Source: Fulvivirgaceae bacterium JP3-4 (GTDB lineage: Bacteria; Bacteroidota; Bacteroidia; Cytophagales; Cyclobacteriaceae). Taken from it: a stretch of 64,000 nt of DNA. Below the pieces are notes generated by a model. That model had not been told where the DNA came from, ran no database searches, and worked only from the letters and a program-made list of their open reading frames with translations. Position numbers and translations under genes: made by a program. The DNA lies in contig JARKND010000005.1 in NCBI GenBank assembly GCA_029309925.1, positions 744,001-808,000 on the forward strand, read 5' to 3'. Shown in pieces: positions 1 to 64,000 of this stretch (the stretch's first letter is position 1; the number at the start of each line of letters is the position of its first letter).

Positions 1-1
1 T

Positions 2-868
2 AAAGATTTCAAGTTTTACGAAGGTGATTGTAATGACAATATCTTTTTGGAAAACGTTTTATCGCAAGAACGAGAATTGTCTTGCATTCTACATTTTGCC
101 GCATTCAAATCCGTGGGCGAGTCGGTGGCTCAACCATTGATGTATTATAAAAACAACGTGGGCTCCTTGATAACCTTGTTGGAGGTGATGAAAAAATTCA
201 ATCAAAACAAATTGATTTTTTCTTCTTCCTGCACTGTCTACGGCCAGCCCGATTCTATTCCTGTCAATGAGAGCGCACCTTTTAAGAGAGCCGAGTCGCC
301 TTATGGCGCAACCAAACAAATGTGCGAGCGGATACTGGAGGACGTGGTCGGGAATGGTTTTAAAATCATTTCTTTGAGATATTTCAACCCGATAGGCGCA
401 CACCCTTCTGCACAACTGGGTGAATTGCCTGTGGGAGCACCTAATAATCTTGTCCCTTACATTACTCAAACAGCGGCCAAGGTCCGAAATAAATTAACTG
501 TTTTTGGAAATGACTATAACACTCCGGATGGATCATGCATCCGGGATTTTATTCATGTGGTTGACCTTGCTGTAGCCCATGTTCGTGCGATGGAATTTTT
601 GGATCGTGCCCAGTCTCCAACCCTGTTGGAAACCTTTAACCTCGGAACCGGGGTTGGCGTTTCTGTCCTTGAGCTTGTTAATGAATTTAAGAAAGTTACC
701 AACGTTGAAGTGCCATTTACAATCGGACCACGCAGGCCAGGCGATGTTGAAAAGGTATATGGCGATCCGACAAAAGCAAACAAATTGCTCGATTGGAAAA
801 CAAAATATTCAATTCAGGATTCTTTGCTTCATGCTTGGCAGTGGGAAAAGAAAATCAGGGGCATTTGA
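2..868 (+). CDS. galE: UDP-glucose 4-epimerase (5' end cut by window edge)
   Basis: Interconverts UDP-glucose and UDP-galactose (or the N-acetyl forms) in the cytoplasm, supplying sugars for the glycan locus that follows. The reading frame is open from base 2, so the N-terminal Rossmann glycine motif lies outside the window; 288 codons remain. Visible extended-SDR marks are the HFAAFKSVGESV segment, the SSSCTVYG strand carrying the catalytic Ser/Thr, the catalytic YGATK (Tyr and Lys four apart), the RYFNPIGAHPS substrate loop, and a C-terminal RRPGDVEKVYGDP typical of GalE. The internal TTG at position 47 is not the true start. The next gene starts 9 nt downstream, so it is probably co-transcribed with the wbpE-D-B trio. 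Identity as GalE is strong; exact substrate preference is not readable. Confidence 0.93.
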   Translation, partial: KDFKFYEGDCNDNIFLENVLSQERELSCILHFAAFKSVGESVAQPLMYYKNNVGSLITLLEVMKKFNQNKLIFSSSCTVYGQPDSIPVNESAPFKRAESPYGATKQMCERILEDVVGNGFKIISLRYFNPIGAHPSAQLGELPVGAPNNLVPYITQTAAKVRNKLTVFGNDYNTPDGSCIRDFIHVVDLAVAHVRAMEFLDRAQSPTLLETFNLGTGVGVSVLELVNEFKKVTNVEVPFTIGPRRPGDVEKVYGDPTKANKLLDWKTKYSIQDSLLHAWQWEKKIRGI

Positions 869-877
869 ATTTACCAT

Positions 878-2005
878 ATGAGTTCAATTAAAATGGTTGA
901 TCTGCATGGTCAGTATCTGAAAATCAAGGAAGACATCGACTATGCCATTGAAAAGGTTCTCACTTCAACTGACTTCATCCAGGGGGAAGATGTTAAACAA
1001 TTTACAAAGTCCTTATCGGAATTTATTGGAGGCGCATACACCGTGACCTGCGCAAATGGCACGGATGCTTTACAAATTGCAATGATGGCGCTTGGCCTTC
1101 AGCGGGGTGATGAAGTTATTTTGCCGGTCCACACTTATGTGGCCACAGCCGAAGTAATTGCACTATTGGGATTGACACCTGTATTTGTTGATGTAATTGA
1201 AGATACTTTCACCATTGATGTAAGTCAGCTTGCCCATAAGATTACCTCCAGGACGAAAGCAATCGTTCCTGTCCATCTGTATGGCCAGTGCGCAGAAATG
1301 GAGCCGATTACAAAAATTGCGAGGCAGCATAACTTTTATATAATTGAAGACGCAGCGCAATCTTTGAATGCGATTTATCGCTTTTCTGATGGTACACAAC
1401 GAGCCGCGGGTACCATTGGAGATATTGGTACCACCTCTTTTTTTCCATCTAAAAACCTTGGCTGTTATGGGGATGGAGGAGCTATGTTCACAAACAATCA
1501 AGACGTGGCTGATCTGCTCCGTATGATCGCTAATCACGGCCAGCGTGTAAAATATCATCATGAAGTAGTTGGCGTTAATAGCAGACTTGATACTTTGCAA
1601 GCCGCAATTCTCAACGTAAAACTGAGGCACATCAATGATTACACCGAGAAACGGCAGGCGGTAGCAGCAAGCTATGATGAATTGCTGAGAGAATTGAGTG
1701 AGATTGTTGTTCCCGCCCGAGCATGGTATTCAACACACGTTTTTCATCAGTACACCATCAAAGCTCCGAGGCGTGATGACTTGAAAAAATACCTTGAGAG
1801 AAAGGGAGTACCAACGATGATTTACTATCCGGTTCCGCTTCATCTGCAGAAAGCCTATCAGAATTTTGCGTATCCAAAGGGATCGTTTCCCGTAACAGAA
1901 AAACTTTCGGGAACAGTTTTGTCGCTTCCTATTCACACCGAGATGACAAATGGTGAAGTTGAATTCATTGCCAGTTGCATAAAGGAGTTTTATGGCAAAC
2001 GATAA
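878..2005 (+). CDS. DegT/DnrJ/EryC1 sugar aminotransferase, WbpE/WlbC-like
   Basis: PLP-dependent fold-type I aminotransferase of the sugar-nucleotide family, 375 aa. The PLP Schiff-base lysine is K192 in FFPSKNLGCYGDGGA, and EDAAQ at about 157-161 holds the aspartate that contacts the pyridine nitrogen. The next two genes are an acetyltransferase and a Gfo/Idh oxidoreductase of the WbpD and WbpB types. This trio is known to convert UDP-GlcNAcA into UDP-2,3-diacetamido-2,3-dideoxyglucuronic acid, in which WbpE transaminates the 3-keto sugar with glutamate. I infer that role from the neighbourhood. Its end overlaps the next gene by 14 nt, which argues for translational coupling. Family certain, substrate inferred. 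Confidence 0.88.
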   Translation: MSSIKMVDLHGQYLKIKEDIDYAIEKVLTSTDFIQGEDVKQFTKSLSEFIGGAYTVTCANGTDALQIAMMALGLQRGDEVILPVHTYVATAEVIALLGLTPVFVDVIEDTFTIDVSQLAHKITSRTKAIVPVHLYGQCAEMEPITKIARQHNFYIIEDAAQSLNAIYRFSDGTQRAAGTIGDIGTTSFFPSKNLGCYGDGGAMFTNNQDVADLLRMIANHGQRVKYHHEVVGVNSRLDTLQAAILNVKLRHINDYTEKRQAVAASYDELLRELSEIVVPARAWYSTHVFHQYTIKAPRRDDLKKYLERKGVPTMIYYPVPLHLQKAYQNFAYPKGSFPVTEKLSGTVLSLPIHTEMTNGEVEFIASCIKEFYGKR

Positions 2006-2573
2006 GTATTTTGCCCACCCAACCGCGGTGATCGATGCCGGTTCCGTGATCGGCCAGGGAACCAAAATCTGGCACTTTTCTCACATCATGACTGAATGCA
2101 CCATTGGTGAAAACTGTAATATTGGACAGAACGTGGTTATTTCTCCCAAAGTGATTCTCGGTTGTAATGTAAAGGTGCAAAACAACGTTTCTATTTATAC
2201 AGGAGTGGAATGCGAGGATGACGTATTCCTCGGGCCTTCGATGGTTTTTACCAATGTCATCAATCCTAGAAGCGCTATCAACCGAAAGAATGAATATAGG
2301 AAAACCATTGTGCGCAAAGGAGCTTCCATCGGAGCAAATGCAACTATTGTTTGTGGAAATGAGATTGGTAAGTATTCGTTTATTGGAGCGGGTGCGGTTG
2401 TCACTAAGGCTGTGAAACCATATGCACTTGTCGTGGGGAACCCAGCACGACAAATCGGATGGGTTAGCGAACACGGACACAAGCTTATTTTTGACGAAAA
2501 CGGTCACGCAACCTGTCCGGAAAGCAATGAGCAATATCAACTAGACAAGGGAATGGTTAATAAAATCCTCTGA
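1992..2573 (+). CDS. Left-handed beta-helix N-acetyltransferase, WbpD/WlbB-like
   Basis: 193 aa hexapeptide-repeat acyltransferase, probably trimeric and cytoplasmic, using acetyl-CoA. Imperfect isoleucine/valine-rich hexapeptide turns run from about residue 10 to 150 (for example IGENCNIGQNVVISPKV and IGANATIVCG). The segment FTNVINPRSAINR followed by IVRKGASIGANATI is characteristic of the WbpD/WlbB group, which acetylates the 3-amino group of UDP-GlcNAc3NA. The C-terminal tail HGHKLIFDENGHATCPES resembles the extension seen in this family. It sits between the matching aminotransferase and dehydrogenase, overlapping the first by 14 nt and leaving only 4 nt before the second. The ATG at 1992 keeps the full first helix turn. 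Confidence 0.87.
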   Translation: MANDKYFAHPTAVIDAGSVIGQGTKIWHFSHIMTECTIGENCNIGQNVVISPKVILGCNVKVQNNVSIYTGVECEDDVFLGPSMVFTNVINPRSAINRKNEYRKTIVRKGASIGANATIVCGNEIGKYSFIGAGAVVTKAVKPYALVVGNPARQIGWVSEHGHKLIFDENGHATCPESNEQYQLDKGMVNKIL

Positions 2574-2577
2574 GCGT

Positions 2578-3480
2578 ATGAAAAATTTTGCTTTGATTGG
2601 GGCTGCAGGATATATAGCACCCAGGCACATGAAAGCGATTAAGGATACCGGCAATGCGTTGGTGGCTGCGCTTGACAAACATGATAATGTAGGAATTCTC
2701 GATTCCTATTTTCCGAATGCGGATTTTTTTACCGAGTTCGAACGTTTTGATCGCCATCTTGATAAACTACGTAGAAAAGGGACGGTGATAGATTATGTTA
2801 GCATTTGTTCACCAAATTATCTGCATGATTCGCACATACGCTTTGCATTACGAAATGGCGCAAACGCAATTTGTGAAAAACCACTCGTGCTAAATCCATG
2901 GAATGTTGAGGCGTTGGCTGAATTTGAACAAGAAACGGGGAAGAGAGTTTACACGATCCTCCAACTCCGATTGCATCCTGCAATCGTAGAACTTCGCAAC
3001 AGAATAGCTAACGGCCCAAAAGACAAGATCTATGATGTAGATCTTAATTACATAACCTCCCGGGGCCACTGGTACCAAAGTAGTTGGAAGGGCGAAGTTT
3101 CTAAGTCAGGCGGCATTGCAACTAACATCGGGATCCATTTTTTCGACATGCTTTTATGGATATTCGGTCCTGTAAAAGATGTTCAGACCGATGTTTATGC
3201 CGCGGATCATGCCCGGGGATTTCTAGAACTTGAAAAAGCAAGAGTAAATTGGTCGTTGAGCATAAATTATGACCACTTGCCTGACGATATAAAAAAATCG
3301 GGAAAGCGTACGTATCGCACCTTAAAAATTGAAAATGTTGAGCTCGAATTTTCAGAAGGCTTTACTGATTTACATACAATAAGCTACAAGGGCATATTGG
3401 ATGGTCAAGGGTTCGGTGTCGCAGACGCGCGGCCCTCAATCGACCTCGTTTACAAAATTCGAAGCCAGTTTTCGCATTGA
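2578..3480 (+). CDS. Gfo/Idh/MocA oxidoreductase, WbpB/WlbA-like
   Basis: NAD-dependent sugar-nucleotide dehydrogenase, 300 aa. The N-terminal Rossmann start is FALIGAAGYIAPRHMKAI (about 4-21). The family's EKP motif appears in ICEKPLVLNPWN near residue 100, and the C-terminal alpha/beta domain contains GGIATNIGIHFFDMLLWIFG, a common active-site helix. In the WbpB/WlbA reaction the enzyme oxidises C3 of UDP-GlcNAcA to the 3-keto form that the aminotransferase at 878 uses. The 4-nt gap to the acetyltransferase supports one operon. The UDP-GlcNAc 6-dehydrogenase (WbpA) needed upstream in the pathway is not in this window. The stop codon directly abuts that of the convergent gene on the other strand. 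Confidence 0.87.
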   Translation: MKNFALIGAAGYIAPRHMKAIKDTGNALVAALDKHDNVGILDSYFPNADFFTEFERFDRHLDKLRRKGTVIDYVSICSPNYLHDSHIRFALRNGANAICEKPLVLNPWNVEALAEFEQETGKRVYTILQLRLHPAIVELRNRIANGPKDKIYDVDLNYITSRGHWYQSSWKGEVSKSGGIATNIGIHFFDMLLWIFGPVKDVQTDVYAADHARGFLELEKARVNWSLSINYDHLPDDIKKSGKRTYRTLKIENVELEFSEGFTDLHTISYKGILDGQGFGVADARPSIDLVYKIRSQFSH

Positions 3481-4626
3481 TTACTTTTGATTTGTCCGAT
3501 TGAAAATCGTTAATAGATTAATTACGCTATCAATTACATGCTGCTGCTCACTTTCAGTTAAGTCATAATATAAAGGAATCCGGATAAGCTGGTCAAAGTA
3601 CCGGTGCGAATTTGGTAAAGACTGAGGTCTGTTATTCTGCAGAAAATACTTGCTTAAGTGAAGCGGTGGATAATGGAAGTACGCTTGGATTCCGGCCAGC
3701 TTGAGCTCTTTGATTAAAAAATTCCGCTTTTCTACGGAGTCACACAACAGGTAAAAAATATGGGCGTTGTGTTTGGCGAATGTAGGGATCTGAGGTGGCA
3801 ATACGCCTAGCTCAGCGTCACGTCCAGAAAAGGTCTCGAAATAGATATTCCAAAGCCTCATCCGCCCGTTCTGAATTTCATCAATACTTTCCAATTGAGC
3901 CAACAGGAAAGCAGCTGTGAGCTCCGATGGAAGGAAGGAGGATCCGACATCTACCCACCCGTATTTGTCCACTTCGCCTCTGATAAACGCACTTCTATTG
4001 GTTCCTTTTTCCCATAAAATCTCCGCCCGATCAATAAATCTCGAATCATTTATCACTAGAAGTCCACCTTCTCCGGAAACAATATTCTTTGTGTCATGGA
4101 AAGAAAAACAACCGAAGTGTCCAATTGAACCTAGCGGCTTTCCTTTATAGTAGCCATCAATCGCTTGAGCTGCGTCTTCAATAACTATGAGGTTGTAATC
4201 TCTGGAAATCCTCATGACTGCGTCCATATCGACTGCTACACCAGCGTAGTGGACAACTACAATTGCTTTAGTGTGTTTTGTGATATAATTGGGTAGCGCT
4301 GCAACATTGATGTTGGGATTATGATTCTCAGAGTCTGCAAACACTACTTTCGCACCTCTCAGGAGAAATGGATTTGCTGTTGAAACAAAGGTAAAAGATG
4401 GCATGACTACTTCGTCTCCAGGTCCAACGCCTGACAGAATTGCAGCCATTTCAAGCGCGTCCGTGCACGAGGTAGTAAGAAGCGATTTCTTAAAGTTATA
4501 GCGATCAGAAAAGAACTTGTGGCATTTCTTCGTAAACTGGCCGTTGCCTGATGTTTGGCCACGAAGCGTTTCTGAAATGTATTGAATCTCTTTACCTGTT
4601 ATGTGTGCTTTGTTTAGAACAATCAT
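3481..4626 (-). CDS. dTDP-4-amino-4,6-dideoxygalactose transaminase (WecE/RffA type)
   Basis: PLP aminotransferase of 381 aa. K180 in FSFHDTKNIVSGEGG is the PLP lysine and EDAAQAIDGYY near 150 the cofactor-binding segment. The sequence differs clearly from the other two DegT-type enzymes in the window. The run VLNKAHITGKEIQYI, the YKGKPLGSIGH loop and WEKGTNRSAF are typical of WecE/RffA, which makes dTDP-Fuc4N from dTDP-4-keto-6-deoxyglucose. No RmlA/RmlB or WecD is present here, so the substrate must come from elsewhere. It stands alone on the minus strand, with a good -7 box (TATCTTTG) about 30 nt upstream. Family assignment is strong; the exact sugar is inferred. Confidence 0.85.
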   Translation of the reverse strand: MIVLNKAHITGKEIQYISETLRGQTSGNGQFTKKCHKFFSDRYNFKKSLLTTSCTDALEMAAILSGVGPGDEVVMPSFTFVSTANPFLLRGAKVVFADSENHNPNINVAALPNYITKHTKAIVVVHYAGVAVDMDAVMRISRDYNLIVIEDAAQAIDGYYKGKPLGSIGHFGCFSFHDTKNIVSGEGGLLVINDSRFIDRAEILWEKGTNRSAFIRGEVDKYGWVDVGSSFLPSELTAAFLLAQLESIDEIQNGRMRLWNIYFETFSGRDAELGVLPPQIPTFAKHNAHIFYLLCDSVEKRNFLIKELKLAGIQAYFHYPPLHLSKYFLQNNRPQSLPNSHRYFDQLIRIPLYYDLTESEQQHVIDSVINLLTIFNRTNQK

Positions 4627-4655
4627 TTAAAAGAACTTATTTTGCTAAAACTATG

Positions 4656-4663
4656 CAAAGATA
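4656..4663 (-). promoter_or_regulatory. Bacteroidota-type -7 box for the WecE-like gene
   Basis: On the minus strand this reads TATCTTTG, an exact match to the TAnnTTTG -7 element of Bacteroidota. Transcription would start near 4650, leaving a leader of roughly 24 nt before the ATG at 4626. I could not find a well-spaced -33 TTG/TTTG partner. Confidence 0.5.
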
Positions 4664-4682
4664 AAACGCACGTCAATACCTC

Positions 4683-5297
4683 ATGGAACCTCCTAGTATT
4701 ATATATCAGCGCGTGGGAATCTACAGAGCGGTTATGAATGTTTTGTATGGCGGAAAGTATAAACAGCGATTTAAACCGGTCATAGATGAACTTTCAGACC
4801 TTCCAATGGGATCAAGGGTTTTGGAATTATGCTTTGGAGACATCCTGATAGCGGCTGCTTGCAAAAAGGCCGGGTATTCATGGGTGGGATTTGACATTAA
4901 TACCAAGTTCATAGAGCACGCAAAAAAATTTGGTTTTGATGCGAGATATGGAGATGTGCTAACCTTGCCAGCACTTCCCAAGGCGGATGTTTGTATCATG
5001 CTTGGATCGTTTTATCATTTTCATAAACATCCTGTCGATATTCTTGGTAAAATGCTTGATGCCGCTCCGGCAATCTTATTTTCCGAACCCGTCTTGAACC
5101 TCTCTAGCCAGAAAGGGTGGCTTGGCTTTATTGCAAAGCGAGCCGGCAACGCAGGTAACGGGGATGAGGCGTTCCGGTATAATAAACACTCGTTCCTCAA
5201 CGTCCTTGAGGATGCTAGTAAGGTTTTGAATTTCTCAATTGAAGAGATCGGTGAGTTCAAGAAAGATATTATTATAAAAATTAGAAGACATGAATAG
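4683..5297 (+). CDS. Class I SAM-dependent methyltransferase
   Basis: 204 aa protein with a Rossmann-type methyltransferase core. The SAM-binding motif I is LELCFGDILIAAACKKAG (about 47-64), the acidic end of strand 2 is VGFDINTKFI, and the motif II/III region is DARYGDVLTLPALPKADVCIMLGSFYHF. The family methylates small molecules or sugars; the substrate cannot be read. It overlaps the downstream glycosyltransferase by 8 nt, so the two are co-expressed and may act on the same lipid-linked or membrane-associated glycan. Divergent from the WecE-like gene with a 56-nt gap. Confidence 0.72.
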   Translation: MEPPSIIYQRVGIYRAVMNVLYGGKYKQRFKPVIDELSDLPMGSRVLELCFGDILIAAACKKAGYSWVGFDINTKFIEHAKKFGFDARYGDVLTLPALPKADVCIMLGSFYHFHKHPVDILGKMLDAAPAILFSEPVLNLSSQKGWLGFIAKRAGNAGNGDEAFRYNKHSFLNVLEDASKVLNFSIEEIGEFKKDIIIKIRRHE

Positions 5298-6297
5298 GCC
5301 AGAGCTCAGCATTGTAATTCCTGTATACAATTCCGAAAAATGTCTGGATGAGCTGAATGCGCAGGTTGCCGATGCATTGAAAGGCATTGCTTACGAAATG
5401 ATTCTTGTTAATGATAAAAGTAAAGATGGGAGCTGGCAAAAAATCATTTCGCTAACGCAGATCAACGCAAGCATAAAAGGAATCAACTTAAAGAAAAATG
5501 CCGGACAAGATAACGCGATCATGGCCGGCCTTTCGCAGGTTTCCGGAGAATTCGTTGTAATAATGGACGATGACCTTCAACATTCTCCTTACGACATCAC
5601 GAAGCTGCTGGAAAAATGCAAGGAGGGTTTTGATGTCTGCTATGCTTTTTTTGGTGAAAAAAAACAGTCGCCCTGGAAAAATGTCGGGAGTCAGTTGAAC
5701 GACCTCATAGCCGAGATATTTCTAAAAAAACCAAGAGGATTGTATTTGTCTCCATTTAAGATAATGCGCGAGTCGGTAGCTAGAAAAATTGTAGATTATA
5801 AAGGTCCATTTCCCTACGTGGACGGAATAATTTTGTCGATCACTTCGAATTTTACGCAGCTTGAGCTTGTGCATCAAAAAAGATTTGGAGGGAAAAGCAA
5901 TTATAACTTCGTGCGATCAGTGTCGGTTTTTTTAAAACATGTCACTGGCTTTTCACTATATCCTCTGCGAATAGTTACGTTAATTGGAATTGCTGCTGCA
6001 AGCTTGTCGTTTTTTCTGGGCGGGTATTTTATCATTGACTACCTGACAAACGAAAATCAGGTTGAGGGATGGATCACGCTAGTTCTCTTGCTGGCATTTT
6101 TTAATGGTTTGATATTAATGTGCCTCGGCTTGATTGGAGAGTATATAGGCAGGATATACCTTACTGTGACAGCTAAACCTCAATATGTGATCGACAAAAA
6201 AGTTGGTTATGAATTCATTTCCTTAAATAAGGACACTGCTAATGAATCGCCAAAAAAATTTAATCAAACACAGGAACGACTTCACCCGCAGGAGTGA
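5290..6297 (+). CDS. Membrane-anchored GT2 glycosyltransferase (GtrB/ArnC/DPM1-like)
   Basis: 335 aa. The N-terminal GT-A domain (about 1-220) begins LSIVIPVYNSEKCLDELNAQ and contains the nucleotide-binding MILVNDKSKDGSW and the metal-binding DDDLQHSPYD. Two hydrophobic segments follow at about 230-252 and 262-285, ending in a cytosolic tail with QYVIDKK. This layout is that of transferases that move a sugar from a nucleotide donor to undecaprenyl phosphate (GtrB, ArnC, DPM1 relatives). The lipid-linked sugar would then be flipped and used by a GT-C enzyme; the neighbour at 6260-8284 is a candidate partner. Its 3' end overlaps that convergent gene by 38 nt. Confidence 0.85.
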   Translation: MNRPELSIVIPVYNSEKCLDELNAQVADALKGIAYEMILVNDKSKDGSWQKIISLTQINASIKGINLKKNAGQDNAIMAGLSQVSGEFVVIMDDDLQHSPYDITKLLEKCKEGFDVCYAFFGEKKQSPWKNVGSQLNDLIAEIFLKKPRGLYLSPFKIMRESVARKIVDYKGPFPYVDGIILSITSNFTQLELVHQKRFGGKSNYNFVRSVSVFLKHVTGFSLYPLRIVTLIGIAAASLSFFLGGYFIIDYLTNENQVEGWITLVLLLAFFNGLILMCLGLIGEYIGRIYLTVTAKPQYVIDKKVGYEFISLNKDTANESPKKFNQTQERLHPQE

Positions 6298-8284
6298 TTT
6301 CCAATTTTAGCTGCTTTGTTATTCCAGCGTCTTGGAAGCGCTTCTCCTGAAGGTCTTTTTGTCGATAATATTCGAAGCTATAATCCTTGTCAACACAATG
6401 TTCAAGTAGATATCCATCCTTTCGCGTCATTCCTGTCAGAGCGGGAAACATAAATGGATAAATGTTACACGGATATTTTTCCGCCAACAAACTCACATCA
6501 TTGATCACGAGGGCTGTTTGTCGTTTCACATTGAAAGGAATTGTATCCAGGGAATAAAGACTTTTTAAGTTGTGATAGTATGGACTCACCGATAGACTTG
6601 AGTCCATCTTGCTCCATAACAATTTCCTTTCTCTTAACAATGTTGTGTATCCCACTGATCGAGGCAATAATTCTTCCGATAATTCCCTCCCACCAATTCT
6701 GCTGTAGATCACATAAGTCTCTCGGAAAAATCTCTTTTGCGCGAAGCGGAAATTTCGAATCATGACAATACCACTCAGAATGACAACAGCACCGCACACA
6801 ACAAGCGCAGCTTTATTGATCGTACCCACCAAAGCGTTAACGCGCATCAGAACTTCAGGCAGTATGGCCAAAATAAACACCAATGAAAACCAAAAGTGTA
6901 CGTCCATAAAATAATTTGCGCTGCCACCATTGATATGAAGAAATGCCCCAGGTAAAAAGCCTGCAACACATATTACTAGGATTGTTTCAATGAGAATTCG
7001 GTAATCATTTTCCCTCTTACTCCCTCCCATTAAATAGAGGATCAAAAAAACCAAGAGTATAGACCAGAAGTAATAAACCAAAATGAAACCAAAAATATTA
7101 ATACTTACGTAGTTGTTTAAAAAATGAAATAGTGTAACCGTATGCCCTGATGATTCATTCATTGTCAAAACGAGAGAACCACACGAGATGATTGCCACGA
7201 TTGTTCCGAAAATCAAAGTTGATTTTTGCTTGTATAATTTAAGTCGTAGAAAAAGGTAAAACAGAACAGCGTCAAAAATGAAAAGGGTTGAAATTTTCGT
7301 TATTCCAATCAAGAAAATTTGAAGGATGCAGATAATGTAGAGTAATGATTTTGGACCTTGACGGGACTCACGAATTGACTCGAAATGAAAGATGATAAGG
7401 TGAAGCGCCAGGAAGAAAAAAATTAAAGAGACGCAGTATGATTCACTGGTAGCGAAGGCACTCCAGTTACTTGTTGCTTTTTGCATTATGCCGTTCGGAA
7501 AAACACCAACCATGCATGCTATAAAAATCAGCCAAAAAGCTAGGCGGAAGTTATACACCTGGCCGTTCCGCTCTGCCCACGCCACTGGGAAAGCCATTAC
7601 GACCTTGAACAGAAGTGGAATAAATACTACAGGAAATCCAAGTTGATAGAATGTAAATGCATGAATGTCTAAACCCTTCGAGAGCGATGCGAAGATCAGG
7701 TGACTTCCAAAGTGATAAGGAACAAACGGAACACCGTTAAGACCTGTGCTGGGAATGTGATAGGTTTTGATCATTTGGGTTATCGCAACATGAAACCACG
7801 TGTCGATATGGCCTTTGCTTTCAAAGGGCATCAACTCAAGCAGCATCGGATGAAGATAGTGACCGCCCCATACTTTAATGATCACCCAGATTGAAAGCAG
7901 CGAAATAAATACAATTGATACACCCTCATAACGTTCCCATTCTTTGAAATAGCCAAACAGATTGACAAAGAGAGAAATCAAACCTATGGCTGTAAAAAAA
8001 TACGCGGTTTTCACTGACAGAAAACCAAGTAAGCAAGCAATCATCAACAGTGCGAAGGTCAGAACGTATTCATCCTGCACAAATATTGTTCTTAGTTTTG
8101 CACGCTTAGACCCAATTAATGCAATTGGAAAATTTATAAAACATAGAGCCAGTCCAAGCACCGTCAGCGAAGGATACCATTCGAATTCCAGACCAGATCT
8201 TATTAAACTGTACAGACATGCGATAAGAATGGACATGATCGAAGTGTAAATCGCGATTCGTCTGCGCGAATGAATTTGCGGCAT
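6260..8284 (-). CDS. Large polytopic membrane protein, possible GT-C glycosyltransferase
   Basis: About 674 aa with a dozen or so hydrophobic segments in the first 500 residues and a soluble C-terminal part of roughly 170 residues. I do not recognise the family with certainty. The segment HIDTWFHVAITQMIKTY followed by VPYHFGSHLIFASLSKGL lies in an extracytoplasmic-type loop after several helices. It resembles acidic/His loops of GT-C enzymes that use polyprenyl-phosphate sugars. I chose the ATG at 8284 rather than 8356 because an AGGA-like ribosome site lies just upstream and the extra 24 residues look non-native. It runs convergent to the GT2 gene, overlapping its last 38 nt. A role in glycan transfer is inference from topology and location. 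Confidence 0.6.
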   Translation of the reverse strand: MPQIHSRRRIAIYTSIMSILIACLYSLIRSGLEFEWYPSLTVLGLALCFINFPIALIGSKRAKLRTIFVQDEYVLTFALLMIACLLGFLSVKTAYFFTAIGLISLFVNLFGYFKEWERYEGVSIVFISLLSIWVIIKVWGGHYLHPMLLELMPFESKGHIDTWFHVAITQMIKTYHIPSTGLNGVPFVPYHFGSHLIFASLSKGLDIHAFTFYQLGFPVVFIPLLFKVVMAFPVAWAERNGQVYNFRLAFWLIFIACMVGVFPNGIMQKATSNWSAFATSESYCVSLIFFFLALHLIIFHFESIRESRQGPKSLLYIICILQIFLIGITKISTLFIFDAVLFYLFLRLKLYKQKSTLIFGTIVAIISCGSLVLTMNESSGHTVTLFHFLNNYVSINIFGFILVYYFWSILLVFLILYLMGGSKRENDYRILIETILVICVAGFLPGAFLHINGGSANYFMDVHFWFSLVFILAILPEVLMRVNALVGTINKAALVVCGAVVILSGIVMIRNFRFAQKRFFRETYVIYSRIGGRELSEELLPRSVGYTTLLRERKLLWSKMDSSLSVSPYYHNLKSLYSLDTIPFNVKRQTALVINDVSLLAEKYPCNIYPFMFPALTGMTRKDGYLLEHCVDKDYSFEYYRQKDLQEKRFQDAGITKQLKLEITPAGEVVPVFD

Positions 8285-8487
8285 GGGCGTCCTGAATATT
8301 TTACAAAATGTACTTGAAATCCCGTATTTTTGAAAAAAATGGATGTATAAAACCATGAAAACCTTTTATTCCAAACCAAGAGGCAACTCACCTTTTGATT
8401 TCACACAGAAAGGATTTTTGCTCGCAATCCGTTTTAAAATTGTTTAATTTTTTCCGGGGCTGATACAGCAAAATTTGGACACTAGAG

Positions 8488-9180
8488 ATGACTGTTAACT
8501 CTTTTTTCAAGGCGATCCTCAATAAGTCAAGAATTTCCCGTTTGAAATGGCACGACTTGAGAAGTACGCAACCTGTTTCGAGAATATTTGGAAGAGATCG
8601 TGGAGCTCCTATCGATCGATTTTATATTGAAAAGTTCTTAAGTGAAAACCGAAATTTTATAACAGGAAGTGTCCTTGAAATAGCCGAGAATAGATATTCA
8701 AAGCAATTTGGGACCGGTGTAGTTGCTTATGAAATTCTTCATGTGGAGCCTAAAGACAATGCAACAATTGTTGGTGACCTTACTAATCGCAATACGCTGC
8801 CCGAAGGTAAAATTGATTGTTTCATTTGCACACAAGTTTTAAACTTCATTTATGACTTTCATAAAGCAATTGAAGGAGCTCACCACCTTTTAAAGCCTGG
8901 TGGTGTAATGCTGGCTACCGTGGGCGGCATATCACAAGTCTCGACTTATGATTCTGAACGGTGGGGGCATTTTTGGAGTTTTTATCCGCAAGGGATTGAA
9001 AGAGCGTTCAAAGATGTATTCGGAAAAGATAATGTAAAGGTAAACGTCTATGGCAACAGCTTAACTGCCATTTCCTTCGTGAAAGGAATGGCATGGCAGG
9101 AACTTACCGAAGAGGAGCTCAACTTTCATGATCCCGATTATCCAGTGACAATTACAGTAGTTGCACAAAAAAATCTATAA
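8488..9180 (+). CDS. SAM-dependent methyltransferase, type 11-like
   Basis: 230 aa. The SAM-binding region is atypical: SVLEIAENRYSKQFGTG replaces the glycine-rich E/DxGxGxG loop. The later parts are standard: the acidic GDLTNRNTLPEGKIDCFICTQVLNFIYD strand and the post-motif LKPGGVMLATVGGISQ. Such proteins sit often in O-antigen and capsule clusters and methylate sugars or synthesise methylated termini. Stands as a single gene on the plus strand, divergent from the membrane protein at 6260-8284 and convergent to the epimerase gene at 9322. Substrate unknown. Confidence 0.65.
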   Translation: MTVNSFFKAILNKSRISRLKWHDLRSTQPVSRIFGRDRGAPIDRFYIEKFLSENRNFITGSVLEIAENRYSKQFGTGVVAYEILHVEPKDNATIVGDLTNRNTLPEGKIDCFICTQVLNFIYDFHKAIEGAHHLLKPGGVMLATVGGISQVSTYDSERWGHFWSFYPQGIERAFKDVFGKDNVKVNVYGNSLTAISFVKGMAWQELTEEELNFHDPDYPVTITVVAQKNL

Positions 9181-9217
9181 TAGCTAAAATTTTTCCGGCA
9201 GTTTTTCTCCACCTAAG

Positions 9218-9355
9218 GTGACGCGGTTTAAAAAACGAAGCCATTGGATGTCCGACCTGCCGACTTCCTATGTGGATCAAATAACAAGCTCATTTTTTGA
9301 TTTGCGAATGCGACCTTGGAGTCATTTTGTGTTCGATCGCCAGAATTCACCTTGA
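9218..9355 (+). other. Short orphan reading frame, possible gene remnant
   Basis: The 141 nt between the methyltransferase and the convergent epimerase hold an open frame from a GTG at 9218 (ATG at 9248) to 9355. The peptide contains HWMSDLPTSYVDQI and FFDLRMRPWSHFVFDR, whose composition looks protein-like rather than random. It overlaps the last 34 nt of the epimerase gene on the other strand. I do not recognise it; it may be the tail of a lost gene or chance. Confidence 0.2.
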
Positions 9356-10311
9356 GTCTTAAGCCAAGCTACGGTTTCCGTAATACCGTCTTGTAATGAA
9401 TATTTCGACTGGCCTAATACTTCAAACGTTTTTGCCATCGCTACTGGGTTTTCTTCGGTCATACTTTTATAGCGACTGGTCGTTATAGGAAACTTCACTT
9501 TCACAATACTCAGGACATCACCTGCAAGAGCAAGCATTTTCACCAAGGATCTTGGAACTGTTTTAACATTTCTATTATTCAAAGCTTTAGAAAAGCCATT
9601 TACCCAGTCGTATAAGTTGATAGGCTGATCACCAACATAGAAAACCTGTTGGTTTACTTCGTGTTGATTCTTCTTAAGAATGGTAATAATCTGGTCGGCA
9701 ACTGTTCCAACATACCCATAAGAGCGTATAACCGGTTTTTTACCTGGGTGAACGTAACGTCCCATTTTCAAGACACGCCAAAACTCCTTAGTGTATCTTG
9801 GATGCCTTGGTCCCCAGATGTTAGTTGGCCGAATGATTGTCCAACAACAATCCAGCTCAGCTTCCCTGGTGAGCTTTTCGGTAATCACTTTACTTTCTCC
9901 ATAAACAGTGTGCGGGGCATAATCTTGGTCATGAGTTGGACTTCCATGACGCTGGTGGACGAATTGCGTTGAGGTTATAATAACTCTTTCAACTGACGGA
10001 GAATTCTTAATAGCGGCCAGGATGTTAGCGGTTCCATCCGTGTTTGATATATAATCATCCATTACATTGATCGGATCAGTGTCTGTCCGAGCAGCTAAAT
10101 GAACAACATGCTCCGGCTTAAAATTTCGAAATACCTCGAACACACTTGACTTATCCAAAATATCGATGTGTTGCCAAAAAGGGTGATGGGCCTTTTCCAT
10201 TGGCTCGGCAACATCAATATTTACAATTTGATTCTCGCCACGTTTTAAAAACTCATCTATAAGATAAGCTCCAATAAAGCCAGATCCCCCTGTGATCAAA
10301 ATTCTTTTCAT
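9322..10311 (-). CDS. NAD-dependent epimerase/dehydratase (extended SDR)
   Basis: 329 aa sugar-nucleotide SDR. The NAD-binding motif ITGGSGFIGAYLIDE sits at 6-20, HLAARTDTDP near 71-80, and the catalytic pair is Y137/K141 in VYGESKVITEKL, with the upstream ITSTQF supplying the catalytic Ser/Thr. The substrate may be a UDP- or GDP-hexose; the sequence does not reveal epimerase versus reductase. It is the last gene of the long minus-strand glycan operon, separated from the preceding glycosyltransferase by 55 nt, the largest gap in that series. Confidence 0.8.
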   Translation of the reverse strand: MKRILITGGSGFIGAYLIDEFLKRGENQIVNIDVAEPMEKAHHPFWQHIDILDKSSVFEVFRNFKPEHVVHLAARTDTDPINVMDDYISNTDGTANILAAIKNSPSVERVIITSTQFVHQRHGSPTHDQDYAPHTVYGESKVITEKLTREAELDCCWTIIRPTNIWGPRHPRYTKEFWRVLKMGRYVHPGKKPVIRSYGYVGTVADQIITILKKNQHEVNQQVFYVGDQPINLYDWVNGFSKALNNRNVKTVPRSLVKMLALAGDVLSIVKVKFPITTSRYKSMTEENPVAMAKTFEVLGQSKYSLQDGITETVAWLKTQGEFWRSNTK

Positions 10312-10366
10312 GACTTTTGAATTAATGTTCTGTTTTATTGAAAGCCGTAGTATTTATTATTTGTAC

Positions 10367-11533
10367 TTATTGGTTGTCGGAAAAACCTGCTCCTTCGAAA
10401 GGTTTTTCAAAAAGAATGCTGACCTTTTGTGAGAATTTCTTCACCGAAAAAAATTCCAGGTACGTCTTCCTGGCATTCGATCTAATTGTTTCAAAACTAC
10501 GCTTATCGTATCCAATCAACATTGGAAGGATGTCCTTATAATCATCAAACAAGAACCCGTTATAGCCATTCTTTATATACTCACCAATTCCGCAAACATC
10601 CTTAGCGATAATGACAGCTTTAGCTACCATGAGTGCTTCAATTAAAACTACCGGCTGTCCCTCGGGTCCGTTTGATAAGAATACCAAAAAATCAGCCTCT
10701 GCATATTTGCCTGCTATCTGGTCATGAGAAATTTCGTTTTCGAAAATAATGTTCTGCGCCAGATTGAATGATGTAACCATTTCACGAACCCTTGCCTCAA
10801 AGGCATTGTGTTGAAATGAACCCACGAACCTCCAGGTAAAATCAATGTTGTGATCTTTTAATAAGGCCGCAAGACGAATACACTCAACGATACCCTTGTT
10901 CTCATTTAAATGGCCAACACTCAACAAACGGAGTATTGGTCTGGAGTTTTCCGCCAACAGTGCCGCATCTAAGATCTTGTCGTCACAGAAGTTGTAGATA
11001 ATTGTACTGTTTTTTGCTTTCAAAAAAGTTAATTCTCTTTTCTGATATTCGGTCAGACAGAGTAAATGTTCGAGATTTCGATAGATCCATTTAAGGAGGA
11101 AAAACAAAAATTGACTTTCCACGAAAGACCTATTGTATCCACCGGCATGAACCTGGAGTATCAATTTTTTCTTGAAAAAAAGGTTTAACGGGATTCCGAT
11201 CAAAAGGTCTTTTACCAACGCGCTTTTTTTTGGGCCGCTCAGCGAGTAATATACCTTACCGATTTCACGCTGTGCAAAAAGACCGTCTTGTGTTATTTTG
11301 AAAAAAATTTGGATCAGCTTGACTACCTTTTTGATCGAGGTTTTGGAGAAGTCCCTTGAGTCGCTAGTAAAATTCAGGCTAATTAGTTTTTTATCTTCTG
11401 CCTTGATCAAGTCATACATTTTTTTCTGCATGATCAGCTGACCGCTCGCAGGTGGAGGGAAACCTGCGATAAATAAGATTTTTTTTGCTGGATTCACGTC
11501 TAATTTAAAGTTGTTAATACGCTCGGGTTTCAA
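10367..11533 (-). CDS. GT-B glycosyltransferase, GT4 family
   Basis: 388 aa. The N-terminal half starts with KKILFIAGFPPPASGQLIMQKK, a typical GT4 acceptor-domain opening with a glycine-rich loop. The C-terminal nucleotide-sugar domain has LRLLSVGHLNENKGIVECIRLA, ADFLVFLSNGPEGQPVVLIEALM (the E-x7-E type motif) and GIGEYIKNGYNGFLFD. These enzymes retain the anomeric configuration and build the repeat unit on a lipid carrier at the inner face of the cytoplasmic membrane. The start codon overlaps the stop of the deacetylase gene by 4 nt (ATGA), so the two are translationally coupled. Confidence 0.88.
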   Translation of the reverse strand: MKPERINNFKLDVNPAKKILFIAGFPPPASGQLIMQKKMYDLIKAEDKKLISLNFTSDSRDFSKTSIKKVVKLIQIFFKITQDGLFAQREIGKVYYSLSGPKKSALVKDLLIGIPLNLFFKKKLILQVHAGGYNRSFVESQFLFFLLKWIYRNLEHLLCLTEYQKRELTFLKAKNSTIIYNFCDDKILDAALLAENSRPILRLLSVGHLNENKGIVECIRLAALLKDHNIDFTWRFVGSFQHNAFEARVREMVTSFNLAQNIIFENEISHDQIAGKYAEADFLVFLSNGPEGQPVVLIEALMVAKAVIIAKDVCGIGEYIKNGYNGFLFDDYKDILPMLIGYDKRSFETIRSNARKTYLEFFSVKKFSQKVSILFEKPFEGAGFSDNQ

Positions 11534-12267
11534 ATGCTCCGACTCGGCTCACAGACGATTTTTCGATCGTAAAATTCTTGATTTGAAACTATTTCAACAT
11601 CCGCAGAAATAAGAATTTGAAGGAGAGATTCTAAATGTTCCCATAAATTGTATTTCTCAATTTCCCATGAGTGTCCCCAAAAATGATAAAAACGTGATTG
11701 GTGGAAATTGTCGCTTCCTGGCTTCCATGTTTTGTTCATAATCGCATTATTAATTCTCGCAATTGTAACTCCCCTTCGCAGCGATAGTCGTTTCAAAGAA
11801 TGTTTTAAAATTTGGAAATTCGTAAGTGGTCCAATGATGCAAGTGGTAGGCATCAGCCAGTTATTTGACGAGTATGCACACTCGAATCCCATTGTGACTG
11901 TTCTCGCATAAAGAAATCCTGCATCCCTAACCAAATCAATTGTTTTAGCATTGTACTTCCCGCCAGGGTAGCAAAAGATATCATCCCGTTTTCCGACTGC
12001 ATCTTCAACATAGGCTTTACCAGACTTAATCTCGAACGCTTGCCTCTCTAAACTAAGTTTATTCAGGTAAAGGTGGTTGAGCGTGTGGCTATGGATGTCA
12101 AAATTATCATTGGAAAGAGTCTTTAAGTCTGACACACCTAACGTGGGCAAATTTTCAGAATTGTTTTTTGGAACATAAAAGGTGCATTTCGAACCATACC
12201 TGTTGAACAAACTAGCTACTCTAAGGTCCAACGGGTGACCATCATCCCAGCTGAATGTTGCCACCAT
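11530..12267 (-). CDS. Polysaccharide deacetylase family protein (NodB fold)
   Basis: About 245 aa. The NodB catalytic signatures are visible: FSWDDGH near the N-terminus gives the base and metal aspartates, and DIHSHTLNH about fifty residues later gives the two zinc histidines; FCYPGGKYNAKT is the third motif. The family removes N- or O-acetyl groups from sugars by a metal-dependent mechanism. No signal peptide is visible, so it would act on a cytoplasmic intermediate. I prefer the ATG at 12267 because AAAGGA lies six bases upstream; an ATG at 12282 is also possible. Either start overlaps the upstream polymerase gene. Inferred to tailor the repeat unit of this cluster. Confidence 0.8.
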   Translation of the reverse strand: MVATFSWDDGHPLDLRVASLFNRYGSKCTFYVPKNNSENLPTLGVSDLKTLSNDNFDIHSHTLNHLYLNKLSLERQAFEIKSGKAYVEDAVGKRDDIFCYPGGKYNAKTIDLVRDAGFLYARTVTMGFECAYSSNNWLMPTTCIIGPLTNFQILKHSLKRLSLRRGVTIARINNAIMNKTWKPGSDNFHQSRFYHFWGHSWEIEKYNLWEHLESLLQILISADVEIVSNQEFYDRKIVCEPSRSI

Positions 12268-13405
12268 GCGATTTCCTTTCATTAATCAAATAATTTTCTT
12301 GGAGTTTTAGATAGGCAAACAAAAGGGGGAAATACACATAAATGTGAATGATAAAGTTATCGACAAACATTACCAACAATATGGATAATAAGAGTGAAAA
12401 ATAAACCCTTTTCAAAATTTTGTCCTCAATCCGGCCTACACTTCTGAGGAGATAGAAGAATATTAGTATTAAACTTGCGAAGCCAAAGATACCTATATCG
12501 ATTAATATCCACAAAAAATCATTGTGAACCAGGTTCAATCCAACAAACCGTTCTTTCCCGATATCGATCGCGTAGCCTAACCCATTACCAAAAAAAGATA
12601 TCTTTTCGTTGTTCCACAAGTAAGACCAAAATTCCAGACGACCGGACGAGTTGATATTCGACAGCATGTCGCGAAAGCTTCCTCCCGAATAACCTTTGTA
12701 AAACAAACGATTTATCAATGGATCAAAAACCCCCATCGCAAAAGCGGCAATTATTGCCAGTATTACCCACGTCAATTTTCTAAATACCTTCTCCCTGAAA
12801 GTCAAGAGCAGAAAGGCAATCGCGGTCATAAGAATTCCTCGCTGTAATGACAAAGTGAGTAGAAGGAAAGAAAACACAAGCGCCACGTAGTCACCGGTTC
12901 GATTATTTCTAAGAACGCGATGGGTGAAAATGACGACAAAAACAAAAAAGAAATATTTGGAAGTGTGAACGTCAAACAAACTCGTCAGACGGCCATCCTC
13001 AGGAGGGTGAATCACGAATATTACTAAGGAAATTGCCCCGATCACATAAAGAGTCGCTTTCAACATGCGTGCGAACTGCACCTCATTCGCAGACGAATTC
13101 CAAGCGAATAAAAACCATCCGGCTGTAATTGCGAAAAGTATTCTCACTGAAAACGTCAAGGCAAATTGCTGGGTAAGATTAAATGTAAGTATGCAGAAGA
13201 TCAAAATATAGATTAACAGTAATCCCGTTTTAATCTTCATATGTGCAAAATGCGACCCCAAGAGAAGCAGCATAAACACAATCAAGAAAGAAAGGTATGC
13301 CAAAGGCAAAATATTATTAGAAAGTCCAAACAGCGCGTTTGGAAACGGAGCGATGATAAGGAAATTAATTATGTTCCTGTATAGCTTGTTCAAAGCGGTT
13401 GACAT
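12242..13405 (-). CDS. O-antigen polymerase/ligase-like membrane protein (Wzy)
   Basis: 387 aa with about ten to twelve hydrophobic segments. The longest soluble loop lies at roughly 230-280 and contains YKGYSGGSFRDMLSNINSSGR followed by FFGNGLGYAIDIG and LVHNDFLWILIDIG. That layout (R/G-rich loop, then a histidine motif before the last helices) is the Wzy_C/O-antigen ligase pattern. It probably polymerises undecaprenyl-linked repeat units on the periplasmic face. It overlaps the preceding gene by 41 nt and the following one by 26-41 nt, unusually long for this operon. A second protein of the same superfamily is at 25834, so which one is polymerase and which ligase is open. Confidence 0.78.
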   Translation of the reverse strand: MSTALNKLYRNIINFLIIAPFPNALFGLSNNILPLAYLSFLIVFMLLLLGSHFAHMKIKTGLLLIYILIFCILTFNLTQQFALTFSVRILFAITAGWFLFAWNSSANEVQFARMLKATLYVIGAISLVIFVIHPPEDGRLTSLFDVHTSKYFFFVFVVIFTHRVLRNNRTGDYVALVFSFLLLTLSLQRGILMTAIAFLLLTFREKVFRKLTWVILAIIAAFAMGVFDPLINRLFYKGYSGGSFRDMLSNINSSGRLEFWSYLWNNEKISFFGNGLGYAIDIGKERFVGLNLVHNDFLWILIDIGIFGFASLILIFFYLLRSVGRIEDKILKRVYFSLLLSILLVMFVDNFIIHIYVYFPLLFAYLKLQENYLINERKSHGGNIQLG

Positions 13406-14411
13406 TAAATTCTTGAAAATAATCAGATTTAAACTTGTGAATCTGACCTGGATCTATCTTGTAATATCCTGTGCTTGCAATTTCGTGAGTTATCAGGAAA
13501 TCCTCCAATAAACGGAAGTGCTTTTCATTCAGGCTATTTTTGATAAAGTAAATGTTTGATTTAAACAGCGAGGCAAAAATTGTTTCGGTGGAAAATTCAG
13601 AGATGATAAATTGATACTTGCCTATATTTTCATGCAGGAGAAAGTCATTTGCCAGAAAATTAACCCGGGTGTTAAGCGAGTGATCTGCTAAGAGCCCTTC
13701 CATATAAACGCTGTCTCTGTCGAGAGGATGGAGCTTTATGTCGCAGGTCAAATTTGTCTCCATCATCAAAATTTGTCTTAGACTTTTAATCGCATGCGCT
13801 TTGACAATAATATTTTTTTCAGCATCCCTATAATACGTTCCGTAGTAAAGAATTTTATTTTCTACCCGAATTTCATTAGGGTTCACATGAAAGTCCTTTG
13901 CATACATAGTGCTTCCAATTGTGATAACTTCACTTGAAGAAGTGTTTCTAAAAGTTTTTGTAAAACGATTGCCCCAGGAAAAAATCAGGTTTGGGTTGGA
14001 GTGGAAGCTCAAATAAGATATCAAATGACCATGTGCAAAAATTTTGAAGGCCAGGTGGACGACTCTCTTAAAAAGACCTGGAATGTTTTTTGGCCACGGC
14101 TCAAAAATTATGAAACCATCTTGATAAATGAAAATTGGCTTTTTGTTGGCTCGGCAAAAATGAACGATTGTTCGATACGCAAAATAATAGTCGCTAAAAA
14201 TGAGAACACCATCGTATCTATTACTTTCCGTTACCCATCGTTTGATCTTTCGCGATTTCTTCAATCGGCTTCGGAAATCGTTGTCAAGTGATTCTCCGAT
14301 AATGGATCTGAGCGGTACTTCAGTAACATTCATTTGACGACACTCCCGTTTTAGGAAACGAAATAGAAATTGGTGATTTCTATTATCAGTTACAACGGCT
14401 AAAGTATACAT
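13365..14411 (-). CDS. Putative GT-B glycosyltransferase of a capsule/LPS type
   Basis: 348 aa soluble protein. I do not recognise the exact family. The central and C-terminal parts resemble GT-B enzymes of capsule and lipooligosaccharide synthesis. VENKILYYGTYYRDAEKN could open the donor domain, CDIKLHPLDRDS matches the K-x-HP motif seen in sialyltransferase- and glycerophosphotransferase-like proteins, and FIISEFSTETIFASLFKSN is the usual S/T-rich helix that follows. It lies between the flippase and the polymerase genes, which fits a transferase for the repeat unit; with the PseI gene in the same operon, a nonulosonic acid donor is plausible but unproven. Confidence 0.55.
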   Translation of the reverse strand: MYTLAVVTDNRNHQFLFRFLKRECRQMNVTEVPLRSIIGESLDNDFRSRLKKSRKIKRWVTESNRYDGVLIFSDYYFAYRTIVHFCRANKKPIFIYQDGFIIFEPWPKNIPGLFKRVVHLAFKIFAHGHLISYLSFHSNPNLIFSWGNRFTKTFRNTSSSEVITIGSTMYAKDFHVNPNEIRVENKILYYGTYYRDAEKNIIVKAHAIKSLRQILMMETNLTCDIKLHPLDRDSVYMEGLLADHSLNTRVNFLANDFLLHENIGKYQFIISEFSTETIFASLFKSNIYFIKNSLNEKHFRLLEDFLITHEIASTGYYKIDPGQIHKFKSDYFQEFNVNRFEQAIQEHN

Positions 14412-15685
14412 AGCAAAACCAATAAAATTGAAATAATAAGCCTCGTAGAAAATAGCAACTTATCGTGATTTCTGATTCCGAGCATTTCAATTCCAAAATA
14501 TGAAAGCCAAGAAATAAATGGGAGGAAGTTCAGAATCGAGGCAACGCTGTTGATGAGAAAAACCAGACCGATGTGAAGAGCAAGGATGCAACAGACGAAA
14601 ATCAACGTTGCTTTTTCATTCAAATATTTAATTAATGTGTTGGGAAGAAAGAATACGAGGGCCGCATATAACGTTGCAATTTTGTAAAATTGCTCATTTG
14701 GTGAATAAGCCGGAAATATCTTAGCAAAGAGTGGAAAGGCGAAGGTTACTCCGCACACACAAAAAAAAATGATAGACGCATTGACCGTATCAAGTTTCTC
14801 GGCTAAGTCGGATTTACTTTTGAACATGCGGCTGTAAAACATTGACCAAAGCAATGATACTGCCATAAACATTGAGGTAATCACAGTGCTGTAGAGTGAA
14901 TAAGTGGAGAATTCCAGGAAGGAAAACGTGTTCTTAATCGTGAACTTATCAATGTTCGCGTATAGGTAAAACAAGATGTTGTAGGCAAAAATGGGGGAAG
15001 CTTTTGTGAGAAAGCGCAAGGGAAAAATTGATCCCCATCTAAATTTCAATGCGAAAATTATCAATGGAAGAAACATACTAAGTAAATACACCAGGTATAT
15101 CAAGTAAATGTTTCTTATGTCAAGGAAAAAGAAAGCAATAATGAGCGTGCTTAGAATGGCGTTGGTTAATAAGACCTTTGACAAAAGGCGAAACTTCTCC
15201 AGGGATCTCAAAATCCCTGTTGAGATGACAAACATCTGTGAAAATATGGCGATGGCTATCCACAAGAAGTAATCAAGGAGTTGTAGTTTGCCGGTCACAT
15301 CGCGATTGAACAGGAAGAAAAAGAATGTAGATACAAGAACAAGTGTTGTGTTTAAAAAAATTACCTGCCTTTCAAGCTTATGATCATAGTCACGAGAGCT
15401 ATGAAAATTGACTGCCACCTCTTTTTGCATATAGGATATGCTTCCAAAATCGAAGATTGTACTAAATCTTAGGTACAAATTAAAAACACTGAAAATTCCG
15501 TAAGAGTAAGTGTCAAGTATTTTAGGAATAGCTAGCGCGCGAAGAAAGTAAATCGCGTAAATAAAAAAGTTTACAAGTGTGTAAACAATACCACTCTTAT
15601 CGAGCTGTTTGAACTGCCTTTTGATTGTGTTGAGTGTAAACAATATATTTTGCGGTGTTTGGTAAAAACCCCGTTCTATGAACAA
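14399..15685 (-). CDS. Polysaccharide flippase (Wzx/MATE-like)
   Basis: 428 aa with about twelve hydrophobic segments spread along the chain and short polar loops. It has the typical Wzx start in which a first helix (IVYTLVNFFIYAIYFLRALAIP) is followed by PKILDTYSYGIFSVFNLY, the common YGxF/S motif of the polysaccharide transport family. Moves undecaprenyl-pyrophosphate-linked repeat units across the cytoplasmic membrane. Overlaps the next gene by 13 nt. Sequence among Wzx proteins is very divergent, so the call rests on topology and location. Confidence 0.8.
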   Translation of the reverse strand: MFIERGFYQTPQNILFTLNTIKRQFKQLDKSGIVYTLVNFFIYAIYFLRALAIPKILDTYSYGIFSVFNLYLRFSTIFDFGSISYMQKEVAVNFHSSRDYDHKLERQVIFLNTTLVLVSTFFFFLFNRDVTGKLQLLDYFLWIAIAIFSQMFVISTGILRSLEKFRLLSKVLLTNAILSTLIIAFFFLDIRNIYLIYLVYLLSMFLPLIIFALKFRWGSIFPLRFLTKASPIFAYNILFYLYANIDKFTIKNTFSFLEFSTYSLYSTVITSMFMAVSLLWSMFYSRMFKSKSDLAEKLDTVNASIIFFCVCGVTFAFPLFAKIFPAYSPNEQFYKIATLYAALVFFLPNTLIKYLNEKATLIFVCCILALHIGLVFLINSVASILNFLPFISWLSYFGIEMLGIRNHDKLLFSTRLIISILLVLLCIL

Positions 15686-15713
15686 TCAGAAAATTACTGA
15701 AATTTAAATTGAG

Positions 15714-16784
15714 TTATGATACATGACTCAAGGCAAGCGGAGTGCCCCTTTTTATAGTTGTTTTAGCTGTCTTTTGCAGCGCCATCTCATAATATTTCGG
15801 TTCAAGGCCATCGCCTGGCCGAATAACGCGGATGTTTTCTTTGGTTAATTTTTCACCGGCATTGATATCCTTTACCGCATATATCGAACGCTTGAACTGA
15901 CGGCTTTTAACTTCTGCATCTTGGATGTTAAGTTGAACATTACCAAGTGACAGAAACGCGCGCTCACTTTCAATAACTAATGCTTTCATCTCCGCGGGCT
16001 CCATGCTAAAGGTGCTATCAACACCACCGTCAGCACGGTTTAATGTGAAGTGCTTTTCAATAACTCTCACACCTAGTGCCACCGAGGCAACTGACGCTCC
16101 GATTCCCATTGTATGGTCGCTCAAACCAATCATGCAGTCGGGAAAAATTTGTTGTAAGACTGGAATAGTGACGAGATTAGTATTAGCGGGTGTTGAGGGA
16201 TAGGTGCTTGTGCATTTTAATAAGACGAGATCTTTGCAACCATTTTCTTTCAACACCTGAACTGATTCAATTATCTCGGTCAGATTAGCAATACCGGTGC
16301 TCATGATCACAGGCTTCCCTGTTCTTGCGACCTTTTTTAAAAGCGGATGATCGGTGTTTTCAAACGATGCAATTTTATAGAAGGCCACATCAAGACTTTC
16401 TAAAAGATCGACAGCCGTTTCATCAAACGGAGTACTGAAACAGAGAATTCCCAATTCCTTCGCGTAATCAAATAAAGGTTTATGCCATTCCCATGGCGTA
16501 TGAGCCTCCTGGTATAATTCATATAGATTTCTTCCATACCAAAGTGACTTCTTATCTGTGATATCGAAGAGTCCACCATGATGGTTTATAGTCATTGTGT
16601 CGGCTGTATAAGTCTGAAGTTTCACTGCATGAGCACCAGTGTCCGCAGCCGCTTTAATAATTTCTTTAGCTCGCTCCAAAGATTGGTTATGATTGCCACT
16701 CATTTCGGCAATGATGAATGGCTTATGTGATTGCCCAATTTCGATCGACCCTAATTTCATGTTTTGAAAATTTAAATTCGTCAC
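15714..16784 (-). CDS. pseI: Pseudaminic-acid-type nonulosonate synthase (NeuB family)
   Basis: 356 aa. Condenses phosphoenolpyruvate with a 6-carbon diacetamido sugar to give a 9-carbon nonulosonic acid. The NeuB TIM barrel (about 15-280) shows FIIAEMSGNHNQSLERA, HAVKLQTYTADTMT, CFSTPFDETAVDLLE, FYKIASFENTDHPLL, VIMSTGIANLTEI and IGLSDHTMGIGASVAS; the KIASFE form is more like PseI than like sialate or legionaminate synthases. A C-terminal SAF (antifreeze-like) domain occupies roughly 295-356 (RSIYAVKDINAGEKLTKENI). Last of the sugar-activation genes in the operon, 28 nt upstream of the flippase gene. The stereochemistry (Pse versus a relative) is an inference. Confidence 0.88.
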   Translation of the reverse strand: MTNLNFQNMKLGSIEIGQSHKPFIIAEMSGNHNQSLERAKEIIKAAADTGAHAVKLQTYTADTMTINHHGGLFDITDKKSLWYGRNLYELYQEAHTPWEWHKPLFDYAKELGILCFSTPFDETAVDLLESLDVAFYKIASFENTDHPLLKKVARTGKPVIMSTGIANLTEIIESVQVLKENGCKDLVLLKCTSTYPSTPANTNLVTIPVLQQIFPDCMIGLSDHTMGIGASVASVALGVRVIEKHFTLNRADGGVDSTFSMEPAEMKALVIESERAFLSLGNVQLNIQDAEVKSRQFKRSIYAVKDINAGEKLTKENIRVIRPGDGLEPKYYEMALQKTAKTTIKRGTPLALSHVS

Positions 16785-16787
16785 GTT

Positions 16788-17732
16788 TTAGTCAATGTAT
16801 TCATTAAAGCCTTTATAGAACCGCTTACCAGCGTCTGGTTTTCGATAGTCAGAGATCGGCAGGCCCAAGCGATCCTGAATACTCCAAATCACGTCCTCAA
16901 AACCCATCAAATGTCGGAACATCACCGTGCTTGAGAAACGTGGGTTAATCTCAAATACAATTGGACCACGGTCCGAAAGCCGGAGTTGAACATTAATAGA
17001 ACCTAACAACTCAAGCTTTTCTGCTATAGCTATTAGGACTTTATTTATCGAGTCGTTGAAAACGACCATTCCGAATCCTGAAAATCCGCCAATTAATTTC
17101 CTCTTAAAAGTGATGCTTCTTATTTCGCCTGTGCTACTTCTAAAAAGACCACAAGTATATTCTTCCAAGCTATTGGGAACAAATTCCTGAGCAATAAAAT
17201 TCGGAAATCTTCTAGCGTAAAAATCAAACTCGCTTTGATCCGATACTAAAAAAATGGATTTGCTGCCCGATCCTTTTCTATCCTTTAAAATCAATGGAAA
17301 AATAGCTTGATCAACCTCGCTAACTATTTTCGTCTTAGGAAATGGTAACCCGTTTTCTTCTAAGAAATTGGCGGTATAAAGTTTATCGAATCCCACCTTC
17401 ATTGATTTCAAATTTGCCGAGATCAATGCCGTTTCCAGAATTTGTTTTTCAACTCCTCGCTCGGCATTTTGGCGCAACTCCGGCTCCGCAATGGGAATCG
17501 TAATATCAATATTGAACTCGGTAATAATATTCTTTAGCGTTGGATAATACGATTCGGACGAGCACCTGGGTACTGTAAAACAACGATCAAAAATGAATTT
17601 CCCAGGATGTTCATCGCTCATGTCACAACCTACTACTGAATCGAACATGGCGTGAGATTTGAGAATCTTTCCGATACTTTGCCCAATATCTCCTCCACAG
17701 CCTGTTACCAAAACATTGTATTTCTTCGTCAA
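16788..17732 (-). CDS. ATP-grasp protein, carbamoyl-phosphate-synthase-like
   Basis: 314 aa. The first ~90 residues form a Rossmann-like pre-ATP-grasp domain (YNVLVTGCGGDIGQSIGKIL). The ATP-grasp fold follows: FPLILKDRKGSGSKSIFLV is the phosphate-binding strand-loop, FIAQEFVPNSLEEYTCGLF the adenine/ribose hinge, and VFEINPRFSSTVMFR carries the Mg-binding E-x-N. ATP-grasp enzymes ligate a carboxylate to an amine or thiol. Here the likely job is to attach an amino acid or acyl group to the nonulosonic acid or its precursor, since it lies 3 nt from the synthase gene. Substrate inferred only. It overlaps the upstream phosphoesterase by 4 nt. Confidence 0.75.
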   Translation of the reverse strand: MTKKYNVLVTGCGGDIGQSIGKILKSHAMFDSVVGCDMSDEHPGKFIFDRCFTVPRCSSESYYPTLKNIITEFNIDITIPIAEPELRQNAERGVEKQILETALISANLKSMKVGFDKLYTANFLEENGLPFPKTKIVSEVDQAIFPLILKDRKGSGSKSIFLVSDQSEFDFYARRFPNFIAQEFVPNSLEEYTCGLFRSSTGEIRSITFKRKLIGGFSGFGMVVFNDSINKVLIAIAEKLELLGSINVQLRLSDRGPIVFEINPRFSSTVMFRHLMGFEDVIWSIQDRLGLPISDYRKPDAGKRFYKGFNEYID

Positions 17733-18433
17733 TTTCTGTTACGTTTTAGGATTTCTCTTAGATATGGAACGTCTGGATCGTTCACCTCAATTTCACGTTC
17801 CAATTTTTCTGTTGAATAAGGTGTTGATCGCATTTCAATAACACGATTTGCCGTGTTTATTGTCACCCATGAAGCTTGACCTCCGGCAATTCTTGATTGC
17901 CCTACAGACCCAGCGTTGATGAGTAAGCTCGATTTATTTTGAAAAAGAAATGGGTAGTGCGAATGACCCACTAATACAAAATTGACGCCTTCAACATCGC
18001 AGTTATTCAATAATAACCCATCACTATCTGGATATAAATATTGATCAGCATTAATGGGAGATCCATGACACATTAAAATAACAGTATTATCAAGCTGTAA
18101 CTTTAACTGGTCTGGCGCTTGCGTAATCTTTTTTATTTCACTCTCGGATAAATTCTCCAATGCCAGTCTATGACCACTTCCATATTTTTTCCGAATGGTT
18201 TGCTCTTCAATTTGCCCATTCTTCATTTGTAACAATATTCTTTCGTGATTACCTCTAATAAATTCATGGTCCCAAGCTTCAATCATATGTAAAGCCTTAT
18301 CAGCGTGATAATAGTAACCGCATATGTCACCGAGTACTAAAAGCTTTTCTACTTTTTCTTTCCTGGCAGCCTTGAGCACCTCGTCTAATGCGGTGTCGTT
18401 CCCATGGATATCTGAAATGACAGCGATTTTCAT
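17729..18433 (-). CDS. Calcineurin-like metallophosphoesterase (YfcE/MJ0936-like)
   Basis: 234 aa. All five metallophosphoesterase motifs are present: ISDIHGN (D8, H10), LVLGDICGYY, FIRGNHERIL, ILMCHGSP and VLVGHSHYPFLF. The family hydrolyses phosphomono- or diesters and, in LpxH-like members, the pyrophosphate bond of a UDP-sugar. It lies within the nonulosonate operon, overlapping both neighbours by 4 nt. Because no PseG (UDP-sugar hydrolase) is visible, this protein is a candidate for releasing UMP or phosphate from the pathway intermediate. That is inference; phosphatase action on another sugar phosphate is equally possible. Confidence 0.82.
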   Translation of the reverse strand: MKIAVISDIHGNDTALDEVLKAARKEKVEKLLVLGDICGYYYHADKALHMIEAWDHEFIRGNHERILLQMKNGQIEEQTIRKKYGSGHRLALENLSESEIKKITQAPDQLKLQLDNTVILMCHGSPINADQYLYPDSDGLLLNNCDVEGVNFVLVGHSHYPFLFQNKSSLLINAGSVGQSRIAGGQASWVTINTANRVIEMRSTPYSTEKLEREIEVNDPDVPYLREILKRNRN

Positions 18434-19137
18434 AATAGTCCAATTTCACTCAAAATTTTGGCTGCAGCCTGCTGAGGCGTTTTCAAAATTCCGTTATCCT
18501 TTGCATCGACAAAATTAGTTCGCGATGGAAAAATCTCCGGATCACTGCTTCTTATATTCTGTTGCATGTCTGTATCCACCATTCCAGGGTCAATCTGAAA
18601 CACCTTAATGCGCGAATCATTCTTTACTTGTTCAGCTAAGACTGAGAAAAACATCCTCATATAAGCCTTGCTTGAACAGTATGCAACCCAGCCATCGATG
18701 GGTCTCACGGCTGCGCCACTTGTTATATTTGCAAGAATCAATTTCTGATTGCCAGCCTCTTTAATTATATGATTTATGATAACAGCAGGTGAAACACAGT
18801 TAACATCCAGTGAAGCAGTCAATTGTTGCAGGTTCAACCTTCCTATTTTTTCTATCGGGGAAACAGTGCCAGCATTGTTGATGAAAACTATGCAATCAGC
18901 TGCCGCCATTTGCGCCCCGATTTTGAGAAGCATATTTGGCAAACCTTGTGGCTGCGTTAGGTCAGCCTGAATAAAGTGTAATCGGCCAGGATGGGCTTTT
19001 GTATACTTTAAATGCTCATCATTTGCAGTTCTGCCAATAGCAATAACCTCGGAGTTATTGATTGGCAAAATAAGGTCTACGATTGCCTTTCCAATTCCTC
19101 TGTTTGAACCCGTAATAATGTAAAGAACCCTCTCCAC
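18430..19137 (-). CDS. Short-chain dehydrogenase/reductase
   Basis: 235 aa classical SDR. The cofactor motif is ITGSNRGIGKAIVDL (about 8-22), the NNAG motif follows at about 87-90, and the catalytic set is S140, Y153 and K157 (AYCSSKAYMRMF). The residue pattern after strand 2 (IAIGRTAN) with an arginine favours NADP. SDRs of this type (PtmA is a Campylobacter example) occur in nonulosonic acid clusters, where they reduce keto-sugars or modify side chains. It overlaps the phosphoesterase gene by 4 nt and the upstream acetyltransferase gene by one base. Confidence 0.82.
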   Translation of the reverse strand: MERVLYIITGSNRGIGKAIVDLILPINNSEVIAIGRTANDEHLKYTKAHPGRLHFIQADLTQPQGLPNMLLKIGAQMAAADCIVFINNAGTVSPIEKIGRLNLQQLTASLDVNCVSPAVIINHIIKEAGNQKLILANITSGAAVRPIDGWVAYCSSKAYMRMFFSVLAEQVKNDSRIKVFQIDPGMVDTDMQQNIRSSDPEIFPSRTNFVDAKDNGILKTPQQAAAKILSEIGLL

Positions 19138-19733
19138 TATTTCTTTTTGAAATCGTTGTCACCGAATTGCAGGGACTTAAGGCAGCCGTGCAGTAGCGAG
19201 TCAATAAATTTTCCTTTGATAAACACATGCTCTTTCATTCTTCCTTCCAAAACAAAACCATTTTTCTCCAGGATTCGAATGTGGTGAGGGCGTATATCGT
19301 AGGTTTCTGTAAATATTCGATTAAAGGAAAGAACGTCAAAACTGACTTCTTTCATGAGGTGAATGAATGCAGAGAAATCCTCATCATACTGATCTTCCTG
19401 CGCAGCTCGATCAGTCGAAACCAAAAATGAAAGCTCTGCTCGTTTGTCATCCCATGAGCAATTAGTAAGGCCACCATAACCTATCAATTCTTCTCTCAAA
19501 AGGAAACTGAACAGAATGATTCTGGGGTTCACTTCACTAAAAGACGGCTGGATAAACCGGGTGTAATAATTGAATTGATCCTCGTCCGTTAAAACGTTTT
19601 TCTGCCTGAGAACGTCAATCTGTTGATTTCTCCATTCCTTGATTTTCAATAAGTGCTGATACTGTAACGGTTGTACGTGGTATGCCCGATACTTTAGCAC
19701 ATTTACGGATAGACATTTGTAGGCATTGTCCAT
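19137..19733 (-). CDS. GNAT-family acetyltransferase (first of two in the operon)
   Basis: 198 aa. The fold is RimJ/RimL-like: an opening YRAYHVQPLQYQHLLKIKEWRNQ, the central strands IGYGGLTNCSWDDKRAELSFLVS, and the C-terminal acceptor part RPHHIRILEKNGFVLEGRMKEHVFIKGKFIDS, in which the LEKNGF turn is the typical last element. The acetyl-CoA loop is weaker than usual (no clear RxxGxG/A). Probably acylates an amino group of the modified sugar, possibly with a group other than acetyl. It follows the fusion protein gene by 6 nt. Confidence 0.7.
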   Translation of the reverse strand: MDNAYKCLSVNVLKYRAYHVQPLQYQHLLKIKEWRNQQIDVLRQKNVLTDEDQFNYYTRFIQPSFSEVNPRIILFSFLLREELIGYGGLTNCSWDDKRAELSFLVSTDRAAQEDQYDEDFSAFIHLMKEVSFDVLSFNRIFTETYDIRPHHIRILEKNGFVLEGRMKEHVFIKGKFIDSLLHGCLKSLQFGDNDFKKK

Positions 19734-19739
19734 AACGGG

Positions 19740-21782
19740 TTATCGTAATTTAAACAGCGGCACAAGTACCTCGCCTTCGATATGGTTTTTAATTTGTTTT
19801 TCCGCGATAACTTTTTTCATTAATTTGAAAAAATCCTCGTACGCTTTCATTAGCGTTTCTACGTGGTCAACCGTGTGAGCGTAACTCATATTATGAGTTC
19901 CAATGATATAAATTCCACGCTTAAACATCTCTTGCAAAAACAGTGTCTTGATCTCCCACGAAGTACACCACTCGGTATCCTTTATGATAAAAAATGACCA
20001 AACTGGATACCCCTCTACTGAGAAGATATTATCAAACTCATATTTCCTGATCAGCTGCCTGAGACTGTCCATGAGAAAACTGCCAACTTTATTGATACTT
20101 GAAATCACACTGGTCTTTTCAAGTTTGTCCAATGTCGCATTTGCAGCGGCTAACGATAACAACTCGCCACCAAACGTAAATGAGAAAAAAACTTCTTCCA
20201 TCAATTTCATTAGGTCAGCCCTTCCAGCCAATGCTGAGATAGGATACCCGTTGGCTAAACCCTTTCCGAAGCAGGCAAGATCAGGTATGACGTTAAAGAA
20301 TTCCTGCGCGCCTCCATTTGCAAATCGAAATCCTGTAATCGTCTCATCGAATACTAAAATGGCATTATTCTGGTGTGTTATTTCTTTAACCTTTTCTAAA
20401 AAATTGTCCTTAGGAGGAAAAACATTTACCGGTTCCAAAACTACAGCCGCTACCTGATCCTTGTAGGTTTCAAATAATTTAGTCAATGAATTTATATCAT
20501 TGTAGGAAAACGAATGTGTCAGATCTCTTGTGGCCTGTGGTACACCCAAATTGCGCCCAGTTGACCCGATATACCAATCTTGCCAGCCGTGATATCCACA
20601 AACTAAAACGTGATCTTTTTTAGTATGCGCTCTGGCAATTCTCACCGCCCCCGCAGTTGCATCTGATCCGTTTTTACCAAAGCGAACAGCCTCTGCACAT
20701 GGAACCATCTTCACTATTTTCTCCGCGACAATAAACTCCAGTTCATTTGCCAACGAAAAAATCGTCCCTTGCTCTAGTTGTTCCCTAACAGCGTTTGTTA
20801 CGTCTGGATCATTGTAACCAAGTGTTATGGAAGCCAGCGAATTCACGAAATCAATGTATTGATTACCGTCTACGTCATACATGTAAGCGCCTTCCGCTTT
20901 TGTAGCAAAGTACGGGGAGACTCCGAAAGGCAATTGTGTCTTACTTTTACTGAAAGTTTGCGAACCTAAAGGAACCGTCTTCAGTGCGCGGCTCAACATT
21001 TCCTCCGATTTTTGATATCTTTTTTTCACCTTATCTTCTTTTAAAGACTTAAAATAACCTTCATTTCTTGTTATATCAGCATTGAAAGCCGTCAAATCAT
21101 TTTCGACCATATATTGAACATACTCTTTCCACGTTTTATCACTACCCTGATTTTCAATTAAGGTTTTGACCAATTCAAAATCCCTCGGTTCATCTACCGT
21201 CATCCTAATACGCGAATAATCCGCGGGTGAAGGATAGTTTATCGACTTGAATTTATTAACGTTAAAGTAAGATGAGTTCTTCCTGATGTATGGAGTTACA
21301 TGCTCGCGGTCGGATGGCAGTTGAGTTTCATTCCATGCGCGTTCGAGGGCAGCGAATTTAAAAACTTCCACATCCTGGCCATCGGGAAAGTGCTCAACCA
21401 AACTATTTGAACAATAATCTGCGTCATGTACTACAGCATAATTTATCACTTCATCAACCAGAGCTGGATCAAGCAGGGGACAATCGGAAGTAACTCTCAC
21501 TACCCAATCAGGCGCATCCGGTTTTGCCGCTTGATAAAATCTGTCCAAAACATCGCTCTCAGACCCTCGGTAAACCGAAAAACCCAGATCGCGAGTCAAG
21601 TTTGAAATTTTTTCGTCTGCAGCCTGATCAGTTGTGGCAACAAGAATTTTGAAAACACGCTTGCATTTTGCCAATCGCTCTAATTGAATTTGCAACAGTG
21701 TTTTTCCTAAAATTTCCTTCATTACTTTGCCGGGGAGTCGCGTACTTCCAAACCGGGCTTGAGTAATTAGCAATGTCTTCAT
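19740..21782 (-). CDS. Fusion: SpsF-like cytidylyltransferase plus class III aminotransferase
   Basis: 680 aa in one intact frame. Residues 1-240 form an SpsF/CMP-KDO-synthetase-like nucleotidyltransferase: LLITQARFGSTRLPGKVMKEI is the nucleotide-binding loop, VRVTSDCPLLDP the metal-binding region, and YIRKNSSYFNV follows. After a charged linker (about 240-262) comes a glutamate-1-semialdehyde-aminotransferase-like domain. It shows FGKNGSDATAGAVRIARA, CGYHGWQDWYIG, VFDETITGFRF (D479 to the PLP nitrogen) and FGKGLANGYPISALAG with the PLP lysine K507. The first half probably activates the nonulosonic acid as a CMP sugar; the second half could aminate a keto intermediate. Overlaps the reductase gene by 4 nt. 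Domain calls strong, substrates inferred. Confidence 0.87.
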   Translation of the reverse strand: MKTLLITQARFGSTRLPGKVMKEILGKTLLQIQLERLAKCKRVFKILVATTDQAADEKISNLTRDLGFSVYRGSESDVLDRFYQAAKPDAPDWVVRVTSDCPLLDPALVDEVINYAVVHDADYCSNSLVEHFPDGQDVEVFKFAALERAWNETQLPSDREHVTPYIRKNSSYFNVNKFKSINYPSPADYSRIRMTVDEPRDFELVKTLIENQGSDKTWKEYVQYMVENDLTAFNADITRNEGYFKSLKEDKVKKRYQKSEEMLSRALKTVPLGSQTFSKSKTQLPFGVSPYFATKAEGAYMYDVDGNQYIDFVNSLASITLGYNDPDVTNAVREQLEQGTIFSLANELEFIVAEKIVKMVPCAEAVRFGKNGSDATAGAVRIARAHTKKDHVLVCGYHGWQDWYIGSTGRNLGVPQATRDLTHSFSYNDINSLTKLFETYKDQVAAVVLEPVNVFPPKDNFLEKVKEITHQNNAILVFDETITGFRFANGGAQEFFNVIPDLACFGKGLANGYPISALAGRADLMKLMEEVFFSFTFGGELLSLAAANATLDKLEKTSVISSINKVGSFLMDSLRQLIRKYEFDNIFSVEGYPVWSFFIIKDTEWCTSWEIKTLFLQEMFKRGIYIIGTHNMSYAHTVDHVETLMKAYEDFFKLMKKVIAEKQIKNHIEGEVLVPLFKLR

Positions 21783-22642
21783 TTCCAGTTAATGGGGTGT
21801 AAAAGTTCCTTTTCACTAACGGCTAGCGCGTCAATAGTTTTCACAATTTCGTTATCCATTTTATCAGTTGCATATCCCAAGTTTTTCTTCAGCTGAACTT
21901 TATTATCAACACCAATTATAACTTGATCGATTGCCGGTTGGCTTAATGCGTAAGCTAAGCACATGTGCTCCATTGCGAGATTCGATTCTTCAGCGATGGA
22001 TTGAAGTTGAACGACATACTTTTTCAATGGATCAAGATAGCGTGGAAATTCATCAGGGTTTTTAAAAAAAAGTCCCTGCAGAAAAAGGGATCGAACCTGA
22101 ATAATTTTCCCGGCCTCCTTGGCTTTTCTTAGGTAAGTACCTCTTAGCGACTCGTTATCCAGTAAATTGAAAGGAAGTTGAATGACATCGACTTCGGGAG
22201 ATTTTATCGCAACTTCAATCTCATCATTTGTATAGACCGATACGCCAATTTTATGAAGCTTGGATGCCTGCTTCAGTTTGGTCAATTCAACCTTTACCTG
22301 CGGGTATTGAATAAACTCTGCGAAACTATGATAGAAATAAACTTCGGCCGTATCGCTCTCAAGCCTTTGAAGTGATGACTGAAGTTGAGTTGGAATGCTG
22401 CTCTTGCTATCGACCTTAAATTTTGTGTTAATCAAAAATTGTTTGCCTGAATTCCTTTTGAACTCACCAATTAATTCCGGTGAATTTCCGTAATGATCAG
22501 CAGTATCAAGCGTAGTGATTCCTGACTCCTTCGCCAAAGACAATATTTCAAATACTTCAGCTTTTGAAGGCTTACCCAAAGTATTATTTATGCCATACTC
22601 CAAACCGAATTGGACAGTACCAAGAATGATTTTATTGATCAT
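21779..22642 (-). CDS. Aldo/keto reductase
   Basis: 287 aa TIM-barrel oxidoreductase. The catalytic region is TTLDTADHYGNSPELIGEF (Asp and Tyr), followed by FLINTKFKVD with the catalytic lysine and VYFYHSFAEF with the histidine. Late NADPH-binding strands include AIDQVIIGVDNKVQLKKNLG. In nonulosonate clusters of several bacteria an aldo/keto reductase accompanies an SpsF-like cytidylyltransferase. I infer it reduces a sugar or an acyl substituent here. It overlaps the upstream acetyltransferase by 11 nt and the downstream fusion gene by 4 nt. Confidence 0.85.
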   Translation of the reverse strand: MINKIILGTVQFGLEYGINNTLGKPSKAEVFEILSLAKESGITTLDTADHYGNSPELIGEFKRNSGKQFLINTKFKVDSKSSIPTQLQSSLQRLESDTAEVYFYHSFAEFIQYPQVKVELTKLKQASKLHKIGVSVYTNDEIEVAIKSPEVDVIQLPFNLLDNESLRGTYLRKAKEAGKIIQVRSLFLQGLFFKNPDEFPRYLDPLKKYVVQLQSIAEESNLAMEHMCLAYALSQPAIDQVIIGVDNKVQLKKNLGYATDKMDNEIVKTIDALAVSEKELLHPINWK

Positions 22643-23177
22643 CGTAAGAAAAAATCGGGTTAAAACGAGCCATCCTTAAAACATCGCAATACTTTCCATC
22701 ATAAAGTCCGTGCTTCTTGTAATGGCCTTCCACTTTGAAGCCTATCCCTTTGTATAGCTTAACGGCAGCTACATTGTCCAATACAACCCCTAGTGTTATT
22801 TTTCGAAGTTTCAAAATGTCAAAACAATAGTTGATAACACACTCGGATGCTTCTTTTCCATATCCCTTTCCCCATTCTGATACTCGTCCCATTAGAATTC
22901 CATACTCGGCAGTTCCATGTCTCTCATTAATCGGATCTATTTTTATATTTCCAATATGAAGACCGTTTGTTTTCAAATGTATAGCCCAGAATAGGATATT
23001 TTTTTTTTCGACATCCTCAAGAAATTTCCTCAACATTTCAATTGAGTAATTTCCCCCTGTCTCTAAAAAACGATTAACATCCGGGTTGTTCAACCAATCC
23101 ACGTATTCTTGTGACAGATGAGCCAGCGATAGCGGCACATATTGCAATCTTGCCGAATCCAGACCAGGACATCTCAT
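22632..23177 (-). CDS. GNAT acetyltransferase, PseH-like
   Basis: 181 aa. Good RimJ/RimL-type GNAT: SLAHLSQEYVDWLNNPDVNRFLE at the start, IGNIKIDPINERHGTAEYGILMG in the core, and the acetyl-CoA loop EWGKGYGKEASECVINY, followed by LDNVAAVKLYKGIGFKVEGHYKKHG. PseH acetylates the 4-amino group of UDP-4-amino-4,6-dideoxy-AltNAc. Lying directly after pseC with a 4-nt overlap, this is the natural PseH candidate. The gene starts with ATG within the end of pseC. Confidence 0.82.
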   Translation of the reverse strand: MRCPGLDSARLQYVPLSLAHLSQEYVDWLNNPDVNRFLETGGNYSIEMLRKFLEDVEKKNILFWAIHLKTNGLHIGNIKIDPINERHGTAEYGILMGRVSEWGKGYGKEASECVINYCFDILKLRKITLGVVLDNVAAVKLYKGIGFKVEGHYKKHGLYDGKYCDVLRMARFNPIFSYDDQ

Positions 23178-24385
23178 GAATGAAGATAAAACTCATTGAT
23201 TTTGTTGATCACAAATTTCTGTTCTTCGTCTGTCAACGTAGGATACATTGGTAAACTCAAACATTCAGTATAATATCGCTCCGCTTGGGGCATGTCGCCC
23301 GGCCGCCAACCTAACCCACGATAGTAAGGCATCAGGTGAACTGGTATATAGTGTATCTGACAGAAAATTTGATGAGATCTCAAAAAAGAATAAAGCGCAT
23401 GCCTCCTCTGCGCCAGAATAACATACAGGTGATAGGCATGGCTAGACGAATCAGGTGTCAATTCATTCAGCTGAGATTTCACAAAAGGGTGTCCATTGAA
23501 TGCCTCATCGTATTTCTTTGCGAGATATTTTCTGCGCATTAACCCTTCATTCGCGCGAGACAACTGACTCAAGCCAAGCGCTGCCTGAAAATCTGTTATC
23601 CTGTAATTGTAACCAAGGGTCTGCATTTCCATGTACCAGCCTGGATATTTTCCTGGCTCGATAACTTCGCCACCACAAGCAAAATTCACATCATTCACAA
23701 ACTGCTGCTGGTTACGGGTGATACCATGAGTTCGAAGTTCTATCAGTTTTTCGAACAGCGCCTGATCGTTGGTTGTGATCATCCCACCTTCGCCTGTTGC
23801 GATGTGTTTAACCGGGTGAAAAGAAAATATAGCGAGATCCGCAAATGCTCCATTGCCGCATTTTTGTGTCGCACCATGTCGATCAACAAACGAACCACCC
23901 GGAGCATGGCACGCGTCTTCTATAATCCACAGCCCATGGTTAGTTGCAAGCTCCTTTAATGCTTCCAGTTGCACCGGTTTTCCTGCAAAATCCACCGCGA
24001 TGATTCCGCTGAAAGTCCCGGCAGGCTCTCTAGCAATAAGCGCCTTAACTTTTTCGATATCAATAAGGAATGTATGAGGATCAATGTCGACAAACTCCAC
24101 GGTCCCCCCGCAATATCGAACACAATTGGCTGAGGCAGCAAAAGTTATCGGAGTTGTTATAACTTTTTGCCCCGGCTTTACATCCAAAGCCAGAGCACAC
24201 AAGTGTAGTGCAGCTGTGCCATTTGCCACGGCAACGGCATATTTTGACCCAACATAGTTAGCAAAAGCATCCTCAAACTCCTTTATCTTGGGTCCCTGTG
24301 TGAGAAAATCACTTTTCAGAGTATCGATTACCGCTTGAATATCTTGATCGGTAATATGTTGTTTACCGTACGCTATGGGTTGCAT
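23174..24385 (-). CDS. pseC: UDP-4-amino-4,6-dideoxy-N-acetyl-L-altrosamine transaminase
   Basis: About 403 aa PLP enzyme. Acts second in the pseudaminic acid pathway, aminating C4 of the 4-keto product of PseB. The start PIAYGKQHITDQDIQAVI, NGTAALHLCALAL, IEDACHAPGG and FSFHPVKHIATGEGGMI (PLP lysine 193 counted from the chosen start) are hallmarks of PseC rather than of other DegT proteins. I take the ATG at 24385 because homologues begin close to M-x-PIAYGKQ; an ATG-less extension to 24406 would only lengthen the overlap with pseB (23 nt as chosen). The pseB-pseC adjacency strongly supports the call. Confidence 0.92.
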   Translation of the reverse strand: MQPIAYGKQHITDQDIQAVIDTLKSDFLTQGPKIKEFEDAFANYVGSKYAVAVANGTAALHLCALALDVKPGQKVITTPITFAASANCVRYCGGTVEFVDIDPHTFLIDIEKVKALIAREPAGTFSGIIAVDFAGKPVQLEALKELATNHGLWIIEDACHAPGGSFVDRHGATQKCGNGAFADLAIFSFHPVKHIATGEGGMITTNDQALFEKLIELRTHGITRNQQQFVNDVNFACGGEVIEPGKYPGWYMEMQTLGYNYRITDFQAALGLSQLSRANEGLMRRKYLAKKYDEAFNGHPFVKSQLNELTPDSSSHAYHLYVILAQRRHALYSFLRSHQIFCQIHYIPVHLMPYYRGLGWRPGDMPQAERYYTECLSLPMYPTLTDEEQKFVINKINEFYLHS

Positions 24386-25394
24386 TAATCTCAAAGTTAG
24401 GGTCAACGTGTTCCTTTATTAAAAACTTAAGCTCTTCAGCGGTTACCCAATCTGTATTATCCGCTGAATTGTAAGTAAAACCCTGAGGAACTTTTTGAGC
24501 GTTGAAATGTCTCACATAGTCATCCAGCTTCCACATTGATGTCGAGGGGAGGATAGCATAATATTTCCCTAAATCATATGTGTAAAATGAGTCTGAAGCT
24601 GTGATCATTTCCTCATGTATTTTTTCGCCAGGCCTTATACCAACTACCTTATGATCGCATTCCGGCCCGATGGCGTTTGCAACATCCAGTATTTTATATG
24701 ATGGAATTTTCGGAACGAAAATCTCGCCACCCCATGCGGTTTCCAATGCATGCAAAACCATGTCAACTCCGCCTTTCAATGAAATATTAAACCGCGTCAT
24801 AGTGGGATCAGTGATTGGCAGGACCCCTTCCTTCTTTTTCTTCATGAAAAAAGGAATTACTGATCCATTTGATCCCATAACATTTCCATATCGAACGACT
24901 GAAAACTTAATGGGGTTTTTGCCCTTAATGTTATTGGCAGCAATAAAAAGTTTATCAGATGCTAATTTAGTCGCGCCATATAAGTTAATGGGTGCACACG
25001 CTTTATCAGTAGATAACGCCACAACATGTTGTATCTCAGTCTCGAGAGATGCATTGATGACATTTTCCGCTCCGTTAATATTGGTTTTAACACACTCGAT
25101 AGGATTGTATTCCGCGATAGGAACGTGTTTCATGGCTGCTGCGTGAATAACATAATCAACGCCTCTGAAGGCCCTTTTTAATCTTTCAAAGTCACGCACG
25201 TCACCAATAAAAAATCTGATCTGCGGATAAACAGAAACAGGATAATCCTGAGCCATTTCGAACTGCTTCTGTTCATCTCGCGAGAAGATGATTAATTTTT
25301 TTATATCGGGCCATCGCTTAAGAATTGTTTTTGTCAACGCGCGGCCGAGAGAACCGGTGCCACCAGTGATAAGTACGGTCTTGTCTTTTAGCAT
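24363..25394 (-). CDS. pseB: UDP-GlcNAc 4,6-dehydratase (inverting)
   Basis: About 343 aa SDR that commits UDP-GlcNAc to pseudaminic acid synthesis by C6 dehydration and C5 epimerisation. The NADP motif TVLITGGTGSLGRALTK is at 6-22, and FSRDEQKQFEMAQ, HAAAMKHVPIAEYNPIEC, ALSTDKACAPINLYGATKLASDKLF and SVVRYGNVMGSNGS are diagnostic of PseB/FlaA1. I chose the ATG at 25394: homologues start near MLKDKTVL, and a -7 box (TATATTTG) at 25456-25463 would place the transcript start downstream of the alternative start at 25475. First gene of the 16-gene minus-strand operon. Confidence 0.94.
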   Translation of the reverse strand: MLKDKTVLITGGTGSLGRALTKTILKRWPDIKKLIIFSRDEQKQFEMAQDYPVSVYPQIRFFIGDVRDFERLKRAFRGVDYVIHAAAMKHVPIAEYNPIECVKTNINGAENVINASLETEIQHVVALSTDKACAPINLYGATKLASDKLFIAANNIKGKNPIKFSVVRYGNVMGSNGSVIPFFMKKKKEGVLPITDPTMTRFNISLKGGVDMVLHALETAWGGEIFVPKIPSYKILDVANAIGPECDHKVVGIRPGEKIHEEMITASDSFYTYDLGKYYAILPSTSMWKLDDYVRHFNAQKVPQGFTYNSADNTDWVTAEELKFLIKEHVDPNFEINATHSVR

Positions 25395-25833
25395 ATTTTT
25401 GTGCTTAATCAATGCGATTTTGAGGAGATTATCGTTCTTTCCTTGAAAACGCCCGCAAATATAGTAAGCTTGCATTAATTTACCTGCTCCGAATTTAATT
25501 CAATAGCCGCTTGAACGTCATTTGATTGCCTTCTATTTCGTGTCAAAACCATTTTATTCGTTCTACCGGAAAGTTCTGGTTTGTGTAAGGAATGCGTAGC
25601 GATTCGCATGAATTTAAACGCTGAATTCAGTTTCGAATGTCAGCTCGAAGGCTTTCTTTTTAGACAATTAAATAACGTTCTTTGCGTTTCAAAATCGCTA
25701 AGTTGAAAAACGTGATTGAAGCATGTCGTTCGTTTGGACGCAGTGCGGGCACCGTGAGTGAAAGAAATCTTAAAGAATTTCATTTTAAGACGATGGATTC
25801 AAATTGCATTGAATTGCAACCTGTCATTCCGGA
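25395..25833. other. Divergent intergenic region between the two glycan operons
   Basis: About 440 nt without a gene. It holds the start region of the long minus-strand operon (pseB) and of the plus-strand polymerase/ligase gene. The only clear signal is the minus-strand -7 box at 25456-25463. No convincing plus-strand TAnnTTTG, hairpin terminator, repeat or conserved RNA was seen. The centre is AT-rich. Confidence 0.6.
25456..25463 (-). promoter_or_regulatory. -7 box for the nonulosonate operon
   Basis: Reads TATATTTG on the minus strand, matching TAnnTTTG. Transcription would begin near 25450, giving a leader of about 55 nt before the pseB ATG at 25394. No well-placed -33 TTG was found, so it rests on the -7 element alone. 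Confidence 0.45.
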
Positions 25834-27153
25834 GTGAAACCTAAAAAACTCTATTATTTGATGCTTAAAATCTCAAAAACGCCAATAAGCTTCTTATTAA
25901 CAAATTACGACAAGATCCAGTTATTTATAATTGCTTCAATTGTCGCCTTTCTGCCTTTTTATCTCCACATCTCAAACGTCTTTATTGGGTTAGGTGCATT
26001 TGTTGCAGTATTAAAAATTATCATGTTGCCTACGCGGAAAAATTTTGATTTTCTATCCTGGATTTTCATCGGTTACTTTTCTTTAGAAGCCCTCGGACTT
26101 CTGTACACTTCTCGGGATAATTTGCCGGAAGGATTATCTGTTCTTGAAAAGCATCAAGCCTTCATCCTCCTCCCTTTGATTTTCTTTGATTTCAGTTGTG
26201 GTACCCGTGAAGTTAGGATCTTTCTCATGACCTTTATTGTAAGCTGTCTCATTGCAGTTATGGTATGTATAACAGTCAATATGTATACTGGAATCACTTT
26301 GTATGACAAATATTTTCATGAATGGTTGTTTACACACGAGCGATTTTCAGAACCGATTGGCTTACATCCCGTTTATTTATCCCTCTATCTGAGTATGGCA
26401 ATTTTCAGTTTGTCCATGTTTTATTTTGAGGGAACAGGTTCCCCTTTCAACTCGCAAAACAGAATTATTCTCCTTAAGAAGGCAACAATCATATTGGCAG
26501 CGACACTTTTCTTTGTAGTCCTGGTCACCCTTGGGTCGCGGACAATCATTGTTTCAAATCTGCTACTTGCTTTCGCGTTTTTTTTAACAAAGGGGATAGT
26601 AAAAAAGAAGTACAGCGCGATTTTCTTCGCGGCAATTCTACCTGTTTTACTTATTGGTTTTATTCTAATGAATCCAGTTGTAAAGGATCGATTTCTGGAT
26701 CTACGCAATTTGAAGTATGAAAATTCAAATTATGGAAGCTTTTTCGCCCGGCTCGATATTTGGCGCCCCGGACTGGCTGTAATAAAAGAAAATATTTTGT
26801 GGGGGGTGGGAACTGGTGATCAGCAAAGTGAGCTGAATAAAAAGTATGGTGAATATGGTTTCACTGAGGGTATAAGGCTGAAATTTAATATGCATAATCA
26901 ATATTTGCAGACTGCTCTCGGATATGGCTTACCAGGAATTTTGCTGTTAATTTGTATTTTGGTTGTTCAGGCCAGGATAGCCTTCAAGAAAAACAACTGG
27001 CTGTATTTGGCGTTCGTTTGTATGTTCATGTGTGCCTGTGCAACGGAATCCATGTTGGTTAAGAACAAAGGAACGTTATTTCTTCTCGTTTTCAGTCTCA
27101 TTTTTTTTAATTCAAGCAATACAAACTCAGAAGGGCGAACAATCATTGCTTAA
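25834..27153 (+). CDS. O-antigen ligase/polymerase family membrane protein
   Basis: 439 aa with about ten to twelve hydrophobic segments. The large loop at about 290-360 contains NYGSFFARLDIWRPGLAVIKENILWGVGTGDQQ and later NMHNQYLQTALGYGLPGILLL. The R-x-x-IW, G-x-G and H-N-x-x-L series is the Wzy_C (O-antigen ligase) signature. Either joins finished polysaccharide to a lipid or protein acceptor, or polymerises repeats. The start is a GTG at 25834 with a GGA-type site just upstream; an ATG at 25861 is an alternative. First gene of the plus-strand group. The other Wzy-like protein at 12242 suggests the two share polymerase and ligase roles. Confidence 0.82.
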   Translation: MKPKKLYYLMLKISKTPISFLLTNYDKIQLFIIASIVAFLPFYLHISNVFIGLGAFVAVLKIIMLPTRKNFDFLSWIFIGYFSLEALGLLYTSRDNLPEGLSVLEKHQAFILLPLIFFDFSCGTREVRIFLMTFIVSCLIAVMVCITVNMYTGITLYDKYFHEWLFTHERFSEPIGLHPVYLSLYLSMAIFSLSMFYFEGTGSPFNSQNRIILLKKATIILAATLFFVVLVTLGSRTIIVSNLLLAFAFFLTKGIVKKKYSAIFFAAILPVLLIGFILMNPVVKDRFLDLRNLKYENSNYGSFFARLDIWRPGLAVIKENILWGVGTGDQQSELNKKYGEYGFTEGIRLKFNMHNQYLQTALGYGLPGILLLICILVVQARIAFKKNNWLYLAFVCMFMCACATESMLVKNKGTLFLLVFSLIFFNSSNTNSEGRTIIA

Positions 27154-27302
27154 CGACTCAAGATTATTTCTCATGTAAAAGTTAATATCTGAGAATCTGC
27201 AAACGCATAATGAAAAAAACTACACATCGCGTGCTCACTTGCTGATCTTCGACCATAACTACTTGCCAACTTAGCATAAGCCCCCAGATAACTTAAAAGT
27301 TT

Positions 27303-28058
27303 ATGGATTTCCAAAGACAAAATAAAAGAATAGTCTCACTTGACATTGATCTCATCACATACAAGAAGGCAATCGATATGATTGTTTTTTTAGGAGGATG
27401 CAAAAAGCCGAGTTATGTGTGTTTCGCTAATGTGCATATGGTTGTCGAAGCATACAACGACCCGAATTTTGGTGCTAAAGTCAACGGAGCTACCCTCGTA
27501 CTTGCAGATGGTATGCCGCTTGTTCAATCTCTAAAACTGCTTTTCAAATTGAAACAGGAAAGGATTGCCGGGATGGATTTTATGCCTGACATAATTCAGG
27601 CGAGCGAGTCTAAAAACTTAAGAATTTTTTTCTTTGGTTCATCTGAGTCTACGTTAGATGCTATTCGAAAACGGGTTGAAGAAAAATATCCGAAGGCTCA
27701 AGTCGTAGGATACCTGTCCCCATCATTTAGCCAACCGATAAATCAACAACGGTACAATTCCATTATAAATGAATCAGGTGCGAATATTGTTTTTGTTGCA
27801 CTGGGCTGTCCGAAACAAGAAGCCTGGATGGCTGATAATTCTAAAAATATTAACGCAGTACTGTTGGGTGTCGGAGGAGCCTTCCCGGTCTTCGCTGGGC
27901 ATGTCAAGCGAGCCCCTCAATTAATGCAAAAACTTTCGCTGGAATGGTTGTTCAGGTTGTGTCAAGAACCTGTCAGACTTTTCAAACGATATCTTTTCAC
28001 GAACTCGGCATTTATCATCTTGTTACTTCGCCAGAAGTTAAGTCTGGAAAAACGCTAA
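27303..28058 (+). CDS. WecG/TagA/CpsF family glycosyltransferase (GT26)
   Basis: 251 aa. GT26 signatures are clear: SYVCFANVHMVVEAYNDPNFG, the catalytic aspartate loop ATLVLADGMPLVQSLKLL, RIAGMDFMPDIIQ, LRIFFFGSSESTLDAI, and IVFVALGCPKQEAWM, ending with GGAFPVFAGHVKRAPQ. These enzymes add the second sugar (ManNAcA in WecG, ManNAc in TagA) to a polyprenyl-pyrophosphate GlcNAc at the membrane. A WecA-like enzyme encoded nearby (29603) could supply that primer. The C-terminal PVRLFKRYLFTN helix is the membrane-binding appendage known from TagA relatives. About 150 nt follow the preceding gene, with no clear terminator. Confidence 0.9.
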   Translation: MDFQRQNKRIVSLDIDLITYKKAIDMIVFLGGCKKPSYVCFANVHMVVEAYNDPNFGAKVNGATLVLADGMPLVQSLKLLFKLKQERIAGMDFMPDIIQASESKNLRIFFFGSSESTLDAIRKRVEEKYPKAQVVGYLSPSFSQPINQQRYNSIINESGANIVFVALGCPKQEAWMADNSKNINAVLLGVGGAFPVFAGHVKRAPQLMQKLSLEWLFRLCQEPVRLFKRYLFTNSAFIILLLRQKLSLEKR

Positions 28059-28080
28059 CGACCGTTAGTCATTTGAATTC

Positions 28081-28114
28081 TTTAAGAAAACTATTCGATG
28101 AATTATTATATTTG
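28081..28114 (+). promoter_or_regulatory. Candidate promoter for the WcaJ-like gene
   Basis: TTTA at 28081-28084, a 22-nt spacer and TATATTTG at 28107-28114 approximate the Bacteroidota -33/-7 pair. Transcription would start near 28120, leaving a leader of about 65 nt. It lies in the 127-nt gap after the GT26 gene. Confidence 0.4.
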
Positions 28115-28185
28115 CCGTTCCAACTTTTTAAGGGAATAGAGTGTCAAACCCTAACATGTTGGAAACGATATAATATAAATAGATA

Positions 28186-29553
28186 ATGCGGAAATCCCTC
28201 TCAGCAAACCTCCGGATCATATTTCTTCTTGGAGATCTTATTATATTAAATGCGGCAGCATTAATTTCGGTATTTGTTGTATCTCCGGCCCCAACCGGGA
28301 TTACTAACGACCTTTTACTGCTCATGGCCACCCTCACCATGGTTTGGGTGATGCTTTCAATCATTTCTAACCCTTACAAATTCTCCCGAGTTTCCCGATT
28401 TGCGAAAGTTTCAAGAATTCACTTCTCGTTTATCCTAGTTCACTTTATAACGGTCCTCGCGATCCTTTTTTTCTTGGGGTTGGACATCTCTAATAAGTCA
28501 TTGGTGGTTGTCTTCTCGATCAGCATTCCTCTCTTATTCTTATGGAGAGTCTTCTATTTTTACCTCAATCGAATAATCATTAACAAGAAGCTAAACTTTA
28601 AAAATGTCGTGATTGTCGGCTTTGGAGATTTAGCCTGGGAGATGCGGAAGTTTTTCAGGTTACACCCTGAATTCGGGTATCGTTTTCTTGGGTATTTCGA
28701 TCAGCGGGTCAGCAACGCAGACGTTAGATCAATTGATGATTTGCACCAGTTTTGCAAGGCTAATGACGTTCAGGAAATATATTGCTGCCTGCCTTACACC
28801 AATAGCACTAGTGTAAAAAACCTCGTTGACTTCGGGCTCTCAAACCTGATTAAAGTTAAGCTTATTACTGATTACCGCGGTTTTGCTTCCAGAGGTGTTA
28901 CACTTGAGACCTACGACCAGATCCCTGTATTAAACGTTGCCGCTGTTCCTCTCGATGAAAGGAAAAATCAGATTATAAAGCGAGTGTTTGACCTACTGTT
29001 TTCCGGAGCTGTGTCGGTGCTAATTTTATCGTGGCTGATTCCGATTATTGCGATTGCAATTAAAATTGATTCGAGAGGACCGGTTTTCTTTAAGCAAAAA
29101 CGCGCAGGCAAGGGAAACAAGCCATTCAACTGTCTGAAATTTCGCACGATGATCGTTCACAATACCGAGTTCAAGCAGGCAACAAAGAACGATCCGCGTG
29201 TTACTGCCGTTGGCCGGTTCTTGCGGAAAACCAGTCTCGATGAACTTCCTCAATTCATTAACGTCCTTAAAGGGCAGATGTCCATTATCGGTCCTCGCCC
29301 TCATCCGCTTAAACTTAACGAGGAGTTTTCGCCAAAGATTGAAAAATTTATGGCGCGCCACTATATCAAGCCAGGCATCACGGGGCTCGCGCAGGCTAAA
29401 GGCTTCCGGGGCGAAACTCAAACGGAACTTTCAATGCGCGGACGAGTTAAACTTGATCGCTTCTATATCGAAAACTGGTCCTTTATTCTAGACCTTAAAA
29501 TTGTAATAGCAACAGTGATTTCTTTAGCGAAGGGCGACCAGCAAGCATACTAG
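28186..29553 (+). CDS. Undecaprenyl-phosphate sugar phosphotransferase (WcaJ/WbaP type)
   Basis: 455 aa polyprenyl glycosylphosphotransferase. Four to five N-terminal hydrophobic segments (about 10-130) precede a CoA-binding-like Rossmann region (KNVVIVGFGDLAWEMRKFF). A re-entrant/TM segment follows near 265-285, and then the catalytic bacterial sugar transferase domain. That domain shows FKQKRAGKGNKPFNCLKFRTM, KTSLDELPQFINVLKGQMSIIGPRPH (the essential D-E) and IKPGITGLAQAKGFRGET. Transfers a sugar phosphate from a UDP-sugar to undecaprenyl phosphate, starting a repeat unit. A second initiator of another type follows at 29603. Confidence 0.92.
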   Translation: MRKSLSANLRIIFLLGDLIILNAAALISVFVVSPAPTGITNDLLLLMATLTMVWVMLSIISNPYKFSRVSRFAKVSRIHFSFILVHFITVLAILFFLGLDISNKSLVVVFSISIPLLFLWRVFYFYLNRIIINKKLNFKNVVIVGFGDLAWEMRKFFRLHPEFGYRFLGYFDQRVSNADVRSIDDLHQFCKANDVQEIYCCLPYTNSTSVKNLVDFGLSNLIKVKLITDYRGFASRGVTLETYDQIPVLNVAAVPLDERKNQIIKRVFDLLFSGAVSVLILSWLIPIIAIAIKIDSRGPVFFKQKRAGKGNKPFNCLKFRTMIVHNTEFKQATKNDPRVTAVGRFLRKTSLDELPQFINVLKGQMSIIGPRPHPLKLNEEFSPKIEKFMARHYIKPGITGLAQAKGFRGETQTELSMRGRVKLDRFYIENWSFILDLKIVIATVISLAKGDQQAY

Positions 29554-29561
29554 GTTACAAT

Positions 29562-29595
29562 TTTGCGAAGGGAAGTATAGAATTCATTACCTTTA
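29562..29595 (+). promoter_or_regulatory. Candidate promoter ending 7 nt before the WecA-like start codon
   Basis: TTTG at 29562-29565, a 22-nt spacer and TACCTTTA at 29588-29595 (one mismatch to TAnnTTTG). The ATG at 29603 follows after 7 nt, so the transcript would be nearly leaderless. Confidence 0.35.
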
Positions 29596-29602
29596 AGTGG
29601 TC

Positions 29603-30706
29603 ATGATTTCCCTTCTTTTATCAGCATCTTTTGGCTTTTTCCTGAGCTTCATTGCGTTGCCGCAAATCATCCGATATGCAAGCAAAAGAAATCTTTTCGT
29701 TCAGCTTGATCAGAGAAGAATCCATAAACGAGTTACCCCATCAATGGGGGGGATCGCAATCTTTATTGGCCTTGTTGGCACGTCTCTTATTTTCTTTCAA
29801 AGCGAATCGTTTGCCTCAACCGCAACGACCACCGCGGTCCTTGCAATTCCGTTCCTGTTGGGTGTGCTGGATGACCGCATGCATCTCAAACCATCCCGCA
29901 AGATTCTTGGGCAACTGATTGCCGCATCGCTTGTGTATTTTCTGCTTGACATCCGGATCTCATCTTTATATGGCCTATTCGGGACAGTCATGTTACCGGA
30001 GTGGTTGAGTTTCGCGATCACCGTCATCACAATTATCCTGGTGACAAATTCCTTTAATCTCATTGATGGAATAGACGGTCTGGCAGCGACTTTCTCGATT
30101 ACTTCCCTGCTGTTTTTTGGAATATGGTTTGCGCAAGCGGGTGTGATGCACTACGCGATCATCTCTTTTGCATTGATTGGTAGCGTGGCGGCTTTTCTCA
30201 TTAAGAACTGGCAGCCTTCTAAGATTTTCATGGGAGACACCGGCTCCCTGGTGTTGGGAATGACGCTTTCAATCCTCGCGATTGCATTCCTGAACTTAAA
30301 TGGCCAACTGCCCGAATGGCACGCCTTAAAATTCAATTCAGGAATCGGAACCGCCCTATGTGTTTTGATAACACCTCTTGTCGATACTGTTCGTGTCGTA
30401 ATAATTCGTGTAAGTCGCGGGATGTCCCCACTGCAAGCTGACAAGCGGCACATTCATCATGCGCTTGTCAGAATTGGCAAAAGTCATCGTTTCGCAGTGC
30501 TGTTACTCTTCGTGATTCATTTTTTCTTCATAACCAATGCCCTATTGCTTAAGAAGTTTAGCGATTGGTACGTCATCGGAACGGTGATCGCCTTTTCTGT
30601 ACTTTTCTGTATCATATTAGATCGCCTTATTGCTCGCCACCGCTATTCCAGGAAAGCGCACGCTCCTCATCTCACATTCAAAGAGCGCGAGGCTGTCAAG
30701 CTGTAA
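29603..30706 (+). CDS. Polyprenyl-phosphate GlcNAc-1-phosphate transferase (WecA/TagO type)
   Basis: About 367 aa with ten or eleven hydrophobic segments. The PNPT family motifs are in order: RRIHKRVTPSMGGIAIFIG, the catalytic LGVLDDRMHLKP (D-D), NSFNLIDGIDGLA, KIFMGDTGSLVLG, and the cytoplasmic DKRHIHHALVRIG. Transfers HexNAc-1-phosphate from a UDP sugar to undecaprenyl phosphate at the inner membrane. I prefer the ATG at 29603 to a GTG two codons earlier. Together with the GT26 enzyme it could begin an ECA- or teichoic-like linkage unit, separate from the WcaJ-initiated polymer. Confidence 0.9.
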   Translation: MISLLLSASFGFFLSFIALPQIIRYASKRNLFVQLDQRRIHKRVTPSMGGIAIFIGLVGTSLIFFQSESFASTATTTAVLAIPFLLGVLDDRMHLKPSRKILGQLIAASLVYFLLDIRISSLYGLFGTVMLPEWLSFAITVITIILVTNSFNLIDGIDGLAATFSITSLLFFGIWFAQAGVMHYAIISFALIGSVAAFLIKNWQPSKIFMGDTGSLVLGMTLSILAIAFLNLNGQLPEWHALKFNSGIGTALCVLITPLVDTVRVVIIRVSRGMSPLQADKRHIHHALVRIGKSHRFAVLLLFVIHFFFITNALLLKKFSDWYVIGTVIAFSVLFCIILDRLIARHRYSRKAHAPHLTFKEREAVKL

Positions 30707-30743
30707 TTCCAGCATAATCATTTCTTCTGGTTCCCGTAATTCT

Positions 30744-30751
30744 TATTTTTG
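30744..30751 (+). promoter_or_regulatory. -7 box just before pheS
   Basis: TATTTTTG matches TAnnTTTG and ends 9 nt before the ATG at 30761. TTTC at 30721-30724 sits 19 nt upstream as a weak -33 element. A transcript from here would have a leader of only a few bases. Confidence 0.4.
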
Positions 30752-30760
30752 AACCGGATC

Positions 30761-31798
30761 ATGGAAAATACAATTGAAAATCTGCTACATGAGGTAAAGT
30801 CTTTCTCTGCCAAGACAAAGCAAGATCTTGAGTCTTTTCGCTTAAAGTATATCAGCAAAAAAGGTGCAATCGGTGAATTGTTTGAGAATCTTAAACAAAT
30901 CCCTGCCGACCAGAAGAAACAGTTTGGTAAAATACTTAATGAGTTAAAGCAGGCAGCAGAAGCCAAGTTCACCGAGCTTAACGATAAACTGCAGTCATCG
31001 TCTGAAGAGAAAACAAACATCGACCTCACATTGCCTCCTGTTCCCAACAAGGTCGGAAATCTGCATCCGCTTACGCTGACAAAAAACCGGATCATCGAAA
31101 TTTTTGAGCGACTCGGATTTAATGTTGCTGACGGACCAGAAATAGAAGACGACTGGCATAATTTCTCTGCTCTTAACTTTCCTGACAACCACCCCGCGCG
31201 TGAAATGCAGGATACATTTTTCATCGAAAAGAAGAATGCCGAGGGCGGAGACGTACTTCTGCGCACACATACATCGAACGTTCAGATACGGCTTCTCGAA
31301 AAACAAAAACCTCCGGTGCGTGCCATCATGCCTGGGCGCGTCTATCGCAACGAAGCTATCTCTGCGCGGGCACATTGCTTCTTTCACCAGGTGGAAGGAC
31401 TTTACGTGGATCGCAATGTAAGTTTCGCAGACCTGAAGCAAACACTCTTTCACTTTGCCAAGGAAATGTATGGCAAAGACATCAAGCTGCGTCTGCGCCC
31501 TTCGTTCTTTCCATTCACCGAGCCAAGCGCAGAGATTGATGTAACCTGTCTCATCTGCAAGGGTGAAGGGTGCGTTGTGTGCAAGCGAAGCGGATGGGTT
31601 GAAATAGCCGGGGCAGGAATGGTTCATCCGAATGTACTGCGCAACTGCGGAGTAGATCCTGAAGAATTTACAGGCTTCGCATTCGGAATGGGTATCGAAC
31701 GCGTAACACAGCTGCGTTACCAGGTTAACGACCTGCGTCTATATTCTGAGAACGATATACGCTTTCTCCGTCAATTCCACACGGAAGGCACTGCATGA
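30761..31798 (+). CDS. pheS: Phenylalanyl-tRNA synthetase alpha subunit
   Basis: 345 aa. Charges tRNA-Phe together with PheT, whose gene is not in this window. The N-terminal coiled-coil (about 1-85) binds tRNA. Class II motifs follow: GPEIEDDWHNFSALNFPDNHPAR with the motif 2 precursor, LLRTHTSNVQIRLLE, FFHQVEGLYVD, LRPSFFPFTEPSAEIDV and GFAFGMGIERV as motif 3. CLICKGEGCVVCKRSGW is an unusual Cys cluster in the region where many PheS proteins have a Zn-like loop. The start is the ATG at 30761; the open frame extends upstream to a TTG. Ends with an ATGA overlap into the dehydrogenase gene. Confidence 0.97.
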   Translation: MENTIENLLHEVKSFSAKTKQDLESFRLKYISKKGAIGELFENLKQIPADQKKQFGKILNELKQAAEAKFTELNDKLQSSSEEKTNIDLTLPPVPNKVGNLHPLTLTKNRIIEIFERLGFNVADGPEIEDDWHNFSALNFPDNHPAREMQDTFFIEKKNAEGGDVLLRTHTSNVQIRLLEKQKPPVRAIMPGRVYRNEAISARAHCFFHQVEGLYVDRNVSFADLKQTLFHFAKEMYGKDIKLRLRPSFFPFTEPSAEIDVTCLICKGEGCVVCKRSGWVEIAGAGMVHPNVLRNCGVDPEEFTGFAFGMGIERVTQLRYQVNDLRLYSENDIRFLRQFHTEGTA

Positions 31799-32652
31799 CA
31801 GGTCAGATCAAATCTGTTGGCATCGTAGGAGCCGGCACCATGGGTCAGGGCATCGCACAGGTGTGCGCAACGTCAGGCCTGGACGTATTGGTTTATGATA
31901 TTCAGCCCGCGATGGTGGAGGGTGCGCTAAAAAAGATCGCTGCTTCGCTGCAGAGCCTTGTTGACAAGAACAAGATTACGCCAGCGAAAAGAACAGAATC
32001 GCTTTCGCTGATCAGGCCCGCAGCAAACCTGGAAGAACTTCAATGCGACCTGCTGATCGAGGCGGCCGCAGAAGACCTCGCGATTAAACGAAAGATTTTT
32101 GCTCAGCTTGAAAAATCCGCAGGGCCGGAAGCTATTCTGACTTCGAACACTTCATCCATTCCGATCACGAAGATCTCATCACCACTGAAAGATCAGCAAC
32201 GTTTTGCAGGACTTCATTTTTTCAATCCTGCCCCACTGATGAAACTTGTCGAGATCATCAGGGGTGCTCACACCAGCGATGATACCGTAAAGGCGCTTCA
32301 GCAGTTCTGTTTGACAATACAAAAGCAGTCTGTGATGGCATACGATTCACCCGGGTTTATCGTTAACAGGGTGGCCAGGCATTTTTACGTTGAGTCCCTC
32401 AAGCTGGTGGAAGAAAATGTGGCAAATTTTCAAACGGTAGATGCCTTGTTGCGCAGTTCCGGATTTAAAATGGGCCCGTTCGAACTTATGGACCTGATCG
32501 GTGTTGATGTTAATTTTGCAGTTACCTCATCGATGTACAATGCTTTTCACCAGGATCCAAAATTCCGGCCGAGCAGGATTCAGCAACAAAAAGTAGACGC
32601 AGGCCACCATGGACGAAAGACGGGCAAAGGTTTTTATGACTATTCGAAGTAA
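31795..32652 (+). CDS. 3-hydroxyacyl-CoA (3-hydroxybutyryl-CoA) dehydrogenase
   Basis: 285 aa, the normal size of single-function Hbd/PaaH enzymes. Oxidises 3-hydroxyacyl-CoA with NAD in fatty acid or aromatic degradation. Rossmann motif SVGIVGAGTMGQGIAQVCA (7-25), the catalytic histidine in GLHFFNPAPLMKLVEII with SNTSS ahead of it, and the C-terminal domain GFIVNRVARHFYVESLKLVEE and MGPFELMDLIGVDVNF. Overlaps pheS by 4 nt (ATGA); this pairing has no functional logic and is probably just tight packing. The following lipoprotein gene starts inside its last codons. Confidence 0.95.
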   Translation: MTGQIKSVGIVGAGTMGQGIAQVCATSGLDVLVYDIQPAMVEGALKKIAASLQSLVDKNKITPAKRTESLSLIRPAANLEELQCDLLIEAAAEDLAIKRKIFAQLEKSAGPEAILTSNTSSIPITKISSPLKDQQRFAGLHFFNPAPLMKLVEIIRGAHTSDDTVKALQQFCLTIQKQSVMAYDSPGFIVNRVARHFYVESLKLVEENVANFQTVDALLRSSGFKMGPFELMDLIGVDVNFAVTSSMYNAFHQDPKFRPSRIQQQKVDAGHHGRKTGKGFYDYSK

Positions 32653-33097
32653 GATAAGCGGATTATTTTCCGCAGCGGCACTCATCCTCCTGATGCAGAC
32701 GAGCTCGTGCAATCCAGACCTCACCGATGATCCTATTCCATATCTGAGTTTCGGCTCGGTGTACATTAATCTCAATCTGCCAGAATATTCACGGCTGAAG
32801 AGCGATGGCGGATTTCATTATTACGATGATGCCGGAGTGAAAGGCCTGATCATTTATAGACAGAGCGCATCAAACTATATTGTGTATGAGCGCAATTGTT
32901 CGTACCGGCCCAACGAAGCGTGCGCCACGGTAAACATGCACGTGTCAACTTTATTTATGGAAGATCCTTGCTGTGGTTCACAGTTCGACCTGAACACTGG
33001 TAATCCCACGGGAGGCGCTGCATGGAGACCACTCCGAAAATATTTTTCAACGGTGAACGGTTCCGATCTCACCATCACTGACGAGATCCTGCAGTAA
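32636..33097 (+). CDS. Lipoprotein with Rieske-like fold lacking the histidine ligands
   Basis: 153 aa counted from the ATG at 32636. A signal peptide (residues 4-24) ends in a loose lipobox TSSC with Cys25 as the lipidation site; acidic residues soon after (PDLTDD) could favour surface export as known in Bacteroidota. The C-terminal half reads like a Rieske domain: NCSYRPNEAC where C-x-H is expected, then PCCGSQFDLNTGNPTGG and PLRKY where PCHGS-FD is expected. Tyr90 and Cys113 thus replace the two iron-binding histidines. It cannot bind a normal Rieske cluster. Starts within the preceding gene (17-nt overlap). Function unknown. Confidence 0.7.
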   Translation: MTIRSKISGLFSAAALILLMQTSSCNPDLTDDPIPYLSFGSVYINLNLPEYSRLKSDGGFHYYDDAGVKGLIIYRQSASNYIVYERNCSYRPNEACATVNMHVSTLFMEDPCCGSQFDLNTGNPTGGAAWRPLRKYFSTVNGSDLTITDEILQ

Positions 33098-33102
33098 AAC
33101 GA

Positions 33103-34071
33103 TTACCGCATCAGGCGCTCGATGATCTCATCGACTGAAATGCCTTCCGCCTCCGCCTTGAAATTTCTTACGATACGATGGCGAAGGACAGGTTTTGCAA
33201 TCGCTTCCACGTCTTCAATATCAGGTGAGTATTTTCCATTCAGCAGTGCATTGCATTTTGCGCCAAGCACAAGGTATTGTGATGCGCGCGGACCAGCGCC
33301 CCACTCGAGATAATCACGTGCTATCGAAGAGGCATTTGCAACGCCCGACCTGGTTTTGTTAGCAAGGCCAACGGCATACTCGATTACGTTATCAGCAACA
33401 GGGACGCGTCTCACAAGATGCTGATAATATGTGATCTCATCTCCCGTGAGAATTTTATTCACTATTTTAGGTTCGTCTGATGTTGTTGCCTTCACAACAT
33501 TCACCTCATCCTTGAATGCCGGATAGGTGAGCATGATGTTGAACATAAAACGGTCGAGCTGTGCTTCGGGCAGGGGATAGGTTCCTTCCTGCTCGATCGG
33601 GTTTTGTGTGGCGAGAACGAAGAATGGACGGGGGAGATCGTAACGTTGTCCGGCAATTGTAACCGCGTATTCCTGCATCGACTCAAGCAATGCAGCCTGA
33701 GTTTTGGGCGGTGTGCGGTTGATCTCATCGGCAAGAATGATGTTTGCAAAAACGGGCCCTTTCACAAACTTAAAATTTCGCTCTTTGTCCATCGTTTCCG
33801 CGCCAACGATATCAGAGGGCATCAGGTCAGGCGTAAATTGAATGCGCTTGAACTGAAGCTCAAGGGAGGTTGCAATTGTCTGAACGAGTAACGTTTTGGC
33901 CAGACCCGGAACACCAACGAGCAGGGAATGTCCCTGACAAAAAATGGCTGTGAGAACCTGGCGCACCACTTCGTCCTGACCAATCACCACCTTCGATATT
34001 TCTGCTCTTAATTTCTGGTAAGACGAAGCCAGGCCGTTGGCTGCTTCCACATCACTTGCAAATTTTGTCAT
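33103..34071 (-). CDS. MoxR-type AAA+ ATPase
   Basis: 322 aa. Walker A is GVPGLAKT (53-60), Walker B NIILADEINRTPPKTQAALLE, sensor 1 FVLATQNPIEQEGTYPLPEAQLDRFMF, and the lid domain at about 220-322 has the arginine-rich GAGPRASQYLVLG. MoxR ATPases act as chaperones for membrane or metal-dependent complexes and are usually followed by DUF58 and von Willebrand factor genes. Here it is convergent with the lipoprotein gene (5-nt gap) and no DUF58 gene follows, so it is an orphan in this window. Confidence 0.93.
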   Translation of the reverse strand: MTKFASDVEAANGLASSYQKLRAEISKVVIGQDEVVRQVLTAIFCQGHSLLVGVPGLAKTLLVQTIATSLELQFKRIQFTPDLMPSDIVGAETMDKERNFKFVKGPVFANIILADEINRTPPKTQAALLESMQEYAVTIAGQRYDLPRPFFVLATQNPIEQEGTYPLPEAQLDRFMFNIMLTYPAFKDEVNVVKATTSDEPKIVNKILTGDEITYYQHLVRRVPVADNVIEYAVGLANKTRSGVANASSIARDYLEWGAGPRASQYLVLGAKCNALLNGKYSPDIEDVEAIAKPVLRHRIVRNFKAEAEGISVDEIIERLMR

Positions 34072-34101
34072 GAATTATGATTTACTTCAATCTCCTGTTA
34101 T

Positions 34102-34521
34102 CTACACTCCCGTTCGTTCAACTTTCACGATGAAGTACTTGGTATCACCGCGCCACGGAAATGTTGCATAGCGCTTAATATAGTGAAGGTTTACGCGTTC
34201 TCCGCTTAATGCAACTTCCTGCAGCTCCTTAATTACTTCTTCCTCTGATGACTCAACTGAAAAATCGAAAGATTCCATTATAGGATTCACACCTTTCAAA
34301 GCTCCAAACGTCTGCAAATTCAATTGCCCTTCATAAGTCTTGAACAGCATGCCCTTCTTGCTGATCCGAAGGATGGTGCCGGCCCTTACACCCTCGTCAT
34401 AGACGCCCCAGTACATGAAACTGGCAACGGCCACTCCGAGCAGAACCACGGTTATAAGGATGATTTTCACCACTCGTTTAGCGGTACTTTTTATCCGTTG
34501 GCCAAGGCTCAGCGTTTCCAT
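34102..34521 (-). CDS. Small single-span membrane protein, conserved-looking hypothetical
   Basis: About 139 aa from the ATG at 34521. One hydrophobic helix near residues 18-38 (IILITVVLLGVAVASFMYW) is followed by a soluble domain: GVRAGTILRISKKGMLFKTYEGQLNLQTFG and a C-terminal LHYIKRYATFPWRGDTKYFIVKVERTG. The family is, as I recall, common in Bacteroidota with no established function and sometimes mislabelled as a phosphogluconate dehydrogenase fragment; I could not verify this here. Thirty nt upstream of moxR, same strand, so it may be co-transcribed. Confidence 0.65.
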   Translation of the reverse strand: METLSLGQRIKSTAKRVVKIILITVVLLGVAVASFMYWGVYDEGVRAGTILRISKKGMLFKTYEGQLNLQTFGALKGVNPIMESFDFSVESSEEEVIKELQEVALSGERVNLHYIKRYATFPWRGDTKYFIVKVERTGV

Positions 34522-34665
34522 CGGTACATAGGTTAGGCAACGAAAATAGCAAACGTTCAAGATAAGTGATATACCACTTACCAGAAACTTTTCACTTCAA
34601 GTGTGGGGATTTTGTGCTGTTGGCGCACCGCAAACGAGGTGACTGCCGATTGCCACGGTTCAAAG

Positions 34666-35220
34666 TTAAACCGTCATGATCTCCGCTTCCTTTTTCTTCA
34701 TCAGCGCATCAATTCTCGCGCTGAAATCATCCGTGAGTTTCTGAACCTGCTCTTCGGCATTCTTCACGTCATCTTCTGAAACACCTTTGATCTTTTTAAG
34801 CTGTTCATTGATCTCTTTGCGGATGCTGCGGATACTGACTTTGCCATGTTCGCATTCACCGCCTACCTGCTTCACAAGCTGGCGTCTGCGTTCTTCCGTA
34901 AGCATCGGGATGTTGATGATCACCTGCTGGCCATCGTTCTGCGGATTCAATCCGAGGTTCGCATCGCGGATCGCTTTTTCAATTTCGTGGATCAAACCTT
35001 TCTCCCATGGTTTGATGAAGATCGTTCTTGCATCGGGAGTTGTCATAGAAGAAACCTGGTTCAACGGTGACTGTGCGCCATAATACGGCACCATAATACC
35101 ATCAAGCATTGAAGGATTCGCTTTTCCGGCCCTGATCTTCGTGAGTTCTGACGCTACGTGATTGAGCGCTTTGGTCATCAGGTCTTTAGCTTCATCCAGG
35201 TATAACTCGAGTTCTTCCAT
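34666..35220 (-). CDS. frr: Ribosome recycling factor
   Basis: 184 aa, normal length. With EF-G it splits post-termination ribosomes. The long three-helix-bundle pattern is clear (ALNHVASELTKIRAGKANPSML at the start, LTEERRRQLVKQVGGECEHGKVSIRSIRKE at the centre), with the small second domain GIMVPYYGAQSPLNQVSSMTTPDARTI. The gene lies 10 nt downstream of pyrH, the classical pyrH-frr order, so the two are co-transcribed. Confidence 0.97.
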   Translation of the reverse strand: MEELELYLDEAKDLMTKALNHVASELTKIRAGKANPSMLDGIMVPYYGAQSPLNQVSSMTTPDARTIFIKPWEKGLIHEIEKAIRDANLGLNPQNDGQQVIINIPMLTEERRRQLVKQVGGECEHGKVSIRSIRKEINEQLKKIKGVSEDDVKNAEEQVQKLTDDFSARIDALMKKKEAEIMTV

Positions 35221-35230
35221 AACGTATAGG

Positions 35231-35938
35231 TTAGCTGATTAAAGTTCCGGCTTCTTCTCCTTTCGCCACCTTCAATAAGTTTCCTTTTTTATTCATGTCG
35301 AAAACAATGATGGGTAGCTTGTTCTCCATACAAAGTGTGAAGGCAGTCATATCCATGATGTTCAGGTTCTTCTCGTACGCTTCCTGGAAAGAAAGTTTCT
35401 GATAGCGAGTAGCGGTTGGCACTTTCTCCGGATCTGCGGTGTACACACCATCAACCCGCGTACCCTTCAGCACAACATTTGACTGCGTTTCGATTGCGCG
35501 CAGCGCAGCAGTGGAGTCGGTAGTAAAATATGGATTTCCGATGCCTGCACCGAAAATTACAATTCTTCCTTTCTCCAGGTGGCGAATAGCTCTTCGTCTG
35601 ATAAACGGCTCGCATACCTGCTCCATTTTAATACCTGACATCAGTCGTGTATACATGCCGTGACGTTCAAGCGCACTTTGCAACGCCATCCCGTTCACAA
35701 CGGTTGCGAGCATGCCCATGTAATCACCCTGCACGCGGTCAATGCCGAGCGCTTCAGCCTGCCCTCCGCGGAAAATATTTCCGCCACCGATCACAATAGC
35801 GATTTCAACGCCCTGCTCGCGGACTGCCTTGATCTCTTCGCTGTACTGCTCCAGCACAGCCGGATCAATGTTGGTTGTCTTGTTCTTCCCCTGCAGGGCT
35901 TCACCACTTAACTTGAGTAGAATGCGTTTATATTTCAT
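35231..35938 (-). CDS. pyrH: UMP kinase
   Basis: 235 aa. Phosphorylates UMP to UDP in the cytoplasm, hexameric in bacteria. The amino-acid-kinase fold shows [68 protein letters not shown] (the UMP-binding pocket) and [19 protein letters not shown]. Followed by frr. Expression probably starts at the TATATTTG box 53 nt upstream. Confidence 0.97.
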
Positions 35939-35990
35939 TGTGTCTTGTTCAGGCGCGATTTCCCACCAGGGCGGGTAATTTTAAACTGTG

Positions 35991-35998
35991 CAAATATA
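35991..35998 (-). promoter_or_regulatory. -7 box for pyrH-frr
   Basis: TATATTTG on the minus strand, a match to TAnnTTTG, giving a leader of about 45-50 nt before the pyrH ATG. It lies in the 84-nt gap after the biotin carrier gene. No good -33 partner seen. Confidence 0.42.
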
Positions 35999-36022
35999 GG
36001 GAAGTAATAAAAATAGCGAGGT

Positions 36023-36517
36023 TCAAAATTCAATGAGAACCTGATTTTTTTCAACGCTGTCGCCTTTTTTGGCTTTCACCGTTTTAACCGTACCCTCGCC
36101 CGGAGCCTTGATGATGTTTTCCATTTTCATGGCTTCAAGTATCAGCAACGGGTCTCCCGGTTTTACTGTGTCACCCGCCTTCACCTTGAGGTCAATGATC
36201 AAACCCGGCATCGGAGCCTTGATCACAATCGTCTTGTTGGCAGAGGCTCCGCTCATCCCCATTTTTTCGAGCAACAAATCGAAGCGATCCTTTACGCTCA
36301 CGGGGATTACTTTCCCGTTGATTTTGATGGAAAACGATTTTGTAGCATAGTCTGCTTTCACCAACTCCGCCCGGTAGCTTTCATTGTTATAGATGATGTG
36401 GAAGTAGCCATCGGAAACGGTAACAAGATTCCAGTCAACGGGCTGGTTGTTAATACTAAATCCATTTTCGGATGAAGTAATTTCAAATTTCGATTGATTT
36501 GCAGAAGCGGTGAACAC
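36023..36517 (-). CDS. Biotin/lipoyl carrier protein (biotin carboxyl carrier type)
   Basis: 164 aa. The C-terminal 75 residues form a biotinyl domain: VIKAPMPGLIIDLKVKAGDTV, then ILEAMKMENIIKAPGEGTVK with K131 as the biotinylated lysine. The N-terminal half is a beta-rich region seen in carrier subunits of acyl-CoA carboxylases and decarboxylases. Hence it probably works with separate carboxylase and carboxyltransferase subunits, which are not in this window. The start is a GTG at 36517; no better ATG lies upstream in frame before the promoter region of the TonB receptor gene. Confidence 0.85.
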   Translation of the reverse strand: MFTASANQSKFEITSSENGFSINNQPVDWNLVTVSDGYFHIIYNNESYRAELVKADYATKSFSIKINGKVIPVSVKDRFDLLLEKMGMSGASANKTIVIKAPMPGLIIDLKVKAGDTVKPGDPLLILEAMKMENIIKAPGEGTVKTVKAKKGDSVEKNQVLIEF

Positions 36518-36602
36518 GTGGCAAATATGCAGATTATCATCGACCTGCGCATCGTTTGCCTGGATTTTTACGCATCAATAAAGGGGCTAGCGAACCGACT
36601 GA

Positions 36603-36635
36603 TTTGCTGAATTCAAATTTTCCGCTATACCTTTG
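36603..36635 (+). promoter_or_regulatory. Promoter of the thiamin-regulated receptor gene
   Basis: TTTG at 36603-36606, a 21-nt spacer and TACCTTTG at 36628-36635, a full match to the Bacteroidota promoter. Transcription would begin near 36640, about 60 nt before the TPP riboswitch. Confidence 0.6.
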
Positions 36636-36700
36636 TAACACTAAAAACCGGATTCTGTATTTCTTTGATTTTTGGAATTTGGTTATTGGTATTTATTACT

Positions 36701-36777
36701 GAGGGGTGCCTAAAAATAACGGGCTGAGATTATACCCATAGAACCTGATGCCGGTAATGCGGACGAAGGGAGGCAAT
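36701..36777 (+). promoter_or_regulatory. TPP riboswitch (THI element)
   Basis: The conserved parts are all there in order: GGGGTGCC at 36703-36710, GGGCTGAGATTATACCC at 36721-36737, GAACCTGATGCCGG at 36741-36754 and TAATGCGGACGAAGGGA to 36772. These are the paired P2-P3 and P4-P5 segments with the CUGAGA and pyrophosphate-sensing loops. Binds thiamin pyrophosphate and lowers expression of the downstream gene. A short hairpin (GCGACACA with TGTGTTGC, 36812-36837) lies between the aptamer and the start codon and could be part of the expression platform. Confidence 0.93.
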
Positions 36778-36857
36778 TCTTCCACTGATGTGGAGGGAAG
36801 GTTAAACAGAAGCGACACATTCCCCTGTGTGTTGCAGGTTTAAACCAATTTAATAAA

Positions 36858-39308
36858 ATGTTCAAATCTTTTTTGTCGGCAACCTTTGTGTTGCTATCGC
36901 TTGCGGCCGTGGCGCAGCACCGGCTGAGTGGTGTTGTCAGAGATGCACAAACACAACGCGCGCTCCCGGGCGCAACTGTACTTATTTCCGGGAACAACCG
37001 GGGAGCGGTCACCGATGCCTTCGGTTATTTTGAATTCGGGAACCTTCCCTCAGGCACCTACTCCGTCAAATTCACTTTCGTGGGATATGGAGAAAAAACC
37101 GACACGGTTGAAGTGTCTTCTGCCACGCGTGTGAATGTCGCGCTCGAAGAAACTGCTATTCTCACGGATGAAGTGGTGGTGAGTGCAACGCGCGCCAATG
37201 AAAAAACACCAACGACTTTTTCTTCCATCGACAAGGCGCAGATCCAGAAGCAAAACTTCGGTCAGGATCTTCCCTTCCTGCTGAACTGGATGCCTTCTGT
37301 GGTGACCACTTCGGATGCCGGCACTGGTGTGGGCTATACGGGCGTTCGCATCCGCGGAAGCGATCCTACACGCGTGAATGTTACGATCAACGGAATTCCC
37401 TACAACGACAGTGAATCGATGGGAACTTTCTGGGTGAATATTCCGGATATCGCCTCTTCCACGCAAAGTGTGCAGGTACAACGTGGTGTCGGCACGTCAA
37501 CAAATGGTGCAGGTGCGTTTGGTGCTACAGTCAATGTCCAGACCAACAGACGCAATGATGTCGCTTACGCGGAAGCTACCAACGCTTTCGGTTCATTCAA
37601 TACGCGCAGGCACTCGTTCAACTTTGGGACCGGATTACTCAACGATAAGTGGGTGTTTGATGGCCGGGTGTCGCGCATAGCTTCCGATGGATTTATTGAT
37701 CGCGCTTTCGCGGATTTGAAATCATACTATTTCGCAGGCGGATTTTATGGTGCCAACACGATGCTGAAATTCATCACCTTCGGTGGAAGCGAAAGAACGT
37801 ATCAGGCGTGGTATGGCGTGCCGGAGTCGCGGCTCAATAATGATGTTGAAGCAATGGAGACAACCGCAGCGAACGAAGGATGGAATGAAGCGCAAACACA
37901 ACACCTGCTGAATTCTGACAGCCGCACATTCAATCCTTACACGTATAAAAATCAGGTTGACGACTATCGGCAGGATCATTACCAGCTTCACTTCTTGCAA
38001 AATTTTTCAAAGGATGTTAACCTCAACGCTGCGCTGCATTATACCCCGGGCCGCGGATTCTATGAGGAGTTTCGCTATGACAACGACTTTGAGGATTACG
38101 GTCTCGCGCCCGTGATGATCGGAGATTCGCTGATTGAATCTACAGACCTCATCCGCAGACGCTGGCTTGATAATGACTTTTATGGATTTACGTATGCCTT
38201 GAATGTCGACAAGCAAAAATGGAATTTTGTTTTCGGGGGCGGATGGAATCGTTATGATGGTGATCACTTCGGTGAGATTATCTGGTCGGAGGTTGCTGTT
38301 GTTCCGCAGGGATATCGTTACTACTTCAACGATGGCAACAAAACCGACTTCAACGCTTATGGAAAATTGAACGCTGACGTCACTTCAAAGCTGAATGCAT
38401 TTGTCGATTTGCAGGTTCGGACAATCAACTACACGGCAGCGGGCATCGACAACCGCATGAACAATTTTGCAATCGATGAGCAGTACACGTTCTTCAATCC
38501 GAAATTTGGATTGACTTATGAGGTAAGCGAACGTAATCAACTCTATGCTTCCTACGCCATTGCCAACCGCGAGCCAGTCCGCGATGATTTTGTCGATAAC
38601 CCGGGAAAGACACCGAGGCACGAGACGATGGGCAACCTTGAAGCCGGATGGAGAAACAGTGGTGCTGCGCACAGGCTCCAGGTGAATTATTACCTGATGA
38701 ACTACAAGGATCAGCTCGTATTGACGGGCGAGATCAATGATGTTGGCGCATCAGTCCGCACAAATGTTGACGAGAGCTACCGCATGGGTATCGAAGTTGA
38801 CGGCCTGGTGAAGCTTTCGAATAAAGTTTCGTGGAACGCAAATCTCACGCTCAGCAGAAATAAAATTTCGGAGTTTACGGAGGTTCTTTACGACTACGGT
38901 GAAAACTGGGATGAATACAATGTGGTGGAGAACGTTTACAAGAATACCGACATCTCGTTCTCTCCTTCAATCATAGCCGGCTCGGCATTGAACTACAGTC
39001 CTTTCAGGAATTTCGAAGCTTCGCTGCTGTCGAAATATGTAGGCCGGCAGTATCTCGATAACACCTCGAATGAGGCTCGCCAGCTTGATGCATATTTGAT
39101 CAATGACATTCGGTTGACCTATAGCTGGAAGCCATCATTTGTCAGAGAGATAAGTTTCAGTTTGCTCGTCAACAATGTGCTGGATGAAGTTTATGAGTCG
39201 AACGGCTACACGTGGGGCTTCCTGGCAGGACCGACTGCCTATCGTGAGAACTACTATTTCCCGCAGGCAGGCAGAAATCTGATGGGAATGATCAGCATTA
39301 AACTTTAA
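36858..39308 (+). CDS. TonB-dependent outer membrane receptor under TPP control
   Basis: 816 aa. A signal peptide (1-20, cleaved after AVAQ) is followed by a CarboxypepD_reg-like beta domain (about 22-100: LSGVVRDAQTQRALPGATV), the plug (about 125-235: TPTTFSSIDKAQIQKQNFG, GVRIRGSDPTRVNVTINGIPYND, VQVQRGVGTSTNGAGAFGATVN) and a 22-strand barrel ending in an aromatic, hydrophobic ISIKL. Imports a scarce ligand across the outer membrane using TonB energy. The TPP riboswitch upstream implies thiamin, a phosphate ester or a precursor. TPP-controlled TonB receptors are known in Bacteroides alongside PnuT, but no inner-membrane partner is encoded here. Confidence 0.93.
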   Translation: MFKSFLSATFVLLSLAAVAQHRLSGVVRDAQTQRALPGATVLISGNNRGAVTDAFGYFEFGNLPSGTYSVKFTFVGYGEKTDTVEVSSATRVNVALEETAILTDEVVVSATRANEKTPTTFSSIDKAQIQKQNFGQDLPFLLNWMPSVVTTSDAGTGVGYTGVRIRGSDPTRVNVTINGIPYNDSESMGTFWVNIPDIASSTQSVQVQRGVGTSTNGAGAFGATVNVQTNRRNDVAYAEATNAFGSFNTRRHSFNFGTGLLNDKWVFDGRVSRIASDGFIDRAFADLKSYYFAGGFYGANTMLKFITFGGSERTYQAWYGVPESRLNNDVEAMETTAANEGWNEAQTQHLLNSDSRTFNPYTYKNQVDDYRQDHYQLHFLQNFSKDVNLNAALHYTPGRGFYEEFRYDNDFEDYGLAPVMIGDSLIESTDLIRRRWLDNDFYGFTYALNVDKQKWNFVFGGGWNRYDGDHFGEIIWSEVAVVPQGYRYYFNDGNKTDFNAYGKLNADVTSKLNAFVDLQVRTINYTAAGIDNRMNNFAIDEQYTFFNPKFGLTYEVSERNQLYASYAIANREPVRDDFVDNPGKTPRHETMGNLEAGWRNSGAAHRLQVNYYLMNYKDQLVLTGEINDVGASVRTNVDESYRMGIEVDGLVKLSNKVSWNANLTLSRNKISEFTEVLYDYGENWDEYNVVENVYKNTDISFSPSIIAGSALNYSPFRNFEASLLSKYVGRQYLDNTSNEARQLDAYLINDIRLTYSWKPSFVREISFSLLVNNVLDEVYESNGYTWGFLAGPTAYRENYYFPQAGRNLMGMISIKL

Positions 39309-39314
39309 GGAGCG

Positions 39315-39348
39315 GTTAGCCTCGGCATCGGGGCTAACTTATTCTTTT
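39315..39348 (+). terminator. Rho-independent-like terminator after the TonB receptor
   Basis: GTTAGCC at 39315-39321 pairs with GGCTAAC at 39332-39338, a 7-bp stem with a 10-nt loop. It is followed by TTATTCTTTT. It lies 6 nt after the receptor's stop codon. Confidence 0.6.
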
Positions 39349-39392
39349 GAACCCTGCAAAATAAAGCCGGGCCGGATTAACTTTACGCTTTG

Positions 39393-40256
39393 ATGCACAG
39401 TATGGCACAGGCGTATAACGTAAAACGGTTCATTGTTTCTTTCCTGAGGCTCACGCGCGTCTGGAATTTATTGATCCTTGCGCTGGCCCAGTACTTCACG
39501 GCCATGATGATCATTGGCAGCGCTAACGTTTTCGATCTGCGTTTTTTTCTGCTGGTAGTGTCAACCGTTTCCATCGCTGCCGCGGGATACATTATCAACG
39601 ACTACTACGACATCAAAATTGACCTGATCAACAAACCTGACCGGGTCATCATCGGCAAAGGAATTACCAGGCGCTATGCAATTCTTTATCACACGCTTTT
39701 GTCGTTTTTTGGAATTGCGGTCGGCACTTTTCTCAATTGGAAAATTGGCGTACTGAATTTTGGCGCGGCCTTCATCCTCTGGTGGTATTCAAACAATTTA
39801 AAACGTCAACCGCTGATCGGAAACGTGGTGGTAAGTCTTCTCACCGCATTGGCTATTGTTATTGTTGACGCCTTATATAAGACAGGCGATCCGCTAATCT
39901 TTATTTATGCGGCTTTCGCATTCTTCATTACCCTTGTTCGCGAAGTGATCAAAGACATGGAGGACCTGAAAGGCGATGATACGTTCGGCTGCAAAACACT
40001 GCCGATCATCTGGGGTATGCGCAAGACAAAATATTTTATTTATGTGGTACTGTTGATCTTCTCAGTTACCGTGCTTCTGCTTGATTTGTTTTTTGTCGAT
40101 CTGCCCGTGTACTATTTTCTTGCATGCCTGTTTACTCCGTTACTGATTTTATTGTATATGCTCGTGCGGGCCGACACCAAAAAAGATTATACACGGCTCA
40201 GTACGTTTTGTAAGCTCATTTTGCTGCTGGGCGTTTTAAGCATGGCATTTTTATAA
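39393..40256 (+). CDS. UbiA-family prenyltransferase
   Basis: About 287 aa with eight or nine hydrophobic segments. The two aspartate-rich motifs of the superfamily are present: AGYIINDYYDIKIDLINKPDR (N-D-x-x-D) early and LVREVIKDMEDLKGDD in the second half; both bind the Mg-diphosphate of the prenyl donor. The second-motif form VIKDMEDLKGD is that of the geranylgeranylglycerol-phosphate synthase group rather than MenA. Substrate in this organism is unknown. The ATG at 39393 is preferred to a TTG just before it; ATG at 39402 is also possible. Confidence 0.85.
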   Translation: MHSMAQAYNVKRFIVSFLRLTRVWNLLILALAQYFTAMMIIGSANVFDLRFFLLVVSTVSIAAAGYIINDYYDIKIDLINKPDRVIIGKGITRRYAILYHTLLSFFGIAVGTFLNWKIGVLNFGAAFILWWYSNNLKRQPLIGNVVVSLLTALAIVIVDALYKTGDPLIFIYAAFAFFITLVREVIKDMEDLKGDDTFGCKTLPIIWGMRKTKYFIYVVLLIFSVTVLLLDLFFVDLPVYYFLACLFTPLLILLYMLVRADTKKDYTRLSTFCKLILLLGVLSMAFL

Positions 40257-40284
40257 ACCAACCTTTTCGTTCCGACCATACAGC

Positions 40285-40878
40285 ATGGCATCTCCACAAT
40301 ACCGTCTCGCGATTTTTGCTTCTGGTAACGGCTCCAATGCCGAAGCCATCATTCAATATTTTAAGAACCATCCCTCCATCAAAGTCGCTTTGGTGCTCTC
40401 GAATAATCCGGAAGCGTTCGTGCTGCAACGTGCAAAAAATGCCGGCATTAGAGCGATAACGTTCACGCGTGAAGAATACAGGCAGCCTGGGAAACTGATT
40501 CACGAGTTATCCCTGGAAAACATCACACACATTGTTCTAGCTGGATTTCTCTGGCTGGTGCCGGATTACCTGATCAAATTATATCCTGATCGAATTGTGA
40601 ATATTCATCCAGCACTGTTGCCGAAGTTTGGCGGAAAGGGAATGTACGGAAGCCGTGTGCATGAGGCCGTAAAACTCGCGGGAGAAACTGAAACCGGAAT
40701 CACGATCCATCTTGTAAACGAGCACTACGATGATGGAAGAATTCTCTTTCAGGCAAGCTGCCCCGTTGAGGCACGTCACTCGCCTTCAGACATTGCAAAA
40801 TGTGTATTAGAACTTGAGCATAAACACTATCCACAGGTCATTGAAAGCTGGATAGCCACCCCGCGTAGCGCAGGATAA
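40285..40878 (+). CDS. purN: Phosphoribosylglycinamide formyltransferase
   Basis: 197 aa. Transfers a formyl group from 10-formyl-THF to GAR, the third step of purine synthesis. Signature pieces: LAIFASGNGSNAEAIIQYF (PRPP-amine site), IVLAGFLWLVPDYLI, the catalytic NIHPALLPKFGGKGMYG with N and H, and ETGITIHLVNEHYDDGRIL with the catalytic aspartate. It lies 28 nt after the UbiA gene. An octamer-type hairpin follows the stop codon by 4 nt. Confidence 0.96.
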   Translation: MASPQYRLAIFASGNGSNAEAIIQYFKNHPSIKVALVLSNNPEAFVLQRAKNAGIRAITFTREEYRQPGKLIHELSLENITHIVLAGFLWLVPDYLIKLYPDRIVNIHPALLPKFGGKGMYGSRVHEAVKLAGETETGITIHLVNEHYDDGRILFQASCPVEARHSPSDIAKCVLELEHKHYPQVIESWIATPRSAG

Positions 40879-40882
40879 GCGA

Positions 40883-40942
40883 CAAGACACTAAGTTGCAC
40901 CAAGAATGCCTCGGTCGTTTCTTCGTGTTACTTAGTGTCTTG
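40883..40942. repeat. Intergenic long imperfect hairpin A
   Basis: Left arm 40883-40905 (CAAGACACTAAG then TTGCACCAAGA) pairs with right arm 40920-40942; the first 12 bp are perfect and the remaining 11 carry a few mismatches, with a 14-nt loop. Lies between the stop codons of convergent purN and the cyclase gene. No run of T follows on either strand, so it is not a standard terminator. Shares the design of the loci at 42509, 46905, 48784, 51474 and 57371. Confidence 0.8.
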
Positions 40943-40959
40943 GAGTCTTGGTGGCTAAT

Positions 40960-41622
40960 TTATGCATTTGGGATTTCCGCATAAGCGCGCACCGGAAATG
41001 TGCCCACGCCTTTCATCTTAGGAGGAACAGCGTTGAATATAAAATGCTCGGGCAGCTTGCCGAGATTACACATGTGCTCACAGATAAGAATTCCTGCACG
41101 GAGCAGAATCGTATGCGCTGGTCTTCTTTTGGTGCGTGTATCATCTATGTTGTGTGAGTCTATTCCCACAAATCCGACCTTCTGATCGCGCAGGTACGTT
41201 GCAGCTTCCTCCGTAAGGAAAGGATGATTTTCAAAATACTTTTCAGTCCGCCAGTGAAGGCTCCAGTTTGTGTTGATCAGTACCGCCTTTCCTTTCAGCG
41301 CAAGTCCTTCAAAATACTTTTTTCCAATCTCAATTCCATTTTTGAAATCCGCGTGAACAACAATCCCATCGAGATGTGCAAAGCGTTTCAATTCAACCTG
41401 GCTTAGATCATCGCCATCTTCATAGCGGTGGAAAGGGCAATCGACATACGTTCCGGTGTTGGAGACCATTTCAATTTTGCCGATCTGAAATTCTGTGCCT
41501 GCCTCGTAAAACTGTTTGGAGTCCTCACGACTTAAATAATCGCAGATGATGGGTGCCGGCAATCCTTTGTACGTTGTCATTCCATCTTCGATGGTATGAC
41601 TCAGGTCGATCAATTGTATCAT
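40960..41622 (-). CDS. Cyclase/kynurenine-formamidase-like hydrolase with altered metal motif
   Basis: 220 aa. The family fold begins LIDLSHTIEDGMTTYKGLPAP, a good match to the DLSH...P.YPG opening. The usual HxGTHxDxPxH metal motif reads SNTGTYVDCPFHRYEDG, so the first two histidines are Asn and Tyr while the Asp and last His remain. VGFVGIDSHNIDDT and HTILLRAGILICEHMCNL complete the fold. Other members hydrolyse formylkynurenine or isatin; this one probably has a different metal site or substrate. Coupled by a 1-nt overlap to the thioesterase upstream. Confidence 0.75.
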   Translation of the reverse strand: MIQLIDLSHTIEDGMTTYKGLPAPIICDYLSREDSKQFYEAGTEFQIGKIEMVSNTGTYVDCPFHRYEDGDDLSQVELKRFAHLDGIVVHADFKNGIEIGKKYFEGLALKGKAVLINTNWSLHWRTEKYFENHPFLTEEAATYLRDQKVGFVGIDSHNIDDTRTKRRPAHTILLRAGILICEHMCNLGKLPEHFIFNAVPPKMKGVGTFPVRAYAEIPNA

Positions 41623-42074
41623 TAGCTTTTTGGGGTTGGGCTGGTCATTTGGAAATCCTGGCCTTTCGGGAAGTTTTCAAATATATGTCGGATGAACTCA
41701 CCGGGCACGGCAAGCTTGCGTTTCGTAAGGTCGATCCATGCACCATCAACATTTAAGATTGCAGCAAGCGTGTTGTCTTCTTTCATGAAAAGATGGCGCA
41801 GGCTCCATCGTCCATAGTCTTCCGTTGTCTTAACAAGTTCGACTGTTATGGTAATCTTGTCTTCCAGTAAAATTTCTCGTTTGAAGATGGCCTCTTCCCT
41901 GAACAGGATCGGCCCCATGGCAAGCTCTTCCAGTTTCTTTGTGGTGAGTCCGCGGGAGCTCAGAAAATTCATCCTCATCATGGCGGCATAGTCGTAGTAA
42001 ACTGAGTGGCGCAGGTGACGATTGGCGTCAATATCAGACCATCGGATTTGTATCGCTTGTGAGAAATTATTCAT
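41622..42074 (-). CDS. Acyl-CoA thioesterase (4HBT hot-dog fold)
   Basis: 150 aa. The opening QIRWSDIDANRHLRHSVYYDYAAMMRMNFL is the YbgC/4HBT motif with the catalytic aspartate in DIDANRH and the conserved Y-x-x-Y/F helix. Strands GPILFREEAIFKREILLEDKITITVEL and RWSLRHLFMKEDNTLAAILNVDGAWIDL complete the fold. Hydrolyses acyl-CoA thioesters; chain specificity is unknown. Co-transcribed with the cyclase-like gene (TAATG overlap). Confidence 0.85.
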   Translation of the reverse strand: MNNFSQAIQIRWSDIDANRHLRHSVYYDYAAMMRMNFLSSRGLTTKKLEELAMGPILFREEAIFKREILLEDKITITVELVKTTEDYGRWSLRHLFMKEDNTLAAILNVDGAWIDLTKRKLAVPGEFIRHIFENFPKGQDFQMTSPTPKS

Positions 42075-42131
42075 AGCCTAAACATAATTAAATTTTTTGC
42101 TACTTCGTATCTTACTGCGAAACGCAATTCC

Positions 42132-42506
42132 ATGGCAACAGGTTCTTCAAAGCGTGTCGCACTTCTCGGGACAATCGCCCATTACTTAACCGCTTTTGTC
42201 GTGTTGTTAAAGGGCTTTGATAAGCTGGCCGTGCCTGGAAAGGTTGGATTTGCAGTAGTATTGATCGTTATCGGCTTAATAATCTTATTCGGGACGATTT
42301 TCCATCATCGCTTCGAGAAAGCCCTGAAGCACTTTGCCGGTATCATTGCTTTTCTCGAAGCGGTAACCATGGCCATTGTGGGCTATCTCTATATGAAAGA
42401 CGGGAAGGAGCTGATTCAATACGTTTGCTTCTTCGCTGCTGGGATGTTTCTCATTGCCGCAATCATTCACTTCACGAACCCTAAGGTGCGCACTTCGAAA
42501 CATTAG
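42132..42506 (+). CDS. Small four-helix membrane protein, unknown
   Basis: 124 aa with four hydrophobic stretches: ALLGTIAHYLTAFVVLLKGF, GFAVVLIVIGLIILFGTIF, FAGIIAFLEAVTMAIVGYLY and YVCFFAAGMFLIAAIIHF. An interhelical HHRFEKALKHF could be cytoplasmic. No known family recognised. Divergent from the thioesterase gene with a 57-nt gap, and convergent to the dioxygenase gene beyond hairpin B. Confidence 0.6.
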   Translation: MATGSSKRVALLGTIAHYLTAFVVLLKGFDKLAVPGKVGFAVVLIVIGLIILFGTIFHHRFEKALKHFAGIIAFLEAVTMAIVGYLYMKDGKELIQYVCFFAAGMFLIAAIIHFTNPKVRTSKH

Positions 42507-42508
42507 TT

Positions 42509-42592
42509 TTTCAACGCGGAGACGCTAAGGTGCGGAGTTCGCGGAGGAATTTTTGTTGGCGAACTGCCCATGTTCGCGTCTTTGCGTTGAAA
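42509..42592. repeat. Intergenic long imperfect hairpin B, octamer-like
   Basis: Left arm 42509-42541 and right arm 42559-42592 are inverted copies of about 33 nt with several mismatches; both keep TTTCAACGC and AGTTCGC. The left arm reads in 8-nt steps (ACGCGGAG, ACGCTAAG, GTGCGGAG, TTCGCGGA). Begins 2 nt after the stop codon of the membrane protein gene and ends 7 nt before the convergent dioxygenase stop. Confidence 0.8.
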
Positions 42593-42599
42593 GCCTTTG

Positions 42600-43793
42600 C
42601 TACGGAGTGTTGATCTCATTAAACCCTTCGGGCTGTGGATCAGTCCAGCTCATTGGATAATTCTTGTCAACAAACTCCAGCGAATCCGTTGTGAGGTACA
42701 ATGGCCTGAAGGTGTCGATCATCACCGCGAGTTCATGCGTTTCCTTTGCTCCGATGCTTTTCTCGACAGTCCCGGGATGCGGCCCATGTGGCAGACCACC
42801 GGGATGCAGCGTGAACGATCCTCTCTCGATACCGCGCCTGCTCATAAAATTTCCTTCAGCATAATACAGCACTTCATCGCTGTCGATGTTGCTGTGGTTG
42901 TATGGCGCGGGGATGGCTTGCGGATGGTAATCGAACAGTCGCGGCACAAAAGAGCAGATCACAAAATTATGCGCCTGGAAAGTCTGGTGCACCGGTGGGG
43001 GCTGATGAATGCGTCCCGTGATCGGTTCGAAGTCGTGAATGGAAAACGCATAGGGCCACAGGAAACCGTCCCAGCCGATCAGGTCGAGCGGGCTGTAATC
43101 GTAAACATACTGGTGGAGATAACCTTGCTTTTTGATCTTCATCAGGAATTCTCCCTTTGAGCGATCGGTGATCAGCTCGTGCGGAGGACGAATATCGCGC
43201 TCACAGTAGGGAGAATGCTCCAGCAACTGGCCAAGCTGATTGCGATAGCGCTTTACTGTTTCAACCGGGGACGCTGATTCGATGATAAGCAATCGGAGCG
43301 GGCCTTCTTCAAACTCAAGTTTGTAGATGACAGTTCGCGGAATCACCACATAGTCACCCTGGCGGATCTCAAGCTTGCCGAACTGCGAGATCAATACACC
43401 TTTCCCATCATGGATGAAAAGTACTTCGTCACCTTCGGCATTCTTGTAGAAGTAATCCATTTTTCTTTTTTCCGGTGAGCATATTGAAATGGAGCAGTCG
43501 CTGTTGGCAAGCAATACTTTTCGGGCAGAAAGGTAATCGTTGCCCGTTGTCTTCACCTTTGAAGTATTCAGGTGTGTCTGACGGAGGTCGTATTTTTCAA
43601 TTCGCTTTGGCCCATATGGAACAGCATCTTTCACTGCTTTGATCCGTGTAGGTGGATTGATATGATAGAGGTTTGAGTAGATCCCTGAAAAACCTTCAGA
43701 GCTCACGAGTTCCTCTTTATATAGAGATCCATCCGGCTGGCGAAATTGCGTGTGGCGCTTGGGTGGAATATTTCCGAGTCGGTGATAATACAT
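42600..43793 (-). CDS. hmgA: Homogentisate 1,2-dioxygenase
   Basis: 397 aa. Opens the ring of homogentisate in tyrosine and phenylalanine catabolism, using non-heme Fe(II). The cupin-like sequence includes YYHRLGNIPPKRHTQFRQPDG at the N-terminus, FLWPYAFSIHDFEPITGRIHQPPPVHQTF, APYNHSNIDSDEVLYYAEGNF with the Fe-binding His and Glu, and FTLHPGGLPHGPHPG with the second His. The family is usually about 430 aa in eukaryotes and shorter in bacteria. The start ATG at 43793 gives the conserved beginning. Alone on its strand. Confidence 0.95.
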   Translation of the reverse strand: MYYHRLGNIPPKRHTQFRQPDGSLYKEELVSSEGFSGIYSNLYHINPPTRIKAVKDAVPYGPKRIEKYDLRQTHLNTSKVKTTGNDYLSARKVLLANSDCSISICSPEKRKMDYFYKNAEGDEVLFIHDGKGVLISQFGKLEIRQGDYVVIPRTVIYKLEFEEGPLRLLIIESASPVETVKRYRNQLGQLLEHSPYCERDIRPPHELITDRSKGEFLMKIKKQGYLHQYVYDYSPLDLIGWDGFLWPYAFSIHDFEPITGRIHQPPPVHQTFQAHNFVICSFVPRLFDYHPQAIPAPYNHSNIDSDEVLYYAEGNFMSRRGIERGSFTLHPGGLPHGPHPGTVEKSIGAKETHELAVMIDTFRPLYLTTDSLEFVDKNYPMSWTDPQPEGFNEINTP

Positions 43794-43812
43794 ATGGGTA
43801 AACTTTACCTGT

Positions 43813-43820
43813 CAAAAATA
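43813..43820 (-). promoter_or_regulatory. -7 box for homogentisate dioxygenase
   Basis: Minus-strand TATTTTTG, matching TAnnTTTG, about 19 nt upstream of the ATG at 43793. No -33 element at the right distance was found. Confidence 0.35.
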
Positions 43821-43882
43821 GTCATTTCGGCAGAGGCTTGTATCCCTTCCAAAGTCTCTTCTGCGAAATCGACTTTTCCGAA

Positions 43883-43918
43883 ATAAAAAATCCCGGCTGC
43901 TGGTTATCGGCCGGGATT
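43883..43918 (-). terminator. Rho-independent terminator of the protease gene
   Basis: AATCCCGGC (43889-43897) pairs with GCCGGGATT (43910-43918), a 9-bp GC-rich stem with a 12-nt loop. Read on the minus strand it ends in a run of T at 43883-43890. Lies 23 nt after the stop codon of the protease gene and upstream of the dioxygenase promoter. Confidence 0.88.
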
Positions 43919-43941
43919 AGTAAATATTATTCTTGAGGGCG

Positions 43942-45555
43942 TTACATTTTGCTGCGGTCGAGTTCCGGTATTTTATCGAACACCTTCAACGCCTGCTGGA
44001 ACACTTCGTTGGTCTCGTTGTATACCGGATAGAATCCTTCGTTGCCCCAGATCTTTCTTGCAATCTGTGCTTTCACGTGAATTTTGAAAAGATCTTTCTT
44101 TTTGTTGAGCTCCTTGTAGTCTGGTTTCACTTTGTTTCGTTCACCAACCCTCACGAGTTCCTTCAGCATTTCCTCGGTCACGGTGAACTTCGTGAGGAAG
44201 TTCTTGAAGCCTTTTTCCTCGAGTTCTTTCTTGTGGTCTTCTGCGAACTTAAAGGTGTACTCCTGGATGGCAGTTGAAGTAAAGAGTTCATTTAAGTAGT
44301 GGCTGTTAAGCGTGGTGTCGAGTGGCACGAAATAGTCAGGCATGATTCCGCCACCGCCATACACCGTGCGACCGTTGGCTGTCGAGTACTTCAGCGAATC
44401 GTTGAACTGGATGCTGTCAGCGTGGAAGAATTCGCCATGGTTGTATCGGCTGATGATATCACGTGAATATTCATCACCGTCTTCGTATGGCTTCTGGATC
44501 GAGCGTCCGCTTGGTGTGTAGTACCGCGAGATTGTCAGGCGCAATTCCGAGCCATCCGTGAGATCGAATGGTGACTGCACAAGCCCCTTTCCAAAACTTC
44601 TTCTTCCGACCAGCAGCGCGCGGTCGTTATCTTGTAGCGCTCCGGCAAGAATTTCAGATGCAGATGCGCTTCCTTCATTAACCAATACTACGAGGTCACC
44701 TGTTTCAAAGCTGCCCTTGTTCGTTGATACCGCCTCTGCATTGTATTTTCTTTCTTTTCCTTTTTGAGAAACAATCACTTTCCCGGACGAAAGGAATTCA
44801 TCGGCCATTTCAATCGCCATGTTCATGTAGCCACCACCGTTGCCCTGAAGATCGAGCACAAGCTTTTTCATCCCTTTCTCACGCAGCTTCTTCAGTGCTT
44901 CCTGGAATTCATCATAAGTCGTTGCGGAAAAGCGGTTCACTTTGATGTAGCCTGTGACATCATCAACCATATAAGCAACATCTACCGAGTATTGCGGGAT
45001 TTTATCACGGACAATCTTGTATTCAATTTCCTTGCTGCCGCGGGCGATCGTAACCTTTACCTCGGTTCCGCGCGGTCCCTTTAAGGCTTTCATTACGTCA
45101 GCAGTGCTCACGCCAACGCCTGCCATATTTTTTTCATCGACTTTAATGATCTTATCGCCCGACTGTATTCCCAGCATTTCTGAGGGGCCGCCACTCAAGG
45201 GCGTAACTACCACGATCGTGTCGTTGAAAATGTTGAACTCTACACCAATTCCGTCAAAGTTTCCCCTGAGATCTTCGTTAGCTGCGACTTTGTCGGTTGC
45301 GGGGATGTAAGCGGAGTGCGGATCAAGTTTCTGAAGGATGTGCGCAATGGCGTCATCTACCAGCCGCCCGGTGTTTACTGTGTCAACATATTCTTCCTTA
45401 ATCTGTGTGAGGATCTCACGGAATTTCTGGACGTCTTTGTTAACATCTGCAGAGGGCTTTCCGGTGTTAAGCGTGGCTCCCACAAACACGCCAGCCGCTA
45501 ACCCCAGGCATAAAACAATCGGTAAACGGATTTGATATTTCGAATTCTGACTCAT
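43942..45555 (-). CDS. C-terminal processing peptidase (S41, CtpA/Prc-like)
   Basis: About 537 aa. A signal or membrane-anchor segment near 10-28 puts the enzyme in the periplasm. A PDZ domain at about 95-180 (GIGVEFNIFNDTIVVVTPLSGGPSEML) is followed by the S41 core: LVLDLQGNGGG, the catalytic serine in NEGSASASEILAGAL (about residue 296), and the catalytic lysine in VGRRSFGKGLVQ about 27 residues later. The C-terminal 170 residues are a helical extension typical of Bacteroidota tail proteases. The ATG at 45555 is used; a GTG two codons upstream is in frame. A terminator follows. Confidence 0.94.
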   Translation of the reverse strand: MSQNSKYQIRLPIVLCLGLAAGVFVGATLNTGKPSADVNKDVQKFREILTQIKEEYVDTVNTGRLVDDAIAHILQKLDPHSAYIPATDKVAANEDLRGNFDGIGVEFNIFNDTIVVVTPLSGGPSEMLGIQSGDKIIKVDEKNMAGVGVSTADVMKALKGPRGTEVKVTIARGSKEIEYKIVRDKIPQYSVDVAYMVDDVTGYIKVNRFSATTYDEFQEALKKLREKGMKKLVLDLQGNGGGYMNMAIEMADEFLSSGKVIVSQKGKERKYNAEAVSTNKGSFETGDLVVLVNEGSASASEILAGALQDNDRALLVGRRSFGKGLVQSPFDLTDGSELRLTISRYYTPSGRSIQKPYEDGDEYSRDIISRYNHGEFFHADSIQFNDSLKYSTANGRTVYGGGGIMPDYFVPLDTTLNSHYLNELFTSTAIQEYTFKFAEDHKKELEEKGFKNFLTKFTVTEEMLKELVRVGERNKVKPDYKELNKKKDLFKIHVKAQIARKIWGNEGFYPVYNETNEVFQQALKVFDKIPELDRSKM

Positions 45556-45645
45556 AATCACAACAACAATAACAGTATTGACTCTAACGAAGTGCTAAAA
45601 TAATTGTTGGCTGGATAAACTAACGGATTTTTTATAGGGTCGGTT

Positions 45646-45660
45646 CCGCAACAGTTGCGG
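45646..45660. promoter_or_regulatory. Palindrome between divergent genes
   Basis: CCGCAAC-A-GTTGCGG, a near-perfect palindrome of 15 nt in the 177-nt divergent gap between the protease and the hemerythrin genes. It could be an operator for either gene; a short hairpin is also possible. No known regulator motif recognised. Confidence 0.3.
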
Positions 45661-45732
45661 TGCTTTTTGCAATTCTTTATGATCCTGCCTTTTTCCTTTG
45701 AATCAGCCTTTTTCTATATTTACTGAATCTCC

Positions 45733-46488
45733 ATGAACAAAATAGCGCTTAAAGACAGACGTATCGCAGATCTCGTAGACCAGAACTACGTGCACGCTTA
45801 TGTGCTTTTTTATTTTGGGATCAAATTCTACGAGTACTCAGAATTCACGCTCGAACAGGTGTGCGAGAAACGCGGCCTTAAAACCGAGCAGGTAGTGAAG
45901 GAACTGGAATCGCCAACGTATCTGCAGGAAGCTGAACTTCCACTGGTGAGTTATCCCATCGATCTGATCATCGAGTACCTCAAGCATTCGCATTTTATTT
46001 TTATCAAGCACAAACTTCCATACATCGCGCGCCTTGTTGAAACATTCCGCGCACACAATGAAAGTTTCAACGCCATCGAGAAAGATCTGAAAATTGTGTT
46101 TCCGCTGTTTGTTGAAGATTTCATCGAGCATATCTATGAAGAGGAGGACACTTTGTTCCACTTCATTCTTGCGCTCGAGAAAGCATCGAAGTCATCGTAT
46201 CCTCACGGGAAGCTGTATTATCTTCTCGAAAAGAATTCAGTCCACAAATTTGCAATGGAGCACGAAGCCCACGATGATGAGATGGAAGGTATCCGCAAGA
46301 TCACGCGTAACTACAGCCTTGATGCAAATGCTCCGCTGCACGTCAAGGTTATCTATAATGAGCTGAAGGCATTCGAGAAAAGCCTCATCACTCACGCCCG
46401 CATTGAAAATGAGATTTTGTTTCCAAAAGCAATGGCCATGGAAAACAAAGTTCGCAAAGCTTTCTTCGAAAAAGCTGCCTTCAATTAA
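45733..46488 (+). CDS. Hemerythrin-domain protein, RIC/ScdA-like with altered N-domain
   Basis: 251 aa. The first ~60 residues (YVHAYVLFYFGIKFYEYSEFTLEQVCEKRGL) follow the ScdA_N/DUF542 outline, but the usual CC pair is FYEY. The hemerythrin domain shows its di-iron ligands in YLKHSHFIFIKHKLPYI, FIEHIYEEEDTLFHFI, FAMEHEAHDDEMEGI and HARIENEILFPKAMAM. RIC proteins repair iron-sulfur clusters or respond to nitric oxide. The loss of the N-terminal cysteines suggests a changed role. Its last base overlaps the next start (TAATG). Confidence 0.88.
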   Translation: MNKIALKDRRIADLVDQNYVHAYVLFYFGIKFYEYSEFTLEQVCEKRGLKTEQVVKELESPTYLQEAELPLVSYPIDLIIEYLKHSHFIFIKHKLPYIARLVETFRAHNESFNAIEKDLKIVFPLFVEDFIEHIYEEEDTLFHFILALEKASKSSYPHGKLYYLLEKNSVHKFAMEHEAHDDEMEGIRKITRNYSLDANAPLHVKVIYNELKAFEKSLITHARIENEILFPKAMAMENKVRKAFFEKAAFN

Positions 46489-46904
46489 TGGGCAGAATCC
46501 TTGCAATCGACTATGGCAGGAAACGGACAGGATTGGCAGTAACCGATCCGTTGCGCATCATTGCGACCGCTCTCGACACGGTTGACACATCTGTCCTGCT
46601 TGAATTTCTCAAAAAATATTGTGCGAAAGAGCCGGTCGATGAGTTTGTGGTCGGCATGCCTAAAACACTTAAGAATGAGGACTCTGAAATTGCTCCGCTC
46701 GTCCGCGCTTTTGTAGAAGTGTTGAAAAAAGAATTCCCGGAAAAACCACTCCACCTGGCTGATGAACGGTTCACCAGTCGCCTGGCACAGCGGGCGATGA
46801 TCGCTGGCGGTATGAAGAAAAAGGATCGTCAGGTGAAAGCGAACGTAGACAAGATCAGCGCCACTATTATTCTGCAGGACTTTATGAGTTCGAAGCGAAG
46901 TTAA
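46488..46904 (+). CDS. ruvX: Putative pre-16S rRNA nuclease (YqgF/RuvX)
   Basis: 138 aa RNase H-like nuclease that trims 16S rRNA 5' ends. AIDYGRKRTGLAVTDP (5-20) holds the first aspartate, FVVGMPKTLKNEDSE the loop, LADERFTSRLAQRAM the glutamate region, and VDKISATIILQDF the final aspartate. Directly follows the hemerythrin gene (TAATG) and begins the pair with def after array C. Confidence 0.93.
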   Translation: MGRILAIDYGRKRTGLAVTDPLRIIATALDTVDTSVLLEFLKKYCAKEPVDEFVVGMPKTLKNEDSEIAPLVRAFVEVLKKEFPEKPLHLADERFTSRLAQRAMIAGGMKKKDRQVKANVDKISATIILQDFMSSKRS

Positions 46905-47043
46905 GGTAATGGGTAATGGGTAATCGACAACAGCGGACGCGCACCTAATTGCAGGCAAAACGATCTTGAGTTTTTGTGCACCCTGCCATTACCCATCACC
47001 CATTACCCATCACCCATCACCCATCACCTATCGCCCATTACCC
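46905..47043. repeat. Heptamer array C with inverted partner
   Basis: Immediately after the ruvX stop codon, GGTAATG repeats nearly three times (46905-46924). Eighty bases on, the complementary heptamer CAT(T/C)ACC runs eight times (46987-47042) with single-base variants: CATTACC, CATCACC, CATTACC, CATCACC x3, TATCGCC and CATTACC. The left arm can pair with several registers of the right array. The array ends 30 nt before the def promoter's -7 box. Confidence 0.9.
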
Positions 47044-47049
47044 AGATGC

Positions 47050-47080
47050 TTTACGCATTCAAAATCCTGTGCTACCTTTG
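47050..47080 (+). promoter_or_regulatory. Promoter ending 5 nt before the def start codon
   Basis: TTTA at 47050-47053, a 19-nt spacer and TACCTTTG at 47073-47080. The ATG at 47086 is only 5 nt further, so the def transcript would be leaderless or almost so. Confidence 0.5.
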
Positions 47081-47085
47081 CACCC

Positions 47086-47640
47086 ATGATTTATCCAATA
47101 GTAATGTATGGTGACCCTGTCTTGAGGCAGCGCGCGAAGGATATTCCCCAGGGCACGGATATAAAGCAGCTGGTCGCAGACATGTTCGAGACCATGGACG
47201 CTGCAAATGGAATCGGTCTGGCAGCACCGCAGATCGGAAAAAGTGTCCGCCTTTTTGTCGTTGACGGCACCGGGCTTGAGGATGAGCCGGACATGGACAA
47301 TTTCAAGAAGACATTTGTCAATCCGCAGATATTGGACGAATCAGGAACTCCGTGGGACTTTGAGGAAGGGTGCCTCAGCATTCCGAACATCCGCGAAAAA
47401 ATTTCCCGCAAGGAAAAAGTGAAGATCAGATACTACGATGAAGAGTGGAACCTGAAAGAAGAGGAGTACGATGGTATGAAGGCGCGTATCATTCAGCATG
47501 AATACGACCACATTGAAGGAAAGATGTTTGTGGATTATCTCTCATCCCTGAAGAAAAAATTACTGAAGGGAAAACTTGCTGATATTTCGAAGGGGAAAGT
47601 TGATACGGAGTACAGAATTCTCGCACCGTCAAAAAGGTAG
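47086..47640 (+). CDS. def: Peptide deformylase
   Basis: 184 aa. Removes the formyl group from nascent proteins, a metal-dependent enzyme. All three motifs are present: GIGLAAPQIG, EGCLSIP, and QHEYDHIEGKMF with the HExxH metal site. The ATG at 47086 gives the conserved MIYPIVMYGDPVLRQRAKDIP opening; a longer frame from 46966 would run through the repeat array and is rejected. The next gene starts 3 nt after its stop. Confidence 0.97.
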   Translation: MIYPIVMYGDPVLRQRAKDIPQGTDIKQLVADMFETMDAANGIGLAAPQIGKSVRLFVVDGTGLEDEPDMDNFKKTFVNPQILDESGTPWDFEEGCLSIPNIREKISRKEKVKIRYYDEEWNLKEEEYDGMKARIIQHEYDHIEGKMFVDYLSSLKKKLLKGKLADISKGKVDTEYRILAPSKR

Positions 47641-47643
47641 CGG

Positions 47644-48786
47644 ATGAAAATTCAATCGCGTCTTCCTGATGTAGGCACTTCAATTTTTTCGGTGATGTCA
47701 AAGATGGCGCTCGAACACGGTGCTATCAACCTATCCCAGGGTTTTCCGGATTTTTCGATCGACAAAACGATCATCGATCTCGTTCATCAGTACATGCTGG
47801 AAGGAAACAACCAGTATGCACCGATGCCAGGTGTTCCTTTACTCCGCCAGGAGATCGCCCGCGTCATCAAGGAAACGTATAATCATACTGTTGATCCGGA
47901 AACAGAAATTACTGTTACTGCGGGAGCAACGGAAGGCATATTCGCAGCCATATCCGCCTTTATTAATCCCGGTGACGAGGTTATCCTCTTCGACCCGGCC
48001 TACGACAGCTACGATCCCGCCATCCGGCTGAATGGTGGTGTTCCGGTGCAGATCAACCTCACCTATCCGGATTTCTCCATCGACTGGGATCTTGTGAAAA
48101 AGAAGATTACAAAGAAGACGCGGATGATCATGGTCAACACGCCTCACAACCCGAGTGGATCCGTGCTAAAGCCAAACGATCTCCTTGAACTTGAAAAAAT
48201 AGCGCTCATCAATAACATCCTCGTTTTAAGTGATGAGGTATACGAACGACTCATCTTCGATGGACTCCAGCATCAGAGCGCGTTGAGGTCGCCCGGGCTG
48301 GCATCGCAAAGCATCAGCGTTTATTCATTTGGTAAAACGTTTCACGCCACGGGCTGGAAAGCCGGCTATGTAGTGGCACCGCAGCACCTTACTGCAGAGA
48401 TCCGCAAGACACACCAGTTCATCGTTTTTGCAGTAAACACTCCGGTGCAATTCGCGCTCGCGGACTACCTGAAAAATCCCGAGCATTATCTTGGACTGGG
48501 ACGGTTCTACGAAGCAAAACGCAATTTTTTCCTTGAACACATAAAGGGCTCGTCCCTCGAACCCCTGCCATGTCATGGATCATATTTCCAACTGATGTCC
48601 TATCGCTCGATTTCCGGCAAGCCAGACGTGGAAATGGCAGAAGAACTGACGAAAAAATTCAAAGTGGCATCTATACCCGTGTCAGTTTTCTACAAAGACA
48701 GGACGGACAATCGTTTGCTGAGGTTTTGCTTCGCGAAAAAAGAGGAAACGTTGCTAAAGGCCTGTGAGATTCTGCGAAGTTTATAG
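47644..48786 (+). CDS. Methionine/glutamine-type aminotransferase (YbdL-like)
   Basis: 380 aa class I/II PLP enzyme. INLSQGFPDFSIDKTIIDLV, NQYAPMPGVPLLRQEI, TVTAGATEGIFAAISAF, NTPHNPSGSVL, VLSDEVYERLIFDG and VYSFGKTFHATGWKAGY (PLP lysine in SFGKTFH) match YbdL, which transaminates methionine with a keto acid or glutamine. The neighbour at 49036 is an omega-amidase-like nitrilase, which would remove the ketoglutaramate formed when glutamine is the donor. That pairing is the glutamine transaminase K/omega-amidase pathway and the reason for the specific call. Confidence 0.9.
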   Translation: MKIQSRLPDVGTSIFSVMSKMALEHGAINLSQGFPDFSIDKTIIDLVHQYMLEGNNQYAPMPGVPLLRQEIARVIKETYNHTVDPETEITVTAGATEGIFAAISAFINPGDEVILFDPAYDSYDPAIRLNGGVPVQINLTYPDFSIDWDLVKKKITKKTRMIMVNTPHNPSGSVLKPNDLLELEKIALINNILVLSDEVYERLIFDGLQHQSALRSPGLASQSISVYSFGKTFHATGWKAGYVVAPQHLTAEIRKTHQFIVFAVNTPVQFALADYLKNPEHYLGLGRFYEAKRNFFLEHIKGSSLEPLPCHGSYFQLMSYRSISGKPDVEMAEELTKKFKVASIPVSVFYKDRTDNRLLRFCFAKKEETLLKACEILRSL

Positions 48787-48917
48787 TAGGCAGTAGGCAC
48801 AATTGCAGTAGGCAAGGCTTGCAATTGTTTTTTTTCTTATTCCGAATGCTATTCTCAATGAGTCGGACAATAGAGAAAACAGGGTTTTGCCAACTGCCAA
48901 TTGCCTACTGCTTACTA
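48784..48917. repeat. Heptamer hairpin D (AGTAGGC family)
   Basis: Left arm 48784-48815 includes the TAG stop codon of the aminotransferase gene and steps in AGTAGGC units; right arm 48887-48917 is its inverted copy over about 31 nt with few mismatches. The loop is 71 nt. Shares its unit with locus F at 51474; the two flank the omega-amidase and purH genes. A degenerate trace of the unit (CTACTAATTGTCTACT) continues to about 48975. Confidence 0.88.
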
Positions 48918-49035
48918 TTGAGCGAGTTGCGCTAAAATCGACTTACTTTCTTTTCCCACCTACTAATTGTCTACTGGAGACTTTTTGGCTTTCTTTGCGG
49001 TCCCATTCATCCGTTGGGACAAACCACTACGTCTT

Positions 49036-49869
49036 ATGCAGGATTTAAAGATCACACTGGTACAGTCAGATTTGCATTGGGAGGACATCGAGGCCAACCT
49101 GGCCATGTTCGAGGAGAAAGTCTGGCAAATCGGCAATTCAACTGACGTCATTATTCTTCCCGAAATGTTTACCACCGGCTTTACGATGAGTTCGCACAAG
49201 CTGGCCGAGCACATGAACATGCGGACCTTCAAGTGGATGAAACAAATGGCCGATCAGACGGGTGCGCTTATACTGGGAAGCTACATCATCACAGTGCACG
49301 AACGTTATTACAACCGCCTGCTGTGGATGGAGCCGGGTGGCCACTACAAGACCTACGACAAGCGCCACCTGTTCCGGATGGCCAATGAGCATAAAAACTA
49401 CTCAGCAGGAGAGAGCCTCCTGATTTCAACCTGGAAAGGCTGGCGAATTTGTCCACTGGTGTGTTACGACCTGCGGTTTCCTGTATGGAGCCGCAACCGC
49501 TGGGATAATGCGGCAAAGCGTCTCTCCTACGATCTTGCGATCTACGTTGCCAACTGGCCGACTACACGTATTGATGCGTGGGATACACTGCTGAAAGCGC
49601 GAGCCATCGAAAACCTGAGTTACGTTGCTGGTGTGAATAGAATTGGCCAGGACGGACATGGCATTGAACACAACGGTCACTCAGCGATCATCAGCCCGAA
49701 GGGTGATGCCATCTGGTCGAACGAGGGCGATGAGACTACCCGGACAATCGAACTCAGCGCGAACTCACTTCATTCCTTCCGCGATCGCTTCCCGGCTTAC
49801 CTGGACGCAGATGATTTCAGCATCGAGTTCGAAGAGTACGAAGAACGCGACCTCGAAGGAATCATCTAA
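49036..49869 (+). CDS. Nitrilase-superfamily omega-amidase (YafV/Nit2-like)
   Basis: 277 aa. The catalytic Glu-Lys-Cys triad is visible: ILPEMFTTGF (E), YDKRHLF (K) and CPLVCYDLRFPVW (C). The LRF after the catalytic cysteine and IYVANWPTTRIDAWDTLLKARAIEN are typical of YafV/Nit2 omega-amidases, which hydrolyse alpha-ketoglutaramate or ketosuccinamate. The ATG at 49036 is preferred to one at 48967 because homologues begin near DLKITLVQSDLHW. Follows the aminotransferase gene across hairpin D and precedes array E. Confidence 0.9.
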   Translation: MQDLKITLVQSDLHWEDIEANLAMFEEKVWQIGNSTDVIILPEMFTTGFTMSSHKLAEHMNMRTFKWMKQMADQTGALILGSYIITVHERYYNRLLWMEPGGHYKTYDKRHLFRMANEHKNYSAGESLLISTWKGWRICPLVCYDLRFPVWSRNRWDNAAKRLSYDLAIYVANWPTTRIDAWDTLLKARAIENLSYVAGVNRIGQDGHGIEHNGHSAIISPKGDAIWSNEGDETTRTIELSANSLHSFRDRFPAYLDADDFSIEFEEYEERDLEGII

Positions 49870-49875
49870 GCTGGA

Positions 49876-49910
49876 CTCCGAACACGAAACACCGAACCCG
49901 GAACCCGAAC
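49876..49910 (+). repeat. Heptamer array E (five units)
   Basis: Five consecutive 7-nt units CTCCGAA, CACGAAA, CACCGAA, CCCGGAA and CCCGAAC, then degenerate traces (CTAAAAT, ATAACCT). Begins 6 nt after the omega-amidase stop codon and ends before the purH start. No inverted partner seen. Confidence 0.75.
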
Positions 49911-49946
49911 CTAAAATATAACCTAACACAAACCTGCCGCTGCCCA

Positions 49947-51473
49947 ATGTCTCAACGCAAAATCACCCGTGCCCTCATTTCTGTTTTTTATAAAGACAAC
50001 CTCGAACCAATCATTCATACGCTCGGGAAAGCCGGGGTCGAATTTGTCTCAACCGGGGGAACACAGGAGTTCATTGAGAAGCTGGGCTACAAGGTGACAG
50101 CTGTCGAGACGCTGACAGGTTATCCGTCAATATTCGGAGGACGTGTTAAGACACTTCATCCGGCCGTTTTCGGTGGCATCTTGTTTCGCAGAGACCACCA
50201 GGGAGATCTGGGAGAGGCGAAGCAATTCAACATCGGCCCGCTCGATCTGGTCATAGTCGATTTGTATCCTTTTGAAGAAACCGTAGCCAAGGGAGGGACA
50301 GATGAAGAGGTGATCGAAAAGATCGACATCGGGGGAATTTCATTGATCCGTGCTGCCGCCAAGAACTTTAATGATGTAATAATTATCTCTTCTCGTGAAC
50401 AATATCAGGAATTGCAGCAGCTGCTTGAAGCGAAGAAGTGCTCCTCAGACCTGGCCGACCGGAAGCGTTTCGCGGGGCTTGCGTTCAATGTGACATCGCA
50501 TTACGACACCGCTATTTTCAACTACTTCAATAAAGGCCTGGCGATTCCTGTCTTCAAGAAGAGCCTTCAAAATGGCCGCGTTCTGCGATATGGAGAGAAT
50601 CCGCATCAGCAAGGCATCTATTATGGCGATCTTGATGGTCTTTTCGAGCAGTTGAATGGGAAGGAGCTTTCCTACAACAACCTGGTGGATGTGGACGCGG
50701 CAGTCAACCTCGTTAAAGAGTTTGATGGCGAAACGGCCTTTGTGATTATCAAACACACCAATGCGTGTGGCGCGGCAACCGCCTCAACCGTAAAAGAAGC
50801 CTACCTGAAAGCGTTTCAGGCGGACACGATTTCCGCGTTCGGGGGAGTGCTGGCTACCAATAAAGAGGTTGATCTTGCAGCTGCCGAGGAACTCAACAAG
50901 CTGTTTTTTGAAATCCTGATCGCGCCCTCTTATTCCAAAGAGGCACTTGATCTTCTGAAGTCCAAAAAGAACCGCATGCTCCTCCGCCAGAAGCAATCAC
51001 TCAAAGAGAAGCGGCAGGTTAAGAGCATCCTTAACGGGATCATTGAGCAGGATCTCGATCTCAAAACCGATTCAAAGGCCGATTTGAAAGTCGTCACCAG
51101 GAAGGCGCCTACATCGGCTGAAGTAGACGCATTGCTTTTTGCGAGCAAGATCTGCAAGCACACCAAGTCGAATACAATCATTCTGGCTGTAAACGGTCAG
51201 CTTCTCGCCAGCGGAGTTGGTCAGACTTCCAGGGTGGACGCGCTTAAGCAGGCGATTGAAAAAGCTGCTGTGTTTGGCTTCGACCTGAAGGGAGCGGTGA
51301 TGGCATCCGATGCGTTTTTCCCATTCCCCGACTGCGTGGAGATTGCTCACCAGGCTGGCATTACTGCGGTTATTCAACCCGGTGGCTCTGTAAAGGACCA
51401 GGATTCGATTGCGTTTTGTGATAATCACGCTATGGCTATGGTATTCACCGGAACGCGCCATTTTAAACATTAG
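49947..51473 (+). CDS. purH: Bifunctional AICAR transformylase/IMP cyclohydrolase
   Basis: 508 aa, the usual length. Last two steps of IMP synthesis. The IMP cyclohydrolase domain (about 1-195) has ALISVFYKDNLEPII, VSTGGTQEF and GGRVKTLHPAVFGGILFRRD. The transformylase domain has RYGENPHQQGIYYGDLDGL, the catalytic IKHTNACGAATA, FGGVLATNKEVDLAAAEEL and DAFFPFPDCVEIAHQAGI, ending QPGGSVKDQDSIAFCDNHAMAM. Bracketed by array E upstream and hairpin F directly at its stop codon. Confidence 0.98.
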   Translation: MSQRKITRALISVFYKDNLEPIIHTLGKAGVEFVSTGGTQEFIEKLGYKVTAVETLTGYPSIFGGRVKTLHPAVFGGILFRRDHQGDLGEAKQFNIGPLDLVIVDLYPFEETVAKGGTDEEVIEKIDIGGISLIRAAAKNFNDVIIISSREQYQELQQLLEAKKCSSDLADRKRFAGLAFNVTSHYDTAIFNYFNKGLAIPVFKKSLQNGRVLRYGENPHQQGIYYGDLDGLFEQLNGKELSYNNLVDVDAAVNLVKEFDGETAFVIIKHTNACGAATASTVKEAYLKAFQADTISAFGGVLATNKEVDLAAAEELNKLFFEILIAPSYSKEALDLLKSKKNRMLLRQKQSLKEKRQVKSILNGIIEQDLDLKTDSKADLKVVTRKAPTSAEVDALLFASKICKHTKSNTIILAVNGQLLASGVGQTSRVDALKQAIEKAAVFGFDLKGAVMASDAFFPFPDCVEIAHQAGITAVIQPGGSVKDQDSIAFCDNHAMAMVFTGTRHFKH

Positions 51474-51602
51474 TAGTAGGCAGTAGGCAATTGGCAATAG
51501 GCAATCCCAGTTTGACGATTTTTGAACCATTGGCCAATGGTCGAGTAAAAAAACAAAGCTAACGCTACGCATTGCCTACTGCATCTTGCCTACTGCCTAC
51601 TT
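51474..51602. repeat. Heptamer hairpin F (AGTAGGC family) with central palindrome
   Basis: Left arm 51474-51505 begins at the base after the purH stop and repeats AGTAGGC. Right arm 51571-51602 is an inverted copy with about four mismatches in thirty. The loop contains CCATTGGCCAATGG (51527-51540), a perfect 14-nt palindrome. Same unit as locus D. Confidence 0.9.
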
Positions 51603-51605
51603 CTC

Positions 51606-51838
51606 GTTTTGGAGGCGAATAACATAATCACACTCTGGTCAAATCGAAAGTCAACCCCGGTGCGACTTTTAGTCGAAGTAGTCGATAGTTTACCTGCTGA
51701 AACAGTGTTGTAACGGTTAAGCCGTTAAGTTTATCCTTGTAAGTTTTTTCGCTCCTTTTTACTACAGAATCAAGGCAATTATTATGTAATTTCGCCACAT
51801 CAAATTTTTTACCAACTCACAAAGCCTCTTTTAACTCA
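51606..51838 (+). other. Leader region before mreB
   Basis: About 230 nt without a gene. A weak -7-like TAATTTCG occurs near 51786 and a short TAACGG/CCGTTA hairpin at 51711-51727; two T-rich runs lie at 51743 and 51754. I see no repeat, aptamer or strong terminator. Confidence 0.5.
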
Positions 51839-52864
51839 ATGGGATTTCTCGATTTCTTCACCAGCGACATTGCAATCGACCTGGGAACTGCCAACACACT
51901 GATCATATATCGCGATAAAATTGTTGTAGACGAGCCATCGATCATTGCGCTCGACAAGCAGGCAAATAAAGTGCTCGCAATCGGAAGAGAGGCGATGCAG
52001 ATGCACGAGAAAACTCATGAGCACATCAAGACCATTCGCCCATTGAAGGAAGGCGTGATCGCAGACTTTCAGGCGGCTGAAATGATGATCCGCGGTTTGA
52101 TCAAGATGATCGATACCGGCAAGCGGATGTTTCCGCCTTCTTATCGCATGGTGATCTGTATCCCATCAGGCATTACCGAGGTTGAGAAGAGAGCGGTTCG
52201 CGATTCTGCTGAACACGCTGGCGCGAAAGAGGTATATATGATCTACGAACCGATTGCTGCTGCGATCGGAACTGGCATTGACATTGAAATGCCAGTTGGT
52301 AATATGATCGTAGACATCGGAGGAGGTACTACCGATATTGCTGTTATTGCTTTGTCAGGAATTGTATGCGACCAGTCGATCCGCGTTGCAGGTGACACAT
52401 TCAATCGCGACATCCTCGATTATATGAGACGTCAGCACAATCTTCTGATTGGCGAACGCTCTGCAGAAAAAGTTAAGATCGAAGTGGGCTCCGCTTTGAC
52501 AGAGTTGGACGAAGGACCGGAAGACTACGAGATCCGTGGTCGTGACCTGATGACTGGTATTCCTAAAACGATCAAGATCTCATACTCAGAAGTTGCTTTT
52601 GCTTTGGATAAATCAGTTTCCAAACTGGAAGAAGCAGTATTGAAGGCGCTTGAAACTTCACCGCCTGAACTTTCGGCCGATATCTATGAAAGAGGAATCT
52701 ATCTGACCGGTGGTGGTGCGTTACTTCGCGGACTGGACAAGCGTCTCGCATTGAAGACAAAACTTCCAATTCACGTGGCGGAAGATCCATTGAAGGCTGT
52801 CGTAAGAGGAACTGGTGCAGCGCTTAAACAACTCGACAAATTCCGTGCTGTATTGATGACCTGA
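51839..52864 (+). CDS. mreB: Rod-shape protein MreB (actin-like)
   Basis: 341 aa, normal length. Filament-forming ATPase that guides lateral wall synthesis. Phosphate 1 FTSDIAIDLGTANTLIIY, the connect region, phosphate 2 NMIVDIGGGTTDIAVIAL, and the adenosine motif IYLTGGGALLRGLDKRL are all present. First gene of mreBCD-mrdA-rodA; mreC follows after 4 nt. Confidence 0.98.
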   Translation: MGFLDFFTSDIAIDLGTANTLIIYRDKIVVDEPSIIALDKQANKVLAIGREAMQMHEKTHEHIKTIRPLKEGVIADFQAAEMMIRGLIKMIDTGKRMFPPSYRMVICIPSGITEVEKRAVRDSAEHAGAKEVYMIYEPIAAAIGTGIDIEMPVGNMIVDIGGGTTDIAVIALSGIVCDQSIRVAGDTFNRDILDYMRRQHNLLIGERSAEKVKIEVGSALTELDEGPEDYEIRGRDLMTGIPKTIKISYSEVAFALDKSVSKLEEAVLKALETSPPELSADIYERGIYLTGGGALLRGLDKRLALKTKLPIHVAEDPLKAVVRGTGAALKQLDKFRAVLMT

Positions 52865-52868
52865 TTCC

Positions 52869-53708
52869 ATGGAACGGCTCTTTTTATTCTTTTACCAGTA
52901 CCGGGCCTTTTTTACATTTCTTGTTATCGAAGTAGTCTGCGCGTGGCTGATTATCGAAAATAATCAGTACCAGGGTGCCAAGTTCTTCAACTCATCAAGC
53001 GGCATGGTGGCGAGACTCAATAACTTCTCGCAGGATGTACGCGAGTATTTTCTGCTGCGCAATATCAATAGCACGTTGGCAGAAGAAAATGCAGTGCTGA
53101 GGAGCAAGCTCGAACAATTCAATCAAATCCATCAGGCTTCTGATTCGATCGGCCGCAAAGATTCAACCGTAATCAAGCAATTCGATTTCATCAGCGCGAA
53201 AGTGGTGAATAACTCCGTCAACCGTTTTACAAATTATCTGACGATCAACAAAGGATCGAGCTCAGGCGTCAGGCCTGGCATGGCGGTAATCAGCCCGCTG
53301 GGAGCTGTTGGGAAAGTAAAAGCTGTATCGAATCATTACAGTGTTGTTACCTCCATCCTTCACAAAGACTATAAGCTTTCCGTTCTGATGACCAGAACCG
53401 GATATTTTGGATCGGTCAGCTGGGACGGCAAGGATCCGGAATTCGCGCAGCTCAACTTCGTTCCAGGCCATGTTAATCCCGCGAAAGGTGATACGGTAGT
53501 CACTTCCGCTTACAACGCAGTATTTCCGGAGGGCATTATGGTCGGGATAATTGAAGAAGTAAAACAAACACCATCACTGTTCTACGATCTGAAAGTCCGG
53601 CTATCGCAGGATTTCAGAAAGCTGTCATATGTTGAGGTAGTGAGAAGTCATCTGAAAAATGAATTGGATTCGCTGCAGGGTCCGTATCTGGAGGAGGGGT
53701 CAAGATGA
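52869..53708 (+). CDS. mreC: Rod-shape protein MreC
   Basis: 279 aa. An N-terminal membrane span (about 11-29) precedes a coiled-coil (LRNINSTLAEENAVLRSKLEQFN) and two beta domains: ISAKVVNNSVNRFTNYLTINKG and GVRPGMAVISPLGAVGKVKAVS, the family signature. The periplasmic part links MreB to PBP2. The stop overlaps the mreD start by 4 nt. Confidence 0.95.
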   Translation: MERLFLFFYQYRAFFTFLVIEVVCAWLIIENNQYQGAKFFNSSSGMVARLNNFSQDVREYFLLRNINSTLAEENAVLRSKLEQFNQIHQASDSIGRKDSTVIKQFDFISAKVVNNSVNRFTNYLTINKGSSSGVRPGMAVISPLGAVGKVKAVSNHYSVVTSILHKDYKLSVLMTRTGYFGSVSWDGKDPEFAQLNFVPGHVNPAKGDTVVTSAYNAVFPEGIMVGIIEEVKQTPSLFYDLKVRLSQDFRKLSYVEVVRSHLKNELDSLQGPYLEEGSR

Positions 53709-54220
53709 GCAGGATAGGCATCATACAGGTCATTTCGTTTTTCATCTACCTTTTCTACCAGGTGTTGATCCTTAAAAACATCGTGTTGTTCAATACTGCA
53801 TTTTGCTTTCTTTACGTAGCATACCTGTTTTTCCTGCCTGTGGAATCCAATCCATTGATGTTGATGCTTGCGGGCTTTCTGATGGGTTTTACAGTTGATA
53901 TTTTCTATGATAGCCTGGGGTTGCACGCGTTTGCCAGTGTATTTGTGATGTACCTTAGAAATTACTGGTTGTCGTCTATCACACCGCAGGGTGGCTATGA
54001 TACCAACGTTACCCCGTCAATCGCTGCCCACGGAGTACAGTGGTTCCTGGTCTATACTATTCCGCTTGTGTTCGCTCATCACGCGGTTCTGTTCTTTATC
54101 GAGGCTGGTGGCTTCGGAATGTTTTGGTTTACACTTTGGAAGGTTATCACTAGTACAATCTTTACAACTATTGTAACTTTAATTGTTCAGTACTTGTTCC
54201 CGAGTGGACGGTACCGCTGA
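53705..54220 (+). CDS. mreD: Rod-shape protein MreD
   Basis: 171 aa with about five hydrophobic segments and FTVDIFYDSLGLHAFASVFVMYLRNYWL, a typical MreD element (the D-x-x-x-D/Y-S-L-G helix). Integral membrane member of the elongasome. Overlaps mreC by 4 nt and lies 41 nt before the PBP2 gene. Sequence conservation is low in MreD, so context carries weight. Confidence 0.92.
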   Translation: MSRIGIIQVISFFIYLFYQVLILKNIVLFNTAFCFLYVAYLFFLPVESNPLMLMLAGFLMGFTVDIFYDSLGLHAFASVFVMYLRNYWLSSITPQGGYDTNVTPSIAAHGVQWFLVYTIPLVFAHHAVLFFIEAGGFGMFWFTLWKVITSTIFTTIVTLIVQYLFPSGRYR

Positions 54221-54261
54221 TTTTTTAAACTTATTCGTTGGCCTGAAGCAACAAGTGTTCT

Positions 54262-56094
54262 ATGAACGAAGGCAGAAGGGAAATTATTCAGATCGCATTT
54301 GCATTGATAGGAATTATCTTTCTTATCAAACTATTCTCTATTCAGGTTGTTGACCGCAAATACAAAGACCTGGCAAACAGCAATGCGGTGCTTGAAGTGG
54401 TTGATCCGCCTGTGCGTGGTCTTATCTACGATCGCAATGGTAAACTAATTGTCTACAATACACCCGAGTTTGACCTGCTCATTCTGAAGAAAGAAGTAAA
54501 AGACCTTGACAGTGCAGCTTTCTGTGACGTATTCTCCATGACCATGCCTGAACTCCGCGAAAAGTTTAAGGAGCTGAGAAGGAAAAAAGAATACTCACCC
54601 CGCAAGCCAACGGTATTCCTCACACAGTTGTCAAACCTCGACTTTGCAAAAATCCAGGACCGCATCGATGAGTTTCCGGGATTTATGATCCAGGCAAGGA
54701 GTACCAGGGCATACACGAAGAATGTGATGGCGAATGCCCTCGGTTATGTAAGTGAGATCTCAAAGACCCAGCTTGAACGCGACCAGAGTAAATTCTATCG
54801 TCAGGGCGAAGGTATTGGCCAAAGCGGAATTGAAGCTTACTACGAACAGTACCTGCGAGGGCGAAGCGGAAAACGTTTCCTGCTTCGCGATGTTGACGGA
54901 ATCGTGAAGGGCTCTTTCGCCAATGGCGAATACGATACGCTTTCCGTACCGGGTCAGAATCTTACCACCACCATAGACCTTGACCTGCAGGAATATGGCG
55001 AGTTCCTCATGAAAGGAAAAGCGGGCAGTATCATCTGCATCGAGCCTGCCACTGGTGAGGTACTCTCCATGGTTTCGGGGCCATCATACGATCCTACTTT
55101 GCTCACCGGAAAAAACTATAGTGATAATTTCGTGCTGATCAACAGCGACACCAACAAGCCACTGTTCAACAGGCCGTTGATGGCGCAATATCGTCCCGGC
55201 TCGATTTTTAAGATCGCGCAGGCGATGGTGGCATTGCAGGAAGGTGTGATCACGCCCGACACACGCTTTAAGTGCGATCGCTCCATCATCGGTTGTCACG
55301 GCCCGCACAGCAATGAAGATCTTCGCGGTGCCATCACAAACTCATGCAACCCTTACTTCTACCAGGTACTGAAGCGCATGCTGAACAAAGGCAAGTCTGA
55401 CAATCCGTTTGATGACACCCGCATAGGACTCGAAGAATGGAGCAAACACATTTCAAGTTTTGGATTTGGCAAAAGACTTGGAATCGATCTGCCGAACGAA
55501 AAGAACGGCCTCGTGCCAAGCCCCGCGTTTTATGACAGGGCCTACACCGGCAGACCATGGAAGTTTTCAAATATTTATTCGATAGCGATTGGCGAAGGTG
55601 AAAATCTTGTTGTGCCGTTGCAGATGGCAAACTTTGCCGCGACCGTTGCCAACAAAGGATATTACATCACACCTCACCTGGTGAAGTCCATAGGAAATTC
55701 AGGCAAGCCTCTGCCGGAATACGAAGAGAAACACTACACGACCATCGATCCGCAAAATTTTGAAATCGCTGCAGATGCGATGGAGGAAGTGGTACGCTCT
55801 GGAACGGGACAATATCGCGCGAGTCTTAAAGACATCGTAGTCTGCGGTAAAACAGGATCGGTGCAGAACGATGCAAAGACGATGAAGAACGCGAGACCCG
55901 ATCACTCAGTTTTCATCGCGTATGCGCCTAAGGAAAATCCGAAAATTGCGGTGTCGGTCTATGTGGAGTGGTCAGGGCAGGGAGCAAGAGCAGCAGCATC
56001 TATCGCCAGCCTGATGATTGAAAAATATTTGTACGGAAATACGAAGAGACCGCACATTCAGGATTACGTTTTAAAAGGGGACTTTTTGGATTGA
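54262..56094 (+). CDS. mrdA: Penicillin-binding protein 2 (transpeptidase)
   Basis: 610 aa. Crosslinks lateral-wall peptidoglycan in the periplasm. One N-terminal span (8-28), the pedestal domain with VRGLIYDRNGKLIVYN, then the transpeptidase domain: S314-x-x-K317 in YRPGSIFKIAQAM, S361-x-N363 in ITNSCNPYF and K530-T-G in VCGKTGSVQN. The Ser-x-x-Lys, SxN and KTG spacing is normal. Overlaps the rodA start by 4 nt (TTGA). Confidence 0.97.
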   Translation: MNEGRREIIQIAFALIGIIFLIKLFSIQVVDRKYKDLANSNAVLEVVDPPVRGLIYDRNGKLIVYNTPEFDLLILKKEVKDLDSAAFCDVFSMTMPELREKFKELRRKKEYSPRKPTVFLTQLSNLDFAKIQDRIDEFPGFMIQARSTRAYTKNVMANALGYVSEISKTQLERDQSKFYRQGEGIGQSGIEAYYEQYLRGRSGKRFLLRDVDGIVKGSFANGEYDTLSVPGQNLTTTIDLDLQEYGEFLMKGKAGSIICIEPATGEVLSMVSGPSYDPTLLTGKNYSDNFVLINSDTNKPLFNRPLMAQYRPGSIFKIAQAMVALQEGVITPDTRFKCDRSIIGCHGPHSNEDLRGAITNSCNPYFYQVLKRMLNKGKSDNPFDDTRIGLEEWSKHISSFGFGKRLGIDLPNEKNGLVPSPAFYDRAYTGRPWKFSNIYSIAIGEGENLVVPLQMANFAATVANKGYYITPHLVKSIGNSGKPLPEYEEKHYTTIDPQNFEIAADAMEEVVRSGTGQYRASLKDIVVCGKTGSVQNDAKTMKNARPDHSVFIAYAPKENPKIAVSVYVEWSGQGARAAASIASLMIEKYLYGNTKRPHIQDYVLKGDFLD

Positions 56095-57368
56095 GACAGG
56101 AAGAAAAAATTATCACAACCAAGATCGACTGGGTGACAGTCGTGCTTTACATGGCCATTGTTTTTTTTGGCTGGTTGAACATTTTTGCCGTTACCTATGA
56201 TGCTGAAGCCGAGCAAAGCATTTTTGATTTGTCGTTGAACTCCGGGCGTCAGCTCATGTTCATCGTAACTTCAGGTATTTTGATTGCTGCCATTCTTATT
56301 ATTGATCGTCAGTTTTACGAAACGTTTGCCTACATCATTTATGGCTTGATCCTTTTTCTGTTGCTTCTCGTACCGATCATCGGAAAGGAAGTGGGTGGAA
56401 ACAAGGCGTGGTTAGGTATCGGTTCTTTTGGTGTTCAGCCTTCTGAGTTTGCAAAATTTGCGACTGCCCTCGTTGTTGCCAAGGTGATCGGCTCAATCGG
56501 ATTCAAAATGGACAACCTGAGAAATCAGGTGATCCTGTTTGCCATCATCGGTGCTCCGATCCTGCTGATCCTTCTTCAGAAAGATTACGGAACTGCAATG
56601 GTGTTTCTGATCTTCTCTGTTGTATTCTATCGCGAGGGGATGTCCCCTTTTCTCATCCTTCTCGGACTTGGCGCTGCAGCGCTGTTCATCCTTACTTTAT
56701 TGGTTGAAAACAACTGGATTCTCTTCGGAACGATCGGTGCTGTCTGGGCGCTGATGATGTACATGAACCGGAGAAAGAAAATAAAAACCCTCGTGACGAT
56801 TACTGCGGGTGCCGCGATTCTTGCATTTTTCATCGGCAGCGTGGAAGCTGTGTTCAACCTGCTGGAGGATCACCATCAGCGAAGAATTGTTTCAATGCTG
56901 AACCCTGATGCCGACCCGCTTGGCTACGGCTGGAATGTAACACAGTCAAAGATCGCGATCGGCAGCGGTGGATTTTTCGGGAAGGGATTTTTAGAGGGAA
57001 CGCAAACCAAATTCGACTTCGTGCCGGAGCAAAGCACCGACTTTATATTCTGTACCATTGGCGAAGAGCATGGATGGATCGGTAGTCTGATGGTGGTGAC
57101 ACTCTTCATGGCTCTGCTCATGCGCATTATCTTCCTTGCAGAACGACAGAAGAACCGGTTCGCGCGCGTGTATGGCTATTCCGTTGCATGCATTTTATTC
57201 TTCCACTTTGCAGTCAATATCGGCATGACCATCGGCCTGTTTCCGGTCATCGGTATTCCACTTCCGTTCTTCAGCTATGGAGGTTCATCGTTATGGGGCT
57301 TCACTGTATTGCTGTTTCTCTTCCTGAAGCTTGATGCGCACCGGATGCAGGTGTTACAGAGACTTTAA
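56091..57368 (+). CDS. rodA: Rod-shape glycosyltransferase RodA
   Basis: 425 aa SEDS-family polymerase of lateral-wall glycan, partner of PBP2. About ten hydrophobic segments; LKVPIIGKEVGG-type loop VPIIGKEVGGNKAWLGIG, FGVQPSEFAKFATALVVAKVI, LLQKDYGTAMVFLIFSVVF, the long extracellular loop GWNVTQSKIAIGSGGFFGKGFLEGTQTKFDFVPEQSTDFIF with the catalytic aspartate, and PVIGIPLPFFSYGGSS. Start is TTG at 56091, in the PBP2 stop overlap. Last gene of the operon; array G follows 2 nt later. Confidence 0.95.
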   Translation: MRQEEKIITTKIDWVTVVLYMAIVFFGWLNIFAVTYDAEAEQSIFDLSLNSGRQLMFIVTSGILIAAILIIDRQFYETFAYIIYGLILFLLLLVPIIGKEVGGNKAWLGIGSFGVQPSEFAKFATALVVAKVIGSIGFKMDNLRNQVILFAIIGAPILLILLQKDYGTAMVFLIFSVVFYREGMSPFLILLGLGAAALFILTLLVENNWILFGTIGAVWALMMYMNRRKKIKTLVTITAGAAILAFFIGSVEAVFNLLEDHHQRRIVSMLNPDADPLGYGWNVTQSKIAIGSGGFFGKGFLEGTQTKFDFVPEQSTDFIFCTIGEEHGWIGSLMVVTLFMALLMRIIFLAERQKNRFARVYGYSVACILFFHFAVNIGMTIGLFPVIGIPLPFFSYGGSSLWGFTVLLFLFLKLDAHRMQVLQRL

Positions 57369-57370
57369 GG

Positions 57371-57539
57371 AATTAGGAAATTAGGCATTAGGCATTAGTT
57401 TGGGTGCAACCAACGATGGTTCGGGCTATTGAGACGTTTGAATTGCTGATGTGTTCCTATCGTGGGGACCGATGTCTGCACACAAGAGACCTAATGCCTA
57501 ATGCCTAATGCCTAATGCCCAATGCCTAATGCCTCCTCC
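57371..57539. repeat. Heptamer array G with inverted partner (TTAGGCA family)
   Basis: Left arm 57371-57398 has TTAGGCA twice and a half-unit; it begins 2 nt after the rodA stop. The right array 57491-57532 is six units of CTAATGC (one CCAATGC). The arms are complementary and separated by about 90 nt. Lies between convergent rodA and the hypothetical gene at 57587. Confidence 0.9.
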
Positions 57540-57586
57540 GATCGAAGATCACGTCTCAAACCAAAAACGAAAGTATTCGGAGGGTT

Positions 57587-58645
57587 TTATGCAAAACGTT
57601 GCTCCACCATTTCCATAAATTCATGGAACTCCTTGCTGTCGCGGTCCCAGTTGGACGAGTGGCGTTCAAGGTAACGAAGCGCGGAAGTCATGTCCGGGAG
57701 TTGATCGATGTCTTCGATGGCGCGGCTGAATGATTCAAAGTCTCCATAAAAAAGGACCTTGGTGAACATAAATTTCTGATTGATAGAAAGACTGTCTTTG
57801 ATACGACTGATCTTTTTGAGGTTATCCATGAGCGCCTGTTTACCAGCGGTGGTGCGCTCGTTGATCGTTGATTCTTTCTTTACTTCCTGCACAACTACTT
57901 TTTTCTGTTCTACGATCACTTTGTCTTCGGCATACGTGGTGCGCGTTTCGCTCATTTCAGATTTGATCTCTTGTTGTGGAGCGGATGGCCTGACGACTTC
58001 CTGCGGCACGGGTTTCGTGATGTAGAAGGTTGCAGGATCAAGGGTATGGACCTCTGAGAATTTCTCGATGTATCCATCCAGATCTTCCGGAGTGAAATTC
58101 ACTTCTTCCAGGATCTGATCGAGGATGGCAAATGCTTCGTTGCCAGGAATCTGGTCAACCTTCCGCTGTTCGAGCGTGTGCAACATTCTCTCGATGGGCG
58201 CCTTGTTGATCTTAATGTATTTGATCTCATCCCTGAGTGATGCGACTTCCAGTTTATTGTCTTTACCGGTAACCAGCATCGAAAAGAAATCGTAAGGATC
58301 GAAGATGGCGAGCAGTGTCTGGCTAACCGCCTTCTTCAGGAGCGGAGAGAAATGTGCACGGTCGATCAGGATGTGGTTCGAAACCACCGACATGTAATTC
58401 GCGAGTGCTTCCTTTACCTCAGGATTTTCATTGTCGAAGTAGGAGCTTTTTTGTTTGCGTGTTTCTTCCTTCCAGGCCTTAAAAAGTTCCCGGATCACAA
58501 ACAGGTTTACCTGTTGAATGGAAGACAGCGCAAGGATTTGCTGGCCGTTGATCTTTTCCTTGTTCGCAAAAAAATTCTTCAGAAGTTTTTCAGCGTAGGC
58601 ATCGCCATACACTGCAATCGCTTCGAGACTAATCTTCTCATCCAT
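57587..58645 (-). CDS. Hypothetical protein with helical repeats and a low-complexity middle
   Basis: 352 aa; not recognised. The first 200 residues look helical and include DRAHFSPLLKKAVSQTLLAIFDPYDFFSMLV. A Lys/Glu/Val-rich linker (about 220-275: EQKKVVVQEVKKE) follows. The C-terminal segment SLSINQKFMFTKVLFYGDFESFSRAIEDIDQLPDMTSALRYLE resembles a short C-terminal motif I recall in several unrelated Bacteroidota proteins. No signal peptide. Convergent to rodA and divergent from the ferredoxin gene. Perhaps a cytoplasmic adaptor; no function asserted. Confidence 0.6.
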   Translation of the reverse strand: MDEKISLEAIAVYGDAYAEKLLKNFFANKEKINGQQILALSSIQQVNLFVIRELFKAWKEETRKQKSSYFDNENPEVKEALANYMSVVSNHILIDRAHFSPLLKKAVSQTLLAIFDPYDFFSMLVTGKDNKLEVASLRDEIKYIKINKAPIERMLHTLEQRKVDQIPGNEAFAILDQILEEVNFTPEDLDGYIEKFSEVHTLDPATFYITKPVPQEVVRPSAPQQEIKSEMSETRTTYAEDKVIVEQKKVVVQEVKKESTINERTTAGKQALMDNLKKISRIKDSLSINQKFMFTKVLFYGDFESFSRAIEDIDQLPDMTSALRYLERHSSNWDRDSKEFHEFMEMVEQRFA

Positions 58646-58729
58646 GTTGATCGTATCGGATTAATGCCTTTAATTGGCGGTTATAAAGTTAATTGTTATT
58701 GGCGCATTTCCACACCTAAAGCCCGAAAC

Positions 58730-59050
58730 ATGTCCACGATTCTGATCGCTAACTGGAAAAATAAAACCCTTTCGGTTAACGATCCAAATGTTTCCCTGCT
58801 GCGTCTTTTCCAGAACCACCGGCTGGACTGGATGCATGCCTGCGGAGGAAAGGGCAGATGCACCACATGTAAAGTGATAGTCCTGGAAGGAATGGAAAAC
58901 TTCAGCCAGGTAACACCTGCGGAAAACCGCTATCGGGCCATGGGCGCTCTGCAGTCAAACGAACGATTATCATGCCAGGTGAGAGTGCTGGGGGACGTTA
59001 CCGTGGAAGTTCCGGAGGAATACAAGCTTCCTCATATCACCTATTCCTGA
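58730..59050 (+). CDS. 2Fe-2S ferredoxin
   Basis: 106 aa from the ATG at 58730. The cluster cysteines form ACGGKGRCTTCKVIV (CX5CX2C) with the fourth in LSCQVRV, the arrangement of plant-type/adrenodoxin-like ferredoxins. The start is chosen because the frame extends upstream to 58352 through the coding region of the gene on the other strand, with no family resemblance there. Partner redox enzyme not identifiable. Confidence 0.92.
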   Translation: MSTILIANWKNKTLSVNDPNVSLLRLFQNHRLDWMHACGGKGRCTTCKVIVLEGMENFSQVTPAENRYRAMGALQSNERLSCQVRVLGDVTVEVPEEYKLPHITYS

Positions 59051-59086
59051 CGTCTATCACACTTAAGAATTTTTGTATTTTGCGAT

Positions 59087-59683
59087 ATGTTTATCGAGCC
59101 GCAATTTGGAGGAAAGTCGCGCCAGGAAAGAGCCGGATGGATTGAAGTGATTTGCGGCTGTATGTTTTCCGGAAAAACGGAAGAGCTGATCAGGCGGCTG
59201 AACCGCGCGATCATTGCCAAACAGAAAGTTGAAATATTCAAGCCTGTGATCGACAACCGTTATCACGATACCAATGTGGTGTCGCACAACGAGAACGCTA
59301 TCCGGTCAACGCCTGTGAATTTCGCAAACGACATCCTGCTACTGGCTGGTGACAGCGATGTAGTCGGCATTGACGAAGCTCAATTTTTTGATGAGGCGAT
59401 CGTTGAAGTATGTAACACCCTTGCCAACCAGGGAAAACGCGTGATCGTTGCCGGCCTCGACATGGATTTTGAAGGCAAACCTTTCGGACCCATGCCATTC
59501 CTTCTTGCGGTTGCCGAATTCGTAACCAAAGTTCACGCCATCTGTGCACAGACCGGTGAGCTTGCTTCATTCTCGTATCGACTCATCTCAAACGATAACC
59601 AGGTGATGCTTGGTGAGCTTGGTCAATATGAAGCGCGAAGCCGCAAGGCCTTCTTTGATGGAATGAAAGATCGTAAGAAATAG
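59087..59683 (+). CDS. tdk: Thymidine kinase
   Basis: 198 aa type II thymidine kinase. Walker A GCMFSGKTEELIRRL, the DEAQFFDEA Walker B region, and the lid segment FRLI-type SFSYRLISNDNQVMLGELGQYEARSRKAF are clear. The usual four zinc cysteines are reduced (HAICAQTGELASFSYR has one), a variant seen in this phylum's enzymes. A -7-like TATTTTG ends close to the ATG. Follows the ferredoxin gene by 36 nt. Confidence 0.95.
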   Translation: MFIEPQFGGKSRQERAGWIEVICGCMFSGKTEELIRRLNRAIIAKQKVEIFKPVIDNRYHDTNVVSHNENAIRSTPVNFANDILLLAGDSDVVGIDEAQFFDEAIVEVCNTLANQGKRVIVAGLDMDFEGKPFGPMPFLLAVAEFVTKVHAICAQTGELASFSYRLISNDNQVMLGELGQYEARSRKAFFDGMKDRKK

Positions 59684-59707
59684 CGCGATCAAACGGAGTG
59701 TAATCCG

Positions 59708-60376
59708 ATGATTCACAAAACACGAGGAATTGTTTTCAGATTCACCCGCTATGGCGAGACCTCTATCATTGTCACAATTTTTACTGAGGCCTTCGGACTG
59801 CAGAGTTATATTGTAAATGGTGTTCGCAGTAAAACTTCAAAAAACAAAATTGCACTCTATCAGCCGTTAACTTTGCTCAATCTTGTCGTGTATCATCGCG
59901 AACATGCCAACCTCGAACGCATCAAAGAAATACATTGCTTCCATCCCTACCAGTCACTGACAGTTGATATCAAAAAGTCAACGATCGCCATGTTCATCAC
60001 GGAGCTGCTGAACAAAACTGTAAAGGAGGAAAGTGCTGCACCAACTCTATTTGAGTTTCTTGTCGATGCGCTGATCAGGATGGATACGCTTGCGAAAAAC
60101 GAAGAGAATGCCCATCTGATCTTCCTGATAAAATTGAGTCGATACCTTGGCTTCGGCCCGCAGTTCGCCAATGAAGTACTGGGCGGCAGGGTGGCGGACG
60201 AAAAAACTGAAATCGTACTGCAGCAGATGCTGAGTGCTGATTTTGAAAATGAACTGGTGATTACTAAGGAACAGAGAAGAAATTTACTGGAACTCCTACT
60301 GAAGTTTTACCAGGAGCATCTGGAGAATTTTGGAGAGCTGAAGTCCGTGCAGGTATTAAGAGACGTGCTTTCGTAG
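59708..60376 (+). CDS. recO: DNA repair protein RecO
   Basis: 222 aa. Loads RecA onto SSB-coated DNA with RecR. OB-fold start KTRGIVFRFTRYGETSIIVTIFTEAFGLQSYIVNGVRSKTS, then HFYQPLTLLNLVVYHRE-type segment (ALYQPLTLLNLVVYHREHANLERI), followed by a helical region (FITELLNKTVKEE). The Zn-binding cysteines of E. coli type are absent, as is common in this phylum. 24 nt after tdk. Confidence 0.9.
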   Translation: MIHKTRGIVFRFTRYGETSIIVTIFTEAFGLQSYIVNGVRSKTSKNKIALYQPLTLLNLVVYHREHANLERIKEIHCFHPYQSLTVDIKKSTIAMFITELLNKTVKEESAAPTLFEFLVDALIRMDTLAKNEENAHLIFLIKLSRYLGFGPQFANEVLGGRVADEKTEIVLQQMLSADFENELVITKEQRRNLLELLLKFYQEHLENFGELKSVQVLRDVLS

Positions 60377-60383
60377 TACAAAG

Positions 60384-60403
60384 CCTTGAACCTTGAACCT
60401 GAA
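60384..60403. repeat. Short heptamer array H
   Basis: CCTTGAA, CCTTGAA, CCTGAAT in 20 nt between the stop codons of convergent recO and the response regulator. Two clean units plus a decayed one; resembles the CCGAA-type units of array E. Only a weak inverted match (TTCAAG) nearby. Confidence 0.5.
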
Positions 60404-60405
60404 TT

Positions 60406-61095
60406 TCACCTAACTTCAAGCCTGAAACCAACCCCATGGTAATTCACAATCTGAATTGATGGGTCGTCTTTGAGGTACTTGCGCAATTTGGAGATGAATA
60501 CGTCCATGCTTCGACCCATGAAGTAATCATCGTCTCCCCACACCTCCTTGAGAATTTCTTCACGCTTAAGCACACGGTCGCGGTTCTGATAAAGAAGCTT
60601 CAGGACCTCTGCTTCTTTTTGTGTGAGCGTTTTTTCGGATGTGTGATTTTTCAAGGTTAGGTTTGAAGGGTCGAACGAAAAACCTCCCACCGAATACACA
60701 TTGTTCGAACCGGTTTCTTTCGTCTGTGAACGCCTGAGAAAAACTTCGATGCGGCAGATCAGCTCGTCAAGGCTGAAAGGTTTCGTGATGTAATCATCAG
60801 CGCCCGTTTGAAAGCCCGCGAGCTTATCCTCCATCATTGACTTTGCCGTGAGGAACAATATCGGCACTCTTTTATCCTTCTGGCGGATTGATTTCGCGAT
60901 AGTGAATCCATCCTTCTTGGGAAGCATGACATCGAGAATGCAAAGGTCGAAGGATTGATTGTGGAATGTGTTTTCACCTTCTTCTCCGTCCTTACAGAGC
61001 GTTACATCAAAACCTTTGATACTGAGGTTATCTTTAATGACAAATCCAAGACTTGGATCATCTTCCACCAGCAGGATCTTTTTACTGTTCGTCAT
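60406..61095 (-). CDS. OmpR-family response regulator
   Basis: 229 aa. Receiver domain with the phospho-acceptor D55 in LCILDVMLPKKDGF, the acidic pair E11-D12 in LLVEDDPSLGF, and the lysine in DDYITKPFSLDELI. A winged-helix DNA-binding domain (about 130-229) has LTQKEAEVLKLLYQNRDRVLKREEIL and FISKLRKYLKDDPSIQIVNYHGVGFRLEV. The gene follows the histidine kinase by 3 nt and is the second of the pair. Targets unknown. Confidence 0.95.
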   Translation of the reverse strand: MTNSKKILLVEDDPSLGFVIKDNLSIKGFDVTLCKDGEEGENTFHNQSFDLCILDVMLPKKDGFTIAKSIRQKDKRVPILFLTAKSMMEDKLAGFQTGADDYITKPFSLDELICRIEVFLRRSQTKETGSNNVYSVGGFSFDPSNLTLKNHTSEKTLTQKEAEVLKLLYQNRDRVLKREEILKEVWGDDDYFMGRSMDVFISKLRKYLKDDPSIQIVNYHGVGFRLEVR

Positions 61096-61098
61096 ATT

Positions 61099-62391
61099 CT
61101 ATTGAAACGGAATAGCGATTTTAAAGATGCAGCCTTTTCCAAGGTCGCTCTCAAGTCTGATGTTTCCTTTATGTGCCTCGATAATCGACTTCACATAATT
61201 GAGGCCGATGCCGAAGCCTTTCACGTCATGCACATTCCCCGTAGGAACCCTGAAGAATTTCTGGAAGACGCGTTTTTGATTTTCAGGACTGATACCGATG
61301 CCGTTGTCTTCCACTTCCAGCAGCAGATTTTTATTGGAATCGCTCGTGCGAATAATGATGTGCGGTGCTGTCTTGCAATATTTGATCGCGTTATCGATGA
61401 GGTTGTATAACACGTTAGTCAGGTGAAGCTTGTCGGCTTCGAATGTGTGGCGGGATGCTTTCAGGTTGCATTCAATCGTGCCCTGGCGTTCATGCAAAGC
61501 AGTAGAAGTATTGCGGATTGCTTCTTCAATGATCTGATGGATATCAACCATTTCTTTTTTCAAACCCACATCTTCGCGGTCGAGGCGTGCCATCTGCAGG
61601 ACACGTTCCACCTGTTGCCTGAGACGTGTGTTTTCTTTTTCGATGATGGTAGTATAATTCAATAACCGCTCAGGCTGGTGCACGATGTTCGGATCTTTCA
61701 ATACTTCCGTGGAGACCGCTATGGTTGAAATAGGCGTCTTGAACTCATGGGTCATGTTGTTGATAAAATCCTTCTGAATTTCGGAAAGGCGTTTTTGCTT
61801 GAGGATGACAAACAGCGTATAACCGAAGAACAGAATCACCACCAGCAACACGACTGACGAGAACGACCAGATGCCCATCTGGTTGATCAGGTGACCTTCG
61901 TGATTGGGAAACTGCACACCGAAGTAATAAGCGTAGTGGTTATAGGCAGGTAGTTTTTTAATAACCGGTTTTTCTTTGGCAGTCTGGAGGGGAATACTTT
62001 CGGCAGCAGTCTGAAGCGATATGTAATTGCCGTACTTCATTTTCTCGCTCGAGCAATCGTAAACGCCATATTCGAAGTCGTACTTGATGCTGCGTTTTTC
62101 GAACTCTGATTTTAGCAGGTATTCGAGAAGGTTGCTGTCTACCTCACCGTTCACCATCACCACGAAATAATTTGTCGAAACCTGCTTCACAGGATTCATT
62201 GCAGGCGAGGGGGTGTTGTTGATCTCGTAGATCTGGTGCGCAACGTTGAAGAGTGCGGTGTTTACTGTTCGCTCAAATTCGGCTTCTTTTAAGTCGAACG
62301 CACGTCTTACCCAGTACAGCTGCGTAATAGTGATTCCAACGATACAAATCGTTGCCAGAATAACGATAAAGCGGATGGACGAACTTTTCAC
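61099..62391 (-). CDS. Membrane sensor histidine kinase
   Basis: 430 aa. Two spans (about 8-26 and 173-197) bracket a 145-residue periplasmic sensor region. The cytoplasmic part has the H-box FINNMTHEFKTPISTIAVS with the phosphorylated H215, N-box LTNVLYNLIDNAIKY, G1 VEDNGIGISPENQKRVFQKFFRV and G2 GFGIGLNYVKSIIEAHKG. No HAMP or PAS domain is obvious, and the sensor is not recognised. Cognate to the response regulator gene 3 nt downstream. Confidence 0.95.
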   Translation of the reverse strand: MKSSSIRFIVILATICIVGITITQLYWVRRAFDLKEAEFERTVNTALFNVAHQIYEINNTPSPAMNPVKQVSTNYFVVMVNGEVDSNLLEYLLKSEFEKRSIKYDFEYGVYDCSSEKMKYGNYISLQTAAESIPLQTAKEKPVIKKLPAYNHYAYYFGVQFPNHEGHLINQMGIWSFSSVVLLVVILFFGYTLFVILKQKRLSEIQKDFINNMTHEFKTPISTIAVSTEVLKDPNIVHQPERLLNYTTIIEKENTRLRQQVERVLQMARLDREDVGLKKEMVDIHQIIEEAIRNTSTALHERQGTIECNLKASRHTFEADKLHLTNVLYNLIDNAIKYCKTAPHIIIRTSDSNKNLLLEVEDNGIGISPENQKRVFQKFFRVPTGNVHDVKGFGIGLNYVKSIIEAHKGNIRLESDLGKGCIFKIAIPFQ

Positions 62392-62538
62392 CTTATAAAA
62401 TTACTATAAACCTAAATTTACAAGCTATCTTTAACACTTCATTAACAATAATTAGAATCCTGTTAACACGAAATTTGCGTCTTCCATGCGAAGTTTGTGA
62501 TGTCAGTAAATGAAATCTCTGTAAACAATTAAAGTATT

Positions 62539-62961
62539 ATGAAAAAAATAACGCTAACACTCTTCTCTCTATTGCTGGTTGCCAGCGTGTTTGCCCAGGA
62601 AAAAGATGTCAAGGTAAAGCCTTCAAAAGCGCTCGTTGACCAGCCAGTATTCAGCTGGACATCAACGCAGCATGATTTCGGCAAGATCAAAGTCGGTGTT
62701 CCTGTAACGCATGAGTTCACTTTCACCAACACAGGTGATGTGCCTCTGATCATTTCAACCGTTCAGGCTTCATGTGGATGCACCGTTGCCGATTACTCGA
62801 AAGATCCTATCGCACCGAAAGGCAAGGGATTCATCAAAGCAACATTTAACGCGGCATCGGTAGGAGTGTTCTCAAAGACGCTTACCGTCAATGCCAACAC
62901 CGAAGAAGGTGTGGTTTATCTTACCATCAAAGGCGAGGTAGTTCAGAATGTGATGCCGTAA
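62539..62961 (+). CDS. DUF1573 exported protein
   Basis: 140 aa. A signal peptide (1-19, ending ASVFAQ) precedes an Ig-like DUF1573 domain: FSWTSTQHDFGKIKVGVPVTHEFTFTNTGDVPLII and ASCGCTVADYSKDPIAPKGKGFIKATFN, the family signature with the C-G-C pair. Periplasmic or surface protein with no established function. A strong terminator follows. Divergent from the kinase gene across 147 nt. Confidence 0.92.
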   Translation: MKKITLTLFSLLLVASVFAQEKDVKVKPSKALVDQPVFSWTSTQHDFGKIKVGVPVTHEFTFTNTGDVPLIISTVQASCGCTVADYSKDPIAPKGKGFIKATFNAASVGVFSKTLTVNANTEEGVVYLTIKGEVVQNVMP

Positions 62962-62982
62962 CAGTTGTTAGGCAAAAATATC

Positions 62983-63014
62983 AAGGCTTCTGTGGAGACA
63001 CGGAAGCCTTTTTT
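62983..63014 (+). terminator. Rho-independent terminator after the DUF1573 gene
   Basis: AAGGCTTCTGTG (62983-62994) pairs with CACGGAAGCCTT (62999-63010), 12 bp with one G-T wobble, a GAGA loop and a run of six T. A classic, strong terminator 21 nt after the stop codon. Confidence 0.92.
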
Positions 63015-63089
63015 GTTCTCAGGAAACGTTTTCAGAAAATTTATTGAAGAATTAGAATCGCAAATAGCATCCGCATGCCTTGGTAATGA

Positions 63090-63097
63090 TAAATTTG
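63090..63097 (+). promoter_or_regulatory. -7 box before ppc
   Basis: TAAATTTG matches TAnnTTTG and lies 21 nt before the ppc start codon. No clear -33 element at the expected distance. Confidence 0.38.
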
Positions 63098-63118
63098 TTT
63101 GACGCCAAAAAACAACCA

Positions 63119-64000
63119 ATGTCAGCAAACTTTAACCAGGCCGTTTCTACACGCTATCACATTTACAACAGCCTTTTCCTGAATCTTCCGTACTCGGGTA
63201 TTTACAGAACCGGAACACTTCTTCCACTTTTGCAGCAAGCCTGCGAGAAAGGTTTCGAAGAGGGCAACGACCCGAAAGGAATTATTGAAAAATTCTTTGC
63301 GGATTTTACGCCCAAAGCCACGACTGCCGAGAAGTTCGACCTGTTGTTCAATTTTATTCAATACACCGAGCGCCAGGTTGTGTTATTCGACTCCATTGAA
63401 GATGCTGCGTTTGATAAGATCAATGACATCAATGGAAAAGGAACACTCACTGCACTACTGTTAAGGGCCGGTACAGAAGGTTACCTGGATGCTTTGAAAA
63501 AGAAACTGGAAGATTTCAGTGTACGCATTGTTCTGACCGCGCACCCGACACAATTTTATCCGGGGCATGTGCTTGCCATCATCAATGACCTTGAGGAAGC
63601 AATCCGGCAGGGACATCTCGAACACATCAATTTACTACTGCGCCAACTTGGGAAGACAGGATTTATCAATCGGGAAAAACCAACACCTTATGATGAAGCC
63701 GCAAGCCTGACCTGGTATCTCGAAAATGTTTTTTATGAAGCTGCTCCGCAGATCTTTTTGAAATTGATGGCAGGTTTGCAGATCAGTCCGGAGGAATGGA
63801 CAAACTACGACCTCGTGAAAATCGGCTTCTGGCCGGGTGGCGACCGTGACGGGAATCCGTTTGTGACACATGAAATCACGCTGCAGGTAGCCGCCAGGTT
63901 GCAACAATCGCTCACACGTTGTTATTACAGAGATGTTCGCTTTTTGAAACGCAGACTCACGTTTAAGGGAGTTGCAAACATTATTGCTGATGTTGAAAGA
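63119..64000 (+). CDS. ppc: Phosphoenolpyruvate carboxylase (3' end cut by window edge)
   Basis: The first 294 codons are visible from the ATG at 63119. Makes oxaloacetate from PEP and bicarbonate, feeding the TCA cycle. Diagnostic pieces: IVLTAHPTQFYPGHVL with the bicarbonate/PEP-binding His, and KIGFWPGGDRDGNPFVTHEI. The N-terminal 100 residues are more divergent than in proteobacterial PEPC, as known for Bacteroidota-type enzymes. Preceded by the terminator of the DUF1573 gene, so it has its own promoter. Confidence 0.93.
   Translation, partial: MSANFNQAVSTRYHIYNSLFLNLPYSGIYRTGTLLPLLQQACEKGFEEGNDPKGIIEKFFADFTPKATTAEKFDLLFNFIQYTERQVVLFDSIEDAAFDKINDINGKGTLTALLLRAGTEGYLDALKKKLEDFSVRIVLTAHPTQFYPGHVLAIINDLEEAIRQGHLEHINLLLRQLGKTGFINREKPTPYDEAASLTWYLENVFYEAAPQIFLKLMAGLQISPEEWTNYDLVKIGFWPGGDRDGNPFVTHEITLQVAARLQQSLTRCYYRDVRFLKRRLTFKGVANIIADVER

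What the first reader, a model, noticed from the sequence alone, without database searches (positions are those of the whole stretch)
40883..60403. Eight intergenic short-period repeat loci, each starting at a stop codon, with different units but one design
Loci A (40883), B (42509), C (46905), D (48784), E (49876), F (51474), G (57371) and H (60384) all lie in intergenic gaps, and each begins between the stop codon itself and 7 nt after it, always behind a plus-strand gene. Most step in 7-nt units (A and B look closer to 8). A, B, C, D, F and G carry a second, inverted arm, so the RNA could fold into a long imperfect hairpin. The units differ: AGTAGGC (D, F), TTAGGCA (G), GGTAATG (C), CCGAAC-like (E), CCTTGAA (H), CAAGACACTAAG (A), ACGCGGAG (B). 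None was seen in the first 40 kb. Heptanucleotide STRR repeats of cyanobacteria are the closest known analogue. Targeting to stop codons, unit diversity and inverted pairing together suggest either a mobile-repeat class or a 3'-end RNA element. Function is inference.
Basis: partly seen in the sequence, partly recalled or inferred. Interest (0 to 1): 0.78.

Follow-up and report, generated by a model that had tools for sequence, protein, structure and literature searches.

The report
Stop-codon-hugging seven-base repeat hairpin modules
This bacterium carries many small DNA hairpins built from repeated seven-letter words, often parked right behind the ends of genes; the words differ almost entirely from those of a sister species although the design is the same, which suggests a fast-changing, little-studied kind of spreading repeat rather than a fixed gene switch.

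Summary
Period 7 stands out: 84 intergenic against 2 coding arrays in 864 kb. In the window, C, D, F and G are solid; H and E are marginal; A and B are hairpins with weak or no significant periodicity. Arrays follow genes of both strands. In convergent gaps 16 of 23 clusters abut a stop within 8 nt (8.5 expected). About half have an inverted partner (32 of 65).

Array-bearing gaps are longer than array-free orthologous gaps (median +73 to +105 nt). Occupancy is nearly independent between two congeners. Units are shared across many loci within a genome but almost never between the two, and do not come from the local ancestral sequence. Terminators are not replaced. No target-site duplication and no clear enzyme were found.

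Best reading: a dispersed, foldback-like DNA repeat, U-U-U / unrelated loop / U'-U'-U', with genome-specific heptamer families. Xanthomonas GGGAATC repeats (PMC4692102) show the same placement and polarity with one unit, so this is a new variant of a known kind.

The parts
40883..40895 (+). Locus A, stop-side arm (CAAGACACTAAGT), behind a formyltransferase gene
   Evidence: sequence; period-8 p 0.013, inverted repeat 0/300 shuffles; Pfam PF00551
40930..40942 (-). Locus A, inverted arm
   Evidence: sequence
42512..42547 (+). Locus B, stop-side arm (ACGCGGAG-like)
   Evidence: sequence; periodicity not significant p 0.24, inverted repeat 0/300
42560..42591 (-). Locus B, inverted arm
   Evidence: sequence
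46905..46924 (+). Locus C, arm 1, (GGTAATG)n starting directly after the stop of a RuvX-family gene
   Evidence: TRF, sequence, Pfam RuvX
46986..47044 (-). Locus C, arm 2, (CCATCAC/CCATTAC)n
   Evidence: TRF 8.4 copies
48785..48799 (+). Locus D, arm 1, (AGTAGGC)n overlapping the TAG stop of an aminotransferase gene; by eye a hairpin with a T8 tail follows between the arms
   Evidence: TRF, sequence, Pfam
48888..48916 (-). Locus D, arm 2
   Evidence: TRF
49878..49911 (+). Locus E, single CCGAAC-like array behind a carbon-nitrogen hydrolase gene; no inverted arm
   Evidence: TRF; p 0.02, inverted p 0.56
51474..51505 (+). Locus F, arm 1, directly after the purH stop
   Evidence: TRF, sequence, Pfam
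51573..51601 (-). Locus F, arm 2
   Evidence: TRF; fold -54.0 kcal/mol for 143 nt starting with the stop codon
51645..51671 (+). Remnant of the purH 3' hairpin that lies close behind the stop in both congeners G001 and G002; here about 170 nt from the stop, beyond module F
   Evidence: alignment by eye
57371..57398 (+). Locus G, arm 1, (ATTAGGC)n behind a FtsW/RodA-family gene, convergent gap
   Evidence: TRF, sequence, Pfam
57399..57489 (.). Locus G loop, found once in the whole genome
   Evidence: only the self match in 5.81 Mb at E<=0.001
57490..57534 (-). Locus G, arm 2, (CCTAATG)n
   Evidence: TRF 6.4 copies, 94%
60384..60400 (+). Locus H, single short (CCTTGAA)n array behind a RecO-family gene, convergent gap
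   Evidence: TRF; p 0.007; Pfam RecO

Best explanation
These loci belong to a dispersed, non-coding DNA repeat class of this Chryseolinea-like Cytophagales genome. The typical element is a module of mostly 60-165 bp: several head-to-tail copies of a heptamer U, then a loop (median 66 nt, unrelated from copy to copy), then inverted copies U'. Single-arm forms are also common. Modules arise at new intergenic places by addition of DNA, not by expansion of local sequence. They settle directly behind stop codons more often than chance, where little is disturbed. Within one genome heptamer families spread to many places (up to 34 arms per family); between species the set of families is replaced. So architecture and period are kept while the words change, much like foldback elements of animals or a within-genome population of REPIN-like units. 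SHOWN: period 7, placement, inverted arms in about half, extra length in filled gaps, genome-specific units, no local seed. INFERRED: that spreading is a copying process acting in trans through hairpin or single-strand intermediates; that stop-codon hugging reflects tolerance, possibly plus a target preference; that the elements are mainly selfish or neutral.
For: Period 7 dominates: 84 intergenic vs 2 coding arrays in 864 kb; of the other periods from 4 to 13 the next is period 8 with 13, and 14, 21 and 28 are harmonics; Markov-resampled intergenic DNA gave 0 (first 464 kb). Stop hugging: 34 of 62 clusters within 16 nt of a stop, permutation mean 19.4, maximum 28 in 1000; convergent gaps 16 of 23 within 8 nt, uniform mean 8.5, 0 of 2000 draws as high; in G002 18 of 31 within 16 nt. 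Inverted partners: 32 of 65 in the top 3 against other loci, about 3 expected; 52 inverted modules among 84 neighbouring arm pairs. Gain by addition: median +94.5 nt where only G000 of the G000/G002 pair has the array (20 gaps, 2 of them shorter), +67 to +183 nt where only G002 has it (10 gaps), against a median absolute difference of 31 nt where neither has. Of 15 gaps with an array in G000 only of three congeners, 10 are 50-206 nt longer than the longer relative. Locus F sits between the purH stop and the hairpin that lies close behind the stop in both congeners. Units: identical consensus in 2.8% (G000) and 4.4% (G002) of within-genome locus pairs; 0.000 to three decimals of 3204 between-genome pairs; random heptamers 0.0008. 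No local seed: own-unit match to the empty site 4.93 vs 4.93 for units of other loci, 43 comparisons. Loops unrelated: 1 non-self hit for 35 loops of at least 25 nt; G loop unique.
Against: No enzyme identified. Y1 transposase hits occur in all 13 genomes tested, with strong ones also in array-poor genomes such as G003, G012, G017 and G019; but the array-poor congener G001 has only weak hits (at most 36 bits) while G000 has five of 63-103 bits and G002 one of 87, so a link is not excluded. RVT_1 does not track arrays (G002 none, G000 one below cut-off). No target-site duplication: flank repeats of 5 nt or more in 2 of 52, 2.6 expected. Loops are not copied, so whole-module transposition is not shown. 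Of the 15 three-way gaps 2 are shorter than a relative's gap and 3 more gain less than 40 nt. Unit positions vary in a family-specific way, which could also mean a binding constraint. 24 of 84 neighbouring arm pairs are more alike in direct than in inverted orientation. About half of the clusters have no convincing inverted partner. Arms more than 60 nt from a stop show no polarity (13:19). At one gap filled in both (C,45) the best unit match between G000 and G002 is 7 of 7.
Confidence: 0.6

Rival explanations
1. Ordinary long simple-sequence repeats made by DNA-polymerase slippage at seven nucleotides in unconstrained gaps, with hairpin arms made by template switching; no dispersal.
For: Heptanucleotides were the commonest long-SSR class in most genomes of an earlier survey, with polymerase slippage proposed (reported in PMC4679880, passages). 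Match rate falls slowly with lag (0.837 to 0.769 from lag 7 to 35 in G000 arrays of at least 42 nt), as for stepwise copying. Single arrays without inverted partner are common.
Against: Units are shared by many loci within a genome and hardly between congeners. Empty sites contain no more of the unit than of other units. A gap of 9 nt in both relatives is 108 nt here, and some filled gaps gained a long unrelated loop as well (e.g. C,35 and B,6).
Confidence: 0.17
2. A 3'-end RNA element: the hairpin stabilises or ends the mRNA of the upstream gene.
For: 34 of 62 clusters lie within 16 nt of a stop; 25 of 68 convergent, 39 of 251 tandem and 11 of 95 divergent gaps carry arrays (lower threshold). 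Hairpins fold well in part: 26 of 62 with z below -3 vs 11 of 62 array-free gaps.
Against: Canonical terminators are equally common with and without arrays in convergent (14 of 25 vs 23 of 43) and tandem gaps (10 of 39 vs 49 of 212); in divergent gaps they are commoner with arrays (5 of 11 vs 15 of 84). Median fold z is -2.1 vs -1.6 for array-free gaps. Occupancy is independent between congeners (both 6, G000 only 20, G002 only 10, neither 63, Fisher p 0.35). Arrays sit in short same-strand gaps. Divergent gaps carry modules of the same form.
Confidence: 0.15
3. Multi-site binding array for a sequence-specific DNA- or RNA-binding protein (nucleoid or regulatory), with fixed core positions and free positions.
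For: Variation is concentrated in certain phases (dispersion 1.53 vs 0.72 expected; 25 of 62 arrays p<0.05). Some families have invariant positions, e.g. AGTCCAC in G002 with three positions at 1.00 in 48-59 units.
Against: Dozens of unrelated units in one genome would need many proteins. Family membership was chosen by similarity to a reference, which inflates invariance. A within-genome population of units sharing recent ancestry gives the same picture.
Confidence: 0.08

Closest known systems
GGGAATC / GGGGA(C/T)T heptameric repeats of Xanthomonas and Nostoc (Rehm et al. 2015, PMC4692102; passages and section 13 read)
   Same: Period 7, intergenic; 70 and 75 inverted pairs in two Xanthomonas genomes; many within 0-50 bp of stop codons or overlapping them; repeats lie nearer to the 5' ORF whatever its orientation.
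   Different: There one G-rich unit able to form G-quadruplexes; here dozens of mostly G-tract-free units per genome, replaced between congeners.
STRR heptanucleotides of cyanobacteria (recalled; a Calothrix case is mentioned in PMC4692102)
   Same: Tandem heptanucleotides in intergenic DNA.
   Different: Inverted modules and unit turnover at orthologous sites are not known to me for STRRs; not tested.
REPINs (Bertels and Rainey 2011, PMC3116915; abstract read)
   Same: Short dispersed units in inverted doublets forming hairpins, plus singlets; within-genome spread.
   Different: REPINs are built of a conserved palindromic REP and tied to a RAYT; here the units are heptamers in tandem, loops are unrelated and no clear RAYT link was found.
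Foldback / Galileo elements of Drosophila (recalled; PMC3573991 seen in a search listing only)
   Same: Inverted arms with internal short repeats around a variable middle.
   Different: Far smaller, no transposase known, no target-site duplication found.
TAACTGA repeats of Beggiatoaceae and some Bacteroidetes (PMC4679880; abstract, passages, section 12 read)
   Same: Intergenic direct heptamer repeats, also in five Bacteroidetes.
   Different: Single unit, in the main genome mostly just in front of start codons, with one indirect repeat only.

Membership tests
Xanthomonas/Nostoc heptameric repeats | 7-nt period in intergenic DNA | tested here: met
   84 intergenic vs 2 coding
Xanthomonas/Nostoc heptameric repeats | close to or overlapping stop codons | tested here: met
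Xanthomonas/Nostoc heptameric repeats | unit strand points away from the nearest gene end | tested here: met
   63:5 at stops and 18:3 at starts within 16 nt, but 13:19 beyond 60 nt of stops; start-side arms are partly second arms of the same modules, so not independent
Xanthomonas/Nostoc heptameric repeats | G-tract unit able to form a G-quadruplex | tested here: not met
   by eye, 3 of the 45 G000 units printed (of 46) hold GGG or CCC
Xanthomonas/Nostoc heptameric repeats | one dominant unit per genome | tested here: not met
   46 distinct consensus units in 139 arrays of G000, 25 in 53 of G002
REP/REPIN | conserved palindromic REP sequence shared by copies | tested here: not met
   copies share heptamers only; loops unrelated
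REP/REPIN | cognate RAYT gene | tested here: inconclusive
   RAYT-like ORFs exist in G000 and G002 and not strongly in G001, but also in other array-poor genomes
MITE | terminal inverted repeats | tested here: met
   in the loose sense of inverted arrays, 52 modules
MITE | target-site duplication | tested here: not met
   2 of 52 vs 2.6 expected
MITE | copies share their body | tested here: not met
   1 non-self hit for 35 loops
Foldback elements | inverted arms of short tandem repeats, variable loop | tested here: met
Foldback elements | target-site duplication | tested here: not met
Foldback elements | a transposase acting on the arms | tested here: inconclusive
   only PF01797 and PF00078 were searched
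Intrinsic terminators | hairpin with U-tract standing in for the gene's terminator | tested here: not met
   terminator share equal with and without arrays in convergent and tandem gaps
Slippage SSR | unit derived from local sequence | tested here: not met
Cyanobacterial STRR | known STRR unit sequences | not tested
   unit names recalled only

The most novel reading that the evidence does not exclude
A bacterial repeat class in which only the architecture (7-nt period, head-to-head arms, seat behind stop codons) is inherited over time, while the sequence itself is exchanged wholesale between species by an as yet unknown copying machinery that seeds heptamer families into new gaps across the genome.
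Probability: 0.3. Interest if true: 0.85.

Novelty: new variant of a known kind. Interest (0 to 1): 0.56.

Why it matters
If right, it links scattered reports of heptamer repeats (Xanthomonas, Nostoc, Beggiatoaceae) into one architecture that outlives its own sequence. It also gives a genus in which gain and loss can be followed site by site. That makes two open questions testable: why seven, and what copies these units into new places. It cautions against reading each such hairpin as a terminator or regulatory element of the gene it follows.

Tried and rejected
Terminator role: rejected as the main role (in divergent gaps terminator-like sites are commoner with arrays, 5 of 11 vs 15 of 84). 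RNA-fold z-scores: weak discriminator, median -2.1 vs -1.6 in array-free gaps. Stop codon as in-phase seed: 3 of 70 arms match 3/3, 2.0 expected from other phases; mean matches 1.16 vs 0.89, not supported. Local ancestral seed: rejected. Target-site duplication: not found. Dispersed loops: not found. Loops as decayed arrays: lag-7 match 0.292 against 0.247-0.281 at other lags from 3 to 15, at most a trace. RAYT: no clear link; reverse transcriptase: no link. Conserved sites: occupancy independent of G002 (p 0.35, 99 of 140 orthologous gaps counted, the rest too short); for G001 the table is 5 both, 19 G000 only, 0 G001 only, 57 neither (p 0.0017), but units at those five sites differ (best similarity 4-6 of 7). 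Purine skew of the sense arm: weak (50:23). Limits: gene calls are my own hexamer caller without annotation; the G000 sample is 1.164 Mb of 5.81 Mb; ten other relatives have only 40 kb each; detection thresholds differ between calls (score 9 to 11).
Full report
What is there. The window is G000:C5:744001-808000 of a 5.81-Mb genome in 5 contigs. By its purH gene the nearest named relatives are Chryseolinea lacunae, Dawidia soli, Parachryseolinea silvisoli and a MAG labelled Chitinophaga (81-82% identity). TRF reports period-7 arrays at C, D, E, F, G and H. Against 300 Markov shuffles per gap, C, D, F and G are beyond doubt, H and E marginal, A weak (period 8), and B not significantly periodic; A, B, C, D, F and G have inverted repeats that no shuffle reached, E has none, H was not testable. 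Seven of the eight upstream genes have Pfam hits, mostly housekeeping: formyltransferase, RuvX, aminotransferase, carbon-nitrogen hydrolase, PurH, FtsW/RodA family, RecO.

Genome-wide. I sampled 40 stretches of 20 kb plus the window (864 kb). With my own gene caller, period 7 gave 84 intergenic and 2 coding arrays, period 8 gave 13 and 1, and the other periods from 4 to 13 gave at most 4 intergenic; periods 14, 21 and 28 show the harmonics. Markov-resampled intergenic DNA gave 0 for period 7 in the first 464 kb. Of 66 clusters 65 are intergenic. Of 62 with both flanks known, 23 lie in convergent, 31 in tandem and 8 in divergent gaps; there are 68, 251 and 95 such gaps of at least 30 nt. 34 of 62 lie within 16 nt of a stop (permutation mean 19.4, maximum 28 in 1000). 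In convergent gaps, where no promoter should push arrays away, 16 of 23 have an end within 8 nt of a stop, against 8.5 for uniform placement and 0 of 2000 draws as high. In tandem gaps 21 of 31 are nearer the stop than the start. So the seat behind stop codons is real, but not exclusive and not tied to one strand.

Arms. For 32 of 65 clusters the strongest array finds an inverted partner within 250 nt of itself that is better than near all but at most two other loci (about 3 expected); direct partners reach the top three in 13. Joining neighbouring arms in G000 and G002 gave 52 inverted modules of 84 pairs, 59-279 bp long, with loops of 6-204 nt (median 66). 24 of the 84 pairs are more alike in direct orientation. 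Loops of at least 25 nt are unrelated to the sampled DNA elsewhere (1 non-self hit for 35), and the loop of G occurs once in the whole genome.

Polarity. Similar units near stops read the same way in 173 pairs and the opposite way in 49. The same outward form holds at starts (18:3 within 16 nt) as at stops (63:5); more than 60 nt from a stop it is lost (13:19). Start-side arms are often the second arm of a module, so this is partly built in; but six modules in divergent gaps have, by eye, the same U...U' layout. Rehm et al. report a like rule for Xanthomonas and Anabaena: intergenic repeats lie nearer to the 5' ORF whatever its orientation (PMC4692102, section 13).

Comparison with congeners. 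G000 and G002 have 9.9 and 9.3 intergenic clusters per 100 kb, G001 0.9. Ten other relatives have 0 to 2.5 (40 kb each). 80 loci around purH (1.50 Mb, named records) hold 31 intergenic clusters, 11 within 16 nt of a stop; a few of the 31 are simple A-rich runs. Of 99 counted orthologous G000-G002 gaps (140 in all), 6 have arrays in both, 20 in G000 only, 10 in G002 only, 63 in neither (p 0.35); G000-only gaps are a median 94.5 nt longer (2 of 20 shorter), G002-only gaps 67-183 nt longer. Of 15 gaps filled in G000 but not in G002 or G001 (72 three-way gaps counted of 96), 10 exceed the longer relative by 50-206 nt; examples are 108 vs 9 and 9 nt, 220 vs -4 (overlapping gene calls) and 14, and 152 vs 62 and 63; two are shorter than one relative's gap and three gain 8-39 nt. 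At purH the module stands between the stop codon and a hairpin that lies close behind the stop in both congeners.

Units. G000 has 46 distinct consensus units in 139 arrays, G002 25 in 53. Identical units occur in 2.8% and 4.4% of within-genome locus pairs and in 0.000 (three decimals) of 3204 between-genome pairs; random heptamers give 0.0008. At the six gaps filled in both G000 and G002, the best similarity is 4 or 5 of 7 in five and 7 of 7 in one. The units do not come from the local ancestral sequence. Variation falls on certain phases, and some families have invariant positions; since families were selected by similarity, this is suggestive only.

Mechanism. Shown: addition of DNA in most filled gaps, sharing of unit families across a genome, exchange of families between species. 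Inferred: copying in trans, most simply through a hairpin or single-strand intermediate that seeds a few heptamers and is then extended. Not found: target-site duplication or a link to reverse transcriptases. Y1 transposases: strong hits in array-rich G000 and G002 and not in array-poor G001, but also in other array-poor genomes, so no clear link. Terminators are as common in convergent and tandem gaps with arrays as without, so the module does not replace them.

Novelty. Searches of the open library found the Xanthomonas/Nostoc and TAACTGA papers as the nearest, and in their listings nothing on unit-diverse, genome-specific heptamer modules in Cytophagales. The library lacks most subscription journals, so this is a limited statement. 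I rate it a new variant of a known kind.

Noticed in passing
L258:1430-2840 (G000 around C1:2831962-2832306): A RAYT-like Y1 transposase gene (103 bits) next to a cluster of palindromic repeats with cores such as CGTCCCTGACGGGAC; by eye a separate repeat family from the heptamer modules, although heptamer arrays flank the cluster.
   Followed up: partly
window 1-32000: AT-richer stretch (GC 0.39-0.42 vs 0.46-0.48) with a long minus-strand run of genes, including NeuB and glycosyltransferase proteins: probably a surface polysaccharide island, free of intergenic heptamer arrays.
   Followed up: partly
L017:17601-18448: A larger tandem repeat that contains heptamer arrays (AGCTACA-like) together with non-heptamer DNA.
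   Followed up: no
L143 (G002), behind the ortholog of the RecO-family gene: At the site of locus H, G002 has a palindrome around AACCCTTTGAGGGTT instead of a heptamer array.
   Followed up: no
L144 (G002), behind the aminotransferase ortholog: At the site of locus D, G002 has a different hairpin with CGCAGATTTACGCAGATTT arms.
   Followed up: no
L190:289-362, L189:9809-9969, L025:8081-8263: A separate period-8 family (GTGTTAAT / AACACATT and similar); two of the three loci have an inverted partner near the top rank.
   Followed up: partly
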